DNA from: Brevundimonas sp.
GTDB lineage: Bacteria; Pseudomonadota; Alphaproteobacteria; Caulobacterales; Caulobacteraceae
Length of the DNA: 57,643 nucleotides
Direction: 5' to 3'
NCBI RefSeq assembly: GCF_016463295.1
Contig: NZ_JAEMRO010000009.1
Location: forward strand, 1-57,643
Under the pieces are notes generated by a model, which worked only from the letters and a program-made list of their open reading frames with translations, did not search any database and was not told the origin of the DNA. Shown here piece by piece: positions 1-57,643 of the stretch (position 1 is its first letter; every line of letters starts with the position of its first letter). The position numbers and the translations under genes are program-made.

Positions 1-724
1 AGCACTGGCCATAGAAGGTACCGACGCGGTCGGCCTTGAACCAGGTTTCGTTGACGCGGCCCGGGATGGCGTCCGTTTTCAGACCGAAGGCCGGCAGGGC
101 GAAGGCGTGGATGACGTCGGCGGCGGTGACCAGAACACGTACGGTCTTGCCGACTGGCACCACGATCGGCTCGTCGGCGGCCAGGCGGTAAAGGCCGTGA
201 TCCATCCCCCGCTGAGCGATCTCCTCTTCCGACAGCATGTTGGAAACGTATTCGGCGATGCCCTGGTCCGGATATTCGTAGGACCAGTTCCACTGATTGC
301 CAGTCGCCTTCACCGTCAGGTCCGGCGTCGGCATGTTGTGATACGAGAACAGCAGGCGGAACGAGAACAAGGCGATGAACACCAGGATCAGCACAGGCAG
401 CACCGTCCAGATCACCTCGACGAGCGTGTTGTGGCTCCAGCGTGCCGGCGTCGGATTAGCTTTTTTGTTGTAGCGGAACACGACCCACAGGATCAGGCCC
501 AACACCAGCAGGGTAATGAAGGTGATGATCGGCATCAGGACGACGTCGTGGAAGAAGTGCGCTTCTTCCTTCAGTGGCGAAGCCGATGGCTGCAGGCCGA
601 TGCCACCCGGCGTCGGCTGACCCATCAGGTCCTGCGCCCAGGCCGGCGCAGCGGCAAAGATGGCCAGGCAGAGACCGGCGAAACCGCCGCCGATCAGACC
701 CCGGGCCCGCGTGCCCATCCCCAT
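1..724 (-). CDS. coxB: Cytochrome c oxidase subunit II (N-terminal part, runs off the window)
   Basis: Subunit II of the aa3-type terminal oxidase; it takes electrons from cytochrome c at a periplasmic CuA centre. Seen: a signal peptide (about residues 1-30, ending APAWA|Q), two membrane segments after EEAHFFHD and VEVIWTVLPV, then the periplasmic cupredoxin domain with TGNQWNWSYEYPD and the CuA His in DVIHAFALPAFG. The window stops at G-Q-C, the first Cys of the CuA loop, so the second Cys and the C-terminus lie outside. The start at 724 is preferred because GAGGAAG lies six bases upstream; an in-frame ATG at 739 sits inside that Shine-Dalgarno region. It diverges from the padR operon. Confidence 0.93.
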   Translation of the reverse strand, partial: MGMGTRARGLIGGGFAGLCLAIFAAAPAWAQDLMGQPTPGGIGLQPSASPLKEEAHFFHDVVLMPIITFITLLVLGLILWVVFRYNKKANPTPARWSHNTLVEVIWTVLPVLILVFIALFSFRLLFSYHNMPTPDLTVKATGNQWNWSYEYPDQGIAEYVSNMLSEEEIAQRGMDHGLYRLAADEPIVVPVGKTVRVLVTAADVIHAFALPAFGLKTDAIPGRVNETWFKADRVGTFYGQC

Positions 725-753
725 ACGAGACTTCCTCATAAAAACCGTTCTGC

Positions 754-767
754 CGCAAACGTTTGCG
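754..767. promoter_or_regulatory. Perfect 14-bp palindrome upstream of coxB, LacI/PurR-like
   Basis: CGCAAAC is followed directly by its reverse complement GTTTGCG, about 30 bases ahead of the coxB start, and an extra half-site CGCAAAC lies at 775-781. The core GCAAACGTTTGC is the classical shape of LacI/PurR-family operators. Which protein binds, if any, cannot be told; no LacI-family gene is in this window. Confidence 0.4.
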
Positions 768-864
768 AGTGAATCGCAAACAGTCGCCGCAAGCCCGAAA
801 GCTCGCAGCGGTCGTTGCGCGGTCCATATCGCCCCGTCCCCCGCTTGCCAAGCGTCTGGACGCC

Positions 865-912
865 GCATGCGAAATCCATGCGTCGATTAAATCGGTGTCA
901 TGTTTCGCATGC
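865..912. promoter_or_regulatory. Interrupted dyad with 10-bp perfect arms between coxB and padR
   Basis: Arm GCATGCGAAA (865-874) is matched by TTTCGCATGC (903-912) across a 28-base spacer that contains its own 11-base palindrome CGATT-A-AATCG (884-894). Just downstream, TACCTTG occurs twice (913-919 and 930-936), 17 bases apart, ahead of the padR ribosome site. PadR repressors usually autoregulate through dyads at their own promoter, so this is a candidate PadR operator/promoter region; that assignment is inference. Confidence 0.35.
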
Positions 913-970
913 TACCTTGTGACGCCAGATACCTTGCGATACACCTTCTTCATCACAGGAGGACGCCACG

Positions 971-1348
971 GTGCCCGAAACCATTGAGATACAACTGAAG
1001 AAGGGGGTCCTGACGCTGTGCGTCCTGGCCCTGCTGAACCGACGCGAGAGCTACGCCTACGAGATTGCCGCCACCCTGTCCGACGCCATCGATATGGGCG
1101 AGGGCACCATCTATCCGCTGATGCGGCGCATGCAGTCCGAAGGCCAGGTCGAGACCTATCTGGTCGAATCGCCGTCCGGCCCGTCGCGCAAATACTATCG
1201 CCTGACCGAGGCGGGGCGCGCCGCGCTCGAACAACAGACCCGCGAATGGCACGCTTTCGTCCGGGCCGTGGAAGGCGTCATGAACGCCCCCGCCGCCCCC
1301 GAGGCCAGCGCCGTCGCCACCACCGATCAAGGGGAGCCGAAACAATGA
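971..1348 (+). CDS. PadR-family transcriptional regulator
   Basis: Small cytoplasmic winged-helix repressor of 125 aa. The PadR core is clear: LKKGVLTLCVLALL, then YAYEIAATLSDAIDMGEGTIYPLMRRMQSEGQVE (winged helix, about residues 9-65) and SRKYYRLTEAGRAAL (wing and start of the dimer helix). The start is GTG with AGGAGG at 957-962, eight bases upstream. Its stop overlaps the next gene as ATGA, so the regulator is translationally coupled to a HAAS membrane protein and a DUF2807 protein. This trio is a recurrent arrangement in which PadR controls the neighbouring envelope genes; the ligand is unknown. Confidence 0.9.
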   Translation: MPETIEIQLKKGVLTLCVLALLNRRESYAYEIAATLSDAIDMGEGTIYPLMRRMQSEGQVETYLVESPSGPSRKYYRLTEAGRAALEQQTREWHAFVRAVEGVMNAPAAPEASAVATTDQGEPKQ

Positions 1349-1929
1349 CACGCGAGGAATTCATGGGCCGTCTGCGGCGCGGACTGGTGGGCCTGCCCAT
1401 CGCCGCGGCTCAGGACATCATCTCGGACTACGACAGCCATTTCCGTGACGGCGTCGCCGCCGGCCGGTCGGAGGCCGAAGTGGCCGCGGCCCTCGGCGAT
1501 CCCGATCGTCTGGCCCGCGAGCTGCGCGCGGAATCCACCGCCCAGCGCTGGACCCAGGAACAGAACCCGTCGGCCGCGGTCGGGGCCATCTTCGGCCTGA
1601 TCGGCCTGGGGGCTCTGGACATCCTGATCCTGCTGCCGATCGTCCTGCCAGTCTTCGGCACGGTACTGACGGTCCTGTTCATGGGCGTGTTCGTCTTCGT
1701 CGGCGGGGCCATCGCCCTGGTCGTCGGGCCTTTCCTGGGTGGACCGGGTGGAGCGTTTGCCGCCGTCCTGCTGGGCATCGGCATCATGGGGATCGGCATG
1801 TTCATGACGGGCCTCGGTGCTCTGCTGACCAAATGGCTGGTCGATGCCACCGTCTGGTACGCCCGCCTGCACTATCGCGTTCTGAAACCCGCCCTGGGGA
1901 CATCCGCCCCCGCAACCTATCAAGTCTGA
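1345..1929 (+). CDS. HAAS/DUF1700-type membrane protein
   Basis: 194 aa. The N-terminal 60 residues match the HAAS signalling domain found next to PadR genes: TREEFMGRLRRGLVGLP, DIISDYDSHFRDGVAAGRSE and AALGDPDRLARELRAE. After a short linker come three to four very hydrophobic, glycine-rich segments (about residues 75-165), so it is an inner-membrane protein with a cytoplasmic N-terminal domain. The ATG overlaps the padR stop. By family knowledge HAAS domains are thought to pass signals between PadR and membrane partners; the specific signal here is unknown. Confidence 0.85.
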   Translation: MTREEFMGRLRRGLVGLPIAAAQDIISDYDSHFRDGVAAGRSEAEVAAALGDPDRLARELRAESTAQRWTQEQNPSAAVGAIFGLIGLGALDILILLPIVLPVFGTVLTVLFMGVFVFVGGAIALVVGPFLGGPGGAFAAVLLGIGIMGIGMFMTGLGALLTKWLVDATVWYARLHYRVLKPALGTSAPATYQV

Positions 1930-1941
1930 GGAGAGACCTTC

Positions 1942-2718
1942 ATGATCCGCAATCTTCTCATCATCACCGGCGTGGGTTTTGTCCTGGCCGTGGTCGGTAT
2001 CGGCGGGGCTGCGGCCCTGGGTGGTCGCGACCTGGCCGGTCCCGGCTGGACCTGGGTCATTACCGACGACGAGGCCGGCGACGAAAGCTTCCGCGTCGAA
2101 CGCGGCGAGGTCTCGCCCCAGACGACCCGCACCATCGAATGGACCGGTACAGACACTCTGGCCATCGACCTGCCCGCCGACGTGACCTACGTCCAGGGCA
2201 CCGAAGCCGGCATCTCGATCACCGGCCCGAGCACCGTCGTGGATCGCGTCCGCTTCACCGACGGCCGCCTGACCCTGCTGAACGGCGAGGAGGGCGAGCG
2301 GGCCTACATCCGCTGGAGCCGTACAGGCATCCAGGGCTGGAGCGAAACCGAGGCGCTGAAGATCACCGTCACCGCCCCCTCGGTCACCACCTTCGACGTG
2401 GCCGGATCCAGCGAACTGAGCGTGCGCGCCTATGATCAGCCCGCGCTCAACCTGACCCTGTCCGGCAACTCCGATGTCGATGTGCAGGGTCGCACCCAAA
2501 TGGTCACCCTCGACATCTCCGGCGACGGCGATGCGGACCTGGAGGCGGTCGCCATGACCGACGCCACCGTCACCGTCAGCGGCAATGGCGACGCCCATCT
2601 GGGCCCGACCGGCCAGGCCACGGTCGATCTTTCCGGCAATGGCGACGTCACCCTGACCCGCCGGCCGGCCCGCCTGGAACAGACCATCAGCGGCAACGGT
2701 TCGCTGAATCAGGACTGA
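1942..2718 (+). CDS. DUF2807 (head GIN-type) exported protein
   Basis: 258 aa with one N-terminal hydrophobic segment (IRNLLIITGVGFVLAVVGIGGAAALGG) that would be a signal anchor, followed by a periplasmic beta-rich domain. The C-terminal half carries repeating short turns such as LSGNSDVDVQG, DISGDGDADLEA, VSGNGDAHLGPTG and LSGNGDVTL, the parallel beta-helix signature of DUF2807/DUF4097 proteins. It is the last gene of the padR operon, 12 bases after the HAAS gene, and is followed by a terminator hairpin. The family has no established enzymatic role; an envelope sensor or adhesin-like scaffold is possible. Confidence 0.8.
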   Translation: MIRNLLIITGVGFVLAVVGIGGAAALGGRDLAGPGWTWVITDDEAGDESFRVERGEVSPQTTRTIEWTGTDTLAIDLPADVTYVQGTEAGISITGPSTVVDRVRFTDGRLTLLNGEEGERAYIRWSRTGIQGWSETEALKITVTAPSVTTFDVAGSSELSVRAYDQPALNLTLSGNSDVDVQGRTQMVTLDISGDGDADLEAVAMTDATVTVSGNGDAHLGPTGQATVDLSGNGDVTLTRRPARLEQTISGNGSLNQD

Positions 2719-2740
2719 GCAGATTGCGACAAAGCCAGGA

Positions 2741-2770
2741 GGCCCCTACCTGCACGGGTGGGGGCCTTTT
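2741..2770 (+). terminator. Rho-independent terminator after the padR operon
   Basis: Arms GGCCCCTACC and GGTGGGGGCC pair over 10 bp (one G-T) around a TGCACG loop and are followed by TTTT. Confidence 0.8.
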
Positions 2771-2816
2771 GTCCGCCCGGGGTGACGCCGCAATCGCGAC
2801 ACCCTATCTAGCCTGC

Positions 2817-4247
2817 ATGACCCTGCATGTTTCCCCGCCCGCCCTTCTCGACAGCGTCGATGTCGCAGCCGACGAAGCTCTGTCGATCTTGCAGAGCGCT
2901 CTGGCCGGGGCCGACGACGGGGAGCTTTATTTCGAACGCTCTGAAAGCGAATCGCTGGTCTTCGACGACGGGCGACTGAAGTCGGCCGCCTATGACGCCT
3001 CCGAAGGATTCGGTCTGCGGGTCGTGGCGGGCGAGACTGCCGGCTATGCCCACGCCAACGAGGTCACCGGCCCGGCCCTGCGCCGCGCTGCCGACAGTGC
3101 AGCCCTGGCCAAGGCCGGACATGCCGCCATCGTCGGCGAAGGCCCCCGCGCCACCAATCAGAAGCTCTATGACGCCGTCGATCCCCTCGCCTCGCCCGCT
3201 TTTTCCGACAAGATCGCTCTGCTGGCCGAGATCGATGCCTGGGCCCGCGCCCGCGATCCGCGCGTCGTCCAGGTCTCGGCCAGCCTGACGGGCGAGCGTC
3301 GCCAGATCGAGATCCTGCGCGGCGACGGCCTGCGCATGCAGGATCTCCGTCCGCTGGTACGGCTGAACGTTTCCGTCACCGTCGAGCGCGACGGTCGCCG
3401 CGAAAGCGCGTCCTCAGGCGCAGGCGGCCGTGCCGGGTTCGAGACCTGGATCGCGCCCGATCGCTGGCAATGGCAGGTCGATGAAGCCTTACGGCAGGCC
3501 CTGATCAACCTGGACGCCGTCGACTGTCCAGCCGGCGAGATGGACGTCGTCCTGGGCGCAGGCTGGCCCGGCGTCCTGCTGCACGAAGCCATCGGCCACG
3601 GCTTCGAGGGCGACTTCCACCGCAAGGGCTCCTCCGTCTTCTCCGGCAAGATGGGCCAGCGGGTGGCGGCACCGGGCGTGACCGTCGTCGATGACGGATC
3701 CATCTCAGGCCGTCGCGGCTCCCTGACCATCGACGACGAGGGCACGCCGACGTCGCGTACCGTCCTGATCGAGGACGGCATCATGGTCGGGCTGATGCAC
3801 GACCGGCTGTCGGCCCGTCAGCTGGGGGCCCAGGCGACCGGCAACGGTCGTCGCCAGTCCTTCGCCCACATGCCCATGCCGCGCATGACCAATACCTTCA
3901 TGGAAGGGGGCAAGGACTCGAAGGCCGACATGATCGCCTCGACCAGGCGCGGTCTCTATGCCGCCAACTTCGGCGGCGGTCAGGTGGACATCACCAACGG
4001 CAAGTTCGTCTTCCAGTGCACCGAGGCCTATCTGATCGAGGACGGAAAGATCACCGCCCCGGTGCGCGGGGCGACCCTGATCGGCGACGGGGCCACGGCC
4101 CTGACCCACATCCAGATGATCGGCGACGACTTCGCCTTCGACCCCGGCGTCGGCGTCTGCGGCAAGGCCGGCCAGGGCGTCCCCGTCGGCATCGGCCAGC
4201 CCTCGCTCAAGATCGGCGGCCTGACCGTGGGCGGCACAGCGGTCTGA
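2817..4247 (+). CDS. tldD: TldD metalloprotease
   Basis: 476 aa, close to the 481 aa of E. coli TldD, the catalytic subunit of the TldD/TldE (PmbA) protease that degrades unfolded or modified peptides in the cytoplasm. The zinc motif HExxxH is visible as LLHEAIGHGFEGD (His256, Glu257, His261), followed by family segments MGQRVAAPGVTVVDDG, FVFQCTEAYLIEDGKIT and MIGDDFAFDPGVGVCGKAGQGVPVG. I take the ATG at 2817; the open frame reaches upstream to 2724, but that extension contains the preceding terminator and is not protein-like. No pmbA/tldE gene is nearby, so its partner must be elsewhere. Confidence 0.95.
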   Translation: MTLHVSPPALLDSVDVAADEALSILQSALAGADDGELYFERSESESLVFDDGRLKSAAYDASEGFGLRVVAGETAGYAHANEVTGPALRRAADSAALAKAGHAAIVGEGPRATNQKLYDAVDPLASPAFSDKIALLAEIDAWARARDPRVVQVSASLTGERRQIEILRGDGLRMQDLRPLVRLNVSVTVERDGRRESASSGAGGRAGFETWIAPDRWQWQVDEALRQALINLDAVDCPAGEMDVVLGAGWPGVLLHEAIGHGFEGDFHRKGSSVFSGKMGQRVAAPGVTVVDDGSISGRRGSLTIDDEGTPTSRTVLIEDGIMVGLMHDRLSARQLGAQATGNGRRQSFAHMPMPRMTNTFMEGGKDSKADMIASTRRGLYAANFGGGQVDITNGKFVFQCTEAYLIEDGKITAPVRGATLIGDGATALTHIQMIGDDFAFDPGVGVCGKAGQGVPVGIGQPSLKIGGLTVGGTAV

Positions 4248-4350
4248 CACGCGCAGCCGTGTCGGGCGGACGTGGCGCGAGCTGAGCACTAACCTCTAGC
4301 CATTGGCCGGTTTTCCGGTTTACGTCGCCGTCCGGAGAGGGACGACGACC

Positions 4351-6408
4351 ATGACTGACACACCCGCGAGCGCACCCGTGAAGGGTGCCAAACGCATCGA
4401 ACTGACCCTGCGCGCCCTGGTTCTGGGCTGTCTGCTGGCCGTCGTGTTCACCGCCGCCAACACCTATCTAGGCCTGAAGGTGGGGTTAACCTTCGCCTCG
4501 GCCATTCCGGCGGCGGTCATTTCGATGGCCATCCTGCGGATGTTCAAGACCTCGACCATCTGGGAAAACATGACCGTCCAGACCGTGGCCTCGGTCGGCG
4601 GGGCCATGAGCTCGATCATCTTCGTGCTACCGGGCCTGGTCATGGTCGGCTGGTGGCTGGAGTTTCCGTTCTGGGAATCAGTGCTGATCTGCGTCTTCGG
4701 CGGGGTGCTGGGCGTGACCTTCTCCATCCCGCTGCGCCGCGCGCTCGTCGTCGAGGCGGGCCTGCCCTACCCCGAGGGAGTCGCGGCGGCCGAGGTGCTG
4801 ACCGTCGGCTCACGCGGGGCCGAACAGACCGAGAGCGCGGTGCGCGAGAATGCCGCCGGCCTGTGGGTTGTGGTGACCGGCGCGATCGTGTCGGCGGGCT
4901 ATGCCCTGCTGGTCGCGGGGCGGGTTTTTGCCGGCGAGACGGCGCGGTTCCTCAAACTGCCGGCGGCGCTGGGTGGCGGAGCGACCGGCGTCGGCTTCGG
5001 CATGCAGTTCGCGCTTCTGGGGGCGGGCCATCTGATCGGGCTCAGCGTCGGGCTGGCGCAGCTGTTCGGTCTGATCCTGGCCTGGTGCGTCGCAGTGCCG
5101 ATCCTGACCAGCCCGGACACCATCGCCTGGCTGACCGCCAACGGCATTCCGTCCATCGCCACGACCCTGCCGCCGGGTGCCCCGGCCGAAGAACTGGCCA
5201 TGACCGTCTGGAGCCGCGAAGTGCGCTTCATGGGCGCGGGCGTCATCGGCGTGGCCGCCATCTGGACCCTGATCAAGCTGGCCGGACCGCTGATCGGCGG
5301 GCTGACCTCGGCGCTGGCGGCCAATCGCCGTCGTCAGGGCGGCGAGGTTCTGGACCGGACCGAGCAGGACATTCCGATCAACATTGTGGCCGGTCTGTCG
5401 GTCGCCTGCCTGATCGGCATCGGCTTCATCCTGGCCTTCTTCGCCCAGGGCAATCCGACGCTGGCGGGCTCGACCTGGCTGCTGGTCGGGGGCGGGCTGA
5501 TCTATGTAATCCTGATCGGCTTCGCGGTCGCCGCCATCTGCGGCTACATGGCCGGGCTGATCGGGTCATCCAACAGCCCCGTGTCGGGGGTGGGCATCCT
5601 GGCCATCGTCATTGCATCGCTGCTGATGCTGGGCGTGCTGGCCATCGCCGGCCTGCCCGCCGATCCGTCGGTGGTGGCCTTCGCCCTGATCGTGACGGCC
5701 ATCGTCTTTGCCGTGGCGGTCATCGCCAATGACAATCTTCAGGATCTGAAGACCGGCCAGCTGGTCGGGGCCACACCCTGGCGTCAGCAGGCGGCCCTGA
5801 TCGTCGGCGTGATCGCGGGGGCCATCGTCATTCCACTGATCCTGAACCTCCTGAACGCGGCCTTCGGCTTCGAGGGCGGGCCCCGGGGTATCGCGGACGA
5901 GCCGCTGGCTGCTCCCCAGGCGACGCTGATCTCGGCCTTGGCGCGCGGCGTCATCGGCGGCGACCTGCGCTGGGACCTGATCGGGCTTGGTGCCGTGATC
6001 GGCGCGGTCATCATCGTGCTGGACATCGTCCTGAGCAGCGCCACCAAGGGCCGGATGAAGCTGCCGCCCCTGGCGGTCGGCATCGGCTTCTACCTGCCGG
6101 CTGCGGTGACGACGATGCTGGTCATCGGGGCGGTGTGCGGCTGGATCTACGACAAGGCGATCAAGACGACCCGCTTCGCCGACGTCGGTCGTCGCATGGG
6201 CGTGCTGCTGGCCAGCGGCCTGATCGTGGGCGAGAGCCTGTTCCTGGTCATGACCGCAGGCGTCATCGTCGGCACCGGCAATGACGCACCGTTCGCCATG
6301 ATCCCCGAGGACTCGACCTGGCCCGCCATGATCGCCGGCTTGGTGGTCTTCGCCGGTCTGGCCTTTGCCCTCTATGCCTGGGTCCGCAGACAGTCGGCCA
6401 AGGTCTGA
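4351..6408 (+). CDS. OPT-family oligopeptide/metal-chelate transporter
   Basis: 685-aa polytopic inner-membrane protein with about 14 hydrophobic segments. Features of bacterial OPT proteins are seen: NTYLGLKVGLTFASAIPAAVISM near the N-terminus, MTVQTVASVGGAMSSIIFVLPGLVM, GLPYPEGVAAAEVL, the GYMAGLIGSSNSPVSGVGI signature near residue 400, and KLPPLAVGIGFYLPAAVTTM. The family moves oligopeptides or metal-peptide chelates by proton symport; the substrate here is unknown. Start ATG at 4351 is chosen for GGAGAGG at 4333-4339. It is a single gene with a terminator downstream. Confidence 0.92.
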   Translation: MTDTPASAPVKGAKRIELTLRALVLGCLLAVVFTAANTYLGLKVGLTFASAIPAAVISMAILRMFKTSTIWENMTVQTVASVGGAMSSIIFVLPGLVMVGWWLEFPFWESVLICVFGGVLGVTFSIPLRRALVVEAGLPYPEGVAAAEVLTVGSRGAEQTESAVRENAAGLWVVVTGAIVSAGYALLVAGRVFAGETARFLKLPAALGGGATGVGFGMQFALLGAGHLIGLSVGLAQLFGLILAWCVAVPILTSPDTIAWLTANGIPSIATTLPPGAPAEELAMTVWSREVRFMGAGVIGVAAIWTLIKLAGPLIGGLTSALAANRRRQGGEVLDRTEQDIPINIVAGLSVACLIGIGFILAFFAQGNPTLAGSTWLLVGGGLIYVILIGFAVAAICGYMAGLIGSSNSPVSGVGILAIVIASLLMLGVLAIAGLPADPSVVAFALIVTAIVFAVAVIANDNLQDLKTGQLVGATPWRQQAALIVGVIAGAIVIPLILNLLNAAFGFEGGPRGIADEPLAAPQATLISALARGVIGGDLRWDLIGLGAVIGAVIIVLDIVLSSATKGRMKLPPLAVGIGFYLPAAVTTMLVIGAVCGWIYDKAIKTTRFADVGRRMGVLLASGLIVGESLFLVMTAGVIVGTGNDAPFAMIPEDSTWPAMIAGLVVFAGLAFALYAWVRRQSAKV

Positions 6409-6450
6409 AGCCTTCAATCCGCCCCAACCGGGCTATAGGGTGGCTTTTCG

Positions 6451-6480
6451 GCGCGCGCTTCGGTAAGAGGCGCGCGCTTT
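6451..6480 (+). terminator. Terminator after the OPT transporter gene
   Basis: Arms GCGCGCGCTTC and GAGGCGCGCGC form an 11-bp stem with one wobble pair around GGTAA, followed by TTT. It separates the OPT gene from typA. Confidence 0.7.
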
Positions 6481-6541
6481 CCCGCAATTATGCCCCTGCC
6501 CAGCGGCCCCTCCGTTCCGGCCGCCCATTCGTGATACTCAA

Positions 6542-8374
<1,833 letters not shown>

Positions 8375-8392
8375 GGCTGGTTACGACGTTTT

Positions 8393-8533
8393 CCCTCCCC
8401 CTCGGGGGGAGGGTGGTCGCATAGCGACCGGGTGGGGAGGGCTGAGGCAAGGCAGCACCTGCGCTTGTATCGCCGAGCCCCGCCCACCCGGCTTCGCCTG
8501 CGGCTCAGCCACCCTCCCTCGAAGAGGGAGGGA
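8393..8533. repeat. Paired inverted REP-like element (BIME-like) between typA and mprF
   Basis: Two copies face each other. Copy 1 (about 8393-8441) starts with CCCTCCCC-CTC-GGGGGAGGG, then a TGGTCGC...GCGACCGG hairpin and GGTGGGGAGGG. Copy 2 (about 8478-8533) is the inverted version, CCCCGCCCACCCGG ... ACCCTCCCTC-GAA-GAGGGAGGG. This is the usual design of palindromic intergenic repeats in high-GC alphaproteobacteria. Lying between convergent genes, it may also end transcription of both typA and mprF. A related hairpin closes the window at 57606-57630. Confidence 0.75.
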
Positions 8534-8551
8534 GAGGCAACGGCGCTCGCC

Positions 8552-10273
8552 CTATCTCTTCAATCCGAGCATTCCGCGCCAGCCACCGCTGGTCAGCAGG
8601 GCCACGTCCAGCAGGGCGAAGGCCAGCGGGGTGGAAGGCGGCGCAGCGATGAAGCGGGGCGTCCAGACCGGGCCGAACTTGGCCTTGAAGGCCCGCAAGC
8701 CCTGAAAGCCGTACAGGGCCCCGCCTTCCTCGAAGACCAGGGCTCCGACGCGAGCAAAAATCGGCGCGAGGCGACGATCCTCAAGCCCCGACAGCGGGGC
8801 CATGCCCAGATCGAAGGCGGCAAAACCTTCGCTTTTCGCCCACTGGATTGCGCGCACGAACAGATAGTCCATCACCCCGGGCGGTGCGTCCTCCACATGC
8901 CGCATCAGATCAACGGCGATGACTGGAGCCGGTCCGCGACCGGGCAGAAGGTTTGCGAAGGCAACGATCCGCCCGGCCTGCTGCACCACGGCGAGAGGCG
9001 TGCGATCAAGATAGCCGACGTCGAACCGGCCCAGCGAAAATGCCTTTTCGGCGCCCTCGTGCGCGGCCAGCCAGGCGTCCGACACGGCGCGGAGTTGACC
9101 CGCCAGCCCCGTCGCCGAACCCGGCGGCAGCAGCTCGAAACGGGCCCCTTCCCGCTCGGCCCGACTGACGGCGGTGCGCAGGTTCTGGCGCGCCTTGCCC
9201 TCCAGCGAGAAGGTGGCGAGGTCAATGACCGCGCTCTCTCCCACCTTGCGCACCGCCAGTCCCAGCGTCGCCAGATCGCCCAGCAGGCCCTCGCCCACGG
9301 AGTAGAAGACCGGCGCGCCGCCGTAGGCATCGGCCAGGGCGGCGAAGTCCCACAACAGTCCGACCCGCTCGTCCCGCCGACCGGTCGGCTCGCCCATGGC
9401 GATCCAGCGGCGACCGATGACGCGATAGGCCAGGACGCTGTCGCCGCTCGTGCTGAAGAACAAGGCCTTGTCGCCGAGGGTGGAAAGCCAGGCCTCGGGC
9501 GCGGCGTGATCCGCCCTCTCGATCAGCGCCGCCACGCGCGCGACGTCGGCAGCCGAGGCCGGACCATGACTGCGGGCACCGGGCGCGCTGATCAGGGAGC
9601 GACCCACGACCAGAACGGTCAGCAGCGCCACGGCCAGACCCCCGCGCAGAAAGCCCGACGCCTGGCGATCCGTCAGGAAGGTCCACCACAGCTCGTCCGA
9701 ATAGGTCACGTCGCGATAGACGAAAAAGCCCAGCCACAGGGTCGCCGCCACGGCCACGACCAGCATCAACAGCCAGAAGGGTGACAGCGGCTCGTCCAGC
9801 CGCGAGCGACGATCGAAGGCCTTTCGGGCCGGGATCAGAAAGGCCGCGATCAAGGCCAGTTCGATCGCCTCTTCCCACTCCAGACCCTTCAGCAGGGAAA
9901 AGGCCACGCCCGCCAGCAGGACGATGACGGCCGCCCACCACGCCCCGCGACGGCGTCGCCAGAGGCCGGCCGACAGCAGGATCAGTGCAAATCCCGCCAG
10001 ACTGGCCGCGAAATGGGACAGGTCGATCAGGAAAGGCGGCGCAACGCTGAGGAGCGCCTCCAGCCGCCCCCCGATCGCCGGTGTTGCTACCGAGCCCAGC
10101 AGGACCAGCCCTGCCAGAAAGCTGAGAATGGCAAAAACCTGTGGCGAGGCCTCGAACGCGAGAGCCCCCAGACGCCTGAACAGTCTCCAGCGAACGGGAC
10201 GGGCCACAGTCATGGCCGACTTAGACCCGGAATCGGCCAAACCCGGCAAGGAAAAGGTCATTTCGGGGCGCAC
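8552..10273 (-). CDS. mprF: MprF-type phosphatidylglycerol lysyltransferase, short form (DUF2156)
   Basis: 573 aa. The C-terminal half (about residues 250-560) is the DUF2156/LPG-synthase domain: FFSTSGDSVLAYRVIGRRWIAMGEPTG, KARQNLRTAVSRAEREG, FSLGRFDVGYLD, GVMDYLFVRAIQWAKSEGFAAFDLGMAPLSGL and RAFKAKFGPVWTPRFIA. Known members transfer Lys or Ala from aminoacyl-tRNA to phosphatidylglycerol, reducing surface charge and sensitivity to cationic peptides. Full MprF has about 840 aa and 14 membrane segments; here only about six precede the enzyme domain, so most of the flippase module is missing. The start is uncertain: GTG 10273 is listed, in-frame ATGs at 10261 and nearer the first membrane segment are possible, and none has a good ribosome site. 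Confidence 0.85.
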   Translation of the reverse strand: MRPEMTFSLPGLADSGSKSAMTVARPVRWRLFRRLGALAFEASPQVFAILSFLAGLVLLGSVATPAIGGRLEALLSVAPPFLIDLSHFAASLAGFALILLSAGLWRRRRGAWWAAVIVLLAGVAFSLLKGLEWEEAIELALIAAFLIPARKAFDRRSRLDEPLSPFWLLMLVVAVAATLWLGFFVYRDVTYSDELWWTFLTDRQASGFLRGGLAVALLTVLVVGRSLISAPGARSHGPASAADVARVAALIERADHAAPEAWLSTLGDKALFFSTSGDSVLAYRVIGRRWIAMGEPTGRRDERVGLLWDFAALADAYGGAPVFYSVGEGLLGDLATLGLAVRKVGESAVIDLATFSLEGKARQNLRTAVSRAEREGARFELLPPGSATGLAGQLRAVSDAWLAAHEGAEKAFSLGRFDVGYLDRTPLAVVQQAGRIVAFANLLPGRGPAPVIAVDLMRHVEDAPPGVMDYLFVRAIQWAKSEGFAAFDLGMAPLSGLEDRRLAPIFARVGALVFEEGGALYGFQGLRAFKAKFGPVWTPRFIAAPPSTPLAFALLDVALLTSGGWRGMLGLKR

Positions 10274-10347
10274 GAAACAATCCGCAATGATCCGTGTTTC
10301 TATGTCGTGGCGAGCCTCCTCCCGCTCGCGTAATCAAGGTGGATATC

Positions 10348-10902
10348 ATGCGTAAGACCGCGCTTCTCTCTGGTGTCGCCGGCCTGCTTCTGATGAGCGC
10401 TCCCGCGTTCGCCCAGGACAGCACGGCCCCGCAGACGCCTCCCGCTCCCCCCGCCCCGGCGACCGCGCCGCAGGAGCCGATGGCCCCGGCCGCTCCGGCT
10501 CCCGCACCGGCTCAGCCGCAAACTCTGACTCTGACGCCCGGCGCACCCGTAGCTGGTGTCGACGGCACGCCGCTGGGCACCCTTGAAGGCGCTCGGTCCA
10601 CGCCTGCCGGTCAGGAACTGACCGTCCGCGGCAGCGACGGCCAACTGCGTGGCGTGCCCGTCTCGGGTGGCGTCGAGCAGAATGGATCCGGCGTGACCGT
10701 CGGCTGGAATGCCGAACAGTTCCGCGCCGCTCCGGCGATCGAAGGCGCTGCCCCGGCAGCATCCGAGACCGCACCGCCGGCCCCGACGTCGGAGCCGATG
10801 ACGCCTCCGGCCGCCAGCGAGCCCACGCTGCCGACCGAGCCTACCGACCCGGCTTCGCCGCCGACTACGGATGGTGACGACGATACGACGTCTCCCGAGT
10901 AA
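10348..10902 (+). CDS. Secreted Pro/Ala-rich protein of unknown function
   Basis: 184 aa. A clear signal peptide (RKTALLSGVAGLLLMSAPAFAQ) precedes a low-complexity Pro/Ala stretch (about residues 25-60), a compact central region (TLTLTPGAPVAGVDGTPLGTLEGARSTPAGQELTVRGSDGQLRGVPV, about 60-115) and an acidic Pro/Thr-rich tail ending DGDDDTTSPE. The central part resembles short beta-rich repeats of uncharacterised alphaproteobacterial exported proteins. ATG 10348 has AAGGTGG at 10336-10342. I do not recognise a function. It diverges from mprF and ends in a strong terminator. Confidence 0.7.
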   Translation: MRKTALLSGVAGLLLMSAPAFAQDSTAPQTPPAPPAPATAPQEPMAPAAPAPAPAQPQTLTLTPGAPVAGVDGTPLGTLEGARSTPAGQELTVRGSDGQLRGVPVSGGVEQNGSGVTVGWNAEQFRAAPAIEGAAPAASETAPPAPTSEPMTPPAASEPTLPTEPTDPASPPTTDGDDDTTSPE

Positions 10903-10924
10903 GTTCGTCTCGTTGACATGAAGA

Positions 10925-10950
10925 GGGCGGTCCTTCGGGGCCGCCCTTTT
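10925..10950 (+). terminator. Terminator after the Pro/Ala-rich protein gene
   Basis: GGGCGGTCC - TTCG - GGGCCGCCC (9-bp stem, one wobble) followed by TTTTT. Confidence 0.85.
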
Positions 10951-11131
10951 TGCTGTCCGATGCACATCCGTCCGCGAGGCAAACACCGCTCCTCTAGATC
11001 GAAAGCTCGCGAGCGCAAAGATCCGAGCAGCTTCGGGTCCGGCCTCAACGACTGCCTTTCGTCGCAAGACGTCTTGGCGGAGGGCGCTGATTGCAACTGG
11101 CTGAGCCAATGACATTTGACTGTCCGAGCAC
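10951..11131. other. Intergenic stretch without a gene
   Basis: About 180 bases between two convergent terminators. Short open frames here have no ribosome site and a composition that looks non-protein. It holds two perfect palindromes, GCTCGCGAGC (11005-11014) and CAAGACGTCTTG (11065-11076), whose meaning I cannot tell. Confidence 0.4.
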
Positions 11132-11162
11132 AAAAAAAGGCGGCTCCGGTTCGAGCCGCCTT
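11132..11162 (-). terminator. Terminator of the GlsB-like gene
   Basis: GGCGGCTC and GAGCCGCC flank a six-base loop, with AAAAAAA on the left, which reads as a poly-U tract for the minus-strand gene ending at 11186. Confidence 0.85.
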
Positions 11163-11185
11163 CTTCTAGTTTACTGATCCAAAGA

Positions 11186-11434
11186 TCAGGCGCGGCGCTT
11201 GACCAGGCCCAGCAGGAACAGCAGCAGGCAGGCACCCAGGAACGCGACGATCAAGGTGACGATGTTGAAGCCACCGATGTCGACCCCAAGGAAGGTGCCC
11301 GAAATCCAGCCACCCAGAATAGCACCGACGATGCCGACGATCAGGTTGGTGATCAGGCCGTGGCTACGACCCATGACCTTTTCAGCCAGCCAGCCGGCGA
11401 CGATGCCGATGATGATCCATCCAATGATACCCAT
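11186..11434 (-). CDS. GlsB/YeaQ/YmgE family stress-response membrane protein
   Basis: 82 aa, a typical length for this family (transglycosylase-associated protein fold). Three glycine-rich membrane helices: GIIGWIIIGIVAGWLAEKVMG, GLITNLIVGIVGAILGGWISG and FNIVTLIVAFLGACLLLFLLGLVKRR. The motif GHG/SHGLITNLIVGIVGA is characteristic. Homologues are induced by osmotic, acid or general stress and sit in the inner membrane; molecular role unknown. ATG 11434 is chosen for GAGAGGGA about seven bases upstream; a start 21 bases further upstream (MEERDYIMG) would include the ribosome site in the coding region. Confidence 0.9.
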   Translation of the reverse strand: MGIIGWIIIGIVAGWLAEKVMGRSHGLITNLIVGIVGAILGGWISGTFLGVDIGGFNIVTLIVAFLGACLLLFLLGLVKRRA

Positions 11435-11594
11435 AATGTAGTCCCTCTCTTCCAAAGCGAAGCTCGCGCAGTAAATGCGCCTGCGACAATCAGGTTGCGT
11501 GGGTGCCCAAACTCCACCGTCTGCCAGCTCAGATTTTCACTGCATTCCCTCTGCGCGCGAGCCCGGCATGTCCCTTGCGCCGTGACAGGCGAGT

Positions 11595-11611
11595 TGTCCC
11601 GCATCGGGACA
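11595..11611. promoter_or_regulatory. Perfect inverted repeat upstream of the XRE gene, candidate operator
   Basis: TGTCCCG and CGGGACA are separated by CAT, ending 18 bases before the XRE start codon. A perfect 7+7 dyad at this position is what an autoregulating XRE repressor would use. There is no T-run, so it is not a terminator. Confidence 0.5.
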
Positions 11612-11629
11612 GTTGCAGGGAATGGGCAC

Positions 11630-12004
11630 ATGGCTACGGACATCGATCTTCATCTCGGCCGCCGTCTTCGTCGTCGGCGTCGCCTGCTGGGCCTGACCCA
11701 GCAACAGCTGGCTCATCAGGTCGGCATCCGCTTTCAGCAGATCCAGAAATACGAGTGCGGGGCCAACCGCATCTCCGCCGCCCGCCTGTGGCAACTGGCC
11801 GAGGCGCTGGAATCGCCGGTGAGCTATTTCTACGACGGTCTGGAAGAGGCGATGGAACGGGGAGGCAGCGCCGGTCAGGGCGGCGAGATGTTTTCCCGCA
11901 AGGAAACCCTCGACCTGATCCAGGCCTATTATCAACTGGACGAGCGTCCTCGCCGTCGCCTGCTGGACCTGGCAAAATCGCTCCACGATGGCGAGGCCGC
12001 GTAA
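11630..12004 (+). CDS. XRE-family helix-turn-helix regulator
   Basis: 124 aa. The N-terminal HTH_3 domain is explicit: DIDLHLGRRLRRRRRLLGLTQQQLAHQVGIRFQQIQKYECGANRISAARLWQLAEALESPVSYFYDGL (about residues 4-72). The remaining C-terminal half (METFSRKETLDLIQAYYQLDERPRRRLLDLAKSL-like region) is the short helical tail common in alphaproteobacterial XRE proteins. ATG 11630 is preferred because the region upstream in the same frame reads as promoter and palindrome, and AGGGA lies eight bases before it. It probably represses its own promoter through the inverted repeat at 11595-11611, and perhaps the DUF350 and protease genes that follow. Confidence 0.88.
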   Translation: MATDIDLHLGRRLRRRRRLLGLTQQQLAHQVGIRFQQIQKYECGANRISAARLWQLAEALESPVSYFYDGLEEAMERGGSAGQGGEMFSRKETLDLIQAYYQLDERPRRRLLDLAKSLHDGEAA

Positions 12005-12114
12005 GGCCGCCGATCTAACGTTGCGACATTTTCCTGCATACTGTGTCTCCGCAACGCTTGCGGATTACGGCGAAAAGTGGGCAAGCGTCTGCAACCTCTG
12101 ATCGACCGGACGCC

Positions 12115-12558
12115 ATGGACGCCTCGACCCTCCCTCCCGTGCTGGACAGCGCCGAGTTCCAGGCGTTCGCCACCGGCTTTCCGACCATGATCGCTCATCT
12201 GGCGGTGACACTGGGGCTGATGCTGGGTGGCGCGCTGGTCTATGTCTGGATGACGCCGTGGAAAGAAGTGGCCCTGATTCGTCAGGGCAATGCCGCCGCA
12301 GCGCTGGCCTTGGCCGGGGTGCTGGTCGGCCTGGCCATTCCGCTGGCGGTCAGCCTGAACGTCTCGACCTCGGTGCGCGACATCCTGATCTGGGGCGTGG
12401 CAACGGTGGCGCTGCAACTGCTGGCCTTCCGGCTGGTCGACATGCTGCTGACGGGTCTGCCGCAGCGCATCCGCCAGGGCGAGATCGCCGCCGCCATCCT
12501 GCTGGTCGGGGCCAAGCTGTCGACAGCGCTGATCCTCGCGGCCGCCCTGACGGGCTGA
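12115..12558 (+). CDS. DUF350 membrane protein
   Basis: 147 aa with four predicted membrane helices: FPTMIAHLAVTLGLMLGGALVYVWM, GNAAAALALAGVLVGLAIPLAVSLNVS, ILIWGVATVALQLLAFRLVDMLL and GEIAAAILLVGAKLSTALILAAALTG. The two internal repeats, with a charged IRQGN / IRQGE turn, are diagnostic of DUF350 (YjfL/UPF0719). Function is unknown across the family. No strong ribosome site is seen before ATG 12115. The next gene begins nine bases after its stop, so the two are probably co-transcribed. Confidence 0.85.
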   Translation: MDASTLPPVLDSAEFQAFATGFPTMIAHLAVTLGLMLGGALVYVWMTPWKEVALIRQGNAAAALALAGVLVGLAIPLAVSLNVSTSVRDILIWGVATVALQLLAFRLVDMLLTGLPQRIRQGEIAAAILLVGAKLSTALILAAALTG

Positions 12559-12567
12559 GGCGGGACG

Positions 12568-13389
12568 ATGCCGCGCCCGCCCGACTGGCTGATCTATCTG
12601 GCTGTCGCCTGTGGCCTGCTGCTGTTTTCGCTGAGCAAGCGCGAGAATGCGGACGCACCGGTCGCTGAGGTGCCCGCAGAGGCCGAAGGGCCGCTACTGG
12701 GACCCGTCACGCCGTTCGACCCAGCCGTGACGGTCAATGCACCCGACATCCCGTTTCAACCCTCATCCGGCACCGCCTTTTCGGTCGCCCGCAAGGGACG
12801 CTGGATCACCGCCCGCCACGTCGTCGAAGGGTGTCGCCAACCGGCCATCATGGTCGGGGGCGGCCGAGCCGTCGCCGCAGATGTGCGTCTGGCCTCGCGG
12901 GCCGACATCGCGCTCCTGATCACCGACGGCGGTACAGCCGCCCTTCCGGTCAGCCCCGAACGCGACCTGCGATCAGGCCAGCGGGGCTATCATCCCGGCT
13001 ATCCCCAGGCGCGTCCCGGCGAGGCGACGTCTCGCCTGCTGGGCCGCGAAACCTTGCGGGTGCGCGGACGCGGACAGCGCGACGAGCCGGTGCTGGCCTG
13101 GGCCGAGGTCGGGCGAACAGACGGCCTGGGCGGGACCCTGGCCGGCCTTTCGGGCGCGCCGGTGCTGGACCGCCAGGGCCGGGCCGTCGGCGTCACCATT
13201 GCCGAAAGCCCGCGCCGGGGCCGCATCTACACCACATCGCCCGAAACCTTCGGACCGGCCGTGCGCGGCATCCAGACCACCAGCGAGCGCCTGCGCGACC
13301 GGGCCATCACCGTCGAGAACTATGGCGAGGTCGCAGACGACCTGCGCCGCGACCTGAATGTGGCCCAGGTGGTCTGCCTGTCCGCCTGA
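12568..13389 (+). CDS. Membrane-anchored trypsin-like serine protease
   Basis: 273 aa. One N-terminal membrane segment (LIYLAVACGLLLFSL, residues 8-22) precedes a periplasmic chymotrypsin-fold domain. The catalytic triad is readable: His84 in WITARHVVEGC, Asp113 in SRADIALL, and Ser195 in LAGLSGAPVLD, where the usual GNSGGP is replaced by GLSGAP. Cys89 and the Cys near the C-terminus (VVCLSA) could pair. No PDZ domain follows, unlike DegP/DegQ. Its place directly behind a DUF350 gene suggests joint action at the membrane; substrate unknown. Confidence 0.82.
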   Translation: MPRPPDWLIYLAVACGLLLFSLSKRENADAPVAEVPAEAEGPLLGPVTPFDPAVTVNAPDIPFQPSSGTAFSVARKGRWITARHVVEGCRQPAIMVGGGRAVAADVRLASRADIALLITDGGTAALPVSPERDLRSGQRGYHPGYPQARPGEATSRLLGRETLRVRGRGQRDEPVLAWAEVGRTDGLGGTLAGLSGAPVLDRQGRAVGVTIAESPRRGRIYTTSPETFGPAVRGIQTTSERLRDRAITVENYGEVADDLRRDLNVAQVVCLSA

Positions 13390-13444
13390 TTCTGTGGGGT
13401 TGGCCGTGCGCGATGCGAGGGTCGCGGGAAAAGCCCGCAAGCGA

Positions 13445-13843
13445 TCAGTCCTGCTTCAACTGCTCCAGCGCCGCATCGGCCTGCTTCTTGTGCCTCGGCC
13501 GGATATTGGCCCCCAGCGTCGCGATCAGGGCGGCGATGACAGCCGCGTCGTCGGTGAAGCCGATGCCGGCGAAGATGTCCGGGATGGCATCCACCGGCAG
13601 GACGAAATAGGCAAGCCCGCCCATGATCAGCCCCTTGGCCGCCAGAGGCGTCTCGGGGTCACGTGCGGCGAACCACACGCTCAGCGCCTGTCCCGCAAAG
13701 GGGATGCGGGCAGCCGTACGCCGGATTTTGGGCCAGAAGCCCTTCTGAACCCGGACCTCGTTGGTGGCCAGCACCGAGGGCACCAGGGCACGTTTAGGGT
13801 CCAGGGCCTCGTCGGGCGTCATCGGCTTGGTATTCGTGGTCAT
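13445..13843 (-). CDS. DUF1232 (YkvA-like) protein
   Basis: 132 aa. The DUF1232 signature is seen in the C-terminal half: DPETPLAAKGLIMGGLAYFVLPVDAIPDIFAGIGFTDDAAVIAALIATLG (about residues 62-112), with the conserved YxxxPxDxIPD core. The N-terminal 45 residues are polar and species-specific. Members are small membrane-associated proteins of unknown function. It diverges from the SDR gene with a 55-bp spacer that must hold both promoters. Confidence 0.85.
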   Translation of the reverse strand: MTTNTKPMTPDEALDPKRALVPSVLATNEVRVQKGFWPKIRRTAARIPFAGQALSVWFAARDPETPLAAKGLIMGGLAYFVLPVDAIPDIFAGIGFTDDAAVIAALIATLGANIRPRHKKQADAALEQLKQD

Positions 13844-13898
13844 GGCGGCTAAAGCCCCGCAATCGTCATTCGTTCAATCCCATATAGGAACAGAGGCC

Positions 13899-14681
13899 AT
13901 GAAACTCGACGGGTCAATCGCAGCGGTCGTCACGGGCGGGGCCTCGGGCCTGGGTGAAGGCACCGCGCGCGCCATCGCCGCCACCGGTGCCAAGGTCGCC
14001 CTGTTCGACATGAATGCCGAAAAGGGCGAGGCCATCGCCGCCGAGATCGGCGGCGTCTTCTGCCAGGTCGACGTCACCTCCGACGAGGAAGTGGCCGCCG
14101 CCTTCGCCAAGGCCCGCGCCGCCCACGGCCAGGAGCGCCTGACCGTCAACTGCGCCGGCATCGCCACGGGCCAGAAGACCGTCAGCCGCAAACGCGACAC
14201 GGGCGAGACCCGCGCCCATGACATGGCCAGCTTCGAGCGCACGGTCCGCATCAACCTGTTCGGCACCTTCCGCGTGCTGAGCCAGTCGGCCCTGGGCATG
14301 GTCGACCTGGAGCCCATGGAGGACGGCGAACGCGGCTTGATCGTCAATACCGCCTCGGTGGCGGCCCAGGACGGCCAGATCGGCCAGGCGGCCTATTCGG
14401 CGTCCAAGGGCGGCGTCTATGCCATGACCCTGCCCGTGGCCCGCGACCTGGCCCAGGAGGGTATCCGCGTGAACACCATCCTGCCCGGCATCATGTGGAC
14501 GCCGATGATGGCCGGCATGGACCAGAAGGTTCAGGACAGTCTGGCCGCCGCCATCCCCTTCCCCAGCCGACTGGGCAAGCCGTCGGACTATGCGTCCCTG
14601 GTGCTGGAACTGGCCCGCAACGTCTACATCAACGGCGAGTGCATCCGCCTGGACGGAGCCATCCGGCTCGCCCCGCGCTGA
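13899..14681 (+). CDS. Short-chain dehydrogenase/reductase, 3-hydroxyacyl-CoA dehydrogenase type II-like
   Basis: 260-aa classical SDR. Nucleotide site TGGASGLGEGT (about residues 13-23), acidic residue after beta2 (LFDMN) favouring NAD, NCAG, the catalytic Ser in NTASVAAQDGQ and the Tyr-Lys pair in AAYSASKGG. The insertion VSRKRDTGETRAHDMASFERTVRINLFGTF and the ending RLGKPSDYASLVLELARNVYINGECIRLDGAIRLAPR resemble the HSD10 / type II 3-hydroxyacyl-CoA dehydrogenase branch, which oxidises short and branched 3-hydroxyacyl-CoAs. Start ATG 13899 follows GGAACAGAGG. Substrate assignment is by resemblance only. Confidence 0.85.
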   Translation: MKLDGSIAAVVTGGASGLGEGTARAIAATGAKVALFDMNAEKGEAIAAEIGGVFCQVDVTSDEEVAAAFAKARAAHGQERLTVNCAGIATGQKTVSRKRDTGETRAHDMASFERTVRINLFGTFRVLSQSALGMVDLEPMEDGERGLIVNTASVAAQDGQIGQAAYSASKGGVYAMTLPVARDLAQEGIRVNTILPGIMWTPMMAGMDQKVQDSLAAAIPFPSRLGKPSDYASLVLELARNVYINGECIRLDGAIRLAPR

Positions 14682-14752
14682 GGCCCGCCGCAGGCGTGAA
14701 CCCCCAAGACGCGGTCCTTGTCGCCCGAGCGCAGAATTATGCGCTTTTGGGC

Positions 14753-14782
14753 TTGCGAGAAACCGGAAGGGTCCGCTATAGG
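14753..14782 (+). promoter_or_regulatory. Promoter of tRNA-Gly
   Basis: TTGCGA (14753-14758) and TATAGG (14777-14782) are 18 bases apart, placing transcription start about ten bases before the tRNA. Confidence 0.55.
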
Positions 14783-14799
14783 CCCGCCTCCGACTGATT

Positions 14800-14874
14800 G
14801 CGGGCGTAGCTCAGTGGTAGAGCACAACCTTGCCAAGGTTGGGGTCGAGAGTTCGAATCTCTTCGCCCGCTCCA
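14800..14874 (+). tRNA. tRNA-Gly (anticodon GCC)
   Basis: A complete cloverleaf of 75 nt: acceptor GCGGGCG/CGCCCGC, D-stem GCTC/GAGC, anticodon stem CAACC/GGTTG around loop TTGCCAA, T-loop TTCGAAT, discriminator T and encoded CCA. Followed by an efficient terminator. A partial second copy lies 112 bases downstream. Confidence 0.97.
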
Positions 14875-14887
14875 GTCGAAACCAAGA

Positions 14888-14914
14888 GGCCCGGTCGCAA
14901 GATCGGGCCTTTTT
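14888..14914 (+). terminator. Terminator of tRNA-Gly
   Basis: GGCCCGGTC - GCAA - GATCGGGCC with one wobble pair, then TTTTT. Confidence 0.85.
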
Positions 14915-14941
14915 GCTGTCCGCGCACCGGGAAGCGTAAGT

Positions 14942-14994
14942 TTGCCAGGGTTGGGGCCGAGCGTTCGAATCTCTTCGCCCGCTCCAGTCGAAAC
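14942..14994 (+). pseudogene. Truncated tRNA-Gly copy (3' half only)
   Basis: These 53 bases repeat 14830-14882 with three mismatches. They cover the anticodon (GCC), variable loop, T-arm, acceptor 3' strand, CCA and the eight bases after it. The 5' half (acceptor 5' strand, D-arm) is absent and replaced by unrelated sequence, so no cloverleaf can form. It has its own terminator-like hairpin. It is best explained as a tandem tRNA duplication whose second copy lost its 5' half, or as an attachment-site scar. Confidence 0.85.
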
Positions 14995-15000
14995 GCACAA

Positions 15001-15024
15001 GGCCTGCCGGAAACGGCGGGCCTT
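15001..15024 (+). terminator. Terminator-like hairpin after the tRNA-Gly fragment
   Basis: GGCCTGCCG - GAAA - CGGCGGGCC followed by TTTG. It corresponds in position to the terminator of the intact tRNA copy and may also face the TraB-like gene ending at 15051. Confidence 0.65.
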
Positions 15025-15050
15025 TGTCGTATCTGGTGCCTAGGCGTTCG

Positions 15051-16025
15051 TTATTTCCATGCCGGCCCGACCACGTCGAAGCCGCGCGCTTCCAGCCCGT
15101 CCAGAACACCGCCCTCTTCGGCCAGCAGGCGGATGGGGGCCACGCCCATGGTGACACCGGAACCCGTCATGGCCGTTTCGATGGCCGCGGCCCACTGCTG
15201 ATGCAGTTGCGAGCCGATCTCCGGGTCGGCCCAGGGCCAGCAGACGTTCAGGGCTTGGTCGATCGGCGAGGCCACGACATCGGGCACGCGCAAGGCGCGC
15301 CAGTCTTCGGCACGGTCACGTCCGGCCGTTGGTCCGTATTCGGCGGCGGCGATCGCGGCCTGAGTGCAGGCGACGTGTTCGCCCTGAGGAGCCGTGATCA
15401 GGCTGTCGACGATCTCGTCGCCGCGAACGGTGCCGACCGGACGGGTTTCCACCCGCCCGCGTCGAGCCGCCCGCTTGATGACATCGACGGCGTCCTCGCC
15501 CTCGCGCCCCTGACCGTATCCGGCCTTGTCCTTCATCAGGTCCAGGCTGAGGAACAGCAGGCTTTTGCTCCGCCAGCCCTGATTGCGCTCGCCAGCCATG
15601 AGGGTCTCCAGCCGTGACTGATACTCCGGGGTCAGATAGTCGGCGGTCGTTGTCCCGCGCGGCATCTGGCCGATGGTGCGGGCCCGCCAGATCACGCGAA
15701 ACACATCCGACAGGGACGCCTGTCCCACAGCGGGCGTCAGGATCAGGTCCGACCGCGCGGCCGCCGCCTCCAGATCGTCGGGTCGCCAGGTCACGTCGCG
15801 CGGGATTCGCCCTATGGCCCCGACCAGGATCAGCGTGCTGTCACCCTGCGTCACCGTCCACATCGGGGCGCCCGACCGCCGCGCCATAACGACGACATCG
15901 TCCAAGGTGGCCGCTTCCTCCTGAGGATCGGCGGAATAGGTAGTCTGGGGTGCCGTCTGGGCCAGGCTGACGGTCGCGACCGACATCAGGGCGGCAGCGG
16001 CAAAGCCTGCAAGACTATGTTTCAT
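15051..16025 (-). CDS. TraB/GumN family exported protein
   Basis: 324 aa with a signal peptide (KHSLAGFAAAALMSVATVSLAQ). The TraB/GumN domain starts at PMWTVTQGDSTLILVGAIGRIPRDVTWRPDDLEAA (about residues 54-90) and extends to a C-terminal WAAAIETAMTGSGVTMGVAPIRLLAEEGGVLDGLEARGFDVVGP. In the TraB/TIKI fold the first motif normally reads GxxH; here the His position is Gly (LVGAIGRIP), so a metal-dependent protease activity is doubtful. Two conserved Cys (ACTQ and VCWPW) could form a disulfide. Periplasmic or outer-membrane associated; role unknown. It diverges from the TonB receptor gene. Confidence 0.75.
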   Translation of the reverse strand: MKHSLAGFAAAALMSVATVSLAQTAPQTTYSADPQEEAATLDDVVVMARRSGAPMWTVTQGDSTLILVGAIGRIPRDVTWRPDDLEAAAARSDLILTPAVGQASLSDVFRVIWRARTIGQMPRGTTTADYLTPEYQSRLETLMAGERNQGWRSKSLLFLSLDLMKDKAGYGQGREGEDAVDVIKRAARRGRVETRPVGTVRGDEIVDSLITAPQGEHVACTQAAIAAAEYGPTAGRDRAEDWRALRVPDVVASPIDQALNVCWPWADPEIGSQLHQQWAAAIETAMTGSGVTMGVAPIRLLAEEGGVLDGLEARGFDVVGPAWK

Positions 16026-16197
16026 CGTCTGTCCTTGTTTCGATCAATAGAACGCATGCAATAACTGTCTTATCAAGAACACGAAGATGAAATCCGTGTA
16101 ATGATGTCGTCGATTTAATCCACCTGTCCAGCTTGTAACTGGAGACGGCCGCGACATCCAGCCACACCTCTCGCCAACACACGAGGGGAATCCTGAC

Positions 16198-18243
16198 ATG
16201 ACCAAGACCATCCTGCTGGCCACCACGGCCATCCTGCTGAGCGCCGGTGCCGCTTCCGCTCAGGCTCCGGTACAGGGCACCCCGGCTCCGCAGGCCGAAG
16301 CCGGTCAGCAGGGCGTGCTGATCTTCAAGCCCGACTTCTTCGCCGACTCCCGCCCCAACACCGCCCTGGACATGGTCGAGCGCGTTCCCGGGTTCGATCT
16401 GGACGACGGCGACGGCGGGCGCGGCTTCGAAGGGGCTGTCGGCAACGCCCTGATCAACGGGTCGCGTCCGGCCTCCAAGAACGACAGCGGCTCCAGCGCC
16501 CTGAACCGCGTCCAGGCCGCCCAGGTCGAGCGGATCGAGCTGATCCGCGGCGGCGCACCCGGCATCGACATGCAGGGCTATCCGGTCGTCGTGAACGTGA
16601 TCCTGAAGACGACGACCAGCAGCGAACATGTGCTGCAGTCCGACGCCGTCCTTTTCGAGGGGTCGGGGCGGGACGTCTACGGCTTCCGCTATCAATACAC
16701 CTCGCGTGCCGGTGAGAAGGTCTGGAGCCTGGTCGTGTCCGACGGCATCGGCACCAGCGACGCCAATGGACCTGGCCGCACGGTTGTCCGGGACGGTACC
16801 GGTGCCATCCTGTCCGACGAGGCCTATGTCAACGACCAGTACGGTGGCGGCACGGCGGCGCGACTGAACTATGCCTCGCCCTTCCTGGGCGGCAAGATCG
16901 ACGCCACGACGCGATACGGCATCGGCGACTTCCAGGGATTCGACCTGTTCACCTCAGCGGACAGCCGCCGTCTGGAAACCTTCGACAGCGAGGACGAGAG
17001 CTTCGAGATGGGTGTCACCTACACCCGACCGCTACGTGCCAACCTCAGTCTGGAAACCCGGCTGATCCATGAACAGACCACCTTCGACAATGTCGCCACC
17101 TTCGACGAAACCATGGGCGGCGTGGCCGAACCCACGGTCGACTTCGCCTCGAAAGGCGATGCCTCGGAATCGATCCTGCGCGGCCTGCTGCGCTGGGAGC
17201 GGTCGCCGACCCTGACCTTCGAAGCGGGCGGCGAGGTAGCCTACAATATGCTGGATACGACCCAGGCCCTGTCGGTCGGCGGCACGCCCGTGCCCCTGCC
17301 GTCCGCCTCGGTCAAGGTCGAGGAGACGCGGGGCGAACTGTTCGGCAAATCGACCTGGCGCATCACGCCCAAACTGTCGCTGGACGGCGGCCTGCGCCTG
17401 GAACGCTCGACCATCAGCCAGTCGGGCGGCGCGGATTCCGAACGCACCTTCGAGTTCGTCAAACCCCGCCTGCAGCTGACATGGACCCCCTGGGCCAACC
17501 ATCAGGTCCGCGCCCGCGTCGAGCGCGAGGTGGGTCAGCTGGACTTCGGCGACTTCGCGGCCAGCGCCGACCTCAGCGACGAGGAAGTCCTGGGCGGCAA
17601 CGTCAATCTGTCGCCGGAAGAGCGCTGGATCGGCGAGATCGTCTACGAACGCCGCTTCTGGGGCGAGGGCGTGGTCTCCATCGGCTATCGCCATGACGAG
17701 ATCACCAACGCCATCGACCGCATCCCGCTGGAAGACGGCCTGTCCGCCGTCGGCAATATCGGCGACGGAACGCTGGATCAGTTGTCGCTCAACGTCGTGG
17801 TGCCCTTGTCCAAACTGGGCGTCTCGGGCGGGAAATTGTCCTTCCGCAACGACTGGAACCACACCGAGGTCACCGATCCGACTACCGGCCGCATCCGTGC
17901 GATCTCCGGCCTGCGCCCCAGCCAGCCGAACATCACCTTTACCCAAGACATTCCCAGCTGGAAGATCAACTACCGGCTGACCGTACTGACGTCGCTGGAG
18001 CAGTACGTCTATGGTCCCGACCAGATCTCGGGCTTCGAGGGCAAGGACTATTACGAGGCCGAGATCGAATACAAACCTGCCCCCGGCTGGAGCCTGCGGG
18101 CCAAGCTGAACGTCTGGGACGACTTCCAGGTCAACCGTACGGTCTTCGCCGACCGCACAGAACCCCGCCCGATCCGGATCACCGAGACCCGCGACATCGA
18201 CCCCCGGACCTTCCTGAGCCTGACGGTGCGCAAGACGTTTTGA
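16198..18243 (+). CDS. TonB-dependent outer-membrane receptor
   Basis: 681 aa. Signal peptide (TKTILLATTAILLSAGAASAQ), then the plug domain with RPNTALDMVERVPGFDLDDG, GNALINGSRPASK and VERIELIRGGAPGIDMQGYPVVVNVILK (about residues 50-145), then a 22-strand-type beta-barrel region to the terminal aromatic RTFLSLTVRKTF. There is no STN signalling domain, and it is at the short end for the family. Substrate is not evident: no siderophore or sugar gene is adjacent, although a POT peptide transporter converges on it. It could take up peptides or oligosaccharides; this is inference from context only. Confidence 0.85.
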   Translation: MTKTILLATTAILLSAGAASAQAPVQGTPAPQAEAGQQGVLIFKPDFFADSRPNTALDMVERVPGFDLDDGDGGRGFEGAVGNALINGSRPASKNDSGSSALNRVQAAQVERIELIRGGAPGIDMQGYPVVVNVILKTTTSSEHVLQSDAVLFEGSGRDVYGFRYQYTSRAGEKVWSLVVSDGIGTSDANGPGRTVVRDGTGAILSDEAYVNDQYGGGTAARLNYASPFLGGKIDATTRYGIGDFQGFDLFTSADSRRLETFDSEDESFEMGVTYTRPLRANLSLETRLIHEQTTFDNVATFDETMGGVAEPTVDFASKGDASESILRGLLRWERSPTLTFEAGGEVAYNMLDTTQALSVGGTPVPLPSASVKVEETRGELFGKSTWRITPKLSLDGGLRLERSTISQSGGADSERTFEFVKPRLQLTWTPWANHQVRARVEREVGQLDFGDFAASADLSDEEVLGGNVNLSPEERWIGEIVYERRFWGEGVVSIGYRHDEITNAIDRIPLEDGLSAVGNIGDGTLDQLSLNVVVPLSKLGVSGGKLSFRNDWNHTEVTDPTTGRIRAISGLRPSQPNITFTQDIPSWKINYRLTVLTSLEQYVYGPDQISGFEGKDYYEAEIEYKPAPGWSLRAKLNVWDDFQVNRTVFADRTEPRPIRITETRDIDPRTFLSLTVRKTF

Positions 18244-18263
18244 GAGCACGGCACGCGGCAACG

Positions 18264-18300
18264 AAAAAAGGGCGGAGCCGCAAGGCCCCGCCCTTCTTCT
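18264..18300. terminator. Bidirectional terminator between TonB receptor and POT transporter
   Basis: GGGCGGAGCC - GCAA - GGCCCCGCCC (one mismatch) with AAAAAA on the left and TTCTTCTT on the right, so it can serve both convergent genes. Confidence 0.8.
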
Positions 18301-18316
18301 TGTGCGCCTTACCCGA

Positions 18317-20245
18317 TCAGGGGTTCAGCGGCTTGGCGACGTTCTGGTCCTCCTGACCGCGGTCGGTCAGCTCGGGTCCGGGGTGGTTCCCGGCGTCATT
18401 GGCTCCATGCGACCAGCCCTTGATGAAGAAGCTGATCACGATGAAGGCGACGCCGATGCCCATGCCCCACAGGCCCAGCATCTCGAACACCTCCAGCGAG
18501 GTGCGCAGGGCTGCACCGGGGTCCAGAACCTGACCCCCGACCGTCTCCGTGCCCGCCAAGCCCGCGATCCAGCCGCCGACATACTGGGCGATCGAGCTGG
18601 CCAGGAACCAGACGGCCATCATGAAGCTGACCACCTTGGCGACCGACAGCTTGGTGATCTCCGACAGGCCCACCGGCGACAGGAACAGCTCGCCCAAGGT
18701 GTGGAACATGTAGAGCAGGCCCAGCAGCAGGATCGGCATCTGGAAGGCCGAGTCAGCCATCCCCGCGCCCCAGACGATCACCATAAAGCCCAGCCCGACC
18801 TGCAGCAGGCCGAGGCCGAACTTCATCGTCGGATTGGGGTCCATGTTGCGTCTGGCCAGGAAGGCCCACAGCGCCGCCATGATGGGGGCGAAGATCAGGA
18901 TAAAGCCGGCGTTGAACGACTGGGTCTGCGCCGCCGTGACGGTGGCGTCGATCCAGAAGCCGGACGGCGTCGGAATGCCCGCCGCCGCCAGTTGTGCCGG
19001 AGTGCCCACGGTGATGCCCAGGAACTGGACGGCCGTCGGGGTCAGGCTGAGGTCCACGTTCCGGTCGGCGAACAGGTTCAGCGAGGTGCCCGCCTGTTCG
19101 AACAGGGTGAAGAAGACCACCGAGCCGAAGATCAGGACCATGGCCAGCATCATCCGCTCGCGCTGGGCCTTGGTCTCGCACACCTTGATGATGACGTAAA
19201 GCACGAACAGTAGCGATGCGATCGTCGCAATGCCCAGCACCCAGCCCACCAGCGCATTGCTGCGGACCAGACCCCAGACGGCCAGGACGCCGACCACGGT
19301 ACTGATCAGATAGATCGACCACTCGCGATTGATCGGGCCCAGCATCTTCTTGTCAAGGTTGGCGGTCGCAGGCGGCTCGCCATTGCCCTCGAGCAGAGGC
19401 TTGCCCCACATGAAGACGACCCAGCCCAGGGCCATGCCGATACCGGCCAGGCCGAAGCCGGCCCACCAGCCGACCGTCTGGCCCAGCAGACCACACAGCA
19501 CGGCTGCCCAGAACGCCCCCAGATTGATGCCGTAATAATATAGGGTGAAGCCGGAATCCCGACGCGGGTCGCCTTGCGGATAGAGTTGCCCGACGATGGT
19601 CGAGATGTTCGGCTTCAGGAAGCCCACGCCCATGATGATCAGCGACACGGCCAGATAGAAGACGTTGACGCCCATCAGGTCGCGCGACTTCTCGATCGTG
19701 TATTCGCTGGTCGGGATAACGGCCGGCAGGGTCGAAGTCGCCGGCAGGCCCTGGATCGACAGGCCGTTCTCGGCCGGTTCGAAGGCATAGGTCTGGCCGT
19801 CGATGACAATGCCGACCTCGCGCCCTGCGCCGCGACCCTCCGAAGAGATTTCGTAGGTCGTACCTGCATAGGTCAAGGTCTCTGTCGCCGGACGGCCCTC
19901 GAAGGCCATCATGCCGTGACCGGCCACCAGAAGCAGGGCTCCGAAGGCGACCGCCTTGCGTGTCCCCAGGAACCGGTCGGCCAGGATGCCACCCAGCAGG
20001 GGCAGCAGATAGACCAGCGACGTGTAGGAGCCGTAGATCGAGCCCGCCTCGGCATCATCGAACAGGAAATGCTGCGTCAGGAAGAAGATCAGGATGCCGC
20101 GCATCCCGTAGTAGGAGAACCGCTCCCACATCTCGGCGAAGAACAGGATGATCAGGCCGCGCGGATGGTTCTTGAGGATCTGCATCAACACCGGCACGCC
20201 GGTGGCGAAGGTGATGATCAGCCCAAGGGCGATGACGATGTTCAT
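18317..20245 (-). CDS. POT/PTR2-family proton-coupled peptide transporter
   Basis: 642-aa inner-membrane MFS protein. POT signatures are present: EMWERFSYYGMRGIL (ExxERFxYY, helix 1), GGILADRFLGTRK, FLKPNISTIVGQLYP and FTLYYYGINLGAFWA (FYxxINxG). It should import di- and tripeptides with protons. It is about 140 residues longer than E. coli DtpA. The extra length is mostly a polar beta-rich insertion between helices 3 and 4 (TETLTYAGTTYEIS ... TSEYTIEKSRD, about residues 118-185) and a second loop (DRNVDLSLTPTAVQ ... WIDATVTAAQ). Convergent with the TonB receptor. Confidence 0.92.
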   Translation of the reverse strand: MNIVIALGLIITFATGVPVLMQILKNHPRGLIILFFAEMWERFSYYGMRGILIFFLTQHFLFDDAEAGSIYGSYTSLVYLLPLLGGILADRFLGTRKAVAFGALLLVAGHGMMAFEGRPATETLTYAGTTYEISSEGRGAGREVGIVIDGQTYAFEPAENGLSIQGLPATSTLPAVIPTSEYTIEKSRDLMGVNVFYLAVSLIIMGVGFLKPNISTIVGQLYPQGDPRRDSGFTLYYYGINLGAFWAAVLCGLLGQTVGWWAGFGLAGIGMALGWVVFMWGKPLLEGNGEPPATANLDKKMLGPINREWSIYLISTVVGVLAVWGLVRSNALVGWVLGIATIASLLFVLYVIIKVCETKAQRERMMLAMVLIFGSVVFFTLFEQAGTSLNLFADRNVDLSLTPTAVQFLGITVGTPAQLAAAGIPTPSGFWIDATVTAAQTQSFNAGFILIFAPIMAALWAFLARRNMDPNPTMKFGLGLLQVGLGFMVIVWGAGMADSAFQMPILLLGLLYMFHTLGELFLSPVGLSEITKLSVAKVVSFMMAVWFLASSIAQYVGGWIAGLAGTETVGGQVLDPGAALRTSLEVFEMLGLWGMGIGVAFIVISFFIKGWSHGANDAGNHPGPELTDRGQEDQNVAKPLNP

Positions 20246-20487
20246 ATTGTTGCCCCTCCGCCAAATCGAAACCCGGCGTAACGGGGCCTTCTAAGCGCGC
20301 CCCTCAAGTCCGTCGTGATCAACGGCTCACTCCCTATGATGCTGCGCCCCACCTGACGCGCGAAGGGGGCATAACCAGCACACGGACCATGTCCGGACAA
20401 GGGTTAAGGGTAAATTCGCTCCTCGCTGGCATCCGCTGGGTTCAGACGGCACAATATCGACGACCCCGGAACGGACGAGCGGACGGC

Positions 20488-21432
20488 ATGAAGACGACAC
20501 GGCGATCGGCTCTGGCTGGACTGGGTGGCCTGGCGGCCCTTGCAGGGTGTTCGCCCCGCCAGGCGGCGACAGTGCGGGGCGACGTGGTCGCCGCAGGGCA
20601 GCCTGCCGCCCTGCTGATCTGGGCTGTGGCGCGCGAGCGGCTGGCGGGATGGCCGCGTCGCCCGGCGGACGACTGCCTGGCGACCCTGCCGGCGACCGCC
20701 GCGGCCTTACCCCAGCTGGGCAGCCTTTCCGGAACAGGACCCGCCGCCAATCTGGAAGCCATCGCCGCCCTGTCACCCAGCCGGGTGATCGACTACGGCG
20801 ACATGGATCCGAACTTTCAGGCTCTGGCCGAACGGATGAGATCGCGACTGGGCGTCGACTGGACCCTGATCGACGGGGCGCTGCGCAACATTCCGGAGGC
20901 CCTGCGGCAGGCGGCGCGCCTGCTGGGGACGGCGTCGGCGGTTGAACCGCTCGCTGTCCAGGCCGCTGAAACGCTCGCGGCATGGGCCAAGGCCCCGGCG
21001 GGCCCCAGCTTCTACTATGCCCGTGGCAGTGACGGGCTGGAGACAGGGTTCAAGGGCGCGCTCGCCACCGAGGTGCTGGAAGGGGCCGGCTGGGCCAATG
21101 TGGCGGTCGGCAGCCAGGACATCGGGCGGGTCACGCGCGAACAGGTCGCCGCCTGGGACCCGGAGGCGATCGTGACCCTCAGCCCCGGTTTCGCCGAGAC
21201 CATGCGCAGCGACCCGGTCTGGGCCTGGCGGCGAGACAATACGCGCCGCCGCCTTCTGCTTATGCCAGACGTGCCGTTCGGCTGGGTCGACCGACCGCCC
21301 TCGGTGAACCGGCTTCTGGGATGCCTCTGGCTGGCCGACCCGGAAGGCAGCGCCCTGGCCATCGGCTCGCTGACGCGCCGTCTCTACGGCATGGCACCGG
21401 TCGAGATCGCCCGCCCGCGCTGGATCCGGTGA
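20488..21432 (+). CDS. BtuF/FecB-like substrate-binding lipoprotein of an ABC importer
   Basis: 314 aa. The N-terminus combines a twin-arginine motif (TTRRSALAGLGG) with a lipobox (LAALAGC), so it is probably a Tat-exported lipoprotein. The rest is the cluster A-type (TroA/BtuF) fold: NLEAIAALSPSRVIDYGD, the long linking helix near the middle, GWANVAVGSQDIGRVTREQVAAWDPEAIVTLSPGF and the C-terminal NRLLGCLWLADPEG. It is the first gene of an operon with permease and ATPase. The ligand would be an iron chelate, cobalamin or a metal; no riboswitch-like sequence is visible in 20246-20487. That spacer holds a perfect 13-bp repeat CGGAC-CAT-GTCCG (20383-20395). Confidence 0.85.
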   Translation: MKTTRRSALAGLGGLAALAGCSPRQAATVRGDVVAAGQPAALLIWAVARERLAGWPRRPADDCLATLPATAAALPQLGSLSGTGPAANLEAIAALSPSRVIDYGDMDPNFQALAERMRSRLGVDWTLIDGALRNIPEALRQAARLLGTASAVEPLAVQAAETLAAWAKAPAGPSFYYARGSDGLETGFKGALATEVLEGAGWANVAVGSQDIGRVTREQVAAWDPEAIVTLSPGFAETMRSDPVWAWRRDNTRRRLLLMPDVPFGWVDRPPSVNRLLGCLWLADPEGSALAIGSLTRRLYGMAPVEIARPRWIR

Positions 21433-22430
21433 GGCCAGCACCCGCATCCCTGACCACCGCGCTTCTGGCCGCGCTGATCCTCGCGCTCGGGTTTTTGGTC
21501 ATGGCGACAGGACCGCTGGGCGTGGGGCCTGCCGACCTTTTGCGGGCGATGGCTGGCGCGGGGTCGGTGCAGGCCGAACTGGCTCTGTCGTTGAGGCTTC
21601 CCCGCCTGCTCGCGGCCCTGTCGTGCGGGGCGGCACTGGCGGGTGCGGGGGCGGCGTTTCAGATCCTGTTCCGCAATCCACTGGCGTCGCCCGATCTGCT
21701 GGGCGTGACCTCGGGCGCGGGGTTGGGCGCGGCTACGGCCCTGCTGCTGGGAGCGGGGGCCTGGATGGTGCAGAGCGCGGCCTTTGCGGGCGGGCTGGCA
21801 ACCGGCGCGCTAGCGCTGATCTGCGCTGGCCTGGCAGGCAGCAGGGCGCACAACGCCGACGGGCGACTGGCCCTGATCCTGTGCGGCATCGTCGCGGGGG
21901 CGCTGGCCACAGCCGGGCTGGGCCTGGTCGTCATCGCGGCCGAGCCCTATTCGCAACTGCCGTCGATCACCTACTGGCTGCTGGGATCATTCACCCGAGC
22001 CGACATGGCTGAAGTGCTGTCCAGTCTCGCGCCGATGATCGTCGGTGCGGTTGCGCTGATCTGGCTCGGCTTTCGGCTGGATGTCCTGTCGCTGGGGCAG
22101 GAGCAGGCGCGATCGCTGGGGCTGCCCGCCGGTGCCCTGCGCGTGATCGCCCTCGCGGCGGCGGCCCTGATGACCTCTGCCGCCGTCGCCGTCGCAGGCG
22201 TGGTTGGCTGGATCGGCCTGCTGGCCCCTCATGCCGCGCGACGTCTGGTGGGTGAGCAGGCCGGTCGTCTGATCCCCGCCTCCATGGCTATAGGTGCCCT
22301 TGCGGCCCTGGCCATCGACCGGCTGGCGACCGCCTTTGGCCCGGCGGAACTGCCCGTCGGCCTGCTGGCCGCGCTGGTCGGAGCGCCCGCCTTTCTGGCC
22401 CTGTTCATCGTCACGGCGCGGCGGTCATGA
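21429..22430 (+). CDS. FecCD-family ABC permease
   Basis: 333 aa, all-helical, with the FecCD/BtuC signatures RLPRLLAALSCGAALAGAGAAFQILFRNPLASPDLLGVTSGAGLGA (about residues 55-100) and the coupling region GVVGWIGLLAPHAARRLVGEQAGRLIPAS (about 255-285). It should form a homodimeric pore in the inner membrane. The GTG start overlaps the stop of the binding-protein gene (GTGA), giving tight coupling. Confidence 0.92.
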   Translation: MRPAPASLTTALLAALILALGFLVMATGPLGVGPADLLRAMAGAGSVQAELALSLRLPRLLAALSCGAALAGAGAAFQILFRNPLASPDLLGVTSGAGLGAATALLLGAGAWMVQSAAFAGGLATGALALICAGLAGSRAHNADGRLALILCGIVAGALATAGLGLVVIAAEPYSQLPSITYWLLGSFTRADMAEVLSSLAPMIVGAVALIWLGFRLDVLSLGQEQARSLGLPAGALRVIALAAAALMTSAAVAVAGVVGWIGLLAPHAARRLVGEQAGRLIPASMAIGALAALAIDRLATAFGPAELPVGLLAALVGAPAFLALFIVTARRS

Positions 22431-23137
22431 GCGGCCTGACCCTGCATCGTATGGTCGCCGGCCGCGCGGGCTTTCGCCTGCCTGTGCTGGACCAGACCTT
22501 TGACGCCGGTCAGGTCATCGCTCTGATCGGGCCAAACGGCGCGGGCAAGACGACGCTACTGAAGACTTTGGCGGGCCTGTTGCCACCGCTGGAAGGGATC
22601 GTCTCGCGCGACGGTGCCGCCGCCTGGCTGCCGCCTCCGGGCGAAGTCAGCGCGGGTTTCTCGTCTCTGCATCTGGTCGCCCTGGGCCGGGCCGGCAAAC
22701 GCCGCTGGGCGACGGGTCTGGGCCCGGCCGATCTGAAGGCGGCGGAGGCGGCGATGGAGCGGCTGGACATCGCCGATCTGGCCGGCCGCGCCTTCGACCG
22801 CCTGTCCAGCGGCCAGCAACAGCTGGTCCTGATCGCCCGCCTGTTCGTCCAGGACGCCGCCGTCTGTATCCTGGACGAACCCCTGGCCATGCTGGACCTC
22901 GCCCATGCCCAGGCTGTCGAGGCGGCGATCCGCAGCCTGGCCGCCGAGGGCCGCACCGTCATCGCCTCGACCCACCACCTGCCCTTTGCCGCACGCGCCG
23001 ATCAGGTGATGGCCCTGGGTCCGGACTGGGTCGAGACCGGGACACCAGAACGGATGCTGGCACCCGCCGCCCTGACCGCCCTGTTCGGCATCGCCCACGC
23101 CACCTGCCCCTGTTGCGGTCAGGCGATCACGACCTGA
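22427..23137 (+). CDS. ABC transporter ATPase (FecE/BtuD-like)
   Basis: 236 aa. Walker A GPNGAGKT (residues 35-42), signature LSSGQ (126-130), Walker B CILDEP (147-152) and H-loop STHH (181-184). It energises the FecCD-type permease; its ATG overlaps the permease stop. Unusual is the C-terminus HATCPCCGQAITT, a CPCC cluster not part of the ABC fold, which could bind a metal or be redox-active. The Q-loop region is shortened: AWLPPPGEVSAGFSSLHLVALGR. Last gene of the importer operon. Confidence 0.92.
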   Translation: MSGLTLHRMVAGRAGFRLPVLDQTFDAGQVIALIGPNGAGKTTLLKTLAGLLPPLEGIVSRDGAAAWLPPPGEVSAGFSSLHLVALGRAGKRRWATGLGPADLKAAEAAMERLDIADLAGRAFDRLSSGQQQLVLIARLFVQDAAVCILDEPLAMLDLAHAQAVEAAIRSLAAEGRTVIASTHHLPFAARADQVMALGPDWVETGTPERMLAPAALTALFGIAHATCPCCGQAITT

Positions 23138-23176
23138 GGCTTGAGTTCGGCGACGCGATCACCGACGCTGCTCGCC

Positions 23177-24337
23177 ATGACCCTCACCCGCCTGATCCCC
23201 GCCGCTGTCGCCCTGGCCCTGATGGCCACGTCAGCCGTCGCCCAGTCCGCCCAGCCCGAGGCCCCGCGCTGGTCCTTCGCCATCCACGGCGGCGCAGGCG
23301 TGATCGAGCGCGACAGCCTTTCGCCCGAGCAGGACGCGGCCTACCGCGCCGCCCTGACCCGCGCGCTGGAGGCGGGTCAGGCCATCCTGTCACGCGGCGG
23401 TACGGCCATGGACGCGGTCCAGGCGGCCATCCAGATCATGGAGGACAACCCGCTGTTCAACGCCGGTCGCGGCGCGGTCTTCACCGCAGAGGGCCGCAAT
23501 GAGCTGGACGCCGCCGTCATGGACGGCTCGAACCTGGCCGCCGGATCGGTCGCCGGCCTGACCACCACCCGTCACCCCATAGCCGCCGCCCGCGCCGTGA
23601 TGGAGCAGAGCCCGCACGTCATGCTGATCGGCTCAGGCGCAGACGCCTTCGCCGCCTCGGTCGGTCTGGAGCAGGTCGAGCCCAGCTTCTTCTTCACCGA
23701 GCGCCGCTGGCAGGGGCTTGAGACGGCGCTGCGGGCGCGCAACCTGCCCATCCCTGCCCGGCCTGCCGGCGCGCCCGGCCCGCAAGCCGCCATCGACGAG
23801 AGCCAGGCCCCGCCCCTGAACGAGCGCAAGTTCGGTACGGTCGGCGCGGTCGCGCTGGACCAGTCCGGCAACCTGGCCGCCGGCACCTCGACCGGCGGCA
23901 TGACCGCGAAACAGTGGGGCCGCGTCGGCGATGTGCCGGTGATCGGCGCGGGCACCTATGCCTCCAACGCCGACGGCTGCGCCGTCTCGGCCACGGGCGA
24001 CGGCGAGTATTTCATCCGGGCGACAGTGGCGCGGGATATCTGTGCCGGAATCGCGGCCGAAGCCGCGATGTCTCCCGATGTCCGTGCAAGTCAGCGACGC
24101 GCCTCGGCCTGCGCGGCGGATGAAATCTGCCTGTCACACCCTCGCAATCCGGACTTCGTCGTCATCGACCGAGAGCTAGCCCAGGTGGAGGCTCTGGGCG
24201 GGAGCGGCGGGGTGATCGTGATGACCCGCAGCGGTGATGCCTGGCTGCACATGAACACCTCGGGCATGTATCGCGGCGCGGTGTCGTCGACCGAACCGGC
24301 CAGGGTCGGCATCTATGCCAATGAGCCGCCGCGATGA
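23177..24337 (+). CDS. Isoaspartyl peptidase / L-asparaginase (Ntn hydrolase), exported
   Basis: 386 aa. A signal peptide (TLTRLIPAAVALALMATSAVAQ) precedes the plant-type asparaginase fold: RWSFAIHGGAGVIERD (residues 31-46), GGTAMDAVQAAIQIMEDNPLFNAGRGAVF, then the autocleavage site KFG|TVGAVALD with Thr221 as nucleophile, and the substrate loop GTSTGGMTAKQWGRVGDVPVIGAGTYA. The precursor should self-cleave at Gly220-Thr221 into alpha and beta subunits and hydrolyse isoAsp dipeptides or Asn in the periplasm. It overlaps the next gene by ATGA. Confidence 0.93.
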   Translation: MTLTRLIPAAVALALMATSAVAQSAQPEAPRWSFAIHGGAGVIERDSLSPEQDAAYRAALTRALEAGQAILSRGGTAMDAVQAAIQIMEDNPLFNAGRGAVFTAEGRNELDAAVMDGSNLAAGSVAGLTTTRHPIAAARAVMEQSPHVMLIGSGADAFAASVGLEQVEPSFFFTERRWQGLETALRARNLPIPARPAGAPGPQAAIDESQAPPLNERKFGTVGAVALDQSGNLAAGTSTGGMTAKQWGRVGDVPVIGAGTYASNADGCAVSATGDGEYFIRATVARDICAGIAAEAAMSPDVRASQRRASACAADEICLSHPRNPDFVVIDRELAQVEALGGSGGVIVMTRSGDAWLHMNTSGMYRGAVSSTEPARVGIYANEPPR

Positions 24338-24594
24338 GCGACGACGAACTCTCCGCCATGGCGATCGAGGAGCTGGACGCCGCCTGCGCCATGCCCTGGT
24401 CGGATCTGAAGGCAGTGACCCCGTGGGGCGACATCTTCACCGGCTTTGCCCCCTCGGGCCGTGAGGTCGAGGTCGAGCGGCGCTATCTGTGGGCGCATCA
24501 GCTCGAGGGGGCCGTCGCCGTAGAGGTCGAGGTGCGCGACATGGGGGCCCGCACGGGGGCCGAGGCCAAGGCCCTGATCACCCCACCCGCATAA
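24334..24594 (+). CDS. Small hypothetical acidic protein
   Basis: 86 aa, no signal peptide or membrane segment. It is acidic, with a central WSDLKAVTPWGDIFTGFAPSGREVEVERRYLWAH and a closing helix. It starts inside the stop codon of the isoaspartyl peptidase gene (ATGA), which supports real translation. I do not recognise the family. It is followed 43 bases later by the FAH-type gene, so the three may share a transcript. Confidence 0.6.
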   Translation: MSDDELSAMAIEELDAACAMPWSDLKAVTPWGDIFTGFAPSGREVEVERRYLWAHQLEGAVAVEVEVRDMGARTGAEAKALITPPA

Positions 24595-24637
24595 CCACCG
24601 GCTTCCCTTTGCGGAAAAACCGTTTAGGCCTTGAGGC

Positions 24638-25645
24638 ATGAAACTCGCCTCGCTCAAGCACGGCCGCGACGGTCGCCTCGTCCTCGTCTCCAGTGATCTG
24701 AACTGGTTCACCGACGCCTTCCTGATCGCGCCGACCCTGCAGGCGGCGCTGGACGACTGGGACCGGCTGGAGCCCGATCTACGCGCCCTGGCCGAAAGCC
24801 TGGAGCATGGCGGCGTACCGCGCGGGCGCTTCCATGAACGCGATGCCGCCGCCCCCCTGCCCCGCGCCTATCAGTGGGCCGACGGCTCGGCCTATGTGAA
24901 CCACGTCGAACTGGTGCGTAAGGCGCGGGGTGCCGAAATGCCTGACAGCTTCTGGACCGATCCGCTGATGTATCAGGGCGGATCCGACGGCTTCCTGGCC
25001 CCGCGCGATCCCATCCCGCTGGCCGACGAGGCCTGGGGCTGCGACCTGGAGGCTGAGGTCGTGGTCGTCACCGGCGACGTGCCGCAGGGCGCGACGCGTG
25101 AGCAGGCGCTGGAGGCTATCCGGCTGGTCGGCCTGGTCAATGACGTATCCCTGCGCAACCTGATCCCCGCCGAACTGGGCAAGGGCTTCGGCTTCGTCCA
25201 GTCCAAGCCCGCCAGTGCTTTGTCGCCCGTCTTCGTCACGCCCGACGCGCTGGGCGATCGCTGGAAGGATGGCAAGCTGCACGGCACCCTGTCGGTCCAG
25301 CTGAATGGTCAGGACTTCGGTCAGGCGGACGCCGGCACCGACATGACCTTCGACTTCGGCACCCTGATCGCGCACCTGGCCAAGACCCGCAGCCTGGGGG
25401 CCGGCACGATCATCGGCTCGGGCACCGTGTCGAACCGCGACGCTGACGGCGGCCCCGGCAAGCCCGTCAGCGAAGGCGGCCTGGGCTATTCCTGCATAGC
25501 CGAGGTCCGCACGGTCGAGACGCTGCTGCGCGGCAAGCCCGAAACGCCCTTCCTGAAACCCGGCGACACCGTCCGTATCGAAATGCTGGACGACCACCAC
25601 CACACCCTGTTCGGCGCGATCGAGCAGACGGTAGAGGCGGTGTGA
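24638..25645 (+). CDS. Fumarylacetoacetate hydrolase (FAH) family protein
   Basis: 335 aa. FAH C-terminal fold: the metal-binding acidic set in GCDLEAEVVVVTGDV, then LVGLVNDVSLRNLIPAELGKGFGFVQSKPASALSPVFVTPD, DMTFDFGTLIAHLAKTRSLGAGTIIGSGTVSNRD and FLKPGDTVRIEMLDD. An N-terminal domain (residues 1-90) as in true FAH enzymes is present. It should cleave C-C bonds of 3-oxoacid intermediates, such as in tyrosine breakdown, but hmgA and maiA are not in the window, so the substrate is open. Confidence 0.88.
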   Translation: MKLASLKHGRDGRLVLVSSDLNWFTDAFLIAPTLQAALDDWDRLEPDLRALAESLEHGGVPRGRFHERDAAAPLPRAYQWADGSAYVNHVELVRKARGAEMPDSFWTDPLMYQGGSDGFLAPRDPIPLADEAWGCDLEAEVVVVTGDVPQGATREQALEAIRLVGLVNDVSLRNLIPAELGKGFGFVQSKPASALSPVFVTPDALGDRWKDGKLHGTLSVQLNGQDFGQADAGTDMTFDFGTLIAHLAKTRSLGAGTIIGSGTVSNRDADGGPGKPVSEGGLGYSCIAEVRTVETLLRGKPETPFLKPGDTVRIEMLDDHHHTLFGAIEQTVEAV

Positions 25646-25693
25646 TCGTCTGTGTCACGCCATTAGACTGTCAAGAAGAGGTAGACTCGAGTC

Positions 25694-26581
25694 ATGAACA
25701 CGTCGAAGTCCAAGCCTTGGGGCACACGCGCGTTTGGACCTATCCTGACCGTGACCACCTTGGCTATCGCATCTGTTGCGTCCGCCCAAGACGCGTCTCA
25801 AGACTGGGATCTTCATAGGGACGCGCGAGCGCGCACAACCTTGGCCTACACCGAGTTCTCCAATGGCTTGGCGCTGGGTTTTCGCTGCATGGACGGCGAC
25901 TTCTCCGCTGTGGTCAGTGGCTTGCCGGCTAGCCAGACCGAGCGTCGGACGCTGAGGGTCAAGTTCGGCGACGACGACACGGATGACACGTTCTGGACCA
26001 CGACGACCGAGCCTTCGGTCGCTGTCGCGGACATGCCCGCCCCGCTGGCCAGGATGTTCCGGCGTGGGGGGTCGTTGAGGCTTACGGTTCCGCGCGCCAA
26101 CTCTGCTGGCCAGGACGTTACCTATGCCGTCGATCTACCTCAGTCGTCTGTGGCCATCGACGAAACCCTGACGCGTTGTGGCAAGCCACTGACCGACCCT
26201 AGGGATGTCGAACTGAACGCGCTCGCTGACGGTGGTTTGCCCATGAACCTGAACTGGGAAACTCGGCCTCGCCTGGATTTCCCACGCACTGACTATGCCC
26301 GCGGCTTTGCGGTCGTCAGTTGCATCGCAGACCAGAGCGGAAGAGCCAGAGATTGCGTCGTGGAGAGCGAACATCCCCATGATGGACGGTTCGGACGCGC
26401 GACACTGGATGGCATGAACAACGCCCGCCTCACCAATCTGGCCCAGCCCGGTGCGCCGCTCCGGCCCTCGCGTTTTGTATTCCGGGCGATTTTCACTGTC
26501 GACGGCTATCAGACGGATGAAGAGCGTCGCGCCACAAGCGATGATCGTCGATATGTCCCGACAAGACGTACCTCGCGATGA
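25694..26581 (+). CDS. Secreted protein with a TonB-C-like tail (paralogue A)
   Basis: 295 aa with a signal peptide (GPILTVTTLAIASVASAQ). Region about 38-150 (DWDLHRDARARTTLAYTEFSNGLALGFRCMDGDF ... DETLTRCGKPL) is shared nearly motif by motif with the protein at 27117. The C-terminal part, FAVVSCIADQSGRARDCVVESEHPHDGRFGRATLDGMNNARL, follows the pattern of TonB C-terminal domains. Four Cys are conserved between the two, suggesting two disulfides. It overlaps the next gene by ATGA. Codon choice is visibly less GC-extreme than in flanking genes. Function unknown; periplasmic. Confidence 0.75.
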   Translation: MNTSKSKPWGTRAFGPILTVTTLAIASVASAQDASQDWDLHRDARARTTLAYTEFSNGLALGFRCMDGDFSAVVSGLPASQTERRTLRVKFGDDDTDDTFWTTTTEPSVAVADMPAPLARMFRRGGSLRLTVPRANSAGQDVTYAVDLPQSSVAIDETLTRCGKPLTDPRDVELNALADGGLPMNLNWETRPRLDFPRTDYARGFAVVSCIADQSGRARDCVVESEHPHDGRFGRATLDGMNNARLTNLAQPGAPLRPSRFVFRAIFTVDGYQTDEERRATSDDRRYVPTRRTSR

Positions 26582-27120
26582 CCATGTCACCCGAACAGTA
26601 CGGCCCACTGATCGGCGTCGGGATCGCCCTGCTGGTCATACTTCTCAAGGGCCGCAAGCCGCGCACTCTGCGACCGCAATGGATGTGGGTCGTGCCGCTG
26701 CTCATCACCGTCATGATCGGTTTGGGTCTGTGGGGCATGACCTATTCGCCTACGGCCGATCAATCGCCGTTCGGAGCGGCTGAATGGGCGATGCTGGCAG
26801 TCGGGCTCGTGCTCGGGGGCGCAGTCGGGTGGTGGCGCGGCAGGATGACCACCATCTTCCGCGAAGCCGACGGCACGCTGAAATCTCGCGCCTCGCCGCT
26901 GGGTTTGATCCTGATCTTGGGCCTGCTGGCCGGACGCAGTCTGCTGCGCGGCTGGCTGGAGGCAAACGCCGCTGCCTGGCACATCAACCCCCTGGCACTG
27001 GCCGATGCGTTCATGGTGTTCGTGGTTGGTCTGGTCATCATGCAGCGCGTCGAGATGTTCATTCGTACGCGAAAAATTCAGCACGGCGAACGGGACGCTC
27101 ATCTGGAGTTCGCATCATGA
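26578..27120 (+). CDS. CcdC-like (DUF1453) membrane protein
   Basis: 180 aa with five hydrophobic segments: YGPLIGVGIALLVILLKG, WMWVVPLLITVMIGLGLWGM, AAEWAMLAVGLVLGGAVGWWRG, LGLILILGLLAGRSLLRGWL and ALADAFMVFVVGLVIMQRVEMFIRTRK. The GWWRGRMTTI ... G-R loop is the CcdC/DUF1453 pattern. It is locked between two paralogous secreted proteins by ATGA overlaps on both sides, so the three are translated together and probably work together at the inner membrane and periplasm. A start at 26584 is also possible. Confidence 0.72.
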   Translation: MTMSPEQYGPLIGVGIALLVILLKGRKPRTLRPQWMWVVPLLITVMIGLGLWGMTYSPTADQSPFGAAEWAMLAVGLVLGGAVGWWRGRMTTIFREADGTLKSRASPLGLILILGLLAGRSLLRGWLEANAAAWHINPLALADAFMVFVVGLVIMQRVEMFIRTRKIQHGERDAHLEFAS

Positions 27121-27956
27121 GAGGTCTCGCCTTGGTCGCCGGGGGATCGGTCTGTCTCATCTCGGCGTGCATGACCATCCCGGCGTCCGCCCAAGACATT
27201 GTGCCAGCCGCCCAACCCGCCGATGACTGGGACATCGTTCGCGATGAAAGCACGCGGACGACACTTGCATTCACAGCGTTCGACAACGGAGTCAGCATCG
27301 CCTTCCGCTGTATCGACGGATCGCTCAACAGTGTGATCGCAGGTCTCCCGCCCGCGGAAGGTGGTCGACGCACGATGCGGGTCTCCTTCAGGGGCAGGCC
27401 CGCCTATGAATCTGGCTGGACAACGACAACGGATTCCACCGTAGTCGTGGGCGACTTCCCTGCGCCGTTCGCGCGCGAGTTCAGGGCTGGCGGAGAACTG
27501 CGTCTGACCCTTCCCAGTGCTGGCCAAGGCGGTCGTAACGTCACCTTCGTCGCAGAACTCCCGCAATCTTCGACGGCGATTGACGAGGTTCTGACGCGAT
27601 GCGGCAAACCGCTCGTGGACCCGCGTGACGCGATGCTCAAGGCCTTGGGATACAACGGACTTCCGGAAGGCCTGACCTGGCGTAGAGCCCCGAGGCCTGA
27701 GTTTCCAGACGGACGCTACGGCTCAGGTTTCGTCGTGACCACCTGTGTCAGCCAGAGTGACGGGTCATTGTCCGATTGCGAAATCGAGATGGAACATCCG
27801 CACGACGGACGGTTCGGTCGGGCCGCACTTCGCGCCATTGAAGATGCTCGCATCGTGAACAGCGACGCTCCGGACGATGCCGTTCCGATCGGTCGGGTCT
27901 CCTTTCGCACTCAGTTCAGACTGGAGGAGCCCCGCCGGATCCGTCGTACCCGTTGA
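27117..27956 (+). CDS. Secreted protein with a TonB-C-like tail (paralogue B)
   Basis: 279 aa with a signal peptide (LALVAGGSVCLISACMTIPASAQ; the Cys could instead be a lipobox, less likely). It parallels paralogue A throughout: DWDIVRDESTRTTLAFTAFDNGVSIAFRCIDG, WTTTTDSTVVVGDFPAPFAREFRAGGELRLTLP, DEVLTRCGKPLVDPRDA and FVVTTCVSQSDGSLSDCEIEMEHPHDGRFGRAAL. The last block resembles a TonB C-terminal domain with two Cys. ATG 27117 overlaps the CcdC-like stop. Its 3' end overlaps the convergent LLM gene by 41 bases. Confidence 0.75.
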   Translation: MRGLALVAGGSVCLISACMTIPASAQDIVPAAQPADDWDIVRDESTRTTLAFTAFDNGVSIAFRCIDGSLNSVIAGLPPAEGGRRTMRVSFRGRPAYESGWTTTTDSTVVVGDFPAPFAREFRAGGELRLTLPSAGQGGRNVTFVAELPQSSTAIDEVLTRCGKPLVDPRDAMLKALGYNGLPEGLTWRRAPRPEFPDGRYGSGFVVTTCVSQSDGSLSDCEIEMEHPHDGRFGRAALRAIEDARIVNSDAPDDAVPIGRVSFRTQFRLEEPRRIRRTR

Positions 27957-28986
27957 TCACCTGGGCCGCGAACCGCTCCATCTCTTCTTCCTGCGGCGAC
28001 ATCTGCAGCAGGAGCAGGTCCAACCCGGCAGCTTCATACTCGGCGATCCGCTCGCGTACGGTTTCGGGCGTCCCGACGAAGCCGGGGCGCAGGCCGCGGT
28101 TGGAGACGCTGTATTCGCGGATCTTCAGCTCGCGCTCCAGTTCGGTGCCACTCAGCCACTGATCGAAATTGGCGAAGCCGGCGGGCGGGTTGCCTTCGGC
28201 CAGGCCGGGGATGGTGGTGATCCGCTCCAGCTCCCGATCCGCCTCGGCCTGGCTGTCACGCACAACAGCATAGCCCGCCATACCGAAGGACATCGGCGGC
28301 AGGCCAAAGCTTTCTCGCCGGGCCTTCATGTCCGCGATCTTGGCCGCGATATGCTCCGGCGCGTCGCCGTGCATGACATAGGCGTCGCAGTGGCGCGCGA
28401 TCAGCGTCTTGGCCGCCTCGCTCTCGCCGCCCGCATAGATGACCGGGCGAGGCCGCGCAGGCGTTGACGTCGGCTTGGGCTCCACGATGGCGTCCTTCAG
28501 CGTGTAAAACTGCCCCTCAAAATCCGTGCCCTTCTGAGTCCAAAGCCGATCCACGACCTGTAGCCATTCGGTGGTGCGGGCATAGCGGTCGTCATGCTGG
28601 TCGAACTGCAGACCATAGCTTTCCGCCTCCTTGGCCCACCAGGACGAGACGACGTTCAGCGCCAGCCGCCCGCCGGATATCCGGTCGATATTGGCCGCCG
28701 CCTTGGCGAAAAGGGCGGGCTGATGAAAGTTAGGCCGCACCGCCACCATCAGCTCGATGGTCTTGGTCACCGCCGCCAAGGCCGCCGCACTGGACCAGGC
28801 ATCAAGGGCCGGGGCCTCGATCCCCTTGATGTCGTTCAGGTTCAGCTCGGCGATCAGGGTCAGGTCCCAGCCGATCTCTTCGGACCGCCGGATCAGCCGT
28901 GACAGGTTTTCCCATGACGCCTCGCGCTCGTCGTCGACATTCCTCAGCCAGCCACCGAAGACCGGGGCCCAGTAACCGTACCTCAT
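27916..28986 (-). CDS. LLM-class FMN-dependent monooxygenase (SsuD/SfnG-like)
   Basis: 356 aa with a luciferase-like TIM-barrel: RYGYWAPVFGGWLRNV, WDLTLIAELNLNDIKG, LAAVTKTIELMVAVRPNFHQPALFAKAAANIDRISGGRLALNVVSSWWAKEAESYG (about residues 70-130), HDDRYARTTEWLQVVDRLWT, PVIYAGGESEAAKTLIARHCDAYVMHGD, and FVGTPETVRERIAEYEAAGLDLLLLQ. Closest in style to alkanesulfonate (SsuD) and dimethylsulfone (SfnG) monooxygenases, which use FMNH2 and O2. No flavin reductase or sulfonate ABC genes are nearby. It overlaps the ATP-grasp gene (ATGA), so the two likely act on one substrate path. Confidence 0.88.
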   Translation of the reverse strand: MRYGYWAPVFGGWLRNVDDEREASWENLSRLIRRSEEIGWDLTLIAELNLNDIKGIEAPALDAWSSAAALAAVTKTIELMVAVRPNFHQPALFAKAAANIDRISGGRLALNVVSSWWAKEAESYGLQFDQHDDRYARTTEWLQVVDRLWTQKGTDFEGQFYTLKDAIVEPKPTSTPARPRPVIYAGGESEAAKTLIARHCDAYVMHGDAPEHIAAKIADMKARRESFGLPPMSFGMAGYAVVRDSQAEADRELERITTIPGLAEGNPPAGFANFDQWLSGTELERELKIREYSVSNRGLRPGFVGTPETVRERIAEYEAAGLDLLLLQMSPQEEEMERFAAQVINGYDGSGGAPPV

Positions 28987-29927
28987 GCCGCGGCCTTTCT
29001 CTTTTCGTCGTTGATGATGCCGGCCAGCCAGGCGACCAGATTGTCATGCGGGTCGAAGCCCAGGACCTCGACCGGATTGGCCACAAAGTTCGACAGGCCA
29101 TTGATGTCGTAGAACAGGACCGACCCGTCGCGGTCGTCGATCAGATATTCGACGCCCCCGACCTCGATCTCGCCTGCGTCGGCCAGACGTTCGACCGCCG
29201 CGATGATCTCGTCCGGCGGCGTGGCCTTGGTCATGGTCAGGGTCGGCGCACCGGGCCGCACCAGACAGGCGTCGGCGGGGCACAGGTCGAAAGCATCGCC
29301 CGGGCTCTCGATGTCGATGGCGTACAGGTATTTGCCGCCCAAGGTCTCGACCCGTGTGATCTTGCCGCCCCGACGCGGCGCATATTCCTGGATCAGGGAG
29401 ATGCCATTCACCCCGACCGGACACCACTTTTCTCCCGCCGCCTCGGCCAGGCTTTCGGGCGTCTCATAGCGGGTGATGCCGGCGCCGGCCCCGCCGATAT
29501 CGGCCTTGACCAGCACCGGAAAGCGCAGCCCCTCGGCCGCCGCCGGAATGTCGGCCTGCCGGTGTGCGACCCGCGTCGCCGGACCCTTCAGCCCCAGACG
29601 CGTGATCAGGCTCATCTGCCGGGCCTTGGAGGTGTCGATGTTCAACGCCGAGGCATTGACCACCCGCGTCCCCTGTCCCTGCCAGTGATCGAACAGGCTC
29701 TGGGCATAGAAGATCGGATGTTCCGGCTCGCGCAGGAAGGACGACATGGCCACGCGGCTGAACACCACCCGCGCCGGTGCAGGCGACGCCGCCGGATCGA
29801 ACCCATGCCCCGCCAGCGGCACCTTCACATAGGAGACGCCGTGCCGATCCAGCGCCGCGAACAGCGGCTCGAACCACTCCGGATGTTCATAGACGACGGC
29901 AAGGTCGGGCAGTTCGGCAGCGCTCAT
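28983..29927 (-). CDS. RimK-like ATP-grasp enzyme
   Basis: 314 aa. ATP-grasp core: KARQMSLITRLGLKGPATRVAH, LRFPVLVKADIGGAGAGITRYETPESLAEAA (Lys and Gly-rich loop, about residues 132-160), ISLIQEYAPRRGGKITRVETLGGKYLYAIDI, and the Mg-binding end VLFYDINGLSNFVANPVEVLGFDPHDNLVAWL. Members join a carboxylate to an amine or thiol through an acyl-phosphate. The N-terminal region (LAVVYEHPEWFEPLFAALDRHGVSY) is the pre-ATP-grasp domain. Substrate unknown. It is first in the pair with the LLM monooxygenase, and a 22-bp near-palindrome lies 11 bases ahead of its ATG. Confidence 0.85.
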   Translation of the reverse strand: MSAAELPDLAVVYEHPEWFEPLFAALDRHGVSYVKVPLAGHGFDPAASPAPARVVFSRVAMSSFLREPEHPIFYAQSLFDHWQGQGTRVVNASALNIDTSKARQMSLITRLGLKGPATRVAHRQADIPAAAEGLRFPVLVKADIGGAGAGITRYETPESLAEAAGEKWCPVGVNGISLIQEYAPRRGGKITRVETLGGKYLYAIDIESPGDAFDLCPADACLVRPGAPTLTMTKATPPDEIIAAVERLADAGEIEVGGVEYLIDDRDGSVLFYDINGLSNFVANPVEVLGFDPHDNLVAWLAGIINDEKRKAAA

Positions 29928-29938
29928 GCACGCCAGAT

Positions 29939-29960
29939 GCGTTACACCACAGTGAAACGC
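29939..29960. promoter_or_regulatory. 22-bp near-palindrome upstream of the ATP-grasp/LLM pair
   Basis: Left arm GCGTTACAC, centre CACA, right arm GTGAAACGC: eight of nine arm positions are complementary. Nineteen of 22 bases are identical to the site before yerC at 55056-55077. Its position just upstream of the ATG suits a repressor operator. Confidence 0.6.
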
Positions 29961-30055
29961 AAGAGGGGCGGTTGCAGAATTGCGTGCTGCGGGTGGACGG
30001 CTGGTCGCCGCCTATTGGCACAAACGGTCCAGTCCGGCTAAAGGACGCGACGCGG

Positions 30056-30140
30056 GCCCCGGTGGTGGAACTGGTAGACGCGCCGGACTCAAAATCCGGT
30101 TCCGAAAGGAGTGTCGGTTCGAGTCCGACCCGGGGCACCA
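30056..30140 (+). tRNA. tRNA-Leu (anticodon CAA)
   Basis: 85 nt class II tRNA: acceptor GCCCCGG/CCGGGGC, D-region TGGAACTGGTAGACGC, anticodon stem CCGGA/TCCGG around loop CTCAAAA, a long variable arm (TTCCGAAAGGAGT), T-loop TTCGAGT, and encoded CCA. A possible promoter is TTGGCA (30015-30020) with GCTAAA 16 bases on. Confidence 0.96.
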
Positions 30141-30145
30141 TCTCT

Positions 30146-30445
30146 TCAGATCAGGACGCGGCCCAATATCGCTTTCAGCGTGTCGGCACGCGCCTGCAGA
30201 TCGACCGCCAGACGCTGCGCGGCCTCGCGCACCCCGACCGGATAGGCGTCTCGACCGTCGGCGATGTCATCAGCGGCCCGCACGACCTCGGCCATCTGAC
30301 GGACCAGGGCCTCGACATCGTCCAGCGCCAGGGCACGGGCCTCGCGTTGCAGGCGGGCGATGCGATCGGTGCGCGTTTCGGGCGCGGTCATCAGCGCACG
30401 GATTTCGGCGCTGACTGGAGCGGTTTGCAATGCTGCGCTGGCCAT
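30146..30445 (-). CDS. Small hypothetical helical protein
   Basis: 99 aa, no signal peptide, mostly charged amphipathic helix: TRTDRIARLQREARALALDDVEALVRQMAEVVRAADDIADG and REAAQRLAVDLQARADTLKAILGRVLI. It could form a coiled coil. ATG 30445 has AAAGGA seven bases upstream; the frame extends further upstream but without a ribosome site. I do not recognise a family. Its 3' end abuts the tRNA-Leu from the opposite strand. Confidence 0.6.
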   Translation of the reverse strand: MASAALQTAPVSAEIRALMTAPETRTDRIARLQREARALALDDVEALVRQMAEVVRAADDIADGRDAYPVGVREAAQRLAVDLQARADTLKAILGRVLI

Positions 30446-30637
30446 CGTGGTATCCTTTCGAGGGTGCGGGTCATACCCGGTTCGACGGGACACGGTTTGG
30501 CAGGTCATTGCTGAACGCCTCGACAGCTTGGCCGTCAGCAATCGTTCATATGGCGAAGCTGGCGCATTCTCATGCCGTCATGTCTCCTACGGAACGCAGT
30601 CCTTTCGCGAACATTAATGGGTCAGGAGGCTAGCCCC

Positions 30638-30958
30638 ATGATCGCCCTTTTGTTCGCCATCGCCCTGACCCCTGGTCCGACCGATCCTTCGACGTGGCGC
30701 GAGGAGTCGTCAGTCGAACTTCGTCCCGCGATGGCGACTACGGAGACGAAGGCGGAGGCTCCTGCGCTGGCGGCTGTGGCCGTGACGGTCGAGTGCACAG
30801 CGCGGGCCAGCGGAAAGGTCGATGCCTGTGTCGTTCTGGGCGAGACCCATCCGGGCCTGGGTTTTGGAGAAGCTGCTGTGGCGCTGGTTCAGGATAGCCG
30901 CGTCGAGCCGGGTCAGGGCGATGTCCGGTTCGCCCGCACGATCCAGTTCACCCCTTAG
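30638..30958 (+). CDS. Small exported TonB-C-like protein
   Basis: 106 aa. A short signal sequence (IALLFAIALTPGPTDPS) is followed by AVTVECTARASGKVDACVVLGETHPGLGFGEAAVALVQDSRVEPGQGDVRFARTIQFTP, a whole TonB C-terminal-like fold with two Cys in the same places as in the proteins at 25694 and 27117. There is no TonB-type membrane anchor or Pro-rich spacer, so it is not an energy transducer as such. ATG 30638 has CAGGAGG at 30623-30629. Function unknown. Confidence 0.65.
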   Translation: MIALLFAIALTPGPTDPSTWREESSVELRPAMATTETKAEAPALAAVAVTVECTARASGKVDACVVLGETHPGLGFGEAAVALVQDSRVEPGQGDVRFARTIQFTP

Positions 30959-31039
30959 AGTGGCCGAGAGTCTTCGCTGTTGCGAAATGTCATGGCAGCA
31001 AGGTTGCGGTGCACGCCCCGGGGGCGCATCTGACCCGGC

Positions 31040-32290
31040 ATGACACAAGCCGGCACTGAAACCTCTGTCAAAGGCCCCGGCTTTCCCGAGTTCGTCGCCC
31101 TGATCGCCATGATGATGGCGCTGAATGCGTTGGCGATCGACTCCATGTTGCCCGCACTGCCTGCCATCGGCGAGGCGCTGGGCGTCGCCAACGAAAATAG
31201 TCGGCAGTGGGTGGTCACGGCTTATCTGCTGGGCTTCGGCATCACCCAGATCATCTATGGCCCATTGGCCGACCGCTACGGCCGGAAACCAGTGCTCATG
31301 TTCGGGCTCGGCGTCTATGTGATTTTCAGCGCGCTGGCTGCGTTTGCCCCGACGTTCGAACTGCTGATCGCGGCCCGCGTGGGCACAGGCATCGGGGCGG
31401 CCGCCCTGCGGGTGTTGGCCGTGTCCATCGTGCGCGACCGCTACTCCGGACGAACGATGGCGCGGGTCATGTCGCTCAGCTTTCTGGTCTTTCTGGGCAT
31501 TCCGATCCTGGCCCCCACCCTGGGCCAGTTGATCCTGACGGTCGCGCCCTGGCCGTGGATCTTCGGCGTGCTGGCCCTGGCCGGTAGCGCCTATATGATC
31601 TGGACCGCGATCCGCCTGCCGGAAACCCTGGCCCCCGACGATCGGATGCCGATCCAGTTCAGCCGTATCGCCGGGGCCTTTCGCCAGGCTCTGACCGAGC
31701 GCCAGTCCATCGGCTACACCCTGGCCATGACCTGCATCACGGGCGCGCTGTTCGGCTTCATCAACTCCAGCCAGCAGATTTTCTTCGACGTATTCGAGGC
31801 CCCGCATCTGTTCACCACAGTCTTCGGCGCGGTGGCGGGCGGCATCGCTGTAGCGTCCCTGCTGAATGCGCGACTGGTGGAGAAGCTGGGGTCACGGCTG
31901 ATCTCGCACACCGCCCTGATCGGCTTCATCGTCATGGCCACGATCCATTCGGTGGTGAACCTGATGGGCCTGGAGACGATCTGGACCTTCGCCGTCCTGC
32001 AAGGCCTGACCATGTTCTGCTTCGGCTTCATCGCGGGCAATTTCGGTTCGATGGCGATGGAGAAGATGGGCCATATCGCGGGCACCGCCTCCTCGGCCCA
32101 GGGGTTTATCTCCACCACCTTCGGGGCCAGTCTGGGCTTTCTGATCGGCCAGCAGTTCAACGGCAGCGCCACGCCCATGACGCTGGGTTTCGTCGGCCTG
32201 GGGCTGGCGTCTCTGGTGCTGGTCCTCGTGGCCGAGAAGGGGCGGCTGTTCACGGGACGAAACGCAACTGCGACCGCGCCCGCCCCTTGA
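31040..32290 (+). CDS. Bcr/CflA-type MFS drug efflux transporter
   Basis: 416 aa, 12 membrane segments. The Bcr/CflA pattern is clear: ALNALAIDSMLPALPAIGEALGV in helix 1, QWVVTAYLLGFGITQIIYGPLADRYGRKPVLMFGLGVY (MFS motif A), AARVGTGIGAAALRVLAVSIVRDRYSGRTMARVMSL, and LGIPILAPTLGQLIL (motif C of drug:H+ antiporters). It should export small drugs or sulfonamide/bicyclomycin-like compounds using the proton gradient. Single gene; substrate unknown. Confidence 0.9.
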   Translation: MTQAGTETSVKGPGFPEFVALIAMMMALNALAIDSMLPALPAIGEALGVANENSRQWVVTAYLLGFGITQIIYGPLADRYGRKPVLMFGLGVYVIFSALAAFAPTFELLIAARVGTGIGAAALRVLAVSIVRDRYSGRTMARVMSLSFLVFLGIPILAPTLGQLILTVAPWPWIFGVLALAGSAYMIWTAIRLPETLAPDDRMPIQFSRIAGAFRQALTERQSIGYTLAMTCITGALFGFINSSQQIFFDVFEAPHLFTTVFGAVAGGIAVASLLNARLVEKLGSRLISHTALIGFIVMATIHSVVNLMGLETIWTFAVLQGLTMFCFGFIAGNFGSMAMEKMGHIAGTASSAQGFISTTFGASLGFLIGQQFNGSATPMTLGFVGLGLASLVLVLVAEKGRLFTGRNATATAPAP

Positions 32291-32345
32291 TCTTTTCGTC
32301 CGGGCGAGGCGTTGTCCCGGCACAGTTGATGCGAGGAGACGCGTG

Positions 32346-34283
32346 ATGGTCCGCCCCCTGATGATGGTTTCAATGATGGCCCTGTCGACGGCACTATGCG
32401 CCTGCCAGACGACTGACGCGATGAAGACCGACCCGGGTGCCGTCACGGCCATCGCGGCGTCGGAGGCGATGAGCCCCATCCCGCAGGACATACACACCTA
32501 CGCCCAGCCCAATATCGCGCGGGTCACGCACGTCGCCCTCGACCTGACCGCCGACTTTGCGGGCAAAAGCCTGTTTGGCACAGCCACCCTCGACATCGCC
32601 GCCCAGCCGGGTGCGACCGAGATCGTGCTGGACGCCCGAAATCTGGATATCCGGTCGATCACCGACACCACTGGCCAGGCCCTGCGTTTCACCGAAGGTC
32701 GCGACGATCCCATCCTGGGTCACGCTCTGACGGTGCAGATTGGTGAAGCGCGCAAGATCGTCATCACCTATGCGACCCGCCCCGATGCCGCGGCCCTGCA
32801 ATGGCTGACCCCGGCCCAGACCGCGGGCGGTCGTCAGCCCTATATGTTCAGCCAGGGCCAGGCGATCCTGACCCGGACATGGGTGCCGACCCAGGACAGC
32901 CCCGGCATTCGCCAGACCTGGGACGCGACCATCACCGTCCCAGCCGACCTGGCCGTGGTCATGTCCGCCGAAAGCCTGACGCCCGATGGCGAGCCTGGCC
33001 CGAGCAACCAGAAGCGCTGGCGCTTCGCCATGACCAATCCGGTGCCGCCCTATCTGATCGCCATCGGCGTCGGCGACATCGATTTCCAGGCCATCGACGA
33101 GCGCACCGGCGTCTGGACCGAGCCGTCGCGCCTGCGCGCCGCCCACGATGAGCTGATCCCGACCGCCGAAATGGTCGATGCGGCCGAGGCGCTGTACGGC
33201 CCCTACCGCTGGGGCCGGTACGACCTGCTGGTCCTGCCGCCCTCCTTCCCGTTCGGCGGGATGGAAAACCCGCGCATGACCTTTGCCACGCCCACCATCA
33301 TTGCCGGCGACCGGTCGCTGGTCAGTCTGGTGGCGCATGAGCTGGCGCACAGCTGGTCCGGCAATCTGGTCACCAATGCGACCTGGGCGGACTTCTGGCT
33401 GAACGAGGGCTTCACCGTCTATTTCGAGAACCGCATCATGGAGGCGACCGAGGGTCGCGACAGGGCCCTGATGCTGCAGTCCCTGGGCTGGGGGGATCTT
33501 CAGGACACCCTGGCCAGCCTGCCGCCCGCTGACACCCGGTTGAAGCTGGACCTGGCCGGGCGCGACCCGGACGAGGGCCTGACCGACGTCGCCTATGAGA
33601 AGGGGGCCGCCTTCCTGCGCACCATCGAGCGCATCGTCGGCCGCGAGAAGTTCGACGCGTGGCTGACGGGCTATTTCGAGCGCAACGCCTTCCGACCCAT
33701 GACGACCGAACTGTTCCTGGAGGACATCCGCACCCATCTGGTCACGACGCCGGAACTGGAGGCGCAGCTGATGATGGATGCCTGGATCTATCAGCCCGGC
33801 ATGCCGTCGAACTGGCAGCCGCCGGTGTCGGACGCCTTTGCCCCCGTCGATGCGGCGGCCCTGGCCTTTGCGGACGGCGGTCCGGCCTCGGCCATTCCCT
33901 GGGCCAACTGGTCGACCCAGGAGCGTCAGCGCTTCCTGGCCTGGCGTCCGCCGGTGCCGCCCGCCTCGGGCCGCTGGTTCTCCGACGCCCAGCTGGCCGA
34001 TCTGGAGACGACCCTGAACCTGCGTCAGGAGGGCAATGCCGAACTGGTCTTCGCCTGGCTCCAGATCGCGGTCCAGCATCGCTATCAGCCCGCCGTGCCG
34101 ACGCTGGAGCGGTTCCTGACCACCCAGGGGCGCCGCAAATTCGTTCTGCCCCTGTTCACCAGTCTGTGGGGTCAGGGCGACTGGGGCCGCCCGATCGCGA
34201 CCCGTCTCTATGCCGAGGCACGTCCCGGCTATCACCCGGTGACGACCAACTCCGTCGATGCCGTGGTGGGCCGGCCGCTGTAG
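32346..34283 (+). CDS. M1-family metallopeptidase lipoprotein (LTA4-hydrolase-like)
   Basis: 645 aa. The N-terminus MMVSMMALSTALCAC|Q is a lipoprotein signal with lipobox LCAC. The M1 features are GGMENPRMTF (residues 304-313) and the zinc site HELAHSW...NEG: His331, Glu332, His335 and Glu354 in WLNEGFTVYFENRI. The C-terminal helical domain (LADLETTLNLRQEGNAELVFAWLQIAVQHRYQPAVPTLERFLTTQGR) is that of the leukotriene A4 hydrolase subfamily. It cleaves N-terminal residues from peptides in the periplasm. ATG 32346 is seven bases after GAGGAG; a GTG at 32343 is too close. Confidence 0.93.
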   Translation: MVRPLMMVSMMALSTALCACQTTDAMKTDPGAVTAIAASEAMSPIPQDIHTYAQPNIARVTHVALDLTADFAGKSLFGTATLDIAAQPGATEIVLDARNLDIRSITDTTGQALRFTEGRDDPILGHALTVQIGEARKIVITYATRPDAAALQWLTPAQTAGGRQPYMFSQGQAILTRTWVPTQDSPGIRQTWDATITVPADLAVVMSAESLTPDGEPGPSNQKRWRFAMTNPVPPYLIAIGVGDIDFQAIDERTGVWTEPSRLRAAHDELIPTAEMVDAAEALYGPYRWGRYDLLVLPPSFPFGGMENPRMTFATPTIIAGDRSLVSLVAHELAHSWSGNLVTNATWADFWLNEGFTVYFENRIMEATEGRDRALMLQSLGWGDLQDTLASLPPADTRLKLDLAGRDPDEGLTDVAYEKGAAFLRTIERIVGREKFDAWLTGYFERNAFRPMTTELFLEDIRTHLVTTPELEAQLMMDAWIYQPGMPSNWQPPVSDAFAPVDAAALAFADGGPASAIPWANWSTQERQRFLAWRPPVPPASGRWFSDAQLADLETTLNLRQEGNAELVFAWLQIAVQHRYQPAVPTLERFLTTQGRRKFVLPLFTSLWGQGDWGRPIATRLYAEARPGYHPVTTNSVDAVVGRPL

Positions 34284-34298
34284 GGCGGCAGGCCAGCA

Positions 34299-35426
34299 TT
34301 AGGGGGTCTGCCAATCCAGGCGGGCCCACTCCTCCGCGACAGTCGGATCCTGTTCGCCACGCAAGGCTCGCTCACGCCATCGGGCGAAGTCTTCGACTTG
34401 CGCCAGCCGTGACAAGGCCCAGACGGCCGCACCGCGGACAACCGGTGCTTGGTCGCCCAGCAATCGCTCGACCGATGGGATCAGATCCGCGTCACCACTG
34501 TTGCCGATGGCGTAAAGAACATTGCGGACGAACCGATCCCGCCCGATGCGCTTGACCGGGCTCTTGGAGAACAGCGCCCGGAACGCCTTGTCATCCAGCG
34601 CCGCCAGATCGGCCAGCCGCGGCGACACCAGCGCCTCCCGCGCCTTCACCCGCACCTCATGCGCTTGCGATGCGAACTTGTTCCACGGACAGACGGCCAG
34701 GCAGTCGTCGCAGCCATAGATGCGGTTGCCGGTCGCCGTGCGAAACTCGACCGGCCAGGGCCCCGCGAACTCGATGGTCAGATAGGACAGGCACCGCCGT
34801 GCATCCAGCTGGAACGGGGCGGGGAAAGCCTGTGTCGGGCACACATCCAGACAAGCGGTGCAGGACCCGCAATGTTCTGTCTCCGCCTCATCCGGCGCGA
34901 TCTCGGCCGCGCTCAGGATAACGCCCAGAAACAGCCAGTTGCCTTGGTCCCGGCTCAACAGATTGGTATGTTTACCCTGCCAGCCCAGACCTGCCCGCTG
35001 GGCCAGCGGCTTCTCCATCAGGGGCGCGGTGTCCACGAACACCTTCACGTCTTGGCCCGTCCGCGCGGCGACCTGACCGGCCAGGGTCTTCAGCCGCCCC
35101 TTGATGACCTCGTGATAGTCGTCGCCGCGCGCATAGACCGATATGTACCCTGCTCCGGGGTCCGCCATCTCGGGCAGGGGGTCGTGCCCCGGCCCATAGT
35201 TGAGGCCCAGGACGATGGCCGTGCGCGCCCCATCCCACATGGCGGTCGGATGGGATCGCCGCGCCAGCGTCGTCTCCATCCAGCCCATGTCGCCATGCCG
35301 CCCCGCCTCGACGAAATGCGCCAGCCGCTCACCAGCACTCCACGGCTCAGACGCCGAGGCGAACCGGCAGACGTCGAAGCCCATGGACGTGGCGGCGGTG
35401 CGGATGGGGTCGCGAGGGTCAGTCAC
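34299..35426 (-). CDS. queG: Epoxyqueuosine reductase QueG
   Basis: 375 aa. Final step of queuosine synthesis: cobalamin-dependent reduction of epoxyqueuosine in tRNA. Motifs: VFVDTAPLMEKPLAQRAGLGWQGKHTN with catalytic Asp132, first ferredoxin cluster CGSCTACLDVCP (Cys186, 189, 192, 196), second CDDCLAVCPW (Cys239, 242, 246, with Cys212), and a C-terminal HEAT-like repeat (LIPSVERLLGDQAPVVRGAAVWALSRL). The GTG start shares one base with the stop of the preceding secreted protein gene (TAGTG), so it is translationally coupled. Confidence 0.95.
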   Translation of the reverse strand: MTDPRDPIRTAATSMGFDVCRFASASEPWSAGERLAHFVEAGRHGDMGWMETTLARRSHPTAMWDGARTAIVLGLNYGPGHDPLPEMADPGAGYISVYARGDDYHEVIKGRLKTLAGQVAARTGQDVKVFVDTAPLMEKPLAQRAGLGWQGKHTNLLSRDQGNWLFLGVILSAAEIAPDEAETEHCGSCTACLDVCPTQAFPAPFQLDARRCLSYLTIEFAGPWPVEFRTATGNRIYGCDDCLAVCPWNKFASQAHEVRVKAREALVSPRLADLAALDDKAFRALFSKSPVKRIGRDRFVRNVLYAIGNSGDADLIPSVERLLGDQAPVVRGAAVWALSRLAQVEDFARWRERALRGEQDPTVAEEWARLDWQTP

Positions 35427-36484
35427 TAGCCGCCAGAGATGCGCGCACGGCGCAAACGGTCGGTTTCCAAACGTTCAACCACCAACTTGTCGATCGCATC
35501 ATAGGCCTCCATGGACGCCTCGGCATCGTCTGCTGCGACAGCGGAAGCGACGATCTCAAGCTGCGCCGCGATCCGCAGCTCGATATCGGCACTACTCATC
35601 ATACTCGTGCAGATGAACAGCAATGTGTCTTTCAATGGCGTGCCGACCAGCTGCCGTTCCGCCTCGATCTCCGTGCGAAGCCGCGTAATGTCGCGCTTCA
35701 GATTTTGTGCCGCGCCAGCAGCAGCTGCGGCACGGGTCCTGATCGCCGCAGCCGATCCCGCAGGATCACTCGGTTGCCCTTCTGCATCGGCCTGAATGAA
35801 GCGCATCCAGGCCAACGCGGCATGGTTGGCCTCCTCCAAAGCGACCGAGAAATGGTAGGCAGGTTCGCCTTGGGCCGGGCGACTGCTGGCGATCATCAGG
35901 ATCTCGATATTGAGTTGCGCCATACCCAGCGCAAAATGCGCCCTGCCCAACGCCTGCAGATCCGTTTCACGACCCGATGACGCGGTCACGACGCTGTCGA
36001 TGAACTGATCGGCGCTGTCCGTGGTTTGTCTCAGCAGGGTGCCGATCCGGTCACGCAGTTCGACCTGTTGCCTTAGTGCTGCCCGCCCTTGTTCTTCCGA
36101 TCCCCGTACCCTGGGCGGAGCGGGTGGATCGACGGGCAACGTCGGATAGATGGCGTTCAGCTCAGCGTAGGCTGTTCTAGTCTCGGTCGCCCAGGCGTCC
36201 GCCCATCGTTTGGCCTCACGTGTGTCGCCGCGCTGCAGATGAGCTTGCAGCGTCTCACTCACGTCTAGCAAAGCCAGCATCTGGTCGCCTCGTCGTGTGA
36301 CCAGGACCATATATTGCGAATTCCAGGCCATCAGGCGCGACAGCCAGGCGTCGAAGTCAGCCGGCGTAGCCTCTTGAGCGCGAGCCGCAGGCGGAGCGTT
36401 CGCTGCCATGGCAGGCGAAGCCCCTACCGCGGCGGAGACAAGCGCCAGTCCTACCGCCGTCGCGGTTCCCATCCGATGAAGCAT
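35426..36484 (-). CDS. Secreted helical protein of unknown function
   Basis: 352 aa with a signal peptide (GTATAVGLALVSAAVGASPAMAAN). The mature part is almost entirely helical with long charged stretches (GSEEQGRAALRQQVELRDRIGTLLRQTTDSADQFIDSVVT, AAGAAQNLKRDITRLRTEIEAERQL) and a conserved-looking centre ALGMAQLNIEILMIASSRPAQGEPAYHFSVALEEANHAALAWMRFIQADAEG. There are no catalytic motifs I recognise. ATG 36484 follows GGGGGAA by eight bases. It sits between fzlA and queG in the same direction, and its base composition is less GC-biased than theirs. Confidence 0.7.
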   Translation of the reverse strand: MLHRMGTATAVGLALVSAAVGASPAMAANAPPAARAQEATPADFDAWLSRLMAWNSQYMVLVTRRGDQMLALLDVSETLQAHLQRGDTREAKRWADAWATETRTAYAELNAIYPTLPVDPPAPPRVRGSEEQGRAALRQQVELRDRIGTLLRQTTDSADQFIDSVVTASSGRETDLQALGRAHFALGMAQLNIEILMIASSRPAQGEPAYHFSVALEEANHAALAWMRFIQADAEGQPSDPAGSAAAIRTRAAAAAGAAQNLKRDITRLRTEIEAERQLVGTPLKDTLLFICTSMMSSADIELRIAAQLEIVASAVAADDAEASMEAYDAIDKLVVERLETDRLRRARISGG

Positions 36485-36501
36485 CTGGTTTTCCCCCGGT
36501 G

Positions 36502-37185
36502 TCAGAAATCGAGATCGTCATACCAGATCGATGGATGCACACCCGGAAACCGGTCTGCAAGCAGGGACCTGAAAGAGGGCCGCGACTTCAGCTTCATGTA
36601 CCAGGTCTTCAAACCTGGATAGCTGCCCCAGGCGATCTCACCGAAATAGTCGAGGACCGAGATATGGGCGGCGGCGACCAGATCGGCCTGGCCCATGCGG
36701 CGGCCGGCCAGGGCATCGCGCAGGGTCAACAAGTCCTCGAACATCGTCAGATGGGTGCGCAAGGATTCGCGCCCGGCGCGCAGGGCCCGGGCCTCGGGCG
36801 GGCCGAGCCGCAGCAGCGGCTTCTCCATCCGCTCGTGCAGCAGCACCGCATTGACGTCATCGGTGAAGCGGCGGTCGAACCATCCGATCAGGCGGCGCGT
36901 CTCGGCCCGCTCGGCAGGGTCGGTGGACAGGAGGAAGTCGCCCTTGGCCCGATCCTCCAGCCAGCCCAGGATGGCCGCCGGTTCGCACAGCGTCAGCAGG
37001 CGCCCGTGTTCCGTAACCTGAAGCACCGGCGGCATGCCCGACGGATTCAGCGGGCCGACCGGGCAATCGTCCTCCCACGGACGAACGGGCGTCTCGACCA
37101 CCGTCAGCTTCGCCTCGCCCAGGGCCAGGCGCACGCTGCGCGAGGCGGGATCGAAGGCGAAATGATACAGGACGGGGTCCGACAT
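36502..37185 (-). CDS. fzlA: FzlA, GST-like FtsZ-binding division protein
   Basis: 227 aa with a GST fold: N-terminal thioredoxin-like domain (PVLYHFAFDPASRSVRLALGEAKLTVVE ... LNPSGMPPVLQV) and helical C-terminal domain (RRLIGWFDRRFTDDVNAVLLHERMEKPLLRLG, AAAHISVLDYFGEIAWGSYPGLKTWYMKLKSRPSFRSLLADRFPGV). The C-terminal tail ending in YDDLDF is the mark of FzlA, which in Caulobacter curves FtsZ filaments and activates septal wall synthesis. The usual GST catalytic residue is not evident, consistent with a structural role. Confidence 0.82.
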   Translation of the reverse strand: MSDPVLYHFAFDPASRSVRLALGEAKLTVVETPVRPWEDDCPVGPLNPSGMPPVLQVTEHGRLLTLCEPAAILGWLEDRAKGDFLLSTDPAERAETRRLIGWFDRRFTDDVNAVLLHERMEKPLLRLGPPEARALRAGRESLRTHLTMFEDLLTLRDALAGRRMGQADLVAAAHISVLDYFGEIAWGSYPGLKTWYMKLKSRPSFRSLLADRFPGVHPSIWYDDLDF

Positions 37186-37250
37186 CCGGCCCTTATGCGA
37201 CCGGGGATGTTAAGCCCGCGTTAGCTATGCGGCTGAACGGGGCAGCGATT

Positions 37251-38189
37251 TCAGTCCCACGGCCCCGCATCGGCAGATGCCGCCTCGGCCACCTCATCCG
37301 GGCGGGTGCGACCGCGCGGATCAGCATGGATCAGGATATCGGAGCCCGGAAAGGCGAGGCGCAGACGATCTTCGGCCTCGACCACGATGTCATGGGCCGC
37401 GACCAGGGTCAGGCCCGGATCCAGATCAACATGCATCTGGATCATCAGGACCGTCCCCGCCATCCGTGTCCGCAACTGATGCAGGCCCGAAATGCGCGGG
37501 TCGGCCAGGACGGCTGCGACGATCGCCTTGCGCTGCTCTTCGGGCGCAGCGCGGTCCAGCAGGTGATCAGAGGCGTTCTTCAAAATGCCAATCGCACCCC
37601 AGAACAGCCAGACCGAAACCAGCAATCCCGCCGCTGCATCCAGTCCGGGAGCCGACAAGAAGGTGCCGGAGATGACGCCAATCAACACCACGCCATTGGC
37701 CGCCAGATCGCTGGCGTAGTGGGCGCGGTCGGCCGCCACGGCCAACGAGCCACTGCGCTGCATCGCCCGCGACTGCATCCAGATCAGCCAGCCGGTCAGA
37801 CCGATCGACAACACCACGACGACGACCGCCGTCATGCCCGAACTGACGGGTTGAGGGTCGAACATCCGCTGTATGGCCTCAAAGCCGATGAAAACCGCCG
37901 AGGCGAACACCAGACCCGACTGGACCAGCGCCGCCAGGGCCTCGCCCTTGCCGTGGCCATACCGATGATCCTCATCGGCCGGCGCGGCGGCCCAGCGCAC
38001 GGCAAAGAAGGTCGCCAGCGACGCCACCAGATCCAGCGCCGAATCCGCCAGAGACGCCAGGATGGACACCGACCCCGACGCACCGAGCGCAAAGGCCTTC
38101 AACACGATCAGCACCACGGCCACAGCCACCGCCAGGCGGGTGATGTCGCGGGTGGCCGCGCGGGCGTCGGACGAAGGTACGGATGTCAT
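37251..38189 (-). CDS. Cation diffusion facilitator (CDF) metal efflux protein, FieF-like
   Basis: 312 aa. Six membrane helices in the first about 200 residues and a cytoplasmic ferredoxin-like dimer domain. Metal-site motifs are visible: SLADSALDLVASLAT (Asp pair, helix 2), DEDHRYGHGKGEALAALVQS (loop signature), and DRAHYASDLAANGVVL (HxxxD, helix 5). The C-terminal domain carries MAGTVLMIQMHVDLDPGLTLVAAHDI and ends in a charged tail. It exports Zn, Fe or similar divalent ions by proton antiport. It lies between fzlA and uppP. Confidence 0.9.
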   Translation of the reverse strand: MTSVPSSDARAATRDITRLAVAVAVVLIVLKAFALGASGSVSILASLADSALDLVASLATFFAVRWAAAPADEDHRYGHGKGEALAALVQSGLVFASAVFIGFEAIQRMFDPQPVSSGMTAVVVVVLSIGLTGWLIWMQSRAMQRSGSLAVAADRAHYASDLAANGVVLIGVISGTFLSAPGLDAAAGLLVSVWLFWGAIGILKNASDHLLDRAAPEEQRKAIVAAVLADPRISGLHQLRTRMAGTVLMIQMHVDLDPGLTLVAAHDIVVEAEDRLRLAFPGSDILIHADPRGRTRPDEVAEAASADAGPWD

Positions 38190-38330
38190 TCACGGCCTTG
38201 TCGCGGAAAGCGGAGACGATGCCAAGGCGAACGATGTCGCGCCGATACGTCGCATCCGAGGCTCGCCTATCGTCCGCTCTCTGGCTAAAGGCTGGGTCGC
38301 GGCGATGGTGCCGCGCTTTGAGCGGACATC

Positions 38331-39152
38331 ATGGCGGACTGGATCGCAGCGATCATCCTGGGCATCGTCGAGGGCCTGACCGAATTCATTCCTGTGTCGT
38401 CTACCGGCCACCTGCTTCTGACGCAGAAGCTGCTCGGCCTGACCGATCCGCGCTGGGCCTCCTTCGTCGTGCTGATCCAGCTGGGGGCGATCCTGGCCGT
38501 GGTGGCCCTGTATTTCGCGCGCCTGTGGAAGGTGCTGGTCACCCTGCCAACCGATCCGCAATCCCGTCACTTCGCCATCAGCATCGCCGTCGCCTTCATC
38601 CCCTCGGTGTTCGCCGGTGTCTTTCTGTACGACTTCATCACCGAGGTTCTGTTCGACGTGGAGGGCAGTCTGGCGGTCACCGTGATCTGCACCACGCTGA
38701 TCCTCGGCGGTTTCGGCCTTCTGGCGCTGGAGCGGTTTGCGCCGGCTCCGACCGAGGACAATGCCATGACCGTGTCATGGAAGCGGTCGCTGGGCATCGG
38801 CCTGTTTCAGTGCCTGTCCGTCATTCCCGGCGTCTCGCGCTCCGGAGCAACCATCTCGGGTGCCCTGGTGCTGGGCCTGGACAAGCGGGCGGCGGCGGAA
38901 TTCTCATTCTTCCTCGCCATCCCGACCATGGTCGCGGCTTCCGGCTGGGACATCGTCCAGTCTGGCGCATCCATCGACGCCGACTTCGCCTGGATCATTG
39001 CGCTCGGCTTCGTCGTCTCGTTCGCGGTCGGATGGGTCGTGGTGAAGGCCATGGTGGACTTCGTCGCCCGCCACGGCTTTGCACCCTTCGCCTGGTGGCG
39101 GATCGTGGTCGGCGTGATCGGCCTGGGCCTCGTGTGGGCCGGGATCGCCTGA
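38331..39152 (+). CDS. uppP: Undecaprenyl-diphosphatase UppP/BacA
   Basis: 273 aa. The two BacA motifs are complete: ILGIVEGLTEFIPVSSTGHLLL (residues 9-30) and the second GVSRSGATISGALVLGLDKRAAAEFSFFLAIP (about 165-200). It recycles undecaprenyl pyrophosphate to the monophosphate carrier for peptidoglycan and O-antigen in the inner membrane. It stands alone on the plus strand, convergent with the NDUFA9-like gene (stops 10 bases apart). Confidence 0.96.
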   Translation: MADWIAAIILGIVEGLTEFIPVSSTGHLLLTQKLLGLTDPRWASFVVLIQLGAILAVVALYFARLWKVLVTLPTDPQSRHFAISIAVAFIPSVFAGVFLYDFITEVLFDVEGSLAVTVICTTLILGGFGLLALERFAPAPTEDNAMTVSWKRSLGIGLFQCLSVIPGVSRSGATISGALVLGLDKRAAAEFSFFLAIPTMVAASGWDIVQSGASIDADFAWIIALGFVVSFAVGWVVVKAMVDFVARHGFAPFAWWRIVVGVIGLGLVWAGIA

Positions 39153-39162
39153 AGCCTGATCC

Positions 39163-40149
39163 TCAGACCGGCGTCGTCTTCACCGGCGCAGAGGCGAACT
39201 GGCCGCCCTTGCGATAGCGCCACAGATAGGAGGCGGCGATCGCCTCCACGCCCGTCGGCTCGATGCCCAGTGCGGCCAGACCCTCGGCCCCCTCGGCGAC
39301 GACATTGTCGGTTTCCAGCAGAACGACCTGATCGCGCGTCAGGACCGGCGGGATGCCGACCATGGTGCTGAGCTGGGCCATGCCGCCGATCATCTTGGCG
39401 GCGAAGAACGGCAGCGGGATCAAGCCCCGCGACGGACGATAGGTCTCGCGCAGGACCAGTTTCAGCAGATCCTCGAACGTCATGACCGCCGGTCCGCCCA
39501 GTTCGAATGTGCGGCCCGCCGCTTCGCGCAATGAGATGGCACGCGCCACGGCCTCGGCTACGTCGCCGACATAGACCGGCTGGAACTTCGTCTGGCCGCC
39601 ACCGATCAGCGGCAGGGCCGGAGCGAACTGCGCCATGCGGGCGAACTGGTTCAGGAAGTTGTCGCCTGCCCCGAAGACGATGGACGGACGCACGATGACC
39701 GCGTCCGGCTTGACGGCCCGCACCGCCATCTCGGCCTCGGCCTTGGTCCGGGCATAATCGGACGCGCCTTCCGGATTGGCTCCGATGGCCGACATCTGCA
39801 CCAGGCGATCGACACCGGCGGCGGCACAGGCCTCGGCGATCACGCGCGAGGTCTCGACGTGCATGACCTCGAAGGTCCGCTTGCCGCTTTCGTACAGAAT
39901 GCCGATCAGATTGACGACGGCGTCAGCCCCTTTAAGCGCGGCGGCGACATCCTCCGGGCGGGTCGCGTCGCAGCGGACGGCGACGATCTGGCCCACGTCC
40001 CCCTGGGGCTTCAGGTCATAGGCGCGGTCCGGGCGGCGCACGGCCACCCGCACCCGCCAGCCGCGGCGGGCCAGAGCGCGGACCACCTGGCTGCCGACGA
40101 AGCCGGAGCCGCCGAAGACGGTGACCAGGCCGGGGGTGACTTCGTTCAT
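39163..40149 (-). CDS. NDUFA9-like NAD(P)-binding SDR-extended protein
   Basis: 328 aa. An atypical SDR: VTVFGGSGFVGSQVVRALARRGWRVRVAVRRP (GGxGFxG, residues 9-40), CDATRPEDVAAALKGADAVVNLIGILYESGKRTFEVMHVE, then MSAIGANPEGASDYARTKAEAE, IVRPSIVFGAGDNFLNQFARMAQFAPALPLIGGG and QPVYVGDVAEAVARAI. This matches the complex I NDUFA9 subfamily found in alphaproteobacteria. YARTK keeps the Tyr-Lys pair. The role may be a complex I accessory or quinone-related. ATG 40149 is chosen because the upstream extension runs into the tRNA-Leu promoter region. Confidence 0.85.
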   Translation of the reverse strand: MNEVTPGLVTVFGGSGFVGSQVVRALARRGWRVRVAVRRPDRAYDLKPQGDVGQIVAVRCDATRPEDVAAALKGADAVVNLIGILYESGKRTFEVMHVETSRVIAEACAAAGVDRLVQMSAIGANPEGASDYARTKAEAEMAVRAVKPDAVIVRPSIVFGAGDNFLNQFARMAQFAPALPLIGGGQTKFQPVYVGDVAEAVARAISLREAAGRTFELGGPAVMTFEDLLKLVLRETYRPSRGLIPLPFFAAKMIGGMAQLSTMVGIPPVLTRDQVVLLETDNVVAEGAEGLAALGIEPTGVEAIAASYLWRYRKGGQFASAPVKTTPV

Positions 40150-40278
40150 GGCGAACTGCTCCGAAGACGACGCGAAACCGGGGCGGACATGGCTGGCCGA
40201 ACCCTTGCTGCGCTGGGGATTAGACGATGCGCCCGCCGCTCGCAACGCAATGGCGATAAAACCCTGTTGACCCGACTT

Positions 40279-40298
40279 GGACCCTGCCTTAAGGGTCC
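40279..40298. promoter_or_regulatory. Perfect inverted repeat between NDUFA9-like gene and tRNA-Leu
   Basis: GGACCCT and AGGGTCC flank six bases. A TTGACC hexamer at 40267-40272 overlaps its left edge. It lies between divergent units and might be an operator or a hairpin; no T-run follows. Confidence 0.3.
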
Positions 40299-40341
40299 GC
40301 GCCTTCCAGATGGAAACGCGCCCCGGCGCGGTGACATCCGG

Positions 40342-40428
<87 letters not shown>

Positions 40429-40436
40429 ATCATTCG

Positions 40437-40473
40437 AACGGCGTCGCATCGACAAGATGCGGCGCCGTTTTCG
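40437..40473 (+). terminator. Terminator of tRNA-Leu(CAG)
   Basis: A 14-bp stem, AACGGCGTCGCATC with GATGCGGCGCCGTT, around GACAA, followed by T-rich sequence. Confidence 0.85.
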
Positions 40474-40538
40474 TTTCTGGCCTGCGCCGACAGCATCGCC
40501 CCTATCGCCTCACGGCCCCGGCTGGTTTACGGGAGGGT

Positions 40539-41153
40539 ATGACCGTCTATCTGCATCAGGGCGACCTGCCCGACGACCTGGATCTGGGCCCCGAGGTCGC
40601 GATCGATTCCGAGACCATGGGGCTTCGTTTTCGCCGCGACCCCCTGTGCGTGGTCCAGCTGTCGTCCGGCGACGGCGACGCCCATGTCGTGCGCCTGAAC
40701 CGCCCCGCCTATGACTGTCCGAACCTGAAGCGGCTGCTGGCCGATCCGGCGGTGACCAAGATCTTCCATTTCGGCCGGTTCGACATCGGCATGTTCCAGC
40801 TGCACCTGGGGGTCGAGACCCGACCCGTCTATTGCACCAAGATCGCCTCCAAACTGGCGCGCACCTACACCGATCGGCACGGCCTGAAGGACGTCGTGCG
40901 CGAACTGGTCGGGGTCGACCTGTCCAAGGCCCAGCAGTCCAGCGACTGGGGCAATGCGGAGCTGACGCAGGCCCAGCTCGACTACGCCGCCTCTGACGTT
41001 CTGTATCTGCACGCCGCCAAGGCGCGGCTGGACATGATGCTGGCGCGCGAGGGCCGCACCGATCTGGCCCGCAAATGCTTCGACTTCCTGCCGACGCGGT
41101 CCGCGCTGGACTTGGCCGGCTGGGACGAGATGGACATCTTCGCGCACAGCTGA
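40539..41153 (+). CDS. rnd: Ribonuclease D-like 3'-5' exonuclease (catalytic domain only)
   Basis: 204 aa. DEDDy exonuclease motifs: Exo I AIDSETMGL (residues 22-30, Asp and Glu), Exo II KIFHFGRFDIGMFQ, and Exo III QLDYAASDVLYLHAA (Tyr and Asp). E. coli RNase D has about 375 aa with two HRDC domains; these are absent here, as in other alphaproteobacterial short forms. It trims tRNA and small-RNA 3' ends. Its stop overlaps the lptC start (TGATG), so it heads the lpt operon. Confidence 0.9.
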   Translation: MTVYLHQGDLPDDLDLGPEVAIDSETMGLRFRRDPLCVVQLSSGDGDAHVVRLNRPAYDCPNLKRLLADPAVTKIFHFGRFDIGMFQLHLGVETRPVYCTKIASKLARTYTDRHGLKDVVRELVGVDLSKAQQSSDWGNAELTQAQLDYAASDVLYLHAAKARLDMMLAREGRTDLARKCFDFLPTRSALDLAGWDEMDIFAHS

Positions 41154-41809
41154 TGACCACGCCCGACGACATCCGCGACCATGATGACGAGGCCCGCGTC
41201 GCCGCGACGGCCGCGGCCTTTCGCGCGCGCTCGCGGCGGGTCCGGCTGCTGCGCCGGGTGCTGCCGGTCGTCATCCTGGTGCTGGCGGGCGGGACCATCA
41301 GCTGGATCGTCCTGCGCACCGTCATGTCGGATGTCGAACGCCAGGCCGGGGCCAGCAGCGAGGTCCGCCTGGACAACCCCATGTTCCATGGCCAGGACGC
41401 GGAGGGCCGCAGCTTCGTCATCGGGGCCAAGGGCGCGATCCGCGATCCGGAAACCGGGCGTTTCCGCCTGGTCGGCCCCGCGCTGAGGCTGAACCTGGGC
41501 GGTCGAAAGGTCACCGAACTGACCGCCGACGGTGGCACCTATGACCAGGTCGCCAAGACCGTCACCATCGGGCCGAACGTGCGGATCGCCGACGGCGGCT
41601 CCGGCTTCACCCTGGTCACGCCAGAGGCCGTGGTCGATACCTCCACCGGCATTGTGACCGGCAACAAGGGTGTTCAGGGCACGGGCCCTCTTGGAACCAT
41701 CAACGCTTCGTCCTATGCCATTTATGAACAGGGTGACCGGGTCGTGTTCAGCGGCACGGGCGATAACAAGGTGCGCGGGACATTCAACCCGTCGCGTTCG
41801 GATCCATGA
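41153..41809 (+). CDS. lptC: LPS export protein LptC
   Basis: 218 aa. One N-terminal membrane helix (LPVVILVLAGGTISWIVLRTVM, about residues 38-60) and a periplasmic beta-jellyroll region: RLDNPMFHGQDAEGRSFVIGAKGAIRDPETGRFRL, LTADGGTYDQVAKTVTIGPNVRIADGGSGFTLVTPEAVVDTSTGIVTGNKGV. This is the bitopic link of the LptB2FG complex to LptA. Position between rnd and lptA confirms it. Sequence identity in this family is always low, so context carries weight. Confidence 0.88.
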   Translation: MTTPDDIRDHDDEARVAATAAAFRARSRRVRLLRRVLPVVILVLAGGTISWIVLRTVMSDVERQAGASSEVRLDNPMFHGQDAEGRSFVIGAKGAIRDPETGRFRLVGPALRLNLGGRKVTELTADGGTYDQVAKTVTIGPNVRIADGGSGFTLVTPEAVVDTSTGIVTGNKGVQGTGPLGTINASSYAIYEQGDRVVFSGTGDNKVRGTFNPSRSDP

Positions 41810-42291
41810 GCATGACCAAGACCCTCACCGCCGCCGCCGTCCTGCTGGTCGCACTGGCCCTGCCCAGCCTGGGCGATGCCCAGACCGCGCGGGGCAGCAG
41901 CGCCGATGCGCCCATAGCCTACAGCGGTGACTCGTTCGAAGCGGACAAAGGCACCGTGACGCTGAGAGGCCGCGCTGAACTGATACAAGGCGAGAATCGG
42001 TTTCGTGCAGATCAAATCTCTGGTCTAAATCAGGCTGGCGAAAGCGAGATTGAAGCGACTGGGAACGTCTTTTTCGTCACCCCTAAAGAGACCATCCGCG
42101 GCGACCGCGCCACCTACACCACCGCCAATGACACCATCGTCGTCACCGGCGACGTCATCCTGACCCAGGGCGAGAACGTCGCGACGGGCTCGCGTCTGAC
42201 CTACAACACCCGCACGGAATCTGCGCGGCTGGAAGGCGGCTCCAACGGTCGGGTCCAGGGCGTCTTCTATCCCAACAGCGCGGGGAACTGA
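41806..42291 (+). CDS. lptA: LPS transport protein LptA
   Basis: 161 aa with a signal peptide (LTAAAVLLVALALPSLGDAQ) and the OstA/LptA beta-jellyroll: PIAYSGDSFEADKGTVTLRGRAELIQGENRFRADQIS, ATGNVFFVTPKETIRGDRATYTTANDTIVVTGDVILTQGENVATGSRLTYNTRTESARLEG. It forms the periplasmic bridge for LPS. ATGA overlap with lptC; lptB follows after 22 bases. Confidence 0.93.
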   Translation: MSMTKTLTAAAVLLVALALPSLGDAQTARGSSADAPIAYSGDSFEADKGTVTLRGRAELIQGENRFRADQISGLNQAGESEIEATGNVFFVTPKETIRGDRATYTTANDTIVVTGDVILTQGENVATGSRLTYNTRTESARLEGGSNGRVQGVFYPNSAGN

Positions 42292-42313
42292 GCCTAGCGG
42301 CTCGGCCTGACGC

Positions 42314-43111
42314 ATGGCGCGCAAGGAACTGTCGGCCCTCAATGTGCTGGAGACGCCGCTTGCGGCGGACGCCACGCCTGCGCCCGAAGCGACCAAGGGC
42401 TTGCGCGTGCGGAACATCGCCCGCTCCTTCGGTCAGCGGAAGGTCGTGCAGGACGTCTCCCTGAACGTTCAGCGCGGCGAGGTCGTCGGCCTGCTGGGAC
42501 CCAACGGTGCCGGCAAGACCACCTGCTTCTACATGATCACCGGCCTGATCCCGCCGGACAGCGGCAGCATCTGGCTGGACGGCGAGGATGTGACGGCCCA
42601 GCCGATGTACCAGCGGGCGCGCATGGGCCTGGGCTATCTGGCGCAGGAGGCCTCCATCTTTCGCGGCATGACGGTCGAGCAGAACGTGCGAGCGGTTGTC
42701 GAACTGCATCATACGGGTGCCAAGGCTATCGCCGACGAGACCAGCCGTCTGCTGGAAGAGCTGCGCATCGACCACCTGCGCCATGCCCCGGCCTCCGGCC
42801 TGTCGGGCGGAGAACGCCGTCGCTGCGAGATCGCGCGGGCCCTGGCGGGTCGACCCAGCTTCATGCTGCTGGACGAACCCTTTGCCGGCATCGACCCCCT
42901 GGCCATCGCCGACATCCGCCAAGTTATCCGCTATCTGGCGGGGCGGGGGATCGGCGTGCTGATCACCGACCACAATGTGCGCGAGACCTTGGAAATCATC
43001 GACCACGCCTCGATCATCTCTGGCGGCTCGGTCCTGTTCGAGGGCAAGGCCGAGGACGTGATCCGCGACCCCGAGGTCCGCCGCGTCTATCTGGGCGACA
43101 TGTACGGCTGA
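42314..43111 (+). CDS. lptB: LPS export ABC ATPase LptB
   Basis: 265 aa. Walker A GPNGAGKT (residues 62-69), Q-loop Gln111 in YLAQEASIFRGMTVEQN, signature LSGGE (163-167), Walker B FMLLDEP (183-189) and H-loop ITDHNVRETL. The LptB traits SIFRKL-like motif (ASIFRGMTV) and DHNVRETL are present. An N-terminal extension of about 28 residues (ALNVLETPLAADATPAPEATKG) exceeds E. coli LptB (241 aa). It powers LPS extraction from the inner membrane with LptFG, encoded elsewhere. Confidence 0.95.
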   Translation: MARKELSALNVLETPLAADATPAPEATKGLRVRNIARSFGQRKVVQDVSLNVQRGEVVGLLGPNGAGKTTCFYMITGLIPPDSGSIWLDGEDVTAQPMYQRARMGLGYLAQEASIFRGMTVEQNVRAVVELHHTGAKAIADETSRLLEELRIDHLRHAPASGLSGGERRRCEIARALAGRPSFMLLDEPFAGIDPLAIADIRQVIRYLAGRGIGVLITDHNVRETLEIIDHASIISGGSVLFEGKAEDVIRDPEVRRVYLGDMYG

Positions 43112-43188
43112 GGCGATCGCCACTCACCACGCCGTGACTCCACATTTGCAGAAGGCCGTGTCATCCTCGCCACATCGGGGAGGCGACC

Positions 43189-43434
43189 ATGGCCGTCAGG
43201 AACACTCTTCTGAAAAGCGAGGCCGGTGTCCGGCTGGAGCTGCTGGAGCGCATAAACGCGCACGGCGCGGTGTTGAAGTCGGAATATCGCCTGCGCTCTC
43301 TTCGCCCCACCAAGCTGCCCCGGCTGACGGATCGGGCGGCGGCGGAAGACGCCTATGATCTGGAGGTGGTCGGCTGTCTGATGGATCCGATCGTCCAGGA
43401 CATGGTCAAACGGGGCGCAGCCGAGTTCGGCTAG
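43189..43434 (+). CDS. Small hypothetical protein
   Basis: 81 aa, basic N-terminus: VRNTLLKSEAGVRLELLERINAHGAVLKSEYRLRSLRPTKLPRLTDRAAAEDAYDLEVVGCLMDPIVQDMVKRGAAEFG. No signal peptide, membrane segment or recognised family. GGGGAGG at 43179-43185 is a usable ribosome site. Its last bases overlap the convergent kdsD gene by four. Confidence 0.55.
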   Translation: MAVRNTLLKSEAGVRLELLERINAHGAVLKSEYRLRSLRPTKLPRLTDRAAAEDAYDLEVVGCLMDPIVQDMVKRGAAEFG

Positions 43435-44423
43435 CCGACATATCCCGCCTGCATCAGCTCGGCAATGTGGACGATGGCGGCCGGGCGGTCGTCCTCGACG
43501 ATCAGCAGGGTGGCGATCTTGTTCTGGGTCATCAGGTCAATGGCGTCGCTCATGCGGGCGCTGGGGTCGATGACCTTGGGGCGGGGGCTCATGACGTCTG
43601 CGGCGGTCAGGCCGCTGAGGTCGCCCCGCGCAAAGGCCCGGCGCACGTCGCCGTCGGTGACGATGCCCGCCAGGGTGCCGTCCTCATTGACCACGGCGGC
43701 CGCCCCCTTGCGACCTTCGGTAATGGCCGAGACGACCTCGGCGAAGCTGGCATCCAGCGGAACCGTGGCCGGGGCCGGCGGCCGGTCGCCCATCCAGTCG
43801 CGCACGCTCTGCAGGCTCATGCCCAGCTTGCCGCCGGGATGGTGCAGGCCGAAATCCTCGGCGGTGAAACCGCGCCGCTCGGTCAGGACCATAGCCAGTG
43901 CATCCCCCATGGCCAGGGTCATCAGGGTCGAGGTGGTGGGGGCCAGGCCGTCGGGATGTGCCTCCGGCGCATTCGGCAAGGTCAGGCAGATCGCGGACAT
44001 CCGGCCCAGGAAGCTGTTCGGCCGTTGGGTGATGCCGATGACCGGAATGCCTTCGCGTTGGCAGTAGATCAGCGGATCGCGCAACTCTCGGCTTTCGCCC
44101 GAGTTGGAGATGGCCAGCAGGGTCACATCCTTGCGCAGCATGCCCAGGTCGCCGTGGCTCATCTCCGCCGGGTGAACGAAGAAGGCGTTGGTGCCGGTCG
44201 ACGCCAGGGTCGCGGCGATCTTGCCCCCGATATGGCCCGACTTGCCCATGCCGGTGACCACCAGATAGCCGGGACGCGACAGGATGACCTCGACCGCCCG
44301 GGCCAGGCTGTCATCGATCGCCGCCTCCAGCTGCTGGAGCGCAGAGATGTTCAGGGCGATCACCTCCCGCGCCCTGGCGACCATGGCGGCGGGATCGGCG
44401 GATAGGGGCTCGAGCGTGCTCAT
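43431..44423 (-). CDS. kdsD: D-arabinose 5-phosphate isomerase KdsD (KpsF/GutQ)
   Basis: 330 aa: an N-terminal SIS domain with VVTGMGKSGHIGGKIAATLASTGTNAFFVHPAEMSHGDLG and LLAISNSGESRELRD (about residues 50-120), DGLAPTTSTLMTLAMGDALAMVL, then HHPGGKLG, and two CBS domains (about 205-330) ending LLIVEDDRPAAIVHIAELMQAGYV. It converts ribulose 5-phosphate to arabinose 5-phosphate, the first step to Kdo for LPS. It faces the lptCAB operon from the opposite strand, whereas many relatives carry it in the same operon. Confidence 0.95.
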   Translation of the reverse strand: MSTLEPLSADPAAMVARAREVIALNISALQQLEAAIDDSLARAVEVILSRPGYLVVTGMGKSGHIGGKIAATLASTGTNAFFVHPAEMSHGDLGMLRKDVTLLAISNSGESRELRDPLIYCQREGIPVIGITQRPNSFLGRMSAICLTLPNAPEAHPDGLAPTTSTLMTLAMGDALAMVLTERRGFTAEDFGLHHPGGKLGMSLQSVRDWMGDRPPAPATVPLDASFAEVVSAITEGRKGAAAVVNEDGTLAGIVTDGDVRRAFARGDLSGLTAADVMSPRPKVIDPSARMSDAIDLMTQNKIATLLIVEDDRPAAIVHIAELMQAGYVG

Positions 44424-44547
44424 GAACAGGGATTTGACCCATCCCCGCCGGTTTCACAATGTTGAGTCCTGGCCCGTGCATGCTGCGCCTGCGAAGAAAA
44501 GGTGACGCTTGCGGGAAACCCAGAGCGGTTGATGCGTTAGGAGGCCC

Positions 44548-45336
44548 ATGGTGACGCTAGAGACGACCCAGGGTGCCGCGACAGCGCGCGCCGATACCCC
44601 CGCGCAATTGCCGCCTCCACCCCTACGGCTTCAACGTCCCGCCCTGTTTCTGGACATGGATGGCGTCCTGGCCCCTCTGGCCTCAACCCCGGACGATGTG
44701 GTTGCTGACCCTCGCCGAACGGCCAGCCTGAAATCTCTGGGCCAACGCCTCGCCGGGCGTGTCGCGATCCTGAGCGGACGCACCATCAAGGAGATCGACC
44801 GGATCGCGGACGAGGCCGTAGCGTCGGCCTCGGGTGTGCATGGGCTCGAACGCCGCCGGGCCGATGGCCAGCTGTTGCGATCCGAGCCCGACGCGGCCGT
44901 GCGTGAGGCGGTCGAGGCCTTCGACGACTTTGCCCGCACTCGACCCGGCATGATCGTCGAGGACAAGACGGTCGCCGCAGGCCTGCACTTCCGGGGCGCA
45001 CCCACCCATGCCGCCGCCGCCGAGGCCCTGGCCGAGCGCCTGGCCGAGGAGACGGGCCTGAGCCTTCAACCCGGCAATCTGGTGATCGAACTGAAGACGC
45101 CGGGATCGGACAAGGGGACCGCGCTGACGGCCTTCATGAACGAGGCCCCGTTCAGGGGTGCCATACCGGTCATGCTGGGCGACGATCTGACGGACGAATA
45201 CGGCTTCCAAGCCGCCGAGGCACTGGGCGGATTCGGCGTTCTGGTCGGACCGCCGCGCGGAACGGCGGCCCGCTTCGGCCTTCCCGACGTGGACGCTGTG
45301 CTGGACTGGCTGGACCGGATCGAGGAGATCGCATGA
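44548..45336 (+). CDS. otsB: Trehalose-6-phosphate phosphatase OtsB
   Basis: 262 aa HAD-superfamily phosphatase. Motif I ALFLDMDGVLAPLASTPDDV (nucleophile Asp36, acid Asp38), motif II AILSGRTIKEIDRI, then SGVHGLERR, ELKTPGSDKGTALTAFMNEAPF (Lys) and motif IV VMLGDDLTDEYGF. It dephosphorylates trehalose 6-phosphate. The ATG follows TAGGAGG by four bases. It overlaps the GH15 gene (ATGA). Upstream, GGAAA (44514) and CGTT (44535) sit 16 bases apart, resembling an EcfG stress promoter, but see the rejected items. Confidence 0.95.
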   Translation: MVTLETTQGAATARADTPAQLPPPPLRLQRPALFLDMDGVLAPLASTPDDVVADPRRTASLKSLGQRLAGRVAILSGRTIKEIDRIADEAVASASGVHGLERRRADGQLLRSEPDAAVREAVEAFDDFARTRPGMIVEDKTVAAGLHFRGAPTHAAAAEALAERLAEETGLSLQPGNLVIELKTPGSDKGTALTAFMNEAPFRGAIPVMLGDDLTDEYGFQAAEALGGFGVLVGPPRGTAARFGLPDVDAVLDWLDRIEEIA

Positions 45337-47117
45337 CCCCCAACCTCGACCTCGCCCCCATTGGCAACTGTTCGATCAGCGCCCTGATCGACCGCGAGGG
45401 ACGGTTCGTCTGGGCCTGCGCCCCGCGCGTCGACGGCGATCCCGTGTTCTCGGCCCTGATGGACGGCAACGATCCTGAACACGGCTTCTGGGACATCCGG
45501 CTGGAGGAGCAGGCCTCGGTCGAACAGGCCTACATCCGCAACACGCCCGTGCTGCGCACCGTGCTGACGGCCTCGGACGGTGCCGCCGTCGAAATCGTCG
45601 ACTTCGCCCCTCGCCACATGAAGCACAGCCGGACCTATCGCCCGCTGGCCTTCGGGCGGATCGTGCGCCCTCTGAACGGATCGCCCCGCATCACTGTGCG
45701 CCTACGCCCCTCGGCCGACTGGGGCGCGCGTCGGGCGGAGTGTACCAGTGGATCGAACCACATCCGCTATGTCTGCACCGACGTCACCTTCCGTCTGACC
45801 ACCGACTGCCCGGTGTCGCATATCCTCGACGAGCGGACGTTCCGTCTCGAGAAACCCCACGCCTTTTTCCTGGGACCCGACGAGGGCTACGATCAGGAGG
45901 TCGGCGCGGGCGTGGAAGCCGCTCTGGATCGCACCGTGGCCTACTGGCAGGACTGGGTCCGGACCCTCTATCTGCCGCTGGACTGGCAGGAGGCAGTGAT
46001 CCGCGCGGCCATCACCCTGAAGCTCTGCGCTTATGAGGAGACGGGGGCCATTGTCGCGGCCATGACCACCTCGGTGCCCGAGTTTCCCGAGAGCGGGCGC
46101 AACTGGGACTATCGCTACTGCTGGATCCGCGACGCCTATTATACCGTGCGGGCGCTGAACCGGCTGGGTGCCGTGGACATCCTGGAGAACTACCTCGGCT
46201 ACCTCAGGAACCTCGTCGACCAGTCCGCGGGTGGCCACGTCCAGCCCGTCTATGGTGTCGGTCTGGAAGAAGACATCGACGAGCGGATCACCGAGACCGT
46301 CGCGGGCTATCGCGGCATGAAGCCGGTGCGTGTCGGCAATCAGGCGCGCGAACACCTGCAGCACGACGTCTATGGTCAGATCGTCCTTCCGCTGGTGCAG
46401 AGCTTCTACGATCAGCGGCTGCTTCGTCCCGGCACGGTCGAGGACTTCCACGCCCTGGAAAGGGTCGGGGACCGCGCCTTCGCCATGCATGACCAGGTCG
46501 ATGCCGGCCTGTGGGAGTTCCGCACCATCGCGCGGGTGCACACCTATTCCTCGGTCATGTGCTGGGCCGCCTGCGACCGTCTGGCCAAGGCGGCGGCGCA
46601 TCTGGGCCTTGAGGACCGGGCGACCTTCTGGCGCGAGCGGGCGGACGTCATCCACAAGCGGGTCGAGGCCGAGACCTTCCTGCCCGACGAGGGCCGGTTC
46701 GCCGCCAGTTTCGGCAATCGCGAGTTGGACGCCTCCCTGCTCCAGATGACCGACCTCGGCTTCATCGATCCGATGGACCCCCGCCAGGTCGCCACGTTCG
46801 ACGCCATCGAGCGCGACCTGAAGAAAGGTCCCTATCTGTTCCGCTATGTCGAGCCGGACGATTTCGGCGAACCGGAGACGGCCTTCAACTTCTGCACCTT
46901 CTGGTTCATCGAGGCCCTGCACCAGAACGGCCGCACCGAGGAGGCGCGCGAAATCTTCGAACAGATGCTGAGCCGCCGGACTCATGCGGGCCTGCTCAGC
47001 GAAGATATCTCACTCGGGGACAACGAACTGTGGGGGAACTATCCGCAGACCTATTCGCTGGTTGGCATCATCAACTGCGCGGTCCTGCTCAGCCGATCCT
47101 GGACGGACGCGCGATGA
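45333..47117 (+). CDS. Glycoside hydrolase family 15 (trehalase/glucoamylase-like)
   Basis: 594 aa, cytoplasmic. N-terminal beta-sandwich (LDLAPIGNCSISALIDREGRFVWACAPRVDGDPVFSALMDG) and a C-terminal (alpha/alpha)6 barrel with the GH15 signature RNWDYRYCWIRDAYYTVRALNRLGA (about residues 252-276), VGNQAREHLQHDVYGQIVLPL, and LLSEDISLGDNELWGNYPQTYSLVGIINCAVLL at the end. Known bacterial GH15 members act on trehalose or on alpha-glucans. Placement between otsB and otsA, with overlaps, favours trehalose as substrate, meaning synthesis and breakdown would be co-expressed. Confidence 0.9.
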   Translation: MTPNLDLAPIGNCSISALIDREGRFVWACAPRVDGDPVFSALMDGNDPEHGFWDIRLEEQASVEQAYIRNTPVLRTVLTASDGAAVEIVDFAPRHMKHSRTYRPLAFGRIVRPLNGSPRITVRLRPSADWGARRAECTSGSNHIRYVCTDVTFRLTTDCPVSHILDERTFRLEKPHAFFLGPDEGYDQEVGAGVEAALDRTVAYWQDWVRTLYLPLDWQEAVIRAAITLKLCAYEETGAIVAAMTTSVPEFPESGRNWDYRYCWIRDAYYTVRALNRLGAVDILENYLGYLRNLVDQSAGGHVQPVYGVGLEEDIDERITETVAGYRGMKPVRVGNQAREHLQHDVYGQIVLPLVQSFYDQRLLRPGTVEDFHALERVGDRAFAMHDQVDAGLWEFRTIARVHTYSSVMCWAACDRLAKAAAHLGLEDRATFWRERADVIHKRVEAETFLPDEGRFAASFGNRELDASLLQMTDLGFIDPMDPRQVATFDAIERDLKKGPYLFRYVEPDDFGEPETAFNFCTFWFIEALHQNGRTEEAREIFEQMLSRRTHAGLLSEDISLGDNELWGNYPQTYSLVGIINCAVLLSRSWTDAR

Positions 47118-47127
47118 GCGTTTGCCC

Positions 47128-48546
47128 ATGAGCCGCCTGATCGTCGTTTCCAACCGCGTCTCGGCCCCCAAGGACCCGTCCGCCGGGTCCGCGGGCGGTC
47201 TGGCCATGGCCCTGTCGGCGGCGCTGAAGACCTACGACGGCCTGTGGTTCGGCTGGTCCGGCGAAACCGTCGAGACGTTCACGGGCGAGGCCAAGATCGA
47301 GGATCGCGCCGGCGTCACCGTCGCCCTGGTCGATCTGGAAGCGCAGGACGTCGACGAATATTACAACGGCTATGCCAACAAGACCCTTTGGCCGCTGTTT
47401 CACCACCGGGTCGATCTGACCGCCTATGAGCGCACCTATGGCGAGGGCTATGAGCGCACCAATGCCCGCTTCGCCGAGGTTCTGGCCCCGCTGATCCAGC
47501 CGGACGACATCATCTGGGTCCATGACTATCACATGATCCCGATGGCGCGGGACCTGCGCCGCCTGGGCATCAGAAACCGGATCGGCTTCTTCCTGCACAC
47601 GCCCTGGCCCGCGCGCCAGCTTCTGGTCACCCTGCCCCACCACCGTCGGCTGGTGGAGTCGATGTTCGACTACGACCTGATCGGCTTTCACACCCGCGAA
47701 TGGCTGGACCTGTTCCGCGACTACGTCGCCTCCGAACCCAGTGTGGACGGCAAGCTGTTGCCCAACGACGCTCTGGAAGCCTTCGGCAAGACCGTCCAGA
47801 CCGGCGTCTTTCCCATCGGTATCGACGTCGAGGGATTTCTGGAGGCCCGGAACTCCGCCTTCGGACGCCGCACCTACGACCGGATGGCGGCGTCCTCGGC
47901 CTTCCGCTCAATGATGGTCGGCGTGGACCGTCTGGACTATTCCAAGGGTCTGGAGGAACGGCTGTTGGGCTATGAGCAGTTCCTGCACGACAACGCCGAC
48001 ATGCGCGGGCAGGTCTTCCTTTTGCAGGTCACCCCGATCAGCCGGGACGATGTCGACACCTATCAGGACATTCGCGGCCGCCTGGATTCCCTGGCCGGGC
48101 GGGTCAACGGCGAATATGCCGACATGGACTGGCAGCCGATCCGCTACATCAACCGAACCTATCGCCGGGACCAGCTGGCGGGCATCTATCGTGCGGCGCG
48201 CGTCGGCTTGGTGACGCCCCTGCGCGACGGCATGAACCTGGTCGCCAAGGAATATGTCGCGGCCCAGAACCCTGACGATCCGGGCGTTCTGGTCCTGTCG
48301 CGCTTCGCCGGGGCGGCCGAACAGATGGGCGAGGCTTTGCTGGTCAATCCGTTCAGCCGCGAGGAGGTCGCCGACGCCATCAAGCGCGCCCTCACCATGC
48401 CGCTGGAGGAGCGCAAGCGGAAGTATCAGGCCCTGATGCAGGTGGTACGCGACACCGATGTCAGCGTCTGGCGCGACGACTTCGTATCCACGCTTCGCGC
48501 CATCGAGAATCCTTCGGACCGGGACGGGGATATTCGCGCGGCCTGA
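47128..48546 (+). CDS. otsA: Trehalose-6-phosphate synthase OtsA
   Basis: 472 aa GT20 enzyme making trehalose 6-phosphate from UDP-glucose and glucose 6-phosphate. Motifs: RLIVVSNRVSAPKDPSAGSAGGLAMAL, VWHDYHMI-type IIWVHDYHMIPMARDLRR, IGFFLHTPWPARQLLVTLP, GVDRLDYSKGLEERLLGYEQFL and the nucleotide end LVTPLRDGMNLVAKEYVAAQ. Start ATG 47128 lies ten bases after the GH15 stop; the frame is open upstream inside GH15 but that part is a shadow. Third gene of the trehalose operon. Confidence 0.96.
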   Translation: MSRLIVVSNRVSAPKDPSAGSAGGLAMALSAALKTYDGLWFGWSGETVETFTGEAKIEDRAGVTVALVDLEAQDVDEYYNGYANKTLWPLFHHRVDLTAYERTYGEGYERTNARFAEVLAPLIQPDDIIWVHDYHMIPMARDLRRLGIRNRIGFFLHTPWPARQLLVTLPHHRRLVESMFDYDLIGFHTREWLDLFRDYVASEPSVDGKLLPNDALEAFGKTVQTGVFPIGIDVEGFLEARNSAFGRRTYDRMAASSAFRSMMVGVDRLDYSKGLEERLLGYEQFLHDNADMRGQVFLLQVTPISRDDVDTYQDIRGRLDSLAGRVNGEYADMDWQPIRYINRTYRRDQLAGIYRAARVGLVTPLRDGMNLVAKEYVAAQNPDDPGVLVLSRFAGAAEQMGEALLVNPFSREEVADAIKRALTMPLEERKRKYQALMQVVRDTDVSVWRDDFVSTLRAIENPSDRDGDIRAA

Positions 48547-48577
48547 GCGTCTGACGACCGCATAGGCGTGATGATCC

Positions 48578-50185
48578 TCAAGCGGCGCGCGAAACCTCTA
48601 GCTCCGACGGCGTCAGGGCCCGCCGGATGGCCGCCAGAAGCAGTTCGGGCTGGATCGGCTTCTGCACCACGCCGTTCATCCCCGCCGCCAGATATTCGAT
48701 CTCGTCGCGCGGATCGGCATTGGCCGTCAGGGCCACGATGGGGATGGAGGCCTGCGGCTGGCCCGAAGCCCGGATGGCGCGTGTCGCCTCCACCCCGTCC
48801 ATCACCGGCATCTTCACGTCCATCAGGATCAGATCGAAGGGCCGCTGACCGACGCGCTCCACCGCCTGCGCGCCATCATCGGCGGTCTCGTGGGTGCAGC
48901 CAAACATTTCCAGCAGCTTGCCGGCGACGAAGCGATTGGTGGCGTTGTCGTCAACGACCAGCACATGCAGGGTCTCGTGCGGCGTCGGTTCGGGCAGGCC
49001 TTCGACCGCGCCGCGCATCTCGGGGCCCGCGCAAGGCAGCGCCAGGTCGAATCGGAACCGCGCGCCGCCCTGCGGGGATCGCTCGACCGCCAGCACACCC
49101 TGCATCCGCTCCACGATCTGGCGACAGATGGCCAGACCCAGGCCCGCGCCTGCCCCCTCACGCCCGGCCTTGCCGGTATTGAAGGGCTGAAAGATCGTGC
49201 GCGCCGTCGCCTCGTCGATGCCCGGACCGCTGTCGTCGACGGTCCCGATCAGACGCACGGCCCCTTGATCCCACGCGCTGGTCAGATGCACCGCGACCTC
49301 GCCCGAGGGCGTGAACTTCAGCGCATTGCCGATCAGATTGTTGAGCAGCTGCTTCAGCCGCATCTCGTCGCCGACCACCCAGTCATGGCCCGTCGTGTCG
49401 CAGCGGACCGTCAGGGTCAGCCCCTTCTCCTGCGCCCTCGGCGTCCACAGAGCCATCAGATCGGCGGCGATGGCATCGATATGAACCGGGGCCGTCTCGA
49501 AGCTCATCAGCCCCGCCTCGGCCCGCGACATGTCCAGCGCATCGGTCAGCAGCCGCAGCAGGCTGTGGCCCGAATCCAGGATCGTCCGTGCATAGGGCCG
49601 CATGGCTTCCTGCGTCAGCTCCCGCTCCATCAGGGCAGCCACGCCCAGCACGCCGTTCAGGGGCGTACGAATCTCATGGCTCATCACCGCCAGAAACTCG
49701 GACTTGGCGCGGCTGGAGGCGCGGGCCTCGGCCTCGGCGCGGACCAGATCCTGCGCCAGCTCGCTCATCGCCTCTGCCCGGCGTTTGTGGATGGCGCTGC
49801 CGGCCTGAAGCACGTGGACACCGGCCCCCACGCCCAGATACCGGCCCGACCGCGTCACCACGAAGCCGTTCAGCAACCCGCCCAGATTGGCCGCATCGAT
49901 GCTCTCGAACAGGATCTCGGCGTCCGCATCGGCGTCCAGCACGCGGGGGTTCGCATCCATGAAGGTCGAGGCCGGGCGGCGGGCATAGAGGGCGCGACCG
50001 AATTCGGCGGCCATCTTCAGGGTGAAGGCATTGCGCTCGATCAGGCCCAGCGGACGCTGATCCGCATCGACCACGGCGATGACCAGGGTATCCGCCTCGC
50101 GCTGGAAGCGGTCGAAGACTTCGGCACCGGGCGTGTCGGGGCCCACGGGCGGCGCGACGCTGGCAAAGTCTCCGATCCGGGCCAT
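48578..50185 (-). CDS. Hybrid histidine kinase with CBS-like N-terminal domain and receiver
   Basis: 535 aa, soluble. N-terminal about 130 residues resemble a CBS pair (TLVIAVVDADQRPLGLIERNAF, NGFVVTRSGRYLGVGAGVHVL). HisKA follows with SHEIRTPLNGVLG (phospho-His170), HATPase with NNLIGNALKFTPSG (N-box), DDSGPGI (G1) and GAGLGLAI (G2), then a receiver domain with VVDDN and phospho-acceptor Asp456 in DLILMDVKMPVMDG. With kinase and receiver in one protein it needs a phosphotransferase partner, none of which is adjacent. CBS domains bind adenosyl nucleotides, so it may sense energy or second messengers. Orphan kinase. Confidence 0.9.
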   Translation of the reverse strand: MARIGDFASVAPPVGPDTPGAEVFDRFQREADTLVIAVVDADQRPLGLIERNAFTLKMAAEFGRALYARRPASTFMDANPRVLDADADAEILFESIDAANLGGLLNGFVVTRSGRYLGVGAGVHVLQAGSAIHKRRAEAMSELAQDLVRAEAEARASSRAKSEFLAVMSHEIRTPLNGVLGVAALMERELTQEAMRPYARTILDSGHSLLRLLTDALDMSRAEAGLMSFETAPVHIDAIAADLMALWTPRAQEKGLTLTVRCDTTGHDWVVGDEMRLKQLLNNLIGNALKFTPSGEVAVHLTSAWDQGAVRLIGTVDDSGPGIDEATARTIFQPFNTGKAGREGAGAGLGLAICRQIVERMQGVLAVERSPQGGARFRFDLALPCAGPEMRGAVEGLPEPTPHETLHVLVVDDNATNRFVAGKLLEMFGCTHETADDGAQAVERVGQRPFDLILMDVKMPVMDGVEATRAIRASGQPQASIPIVALTANADPRDEIEYLAAGMNGVVQKPIQPELLLAAIRRALTPSELEVSRAA

Positions 50186-50282
50186 ACGCTACTCCTGTGG
50201 GCAGCGAGCCATAGACGCGGGACCTTTAACGGCAGCTTTGCCGTTCGTGAACCTTTCGCGATATTCTGTTTAAATACAGTCC

Positions 50283-51701
50283 TTAAGCGGACGATTTCAA
50301 CCGCTCGACGAGACCGTCCGCAAAGGTCGAAAGCGTATCGTCCCGCGCCCCCATGACCACGATCCGGTCGCCGGGCTGCGCCATCTCGATCAGGCGATCG
50401 CCACAGGCCTCGCGCGTCGACAGGGCCTCGGCACGACGATCATGGGTTCGCACGCCGGCCGCAATGTCCTCGCTTCCGACACTGCGATCCGTGGTCCCGC
50501 CATAGTAGACCGGCTCGGGCATCAGCAGGACGTCGTCGGGTCGCATCAGACCGGCGAACCCTGCGATGAACTCGGCTTTCATCAGCTTCAGCGGCCCAAA
50601 GCCGTGCGGCTGGAACAGGATCAGCAGCCGCCCGTCGAAGGCGTGCAGGGTCTTCAGGGTGGCGGCAATCTTGTCGGGGTTGTGGGCGAAATCGTCGATG
50701 ACGGTGACGCCATTGGCCGTCCCGACGACCTCCATCCGGCGCCGAATGCCGGCAAAGGTTTCCAGCGCCGCAACCGCCTCGGCCAGAGGCACACCCAGCG
50801 CCGTCGTCGCGCCCAGGGCCGCCAGGGCATTGGCGACATTATGGGCCCCGGGCACGTTCAGGGTCACGGGCAGGTTCGCGCCGCTTTTGCGATCTCTCAG
50901 CTTGAAGGTCATCCCTGTCGGTTGCGGCACCAGATCGTGCGCCGACAGATCGGCTTCGTCGTTGCCGAGGGCGAAAGTCAGAACCGCATCGGCCCGACCC
51001 GCCTCGACCAACTCCTGCGCGAGAGCCGCCGTCTCGGGGTTGTCCAGGTTCAGCACCGCCCGATCCGCCCGCGCGACAAAGCCACCGAACAGATCGCGCA
51101 ACTCCTCCATCGACTTGTGGTCAAGCGAGATGTTCGAGACCACCGCCACCGTCGCGTTATAGGCGGCGATGGAACCGTCCGACTCATCGACCTCGGACAC
51201 GAACAGATCCTGACCGCCGATCAGGGCGCTGGCGAAGGGGTGGTCGCCATCGACGAAATTCCTCATCACCGCACCGTTCATGACGGTCGGCGCACGCCTG
51301 GCCTGATGCAGGATCCAGGCGACCATGCCGGTGATGGTGGACTTGCCGCTGGTTCCCGCGATACCGATGGAGGTCGGGGCCGCATTGAACAGCTGGGACA
51401 GCATCTGCGGCCGGGTCACGATCCGAGCGCCAACCCGCCGCGCCGCACCGATATCGGGCACCGTATCCTCTACCGCGCCGGTGGCGACGACGACCTGGTC
51501 TACCCGGGTGACACCCGATCCGTCCTGGGGATGCAGGGCGATGCCTCGACCGCGCAGCCAGTCGAACTTCACCGGCGTCCGCCCCTGATCGTTGGACCGG
51601 TCCGAGCCCTCGACATGGCCGCCGCGCGACTGGACGATCAGGGCCAGGGGCAGCATGCCCGAGCCACCGATACCGCAGAAGAAATAGTCGTCTTGATGCA
51701 C
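50283..51701 (-). CDS. Mur ligase family protein, MurC/Mpl type (probable murein recycling)
   Basis: 472 aa. Order of domains as in MurC and Mpl: UDP-MurNAc site [30 protein letters not shown]-loop [10 protein letters not shown] (residues 113-122), [45 protein letters not shown], and [18 protein letters not shown]. MurC normally has GTHGKTT; the GTSGKST P-loop is divergent. It lies outside any mur/fts cluster and diverges from an LD-carboxypeptidase gene, so ligation of recycled peptides (Mpl role) or a second MurC are both possible. The GTG at 51701 fits the MurC N-terminus; the frame continues to 51809 but would overlap the divergent gene. Confidence 0.82.
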
Positions 51702-51789
51702 GCTTGATCTCGGGGGGCGAAACCGGGGAAGGTCGGGTCGCCTGACTAGATCATTTTTGTTTGCGGGCGAAGCGCGAGACCACAGCCTC

Positions 51790-52611
51790 ATGAAGATCGG
51801 TATCGTCAACGCCAGCTCGCGCTTCGACCGCAGCCGCGCCGAGGCCGTCCACGCCTGGATGGCGGCCCACTATCCCGACGGCAGCGTGTCGGTGGTCTTC
51901 CACCCCGCCTGCTTCCTCAAGCACGGCCATTTCGGCGGTGATGACGCGACACGGGCCAATGCCTTTGTGGAGTTCGCCAACGACCCACGCCTGGATGCGA
52001 TCTGGTTCGCGCGCGGCGGCTATGGCTCCTGCCGGATCGCGGAGGCCGTCCTGCCGCGCCTGACTGATGTGGCGCGGACCAAGCGCTATCTGGGCTATTC
52101 GGATGCGGGCAGCCTGCTGGCCCTGCTCTACAAGGCCGGGTTTCCGCACCTGGCCCACGGCCCGATGGCCTCGGATGCCGTGCGCGACGACGCAGCCGCC
52201 TATCGCGCTTTGCGCTGGCTGACCAAGGGCGACCGCGAGGGGTGGGAGCCGTCCTTGCACACAGATCCGCGACCCGCCGTGGCCTTCAATCTCAGCATTC
52301 TGGATGCCCTAGTCGGCACGGCGCTGGAGCCCGATCTGACGGGCCACGTCCTGATGCTGGAGGATGTGGCCGAGCCCCTGTACCGCATCGACCGGATGAT
52401 GTTTCATCTGACCGGCCAGGCCTCCATCCGGCGTGTCGCGGGAATCCGGCTGGGCCGCGTCTCGGACATCGTCGAGAACGACCCGGCGTTCGGCCTGACG
52501 GCGGAAGAGATCGTCCGCTACTGGTGCGCGCGCTCGGGGATTCCGTATCTCGGGGCCGCCGACATCGGTCACGACACCGCCAACCGGATCGTGCCCTTCG
52601 GCCTACGTTAG
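51790..52611 (+). CDS. ldcA: Murein LD-carboxypeptidase (S66 family, LdcA-like)
   Basis: 273 aa, no signal peptide, so cytoplasmic. S66 motifs: [39 protein letters not shown], the nucleophile-bearing [27 protein letters not shown] (Ser about residue 101), the Glu in [22 protein letters not shown], and the His in [17 protein letters not shown]. It removes the terminal D-Ala from murein tetrapeptides during recycling. It shares an 88-bp divergent promoter region with the Mur ligase gene, supporting a joint recycling role. Slightly shorter than E. coli LdcA (304 aa). Confidence 0.9.
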
Positions 52612-52830
52612 TCACGCCGTTCGCCTGAGGGGTGAAGCCGTTCGACGGCGACCCTGAGGCATGGTCCAGTCCCGCTCGCGTCCGGTTGCACACGGACGGT
52701 CGACCGGGCGTCGGAGACACCGGTTCGGCCAAGGGGCCTGGTGGATGTCGGGGGGCATCCATCAGGTCGCCGTTGCCCGCGACAAACGCGCTCTGGCATC
52801 GCCCCGCCCCAGCCGCCATGTTGAAGCGGC
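52612..52830. other. Spacer between LD-carboxypeptidase and aspartyl protease genes
   Basis: About 220 bases. I see no convincing gene, RNA or terminator. It includes GGATGTCGGGGGGCATCC (52743-52760), a short hairpin GGATG...CATCC. Confidence 0.3.
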
Positions 52831-53778
52831 ATGAACCGTCGCAACCTCCTGATCCGCGCCGCAGGACTGGCCGCCGTCGCCGGCGCGGCCTGGTGGGCGC
52901 GCGACAATCTGATCTGGCCGAAACCCGACCTCATCTTTGCCGACGGCCATGCCACGCCCTGGTCGCCCTATGCTAGGCGCGCCAACGTCCCGACGATCCA
53001 AGCGACGATCGAGGGCCGGGACGTCATCGCCCTGATCGATACCGGGGCCCAGTATTCGGTGGTGGATCGCGGCTTCGTCGCGACCCTGGCCCCGCGCGAA
53101 CGCTCGCTGTTCGACATGCCCCTGCTGGCCTATGGCGTCGGCGGCGGATCGCAGGTCGGGCGCGGCACGACGCTGGACCTCGACCTGCCGGGGCTTCGCA
53201 TCGGGGGGCTCCGCGCCGCCATTCTGGACCTGGGTCCGCTGGCGGCCGTGGAGGGGCTGGCCACGCCACTGATTCTGGGCCGCGATGTGCTGGAACAGGT
53301 CGTCCTGGCGCTGGATGCCGACCGCCGTCATGTGCGCCTGATCGTGCCGGGTGCCTTCGTCCCGCCCGAGGACATGATCGAGGCCGAGGTGGTGCGCGAC
53401 GGCAATGCCCTGGTCGCCGAGGTCACTGTTGAGGGGAATGTACTGAACGCCGTCGTCGACACCGGCTCATCCTCCCTGCTGGCGGTGTCGCGCGGCTCCG
53501 CCGCAGGCGTCGGCCTGCTGGACGGGCGTCCCAGCGAGAGCGGCGTCAGCCTGGTCCTGGGCGGCTCGATGCGCGCCGATACGGTCGAGGCCCGCACCGT
53601 CACCTTTGCCGAGCAGCTGTACCGCCGGGTCCGGGTCGGCGTCTTCGAACAGCCCGCCCTGCCCAACTTCCCAGACGGCCTGGTCGGCATGGAGGCCTTC
53701 GAGGGTCGTCGCGCCGCGCTGGATCTGGGTGCGGGACGACTGCTGATCTCGCGCCAGCTGGACCTGACGATCGGTTAG
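52831..53778 (+). CDS. Membrane-anchored two-lobed aspartyl protease (retropepsin-like repeats)
   Basis: 315 aa. The N-terminus (RRNLLIRAAGLAAVAGAAWWA) is a Tat-like signal or anchor. Two homologous lobes follow. Lobe 1, about residues 58-172, has TIEGRDVIALIDTGAQYSVVD (Asp70) and closes with LILGRDVLEQVVLALDADRRHVRL. Lobe 2, about 196-310, has TVEGNVLNAVVDTGSSSLLAVS (Asp210) and closes with GLVGMEAFEGRRAALDLGAGRLLI. Retropepsin-like bacterial proteases usually have one lobe and dimerise; here both are fused, giving a pepsin-like arrangement. Periplasmic; substrate unknown. Its stop overlaps the convergent flavoprotein stop. Confidence 0.82.
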   Translation: MNRRNLLIRAAGLAAVAGAAWWARDNLIWPKPDLIFADGHATPWSPYARRANVPTIQATIEGRDVIALIDTGAQYSVVDRGFVATLAPRERSLFDMPLLAYGVGGGSQVGRGTTLDLDLPGLRIGGLRAAILDLGPLAAVEGLATPLILGRDVLEQVVLALDADRRHVRLIVPGAFVPPEDMIEAEVVRDGNALVAEVTVEGNVLNAVVDTGSSSLLAVSRGSAAGVGLLDGRPSESGVSLVLGGSMRADTVEARTVTFAEQLYRRVRVGVFEQPALPNFPDGLVGMEAFEGRRAALDLGAGRLLISRQLDLTIG

Positions 53779-54992
53779 TTGGCCACCAGCTTCATCGACA
53801 CCGAGGTGTCCGCCAGCTTCTCCGCATCCACCGGCGTACCACGCGCGATCATCTGGCGGCCCGCCATGAACTCGGCCGGCGCATTGACGGCCTCGACCGA
53901 CACGATCCGGGCGCCCGCCAGATGGAAGACCGCAAAGCCGACCGGGCCTGTATCGATGTCCGGCACGCCCCGCACGATCTGGCGGTCGGCCCCATCGGGC
54001 AGGCCCGCGATCTGCAGCTTCAGCTCATACTGGTCGGACCAGAACCACGGCACCTCAGGCGCGGGCGCAGGGCGTCCGGTGATGGCGGCGGCGGCCTGTT
54101 TGGCCTGTTCCAGCGCATTGGGCACGCTTTCCAGCCGGTGGCGCAGGGCACCGTGCACGGGGATCGGGCGGTGGGTCGCATCGCCGATGGCCCAGATGGC
54201 CGGATCGCTGGTCCGCGCCGCCTCGTCCACGACGATGCCGTTCAGACAGTCCAGCCCCGCCTGATGCGCCAACGCCTCATTGGCCAGGGCCCCGACCCCG
54301 ACCAGGATGGCGTCCGCCGCGATCAGCCGTCCATCCGCCAGCCGCACGCCGTCCGCCTCGAACGCCGTGACCTCCGCCCCCGTCAGAATGTCGACGCCCT
54401 GGGCGCGGTGCCAGGCGGTGAAGAAGGTCGACAGGGTCTCCGACGCCACGCGCGCCAGCACCCGGTCCATCCGCTCGATCACCGCGACCTCGGCCCCCAG
54501 GGCACGGGCCGACGCCGCGGCCTCCAGCCCGACATAGCCGCCCCCGACCACGGCCAGCCGCCGGCCGGGTCCCAGCGCCGCCTTCAGCCGTTCGGCATCC
54601 TCCAGCGTTCGCAATTCGATCAGTTCGGGCCGATCCGCGCCGGGAATGGCCAGCTTTCGCGCCACCGAACCGGTCGCCAGGATCAGGGCGTTATAGGTCT
54701 CGGTCGTGCCGTCCGAAAAGGCCACGCTTCGCCCCGCCTGTTCGATGGCAGTCGCCGTCACCCCCAGCCGCAGATCGATGTCCTGTTCGACATAGAAGCT
54801 GTCGGGCCTCAGCAGCAGATCGTCCCGCTCCGCATGCCCCTTCAGCCAGGCCTTGGACAGGGGCGGCCGCTGATAGGGCGGCACGGTCTCAGACCCGGCC
54901 AACACGATCTGGCCCTCGAACCCATACTGCCGCAGCAGCGCCGCCGCCGTACCGCCCGCATGCCCCGCGCCGATGATCACAACCTTGTCCAT
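53775..54992 (-). CDS. Ferredoxin/rubredoxin reductase-type FAD oxidoreductase
   Basis: 405 aa, the usual length for NADH:ferredoxin reductases of Rieske oxygenase and P450 systems. FAD site DKVVIIGAGHAGGTAAALLRQYG (residues 2-24), PPYQRPPLSKAWLKG, NALILATGSVARKLAIPGAD, NADH site LAVVGGGYVGLEAAASARALGAEVAVIERMDRVLAR, second FAD motif AIWAIGDATHRPIPVHGALRHRLESVPNALEQAKQAA, and the reductase C-terminal domain (PWFWSDQYELKLQIAGLPDG). No ferredoxin or oxygenase gene is beside it. ATG 54992 is chosen because the motif GxGxxG must lie near the N-terminus. Confidence 0.92.
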   Translation of the reverse strand: MDKVVIIGAGHAGGTAAALLRQYGFEGQIVLAGSETVPPYQRPPLSKAWLKGHAERDDLLLRPDSFYVEQDIDLRLGVTATAIEQAGRSVAFSDGTTETYNALILATGSVARKLAIPGADRPELIELRTLEDAERLKAALGPGRRLAVVGGGYVGLEAAASARALGAEVAVIERMDRVLARVASETLSTFFTAWHRAQGVDILTGAEVTAFEADGVRLADGRLIAADAILVGVGALANEALAHQAGLDCLNGIVVDEAARTSDPAIWAIGDATHRPIPVHGALRHRLESVPNALEQAKQAAAAITGRPAPAPEVPWFWSDQYELKLQIAGLPDGADRQIVRGVPDIDTGPVGFAVFHLAGARIVSVEAVNAPAEFMAGRQMIARGTPVDAEKLADTSVSMKLVAN

Positions 54993-55055
54993 GAGGCTCA
55001 GATAGAGAGGCCTGCGACACCTTTCCATCCCGAACTTCGCCCCTTGACCGTTCCA

Positions 55056-55077
55056 GTGTTACACCATAGTGGAACGC
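55056..55077. promoter_or_regulatory. 22-bp near-palindrome abutting the yerC start codon
   Basis: Left arm GTGTTACAC, centre CATA, right arm GTGGAACGC (seven of nine arm positions complementary), ending one base before ATG 55079. It matches the site at 29939-29960 at 19 of 22 bases. TTGACC (55044-55049) lies just ahead, and a -10 such as CATAGT (55065-55070) would fall inside it, so a bound protein would block transcription. With this promoter the yerC mRNA would be leaderless. Confidence 0.55.
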
Positions 55078-55078
55078 C

Positions 55079-55390
55079 ATGACCGACGCCGCGACCCGCC
55101 CCGCCGCCGACACGACCCTGAGCCGGGTCGCGCTCTATGACGCCCTGCTGGCGCTCAAGACCCGTGAGGAGGTTCAGGCGTTTCTGAACGACCTGTGCAC
55201 GCCGGCGGAACTGCGCGCCTTCGCCGAGCGCTGGGAGGTCGCCCGTCTGCTGGACGGCGGCGGCAAGTCGTATCGCGAGATTGCGGTGGAGGCCCATGCC
55301 AGCCCGACCACCGTCGTGCGGGTCGCCCGTTATCTCAAGGAAATGCCGCATCAAGGCTACCGCCTGGTGCTGGACCGGATCAAAGGCTGA
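55079..55390 (+). CDS. TrpR-like YerC/YecD family regulator
   Basis: 103 aa. The Trp-repressor-like fold is seen in LYDALLALKTREEVQAFLNDLCTPAELRAFAERWEVARLLDGGGKSYREIAVEAHASPTTVVRVARYLKEM (about residues 18-88), with helix-turn-helix KSYREIAVEAHASPTTVVRVARYL. Family members (YerC in Bacillus, YecD) are uncharacterised DNA-binding proteins, often beside his or trp genes. Here hisG begins nine bases after its stop, so it may control histidine synthesis. No ribosome site precedes the ATG. Confidence 0.88.
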   Translation: MTDAATRPAADTTLSRVALYDALLALKTREEVQAFLNDLCTPAELRAFAERWEVARLLDGGGKSYREIAVEAHASPTTVVRVARYLKEMPHQGYRLVLDRIKG

Positions 55391-55399
55391 GTTGACTAC

Positions 55400-56281
55400 A
55401 TGAGTACCGTGCAAGGGCGACTTCGCATCGCCATCCAGAAATCCGGCCGCCTGTCGGAGCGCAGCCTCGACCTCGTCCGCGACGCAGGCCTGCGGGTCAT
55501 CAAGGGCAATAACGACCTGCTGTATCGGGTGGAGAACTATCCCATCGACCTGCTGCGCGTGCGCGACGACGACATTCCCACCTTCGTGGCGGACGGCGTC
55601 TGTGACCTGGGCGTGGTCGGCGAAAATGTGCTGGAAGAGGCCCGTAATGGCGGTCCGGTGGCTGAGGTCGTCATGCCTCTGGGCTTCGGTCGCTGCACGC
55701 TGAAGATCGCCGTGCCCCCGACCCTCGCCTATGATGGCCCGGCATCGCTGAACGGCCTGCGCATCGCCACCTCCTATCCCAAGATCCTGCGTCGCTTCCT
55801 CGACGAGCGCGGCGTGGCGGCGGACATCGTGACCATGCGCGGGGCCGTGGAGGTCTCGCCCCGACTGAAACTGGCCAGCGCCATCTGCGACCTGGTCTCC
55901 ACCGGCGCGACGCTGGAGGCCAATGGCCTCGTGGCGAAGGACACGGTGCTGGACAGTCAGGCCGTGCTGATCCGCTCGCCCGTCGCCCCGGAACCCGGCC
56001 TGGCGCACCTGCTGGACAGCATCATCGAGCGGATGAGCGGTGTGGTGTCCTCGCAAGGGGCCAAATACGTCATGCTGAACGCCCCGCGCTCGGCGCTGGA
56101 CGCCATCACCGCCATCCTGCCGGGCGCAGGCTCGCCCACCGTCATGCCCCTGTCGGGCCGCGACGACGCGGTGGCCGTCCACGCGGTCTGTCAGGAGGCC
56201 GTCTTCTGGGAAACGCTGGAGAAGCTGAAGGCCGCCGGGGCCTCGGCCATACTGGTCCTGCCCATCGAGAAGATGATGTGA
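55400..56281 (+). CDS. hisG: ATP phosphoribosyltransferase HisG (long form)
   Basis: 293 aa, first enzyme of histidine synthesis (ATP + PRPP). N-terminal catalytic region: LRIAIQKSGRLSERSLDLVRDAGLRV, DDDIPTFVADGVCDLGVVGENVLEE, ATSYPKILRRFLDERGVAADIV, and the PRPP loop ICDLVSTGATLEANGLV. The C-terminal about 75 residues (YVMLNAPRSALDAITAILPGAGSPTVMPL ... VLPIEKMM) are the ACT-like histidine-binding domain, so this is the HisZ-independent, feedback-inhibited long form. Its stop overlaps the hisD start (TGATG). Confidence 0.96.
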   Translation: MSTVQGRLRIAIQKSGRLSERSLDLVRDAGLRVIKGNNDLLYRVENYPIDLLRVRDDDIPTFVADGVCDLGVVGENVLEEARNGGPVAEVVMPLGFGRCTLKIAVPPTLAYDGPASLNGLRIATSYPKILRRFLDERGVAADIVTMRGAVEVSPRLKLASAICDLVSTGATLEANGLVAKDTVLDSQAVLIRSPVAPEPGLAHLLDSIIERMSGVVSSQGAKYVMLNAPRSALDAITAILPGAGSPTVMPLSGRDDAVAVHAVCQEAVFWETLEKLKAAGASAILVLPIEKMM

Positions 56282-57588
56282 TGAAGCGCTTCGACTGGAA
56301 TTCGCTGGATGCGGCAGGCCGCATCGAAGCCCTCGCCCGCCCGCGCCAGCGCACCGAAACCCGCGTCACCGACACGGTGCGCGAGATCATGGACGACGTT
56401 CAGATGCGCGGCGGCCAGGCCGTCACCGACTGGAGCGTCAAGCTGGACGGCACCCCGCCGCGTCGCCTGGCCCTGACCCCCGATGTGGTGGCCGAGGCGC
56501 GGTCGGCGCTGGCCCCCGCCGACACCCGCGCCATCCGCATGGCGGCGGAGAATGTCCGCATCTTCCACCAGGCGACGCGGCCCGAAGACTCACAATGGGT
56601 CGAGATCACGCCGGGCGTCCGCTCGCGCCTGGTCTGGCGACCGCTGTCGACAGTGGGCCTCTATGTGCCCGGCGGCTCGGCCCCGCTGTTTTCCTCCCTG
56701 CTGATGCTGGCCATTCCGGCCGAGGTCGCAGGCGTCGGTCGCAGGGTCGCGGTGACACCGCCGTCGAAGTCCAGCTCGCCCCACCCCGCCATGATCTTCG
56801 CCGCCGCCGAGGCCGGTCTGGACGACCTGTGGCTGGTCGGCGGGGCCCAGGCGATCGCGGCCCTGACCTTCGGCGCAGAGCTTGAGGACGGCATCATCCC
56901 GCCTTGCGACAAGCTGTACGGCCCCGGCAATGCCTGGGTCGCCGAGGCCAAAAAGCAAGCCTCGGCCCGTCCTGGCGGCCCCGCCGTCGACATGCCCGCC
57001 GGTCCTTCGGAACTGCTGGTCATCGCCGACCGCCGCGCCGATCCGGTCCTGGCCGCCGCCGACCTGCTCAGCCAGGCCGAGCATGACGCCGACGCCCAGG
57101 TCGTGCTGGTCTGCGACAGCGAGCGGATGATCGACGAGATTCTGGCCGAGGTGGACGAACAGATCGCCACCCTGCCCCGCGCCGACATCGCCCGCGCTTC
57201 TCTTGCCGAGGCCCGCGCGATCCGGGTGCCGGACCTCGACACCGCCTGCGTCGTCTCCAACGCCTATGGCCCCGAACACCTCGCGCTGCAGACCGAGGAC
57301 GCCGAGACGCGCGTGGACAAGATCACAGCCGCCGGGGCCGTCTTCGTCGGTGCCTATGCCGCCGAGACGCTCGGCGACTATGCCGCCGGGCCCAGCCACG
57401 TCCTGCCCACGGACGGCGGGGCCAAGACCTTGGGCGGCGTCACCACCGCCAGCTTCATGACGTCCATGTCGGTGCAGTCTGTGTCCGGGAAGGGTGCTGC
57501 GGCGCTCGCCCCGGTCGCGGCCCGGCTGGCCCGACTGGAAGGTCTGGAGGCCCACGCGCGGGCGGCGGATCTGAGGGTAGAGGAATGA
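56281..57588 (+). CDS. hisD: Histidinol dehydrogenase HisD
   Basis: 435 aa, last two oxidation steps of histidine synthesis (NAD, zinc). Family segments: VETHIPGV-like WVEITPGVRSRLVWRPLSTVGLYVPGGSAPLFSSLLMLAIPAEVAGV, LVGGAQAIAALTFGAELEDGIIPPCDKLYGPGNAWVAEAKKQ, DMPAGPSELLVIAD, zinc ligands in LLSQAEHDADAQ, the catalytic Glu-His in AYGPEHLALQTED, and AAETLGDYAAGPSHVLPTDG. ATG 56281 overlaps the hisG stop; a GTG at 56278 is possible. Other his genes are not in the window. Confidence 0.96.
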   Translation: MKRFDWNSLDAAGRIEALARPRQRTETRVTDTVREIMDDVQMRGGQAVTDWSVKLDGTPPRRLALTPDVVAEARSALAPADTRAIRMAAENVRIFHQATRPEDSQWVEITPGVRSRLVWRPLSTVGLYVPGGSAPLFSSLLMLAIPAEVAGVGRRVAVTPPSKSSSPHPAMIFAAAEAGLDDLWLVGGAQAIAALTFGAELEDGIIPPCDKLYGPGNAWVAEAKKQASARPGGPAVDMPAGPSELLVIADRRADPVLAAADLLSQAEHDADAQVVLVCDSERMIDEILAEVDEQIATLPRADIARASLAEARAIRVPDLDTACVVSNAYGPEHLALQTEDAETRVDKITAAGAVFVGAYAAETLGDYAAGPSHVLPTDGGAKTLGGVTTASFMTSMSVQSVSGKGAAALAPVAARLARLEGLEAHARAADLRVEE

Positions 57589-57600
57589 GTGCAATGCTTT

Positions 57601-57643
57601 CTTCTCCCTTCCCCCTTGATGGGGGAAGGGCCGGGGTTGGGGG
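57601..57643. repeat. REP-like hairpin at the window end (partial)
   Basis: CCCTTCCCCC - TTGAT - GGGGGAAGGG is a perfect 10-bp stem (57606-57630) followed by CCGGGGTTGGGGG. It is similar in design to the element at 8393-8533 and lies directly after hisD; it may double as a terminator. Cut by the window edge. Confidence 0.65.

Follow-up and report, generated by a model that had tools for sequence, protein, structure and literature searches.

A second candidate target of the histidine repressor HisR in Brevundimonas: an operon for an ATP-grasp ligase and a luciferase-like monooxygenase

We find two closely similar palindromes in a Brevundimonas sp. contig that are, in our judgement, highly likely to be operators of a single repressor: histidine-bound HisR would use them to repress both its own operon, hisR-hisG-hisD, and an operon encoding an ATP-grasp ligase and a bacterial luciferase-like (LLM) flavin monooxygenase (Table 1). 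Both lie in a window of 57,643 nucleotides, the whole stretch of DNA analysed. The ATP-grasp/LLM pair as a second HisR target, a candidate put forward from sequence, is new; if true, HisR extends beyond the his operon to a second, uncharacterised operon, and the histidine level, or hisR itself, becomes a handle on the pair.

Two palindromes in the window and in the genome

A first-pass annotation had described the palindromes as alike at 19 of 22 bases and each directly ahead of a start codon, and our hand count agrees: 19/22 bases are identical, 8 of 11 arm positions pair in each site, and the sites end 11 nt before the ATP-grasp ATG (29927, minus strand) and 1 nt before the yerC ATG (55079). 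Half-sites GTTnCAC and GTGnAAC flank a 4-bp centre, the architecture of TrpR and HisR operators. At yerC a longer element with three half-sites ends next to the ATG, and many yerC upstreams of the genus resemble its 26-bp dyad by eye. The HisR half-sites and promoters assigned at both dyads are presumed ones.

Table 1. Genes and candidate control elements around the two palindromes.
Feature	Position	Strand	Basis
LLM (bacterial luciferase-like) flavin monooxygenase gene, 356 aa	27916..28986	-	start overlaps ATP-grasp stop
ATP-grasp ligase gene, 314 aa, LysX/ArgX/RimK-like fold	28983..29927	-	family models and fold comparison
Site 1, candidate HisR operator of the ATP-grasp/LLM pair	29939..29960	-	22-bp dyad; forward strand GCGTTACACCACAGTGAAACGC, read towards the genes GCGTTTCACTGTGGTGTAACGC
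Candidate -35 box TTGCGT, overlaps site 1	29957..29962	-	by eye
Candidate -35 box TTGACC, abuts the operator at yerC	55044..55049	+	by eye
Longer 26-bp dyad GTTCCA-N14-TGGAAC, three half-sites, overlaps site 2	55050..55075	+	by eye
Site 2, candidate HisR operator of yerC(hisR)-hisG-hisD	55056..55077	+	22-bp dyad GTGTTACACCATAGTGGAACGC
yerC = hisR, TrpR-family regulator, 103 aa	55079..55390	+	TIGR02531, 67.7 bits (cut-off 42.2)
hisG, ATP phosphoribosyltransferase	55400..56281	+	curated family models
hisD, histidinol dehydrogenase	56278..57588	+	curated family models

The annotation had also argued that the match was unlikely to be chance, having noticed no counterpart elsewhere in the window. 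This holds for the window, where the 18-bp core with up to three mismatches has two matches against 0.01 expected, and for the whole assembly (2,740,828 bases in 152 contigs, 95.58% complete), where the 22-mer with up to three mismatches likewise has two matches. For the relaxed dyad GTTNCANNNNNNTGNAAC (GTTnCA-N6-TGnAAC) the genome contains the two upstream sites and no others; the random scattering that the annotation had named as evidence against its proposal was not found, and reversed controls gave no match in either scan. Neither scan of the 2.74-Mb genome found a further dyad, which gives no indication that HisR has strong sites at other his genes; weaker ones may escape such scans. Across the family, the strict dyad GTTNCACNNNNGTGNAAC is present in 12 of 149 genomes, as is its reversed control (12/149); being no commoner than the control, the exact motif belongs at the level of the genus. 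The genus pattern, allowing one mismatch, is found in 35 of 41 genus genomes, and its reversed control in none. Three genus genomes that lack the pair (G155, G165 and G174) each have a second one-mismatch site.

The repressor and its operator at the histidine operon

HisR, named yerC in Bacillus subtilis, is a TrpR-family histidine repressor; the Ruminococcus gnavus protein binds DNA in vitro, with histidine as its most effective ligand and co-repressor, and his-operon targets have been predicted in lineages that include the Caulobacterales (Ashniev et al. 2022, PMC9413887). In Proteobacteria, according to the same study, hisR heads the his operon and is itself directly preceded by the operator, and the protein regulates the his operon almost exclusively. 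The annotation's statement that YerC has no known target is therefore wrong, YerC being this published HisR with its his-operon targets. The protein encoded here passes the HisR (YerC/YecD) family models, scoring 71.9 bits against PF01371 (cut-off 27) in addition to the TIGR02531 match; it shares the PF01371 family with TrpR, and its operator shares the half-site spacing of trp operators, but it falls below the TrpR equivalog cut-off (24.3 versus 67.25 bits).

The genes yerC, hisG and hisD lie in line, their spacing suggesting an operon, and the operator is directly upstream of the first. Judged from sequence, site 2 is the arrangement published for HisR, and the novelty lies in site 1; individual sites ahead of hisR in Caulobacterales may already be listed in the supplements of PMC9413887. 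The likeness to the HisR regulon of that study covers the TrpR-family gene at the head of the his operon, the operator immediately upstream and a similar dyad architecture, whereas the operator itself differs, being GTTnCAC-N4-GTGnAAC here and of the type TGTAnTAr.. there. Against the published proteobacterial consensus TGTAnTArnnnnyTnTTACA, a lineage average that does not define the protein family, site 2 fits only 7 of 14 specified positions by hand count.

The departure from the consensus is accompanied by a change in the protein. Among 149 genomes sampled across the Caulobacteraceae, 24 of them from the genus, YerC is present in 46, comprising 23 genus members and 23 genomes outside it. 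The dyad, with up to two mismatches, is near the yerC start in 22 of the 23 genus carriers; it is missing at G092 (three mismatches) and in all 23 carriers outside the genus, and many of the carriers without it have a different repeat, for example TGTATCAGCACGCTAACAC, ahead of yerC. All 22 genus proteins with the dyad operator have the recognition helix SPTTVVRV (SPTTVTRV in L067). G092 (L086), whose yerC upstream differs too, has a helix beginning STTT, and so do the 23 rows for family members beyond the genus. The operator variant of the genus thus appears to go with a changed YerC recognition helix, which is new here and, if true, would give the TrpR family a natural example of a repressor and its operator evolving together. 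A further 18 clade genomes include one, G204 (L246), that combines an SPTT helix with a departing yerC upstream; two of the 18 upstreams cover the site partly.

The operator at the ATP-grasp/LLM pair

Within the family sample, a strong ATP-grasp homologue is present in 18 of 149 genomes, and the monooxygenase adjoins it in 16; it was not found at L033, nor within the 16-kb stretch L108, or at L034, where the contig ends. The dyad, allowing one mismatch, precedes the ATP-grasp gene in all four genus carriers and in none of the 14 outside the genus, and these 14 have no YerC match. A rule that pair carriers outside Brevundimonas are without YerC is true for these 14 but fails elsewhere, as 7 of 17 other genomes searched have YerC (the search covered the genomes of 36 of the best 80 loci described below); these other carriers have different-looking yerC upstreams and pair promoters without the dyad.

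When named genomes were scanned more widely, 251 relatives turned up, and the best 80 were taken as loci; much of the conservation described here comes from related genomes, and many are drafts. The monooxygenase was found in 78 of the best 80, the exceptions being L150 and L147, the latter at a contig end. Twenty loci form a Brevundimonas-type clade; in 18 of them the dyad precedes the ATP-grasp gene, 17 with up to two mismatches and L129 with three; by mismatch count, L153 (two, at -123) and L162 (three) stand out among the 60 other loci. Together with the 22 of 23 genus carriers at yerC, this bears out the upstream conservation in relatives that the annotation had proposed as a check. At the position of the candidate -35 box of the pair, CTTGCGTT stands in all 18 site-bearing clade loci.

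We also scored these upstreams with a matrix trained on yerC-upstream sites alone, from 21 related genomes (13 distinct sites) and with the Brevundimonas sp. genome itself excluded. In the window it ranks site 1 second after site 2, with 22.4 bits for site 1 and 5.7 for the third-ranked position. The 18 site-bearing loci of the clade score 12.2-23.5 bits, the siteless L127 and L128 -8.0 and 0.8, and the 60 other loci at most 8.7, so that 0/60 score like the clade; in the background 4 of 1,018,445 positions reach at least 12.2 bits, with a maximum of 17.0. Among the 38 rows of a protein tree, the site-bearing ones make up 19 of the 21 in a single supported clade, a distribution that needs two changes; the simplest account from the tree is one gain and, in L127/L128, one loss. 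Of the 19 genomes of clade loci searched for YerC, 18 have it, L127 and L128 being among these; the clade locus without a YerC match, L130, is in a record named Pseudanabaena. Within the genus, 9 of 41 genomes carry the pair: six have a close copy preceded by the dyad (the pattern matched five, and the sixth, G178, was recognised by eye), and three have a diverged copy of about 60% identity in which, by eye, it is absent. Because L127, L128 and the three diverged copies lack the site, this control is not essential to the pair. An Rfam search at 10 of the 80 pair loci returned only two tRNAs and one tmRNA at gathering score.

The restriction to two places in the genome, the conservation seen with the yerC matrix and the confinement to one clade of the tree together indicate that the palindromes are very probably real operators. 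That they are instead a chance similarity or a non-regulatory repeat is hardly credible: the motif is short, but the window expectation of 0.01, the placement of the only two genomic matches just ahead of start codons and the genus-wide conservation already disfavour it. A reading in which HisR binds its own operator alone, leaving the pair with a decoy or an effectless relic, accommodates the five siteless copies, and is nonetheless very improbable, as 18 of the 20 clade loci keep the site a short way before the start codon despite differing flanks, also where protein identity drops to 66-69% (L129, L130 and L132).

The departure of the operator from the published proteobacterial HisR consensus would also suit another helix-turn-helix regulator that owns both dyads and has HisR as a mere neighbour. 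We regard this as improbable, since the dyad adjoins the yerC start in nearly all genus carriers, its half-site spacing is like that of TrpR and HisR, and the operator and the YerC recognition helix vary together between lineages. The annotation's proposal that one regulator, likely YerC, controls itself together with hisG-hisD and the pair is to this extent supported by comparison, through conservation and helix-operator covariation, without its premise of a regulator lacking targets.

In the HisR scheme that we favour, a HisR dimer with histidine as co-repressor would bind the dyad GTTnCAC-N4-GTGnAAC, the identity of HisR and the role of histidine being taken from the literature (PMC9413887). 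Its binding at both sites, in its own operon hisR-hisG-hisD and in the ATP-grasp/LLM operon, is what we infer from the sites, their uniqueness, conservation and clade restriction, and the helix-operator covariation, all computed here. As the dyads overlap the putative promoters, the simplest reading is that histidine-bound HisR would shut off both; at low histidine HisR would release, and both operons would be on.

What the pair may do

The pair occurs in Caulobacteraceae, Sphingomonadaceae and Rhodanobacteraceae. In the open literature, supplements aside, we recognised nothing on an ATP-grasp/LLM pair, on its function or on HisR in Brevundimonas, and the term ATP-grasp is absent from the main text of PMC9413887. 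The LLM protein belongs to the luciferase-like superfamily (PF00296, 200.5 bits; cut-off 27.9), its closest solved chain is 3rao (2.1e-106), and its best NCBIfam match is the SfnG model. By sequence it resembles desulfonating enzymes: it shares the Bac_luciferase family with the two-component flavin monooxygenases SfnG, SsuD and MsuD, but it stays under the cut-offs for SfnG (TIGR04021, 221 versus 382.95 bits) and SsuD (159.3 versus 518.2). The ATP-grasp protein has the LysX/ArgX-like fold over its chain; it differs from the LysX, ArgX and RimK ligases in its 15-20% identity in the best rows and in falling below the RimK models (PF08443, 19.3 versus 21 bits; TIGR00768, rimK_fam, 36.4 versus 143.4).

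Genes of MetNIQ type lie nearby in 7 of the best 80 loci, including L128, which is one of the two clade loci lacking the HisR site; the MetNIQ-like families were Pfam-checked in L185 only. Tandem boxes matching at least 11 of 16 positions, which we take to be MetJ-like, precede the pair by 76-88 nt in six of nine Rhodanobacteraceae-type loci (the others being L147, L148 and L178); such boxes occur in 5 of the 71 remaining pair loci and in 69 of 2700 windows drawn at random from the same loci. MetJ is present in all eight searched genomes of Rhodanobacteraceae-type loci; L157, counted as of this type, is named Lysobacterales only. For the four Xanthomonadales studied in PMC4239095, the legible part of its table shows no MetJ regulon.

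As hints, the likeness of the LLM protein, the MetNIQ-like neighbours and the MetJ-like boxes favour methionine or organosulfur salvage. We tentatively suggest that the pair salvages an organic sulfur or amino-acid compound, by a ligase step and a flavin-dependent cleavage or oxidation, and that it entered the histidine regulon once, in Brevundimonas. It is also possible, if doubtful, that the pair instead makes a peptide-like or amidated product by LysX/RimK-type ligation, which the monooxygenase matures; in its favour, the nearest solved folds belong to LysX, ArgX and RimK, enzymes that join amino acids to proteins or peptides, and the MetNIQ-type neighbours and the MetJ-like boxes argue against such a product. 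An unlikely form of salvage is that the pair opens a sulfur-bearing histidine compound (thiohistidine, an ergothioneine- or ovothiol-like compound, or a methionine/histidine conjugate) to give sulfite or sulfide and a histidine moiety. Under that reading alone, the pair would be under HisR in Brevundimonas and under MetJ in Rhodanobacteraceae because sulfur and histidine are both part of its substrate, and the two regulators together would point to an uncharacterised salvage pathway.

MetJ-like boxes and transporter genes near the pair

Tandem MetJ-like boxes lie upstream of the ATP-grasp ligase gene at L142, L157 (named only as Lysobacterales), L160, L168, L175 and L179, that is, before the ATP-grasp/LLM monooxygenase pair in six of the nine Rhodanobacteraceae-type loci among the best 80 of 251 relatives. 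In several of eight Rhodanobacteraceae-type genomes the motif GACGTCNAGACGTC outnumbered its reversed control, and MetJ was found in all eight. Elsewhere, MetNIQ-type transporter genes neighbour the pair at L128, L133, L135, L136, L144, L183 and L185; the Pfam check covered L185 only.

Diverged copies of the pair and a probable contaminant

Three of the sampled Brevundimonas genomes, G157, G159 and G173, carry a second, diverged lineage of the pair (L226–L228; the L228 monooxygenase aligned in part only), preceded by a different upstream stretch that is common to all three. The contig L130, whose record bears the name Pseudanabaena biceps, also has a Brevundimonas-type pair, which the tree places in close proximity to L132. 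The record gave no YerC match, and L130 is probably a contaminating contig.

HisR-like sites and a candidate operator variant

In sphingomonad carriers of the pair, three copies of yerC (L259–L261), the gene for HisR, each have a GTTCCA...TTGGAAC dyad just upstream, another candidate operator variant. A second HisR-like site, with one mismatch, occurs in the Brevundimonas genomes G155, G165 and G174, where the pair was not found; these second sites may be further HisR targets or chance matches. A tRNA gene lies near operator 1, the candidate HisR dyad ahead of the ATP-grasp gene.

tRNA gene near operator 1 (window coordinates)
Feature	Position	Strand	Remark
tRNA-Leu (CAA)	30056-30140	+	about 95 bases from operator 1
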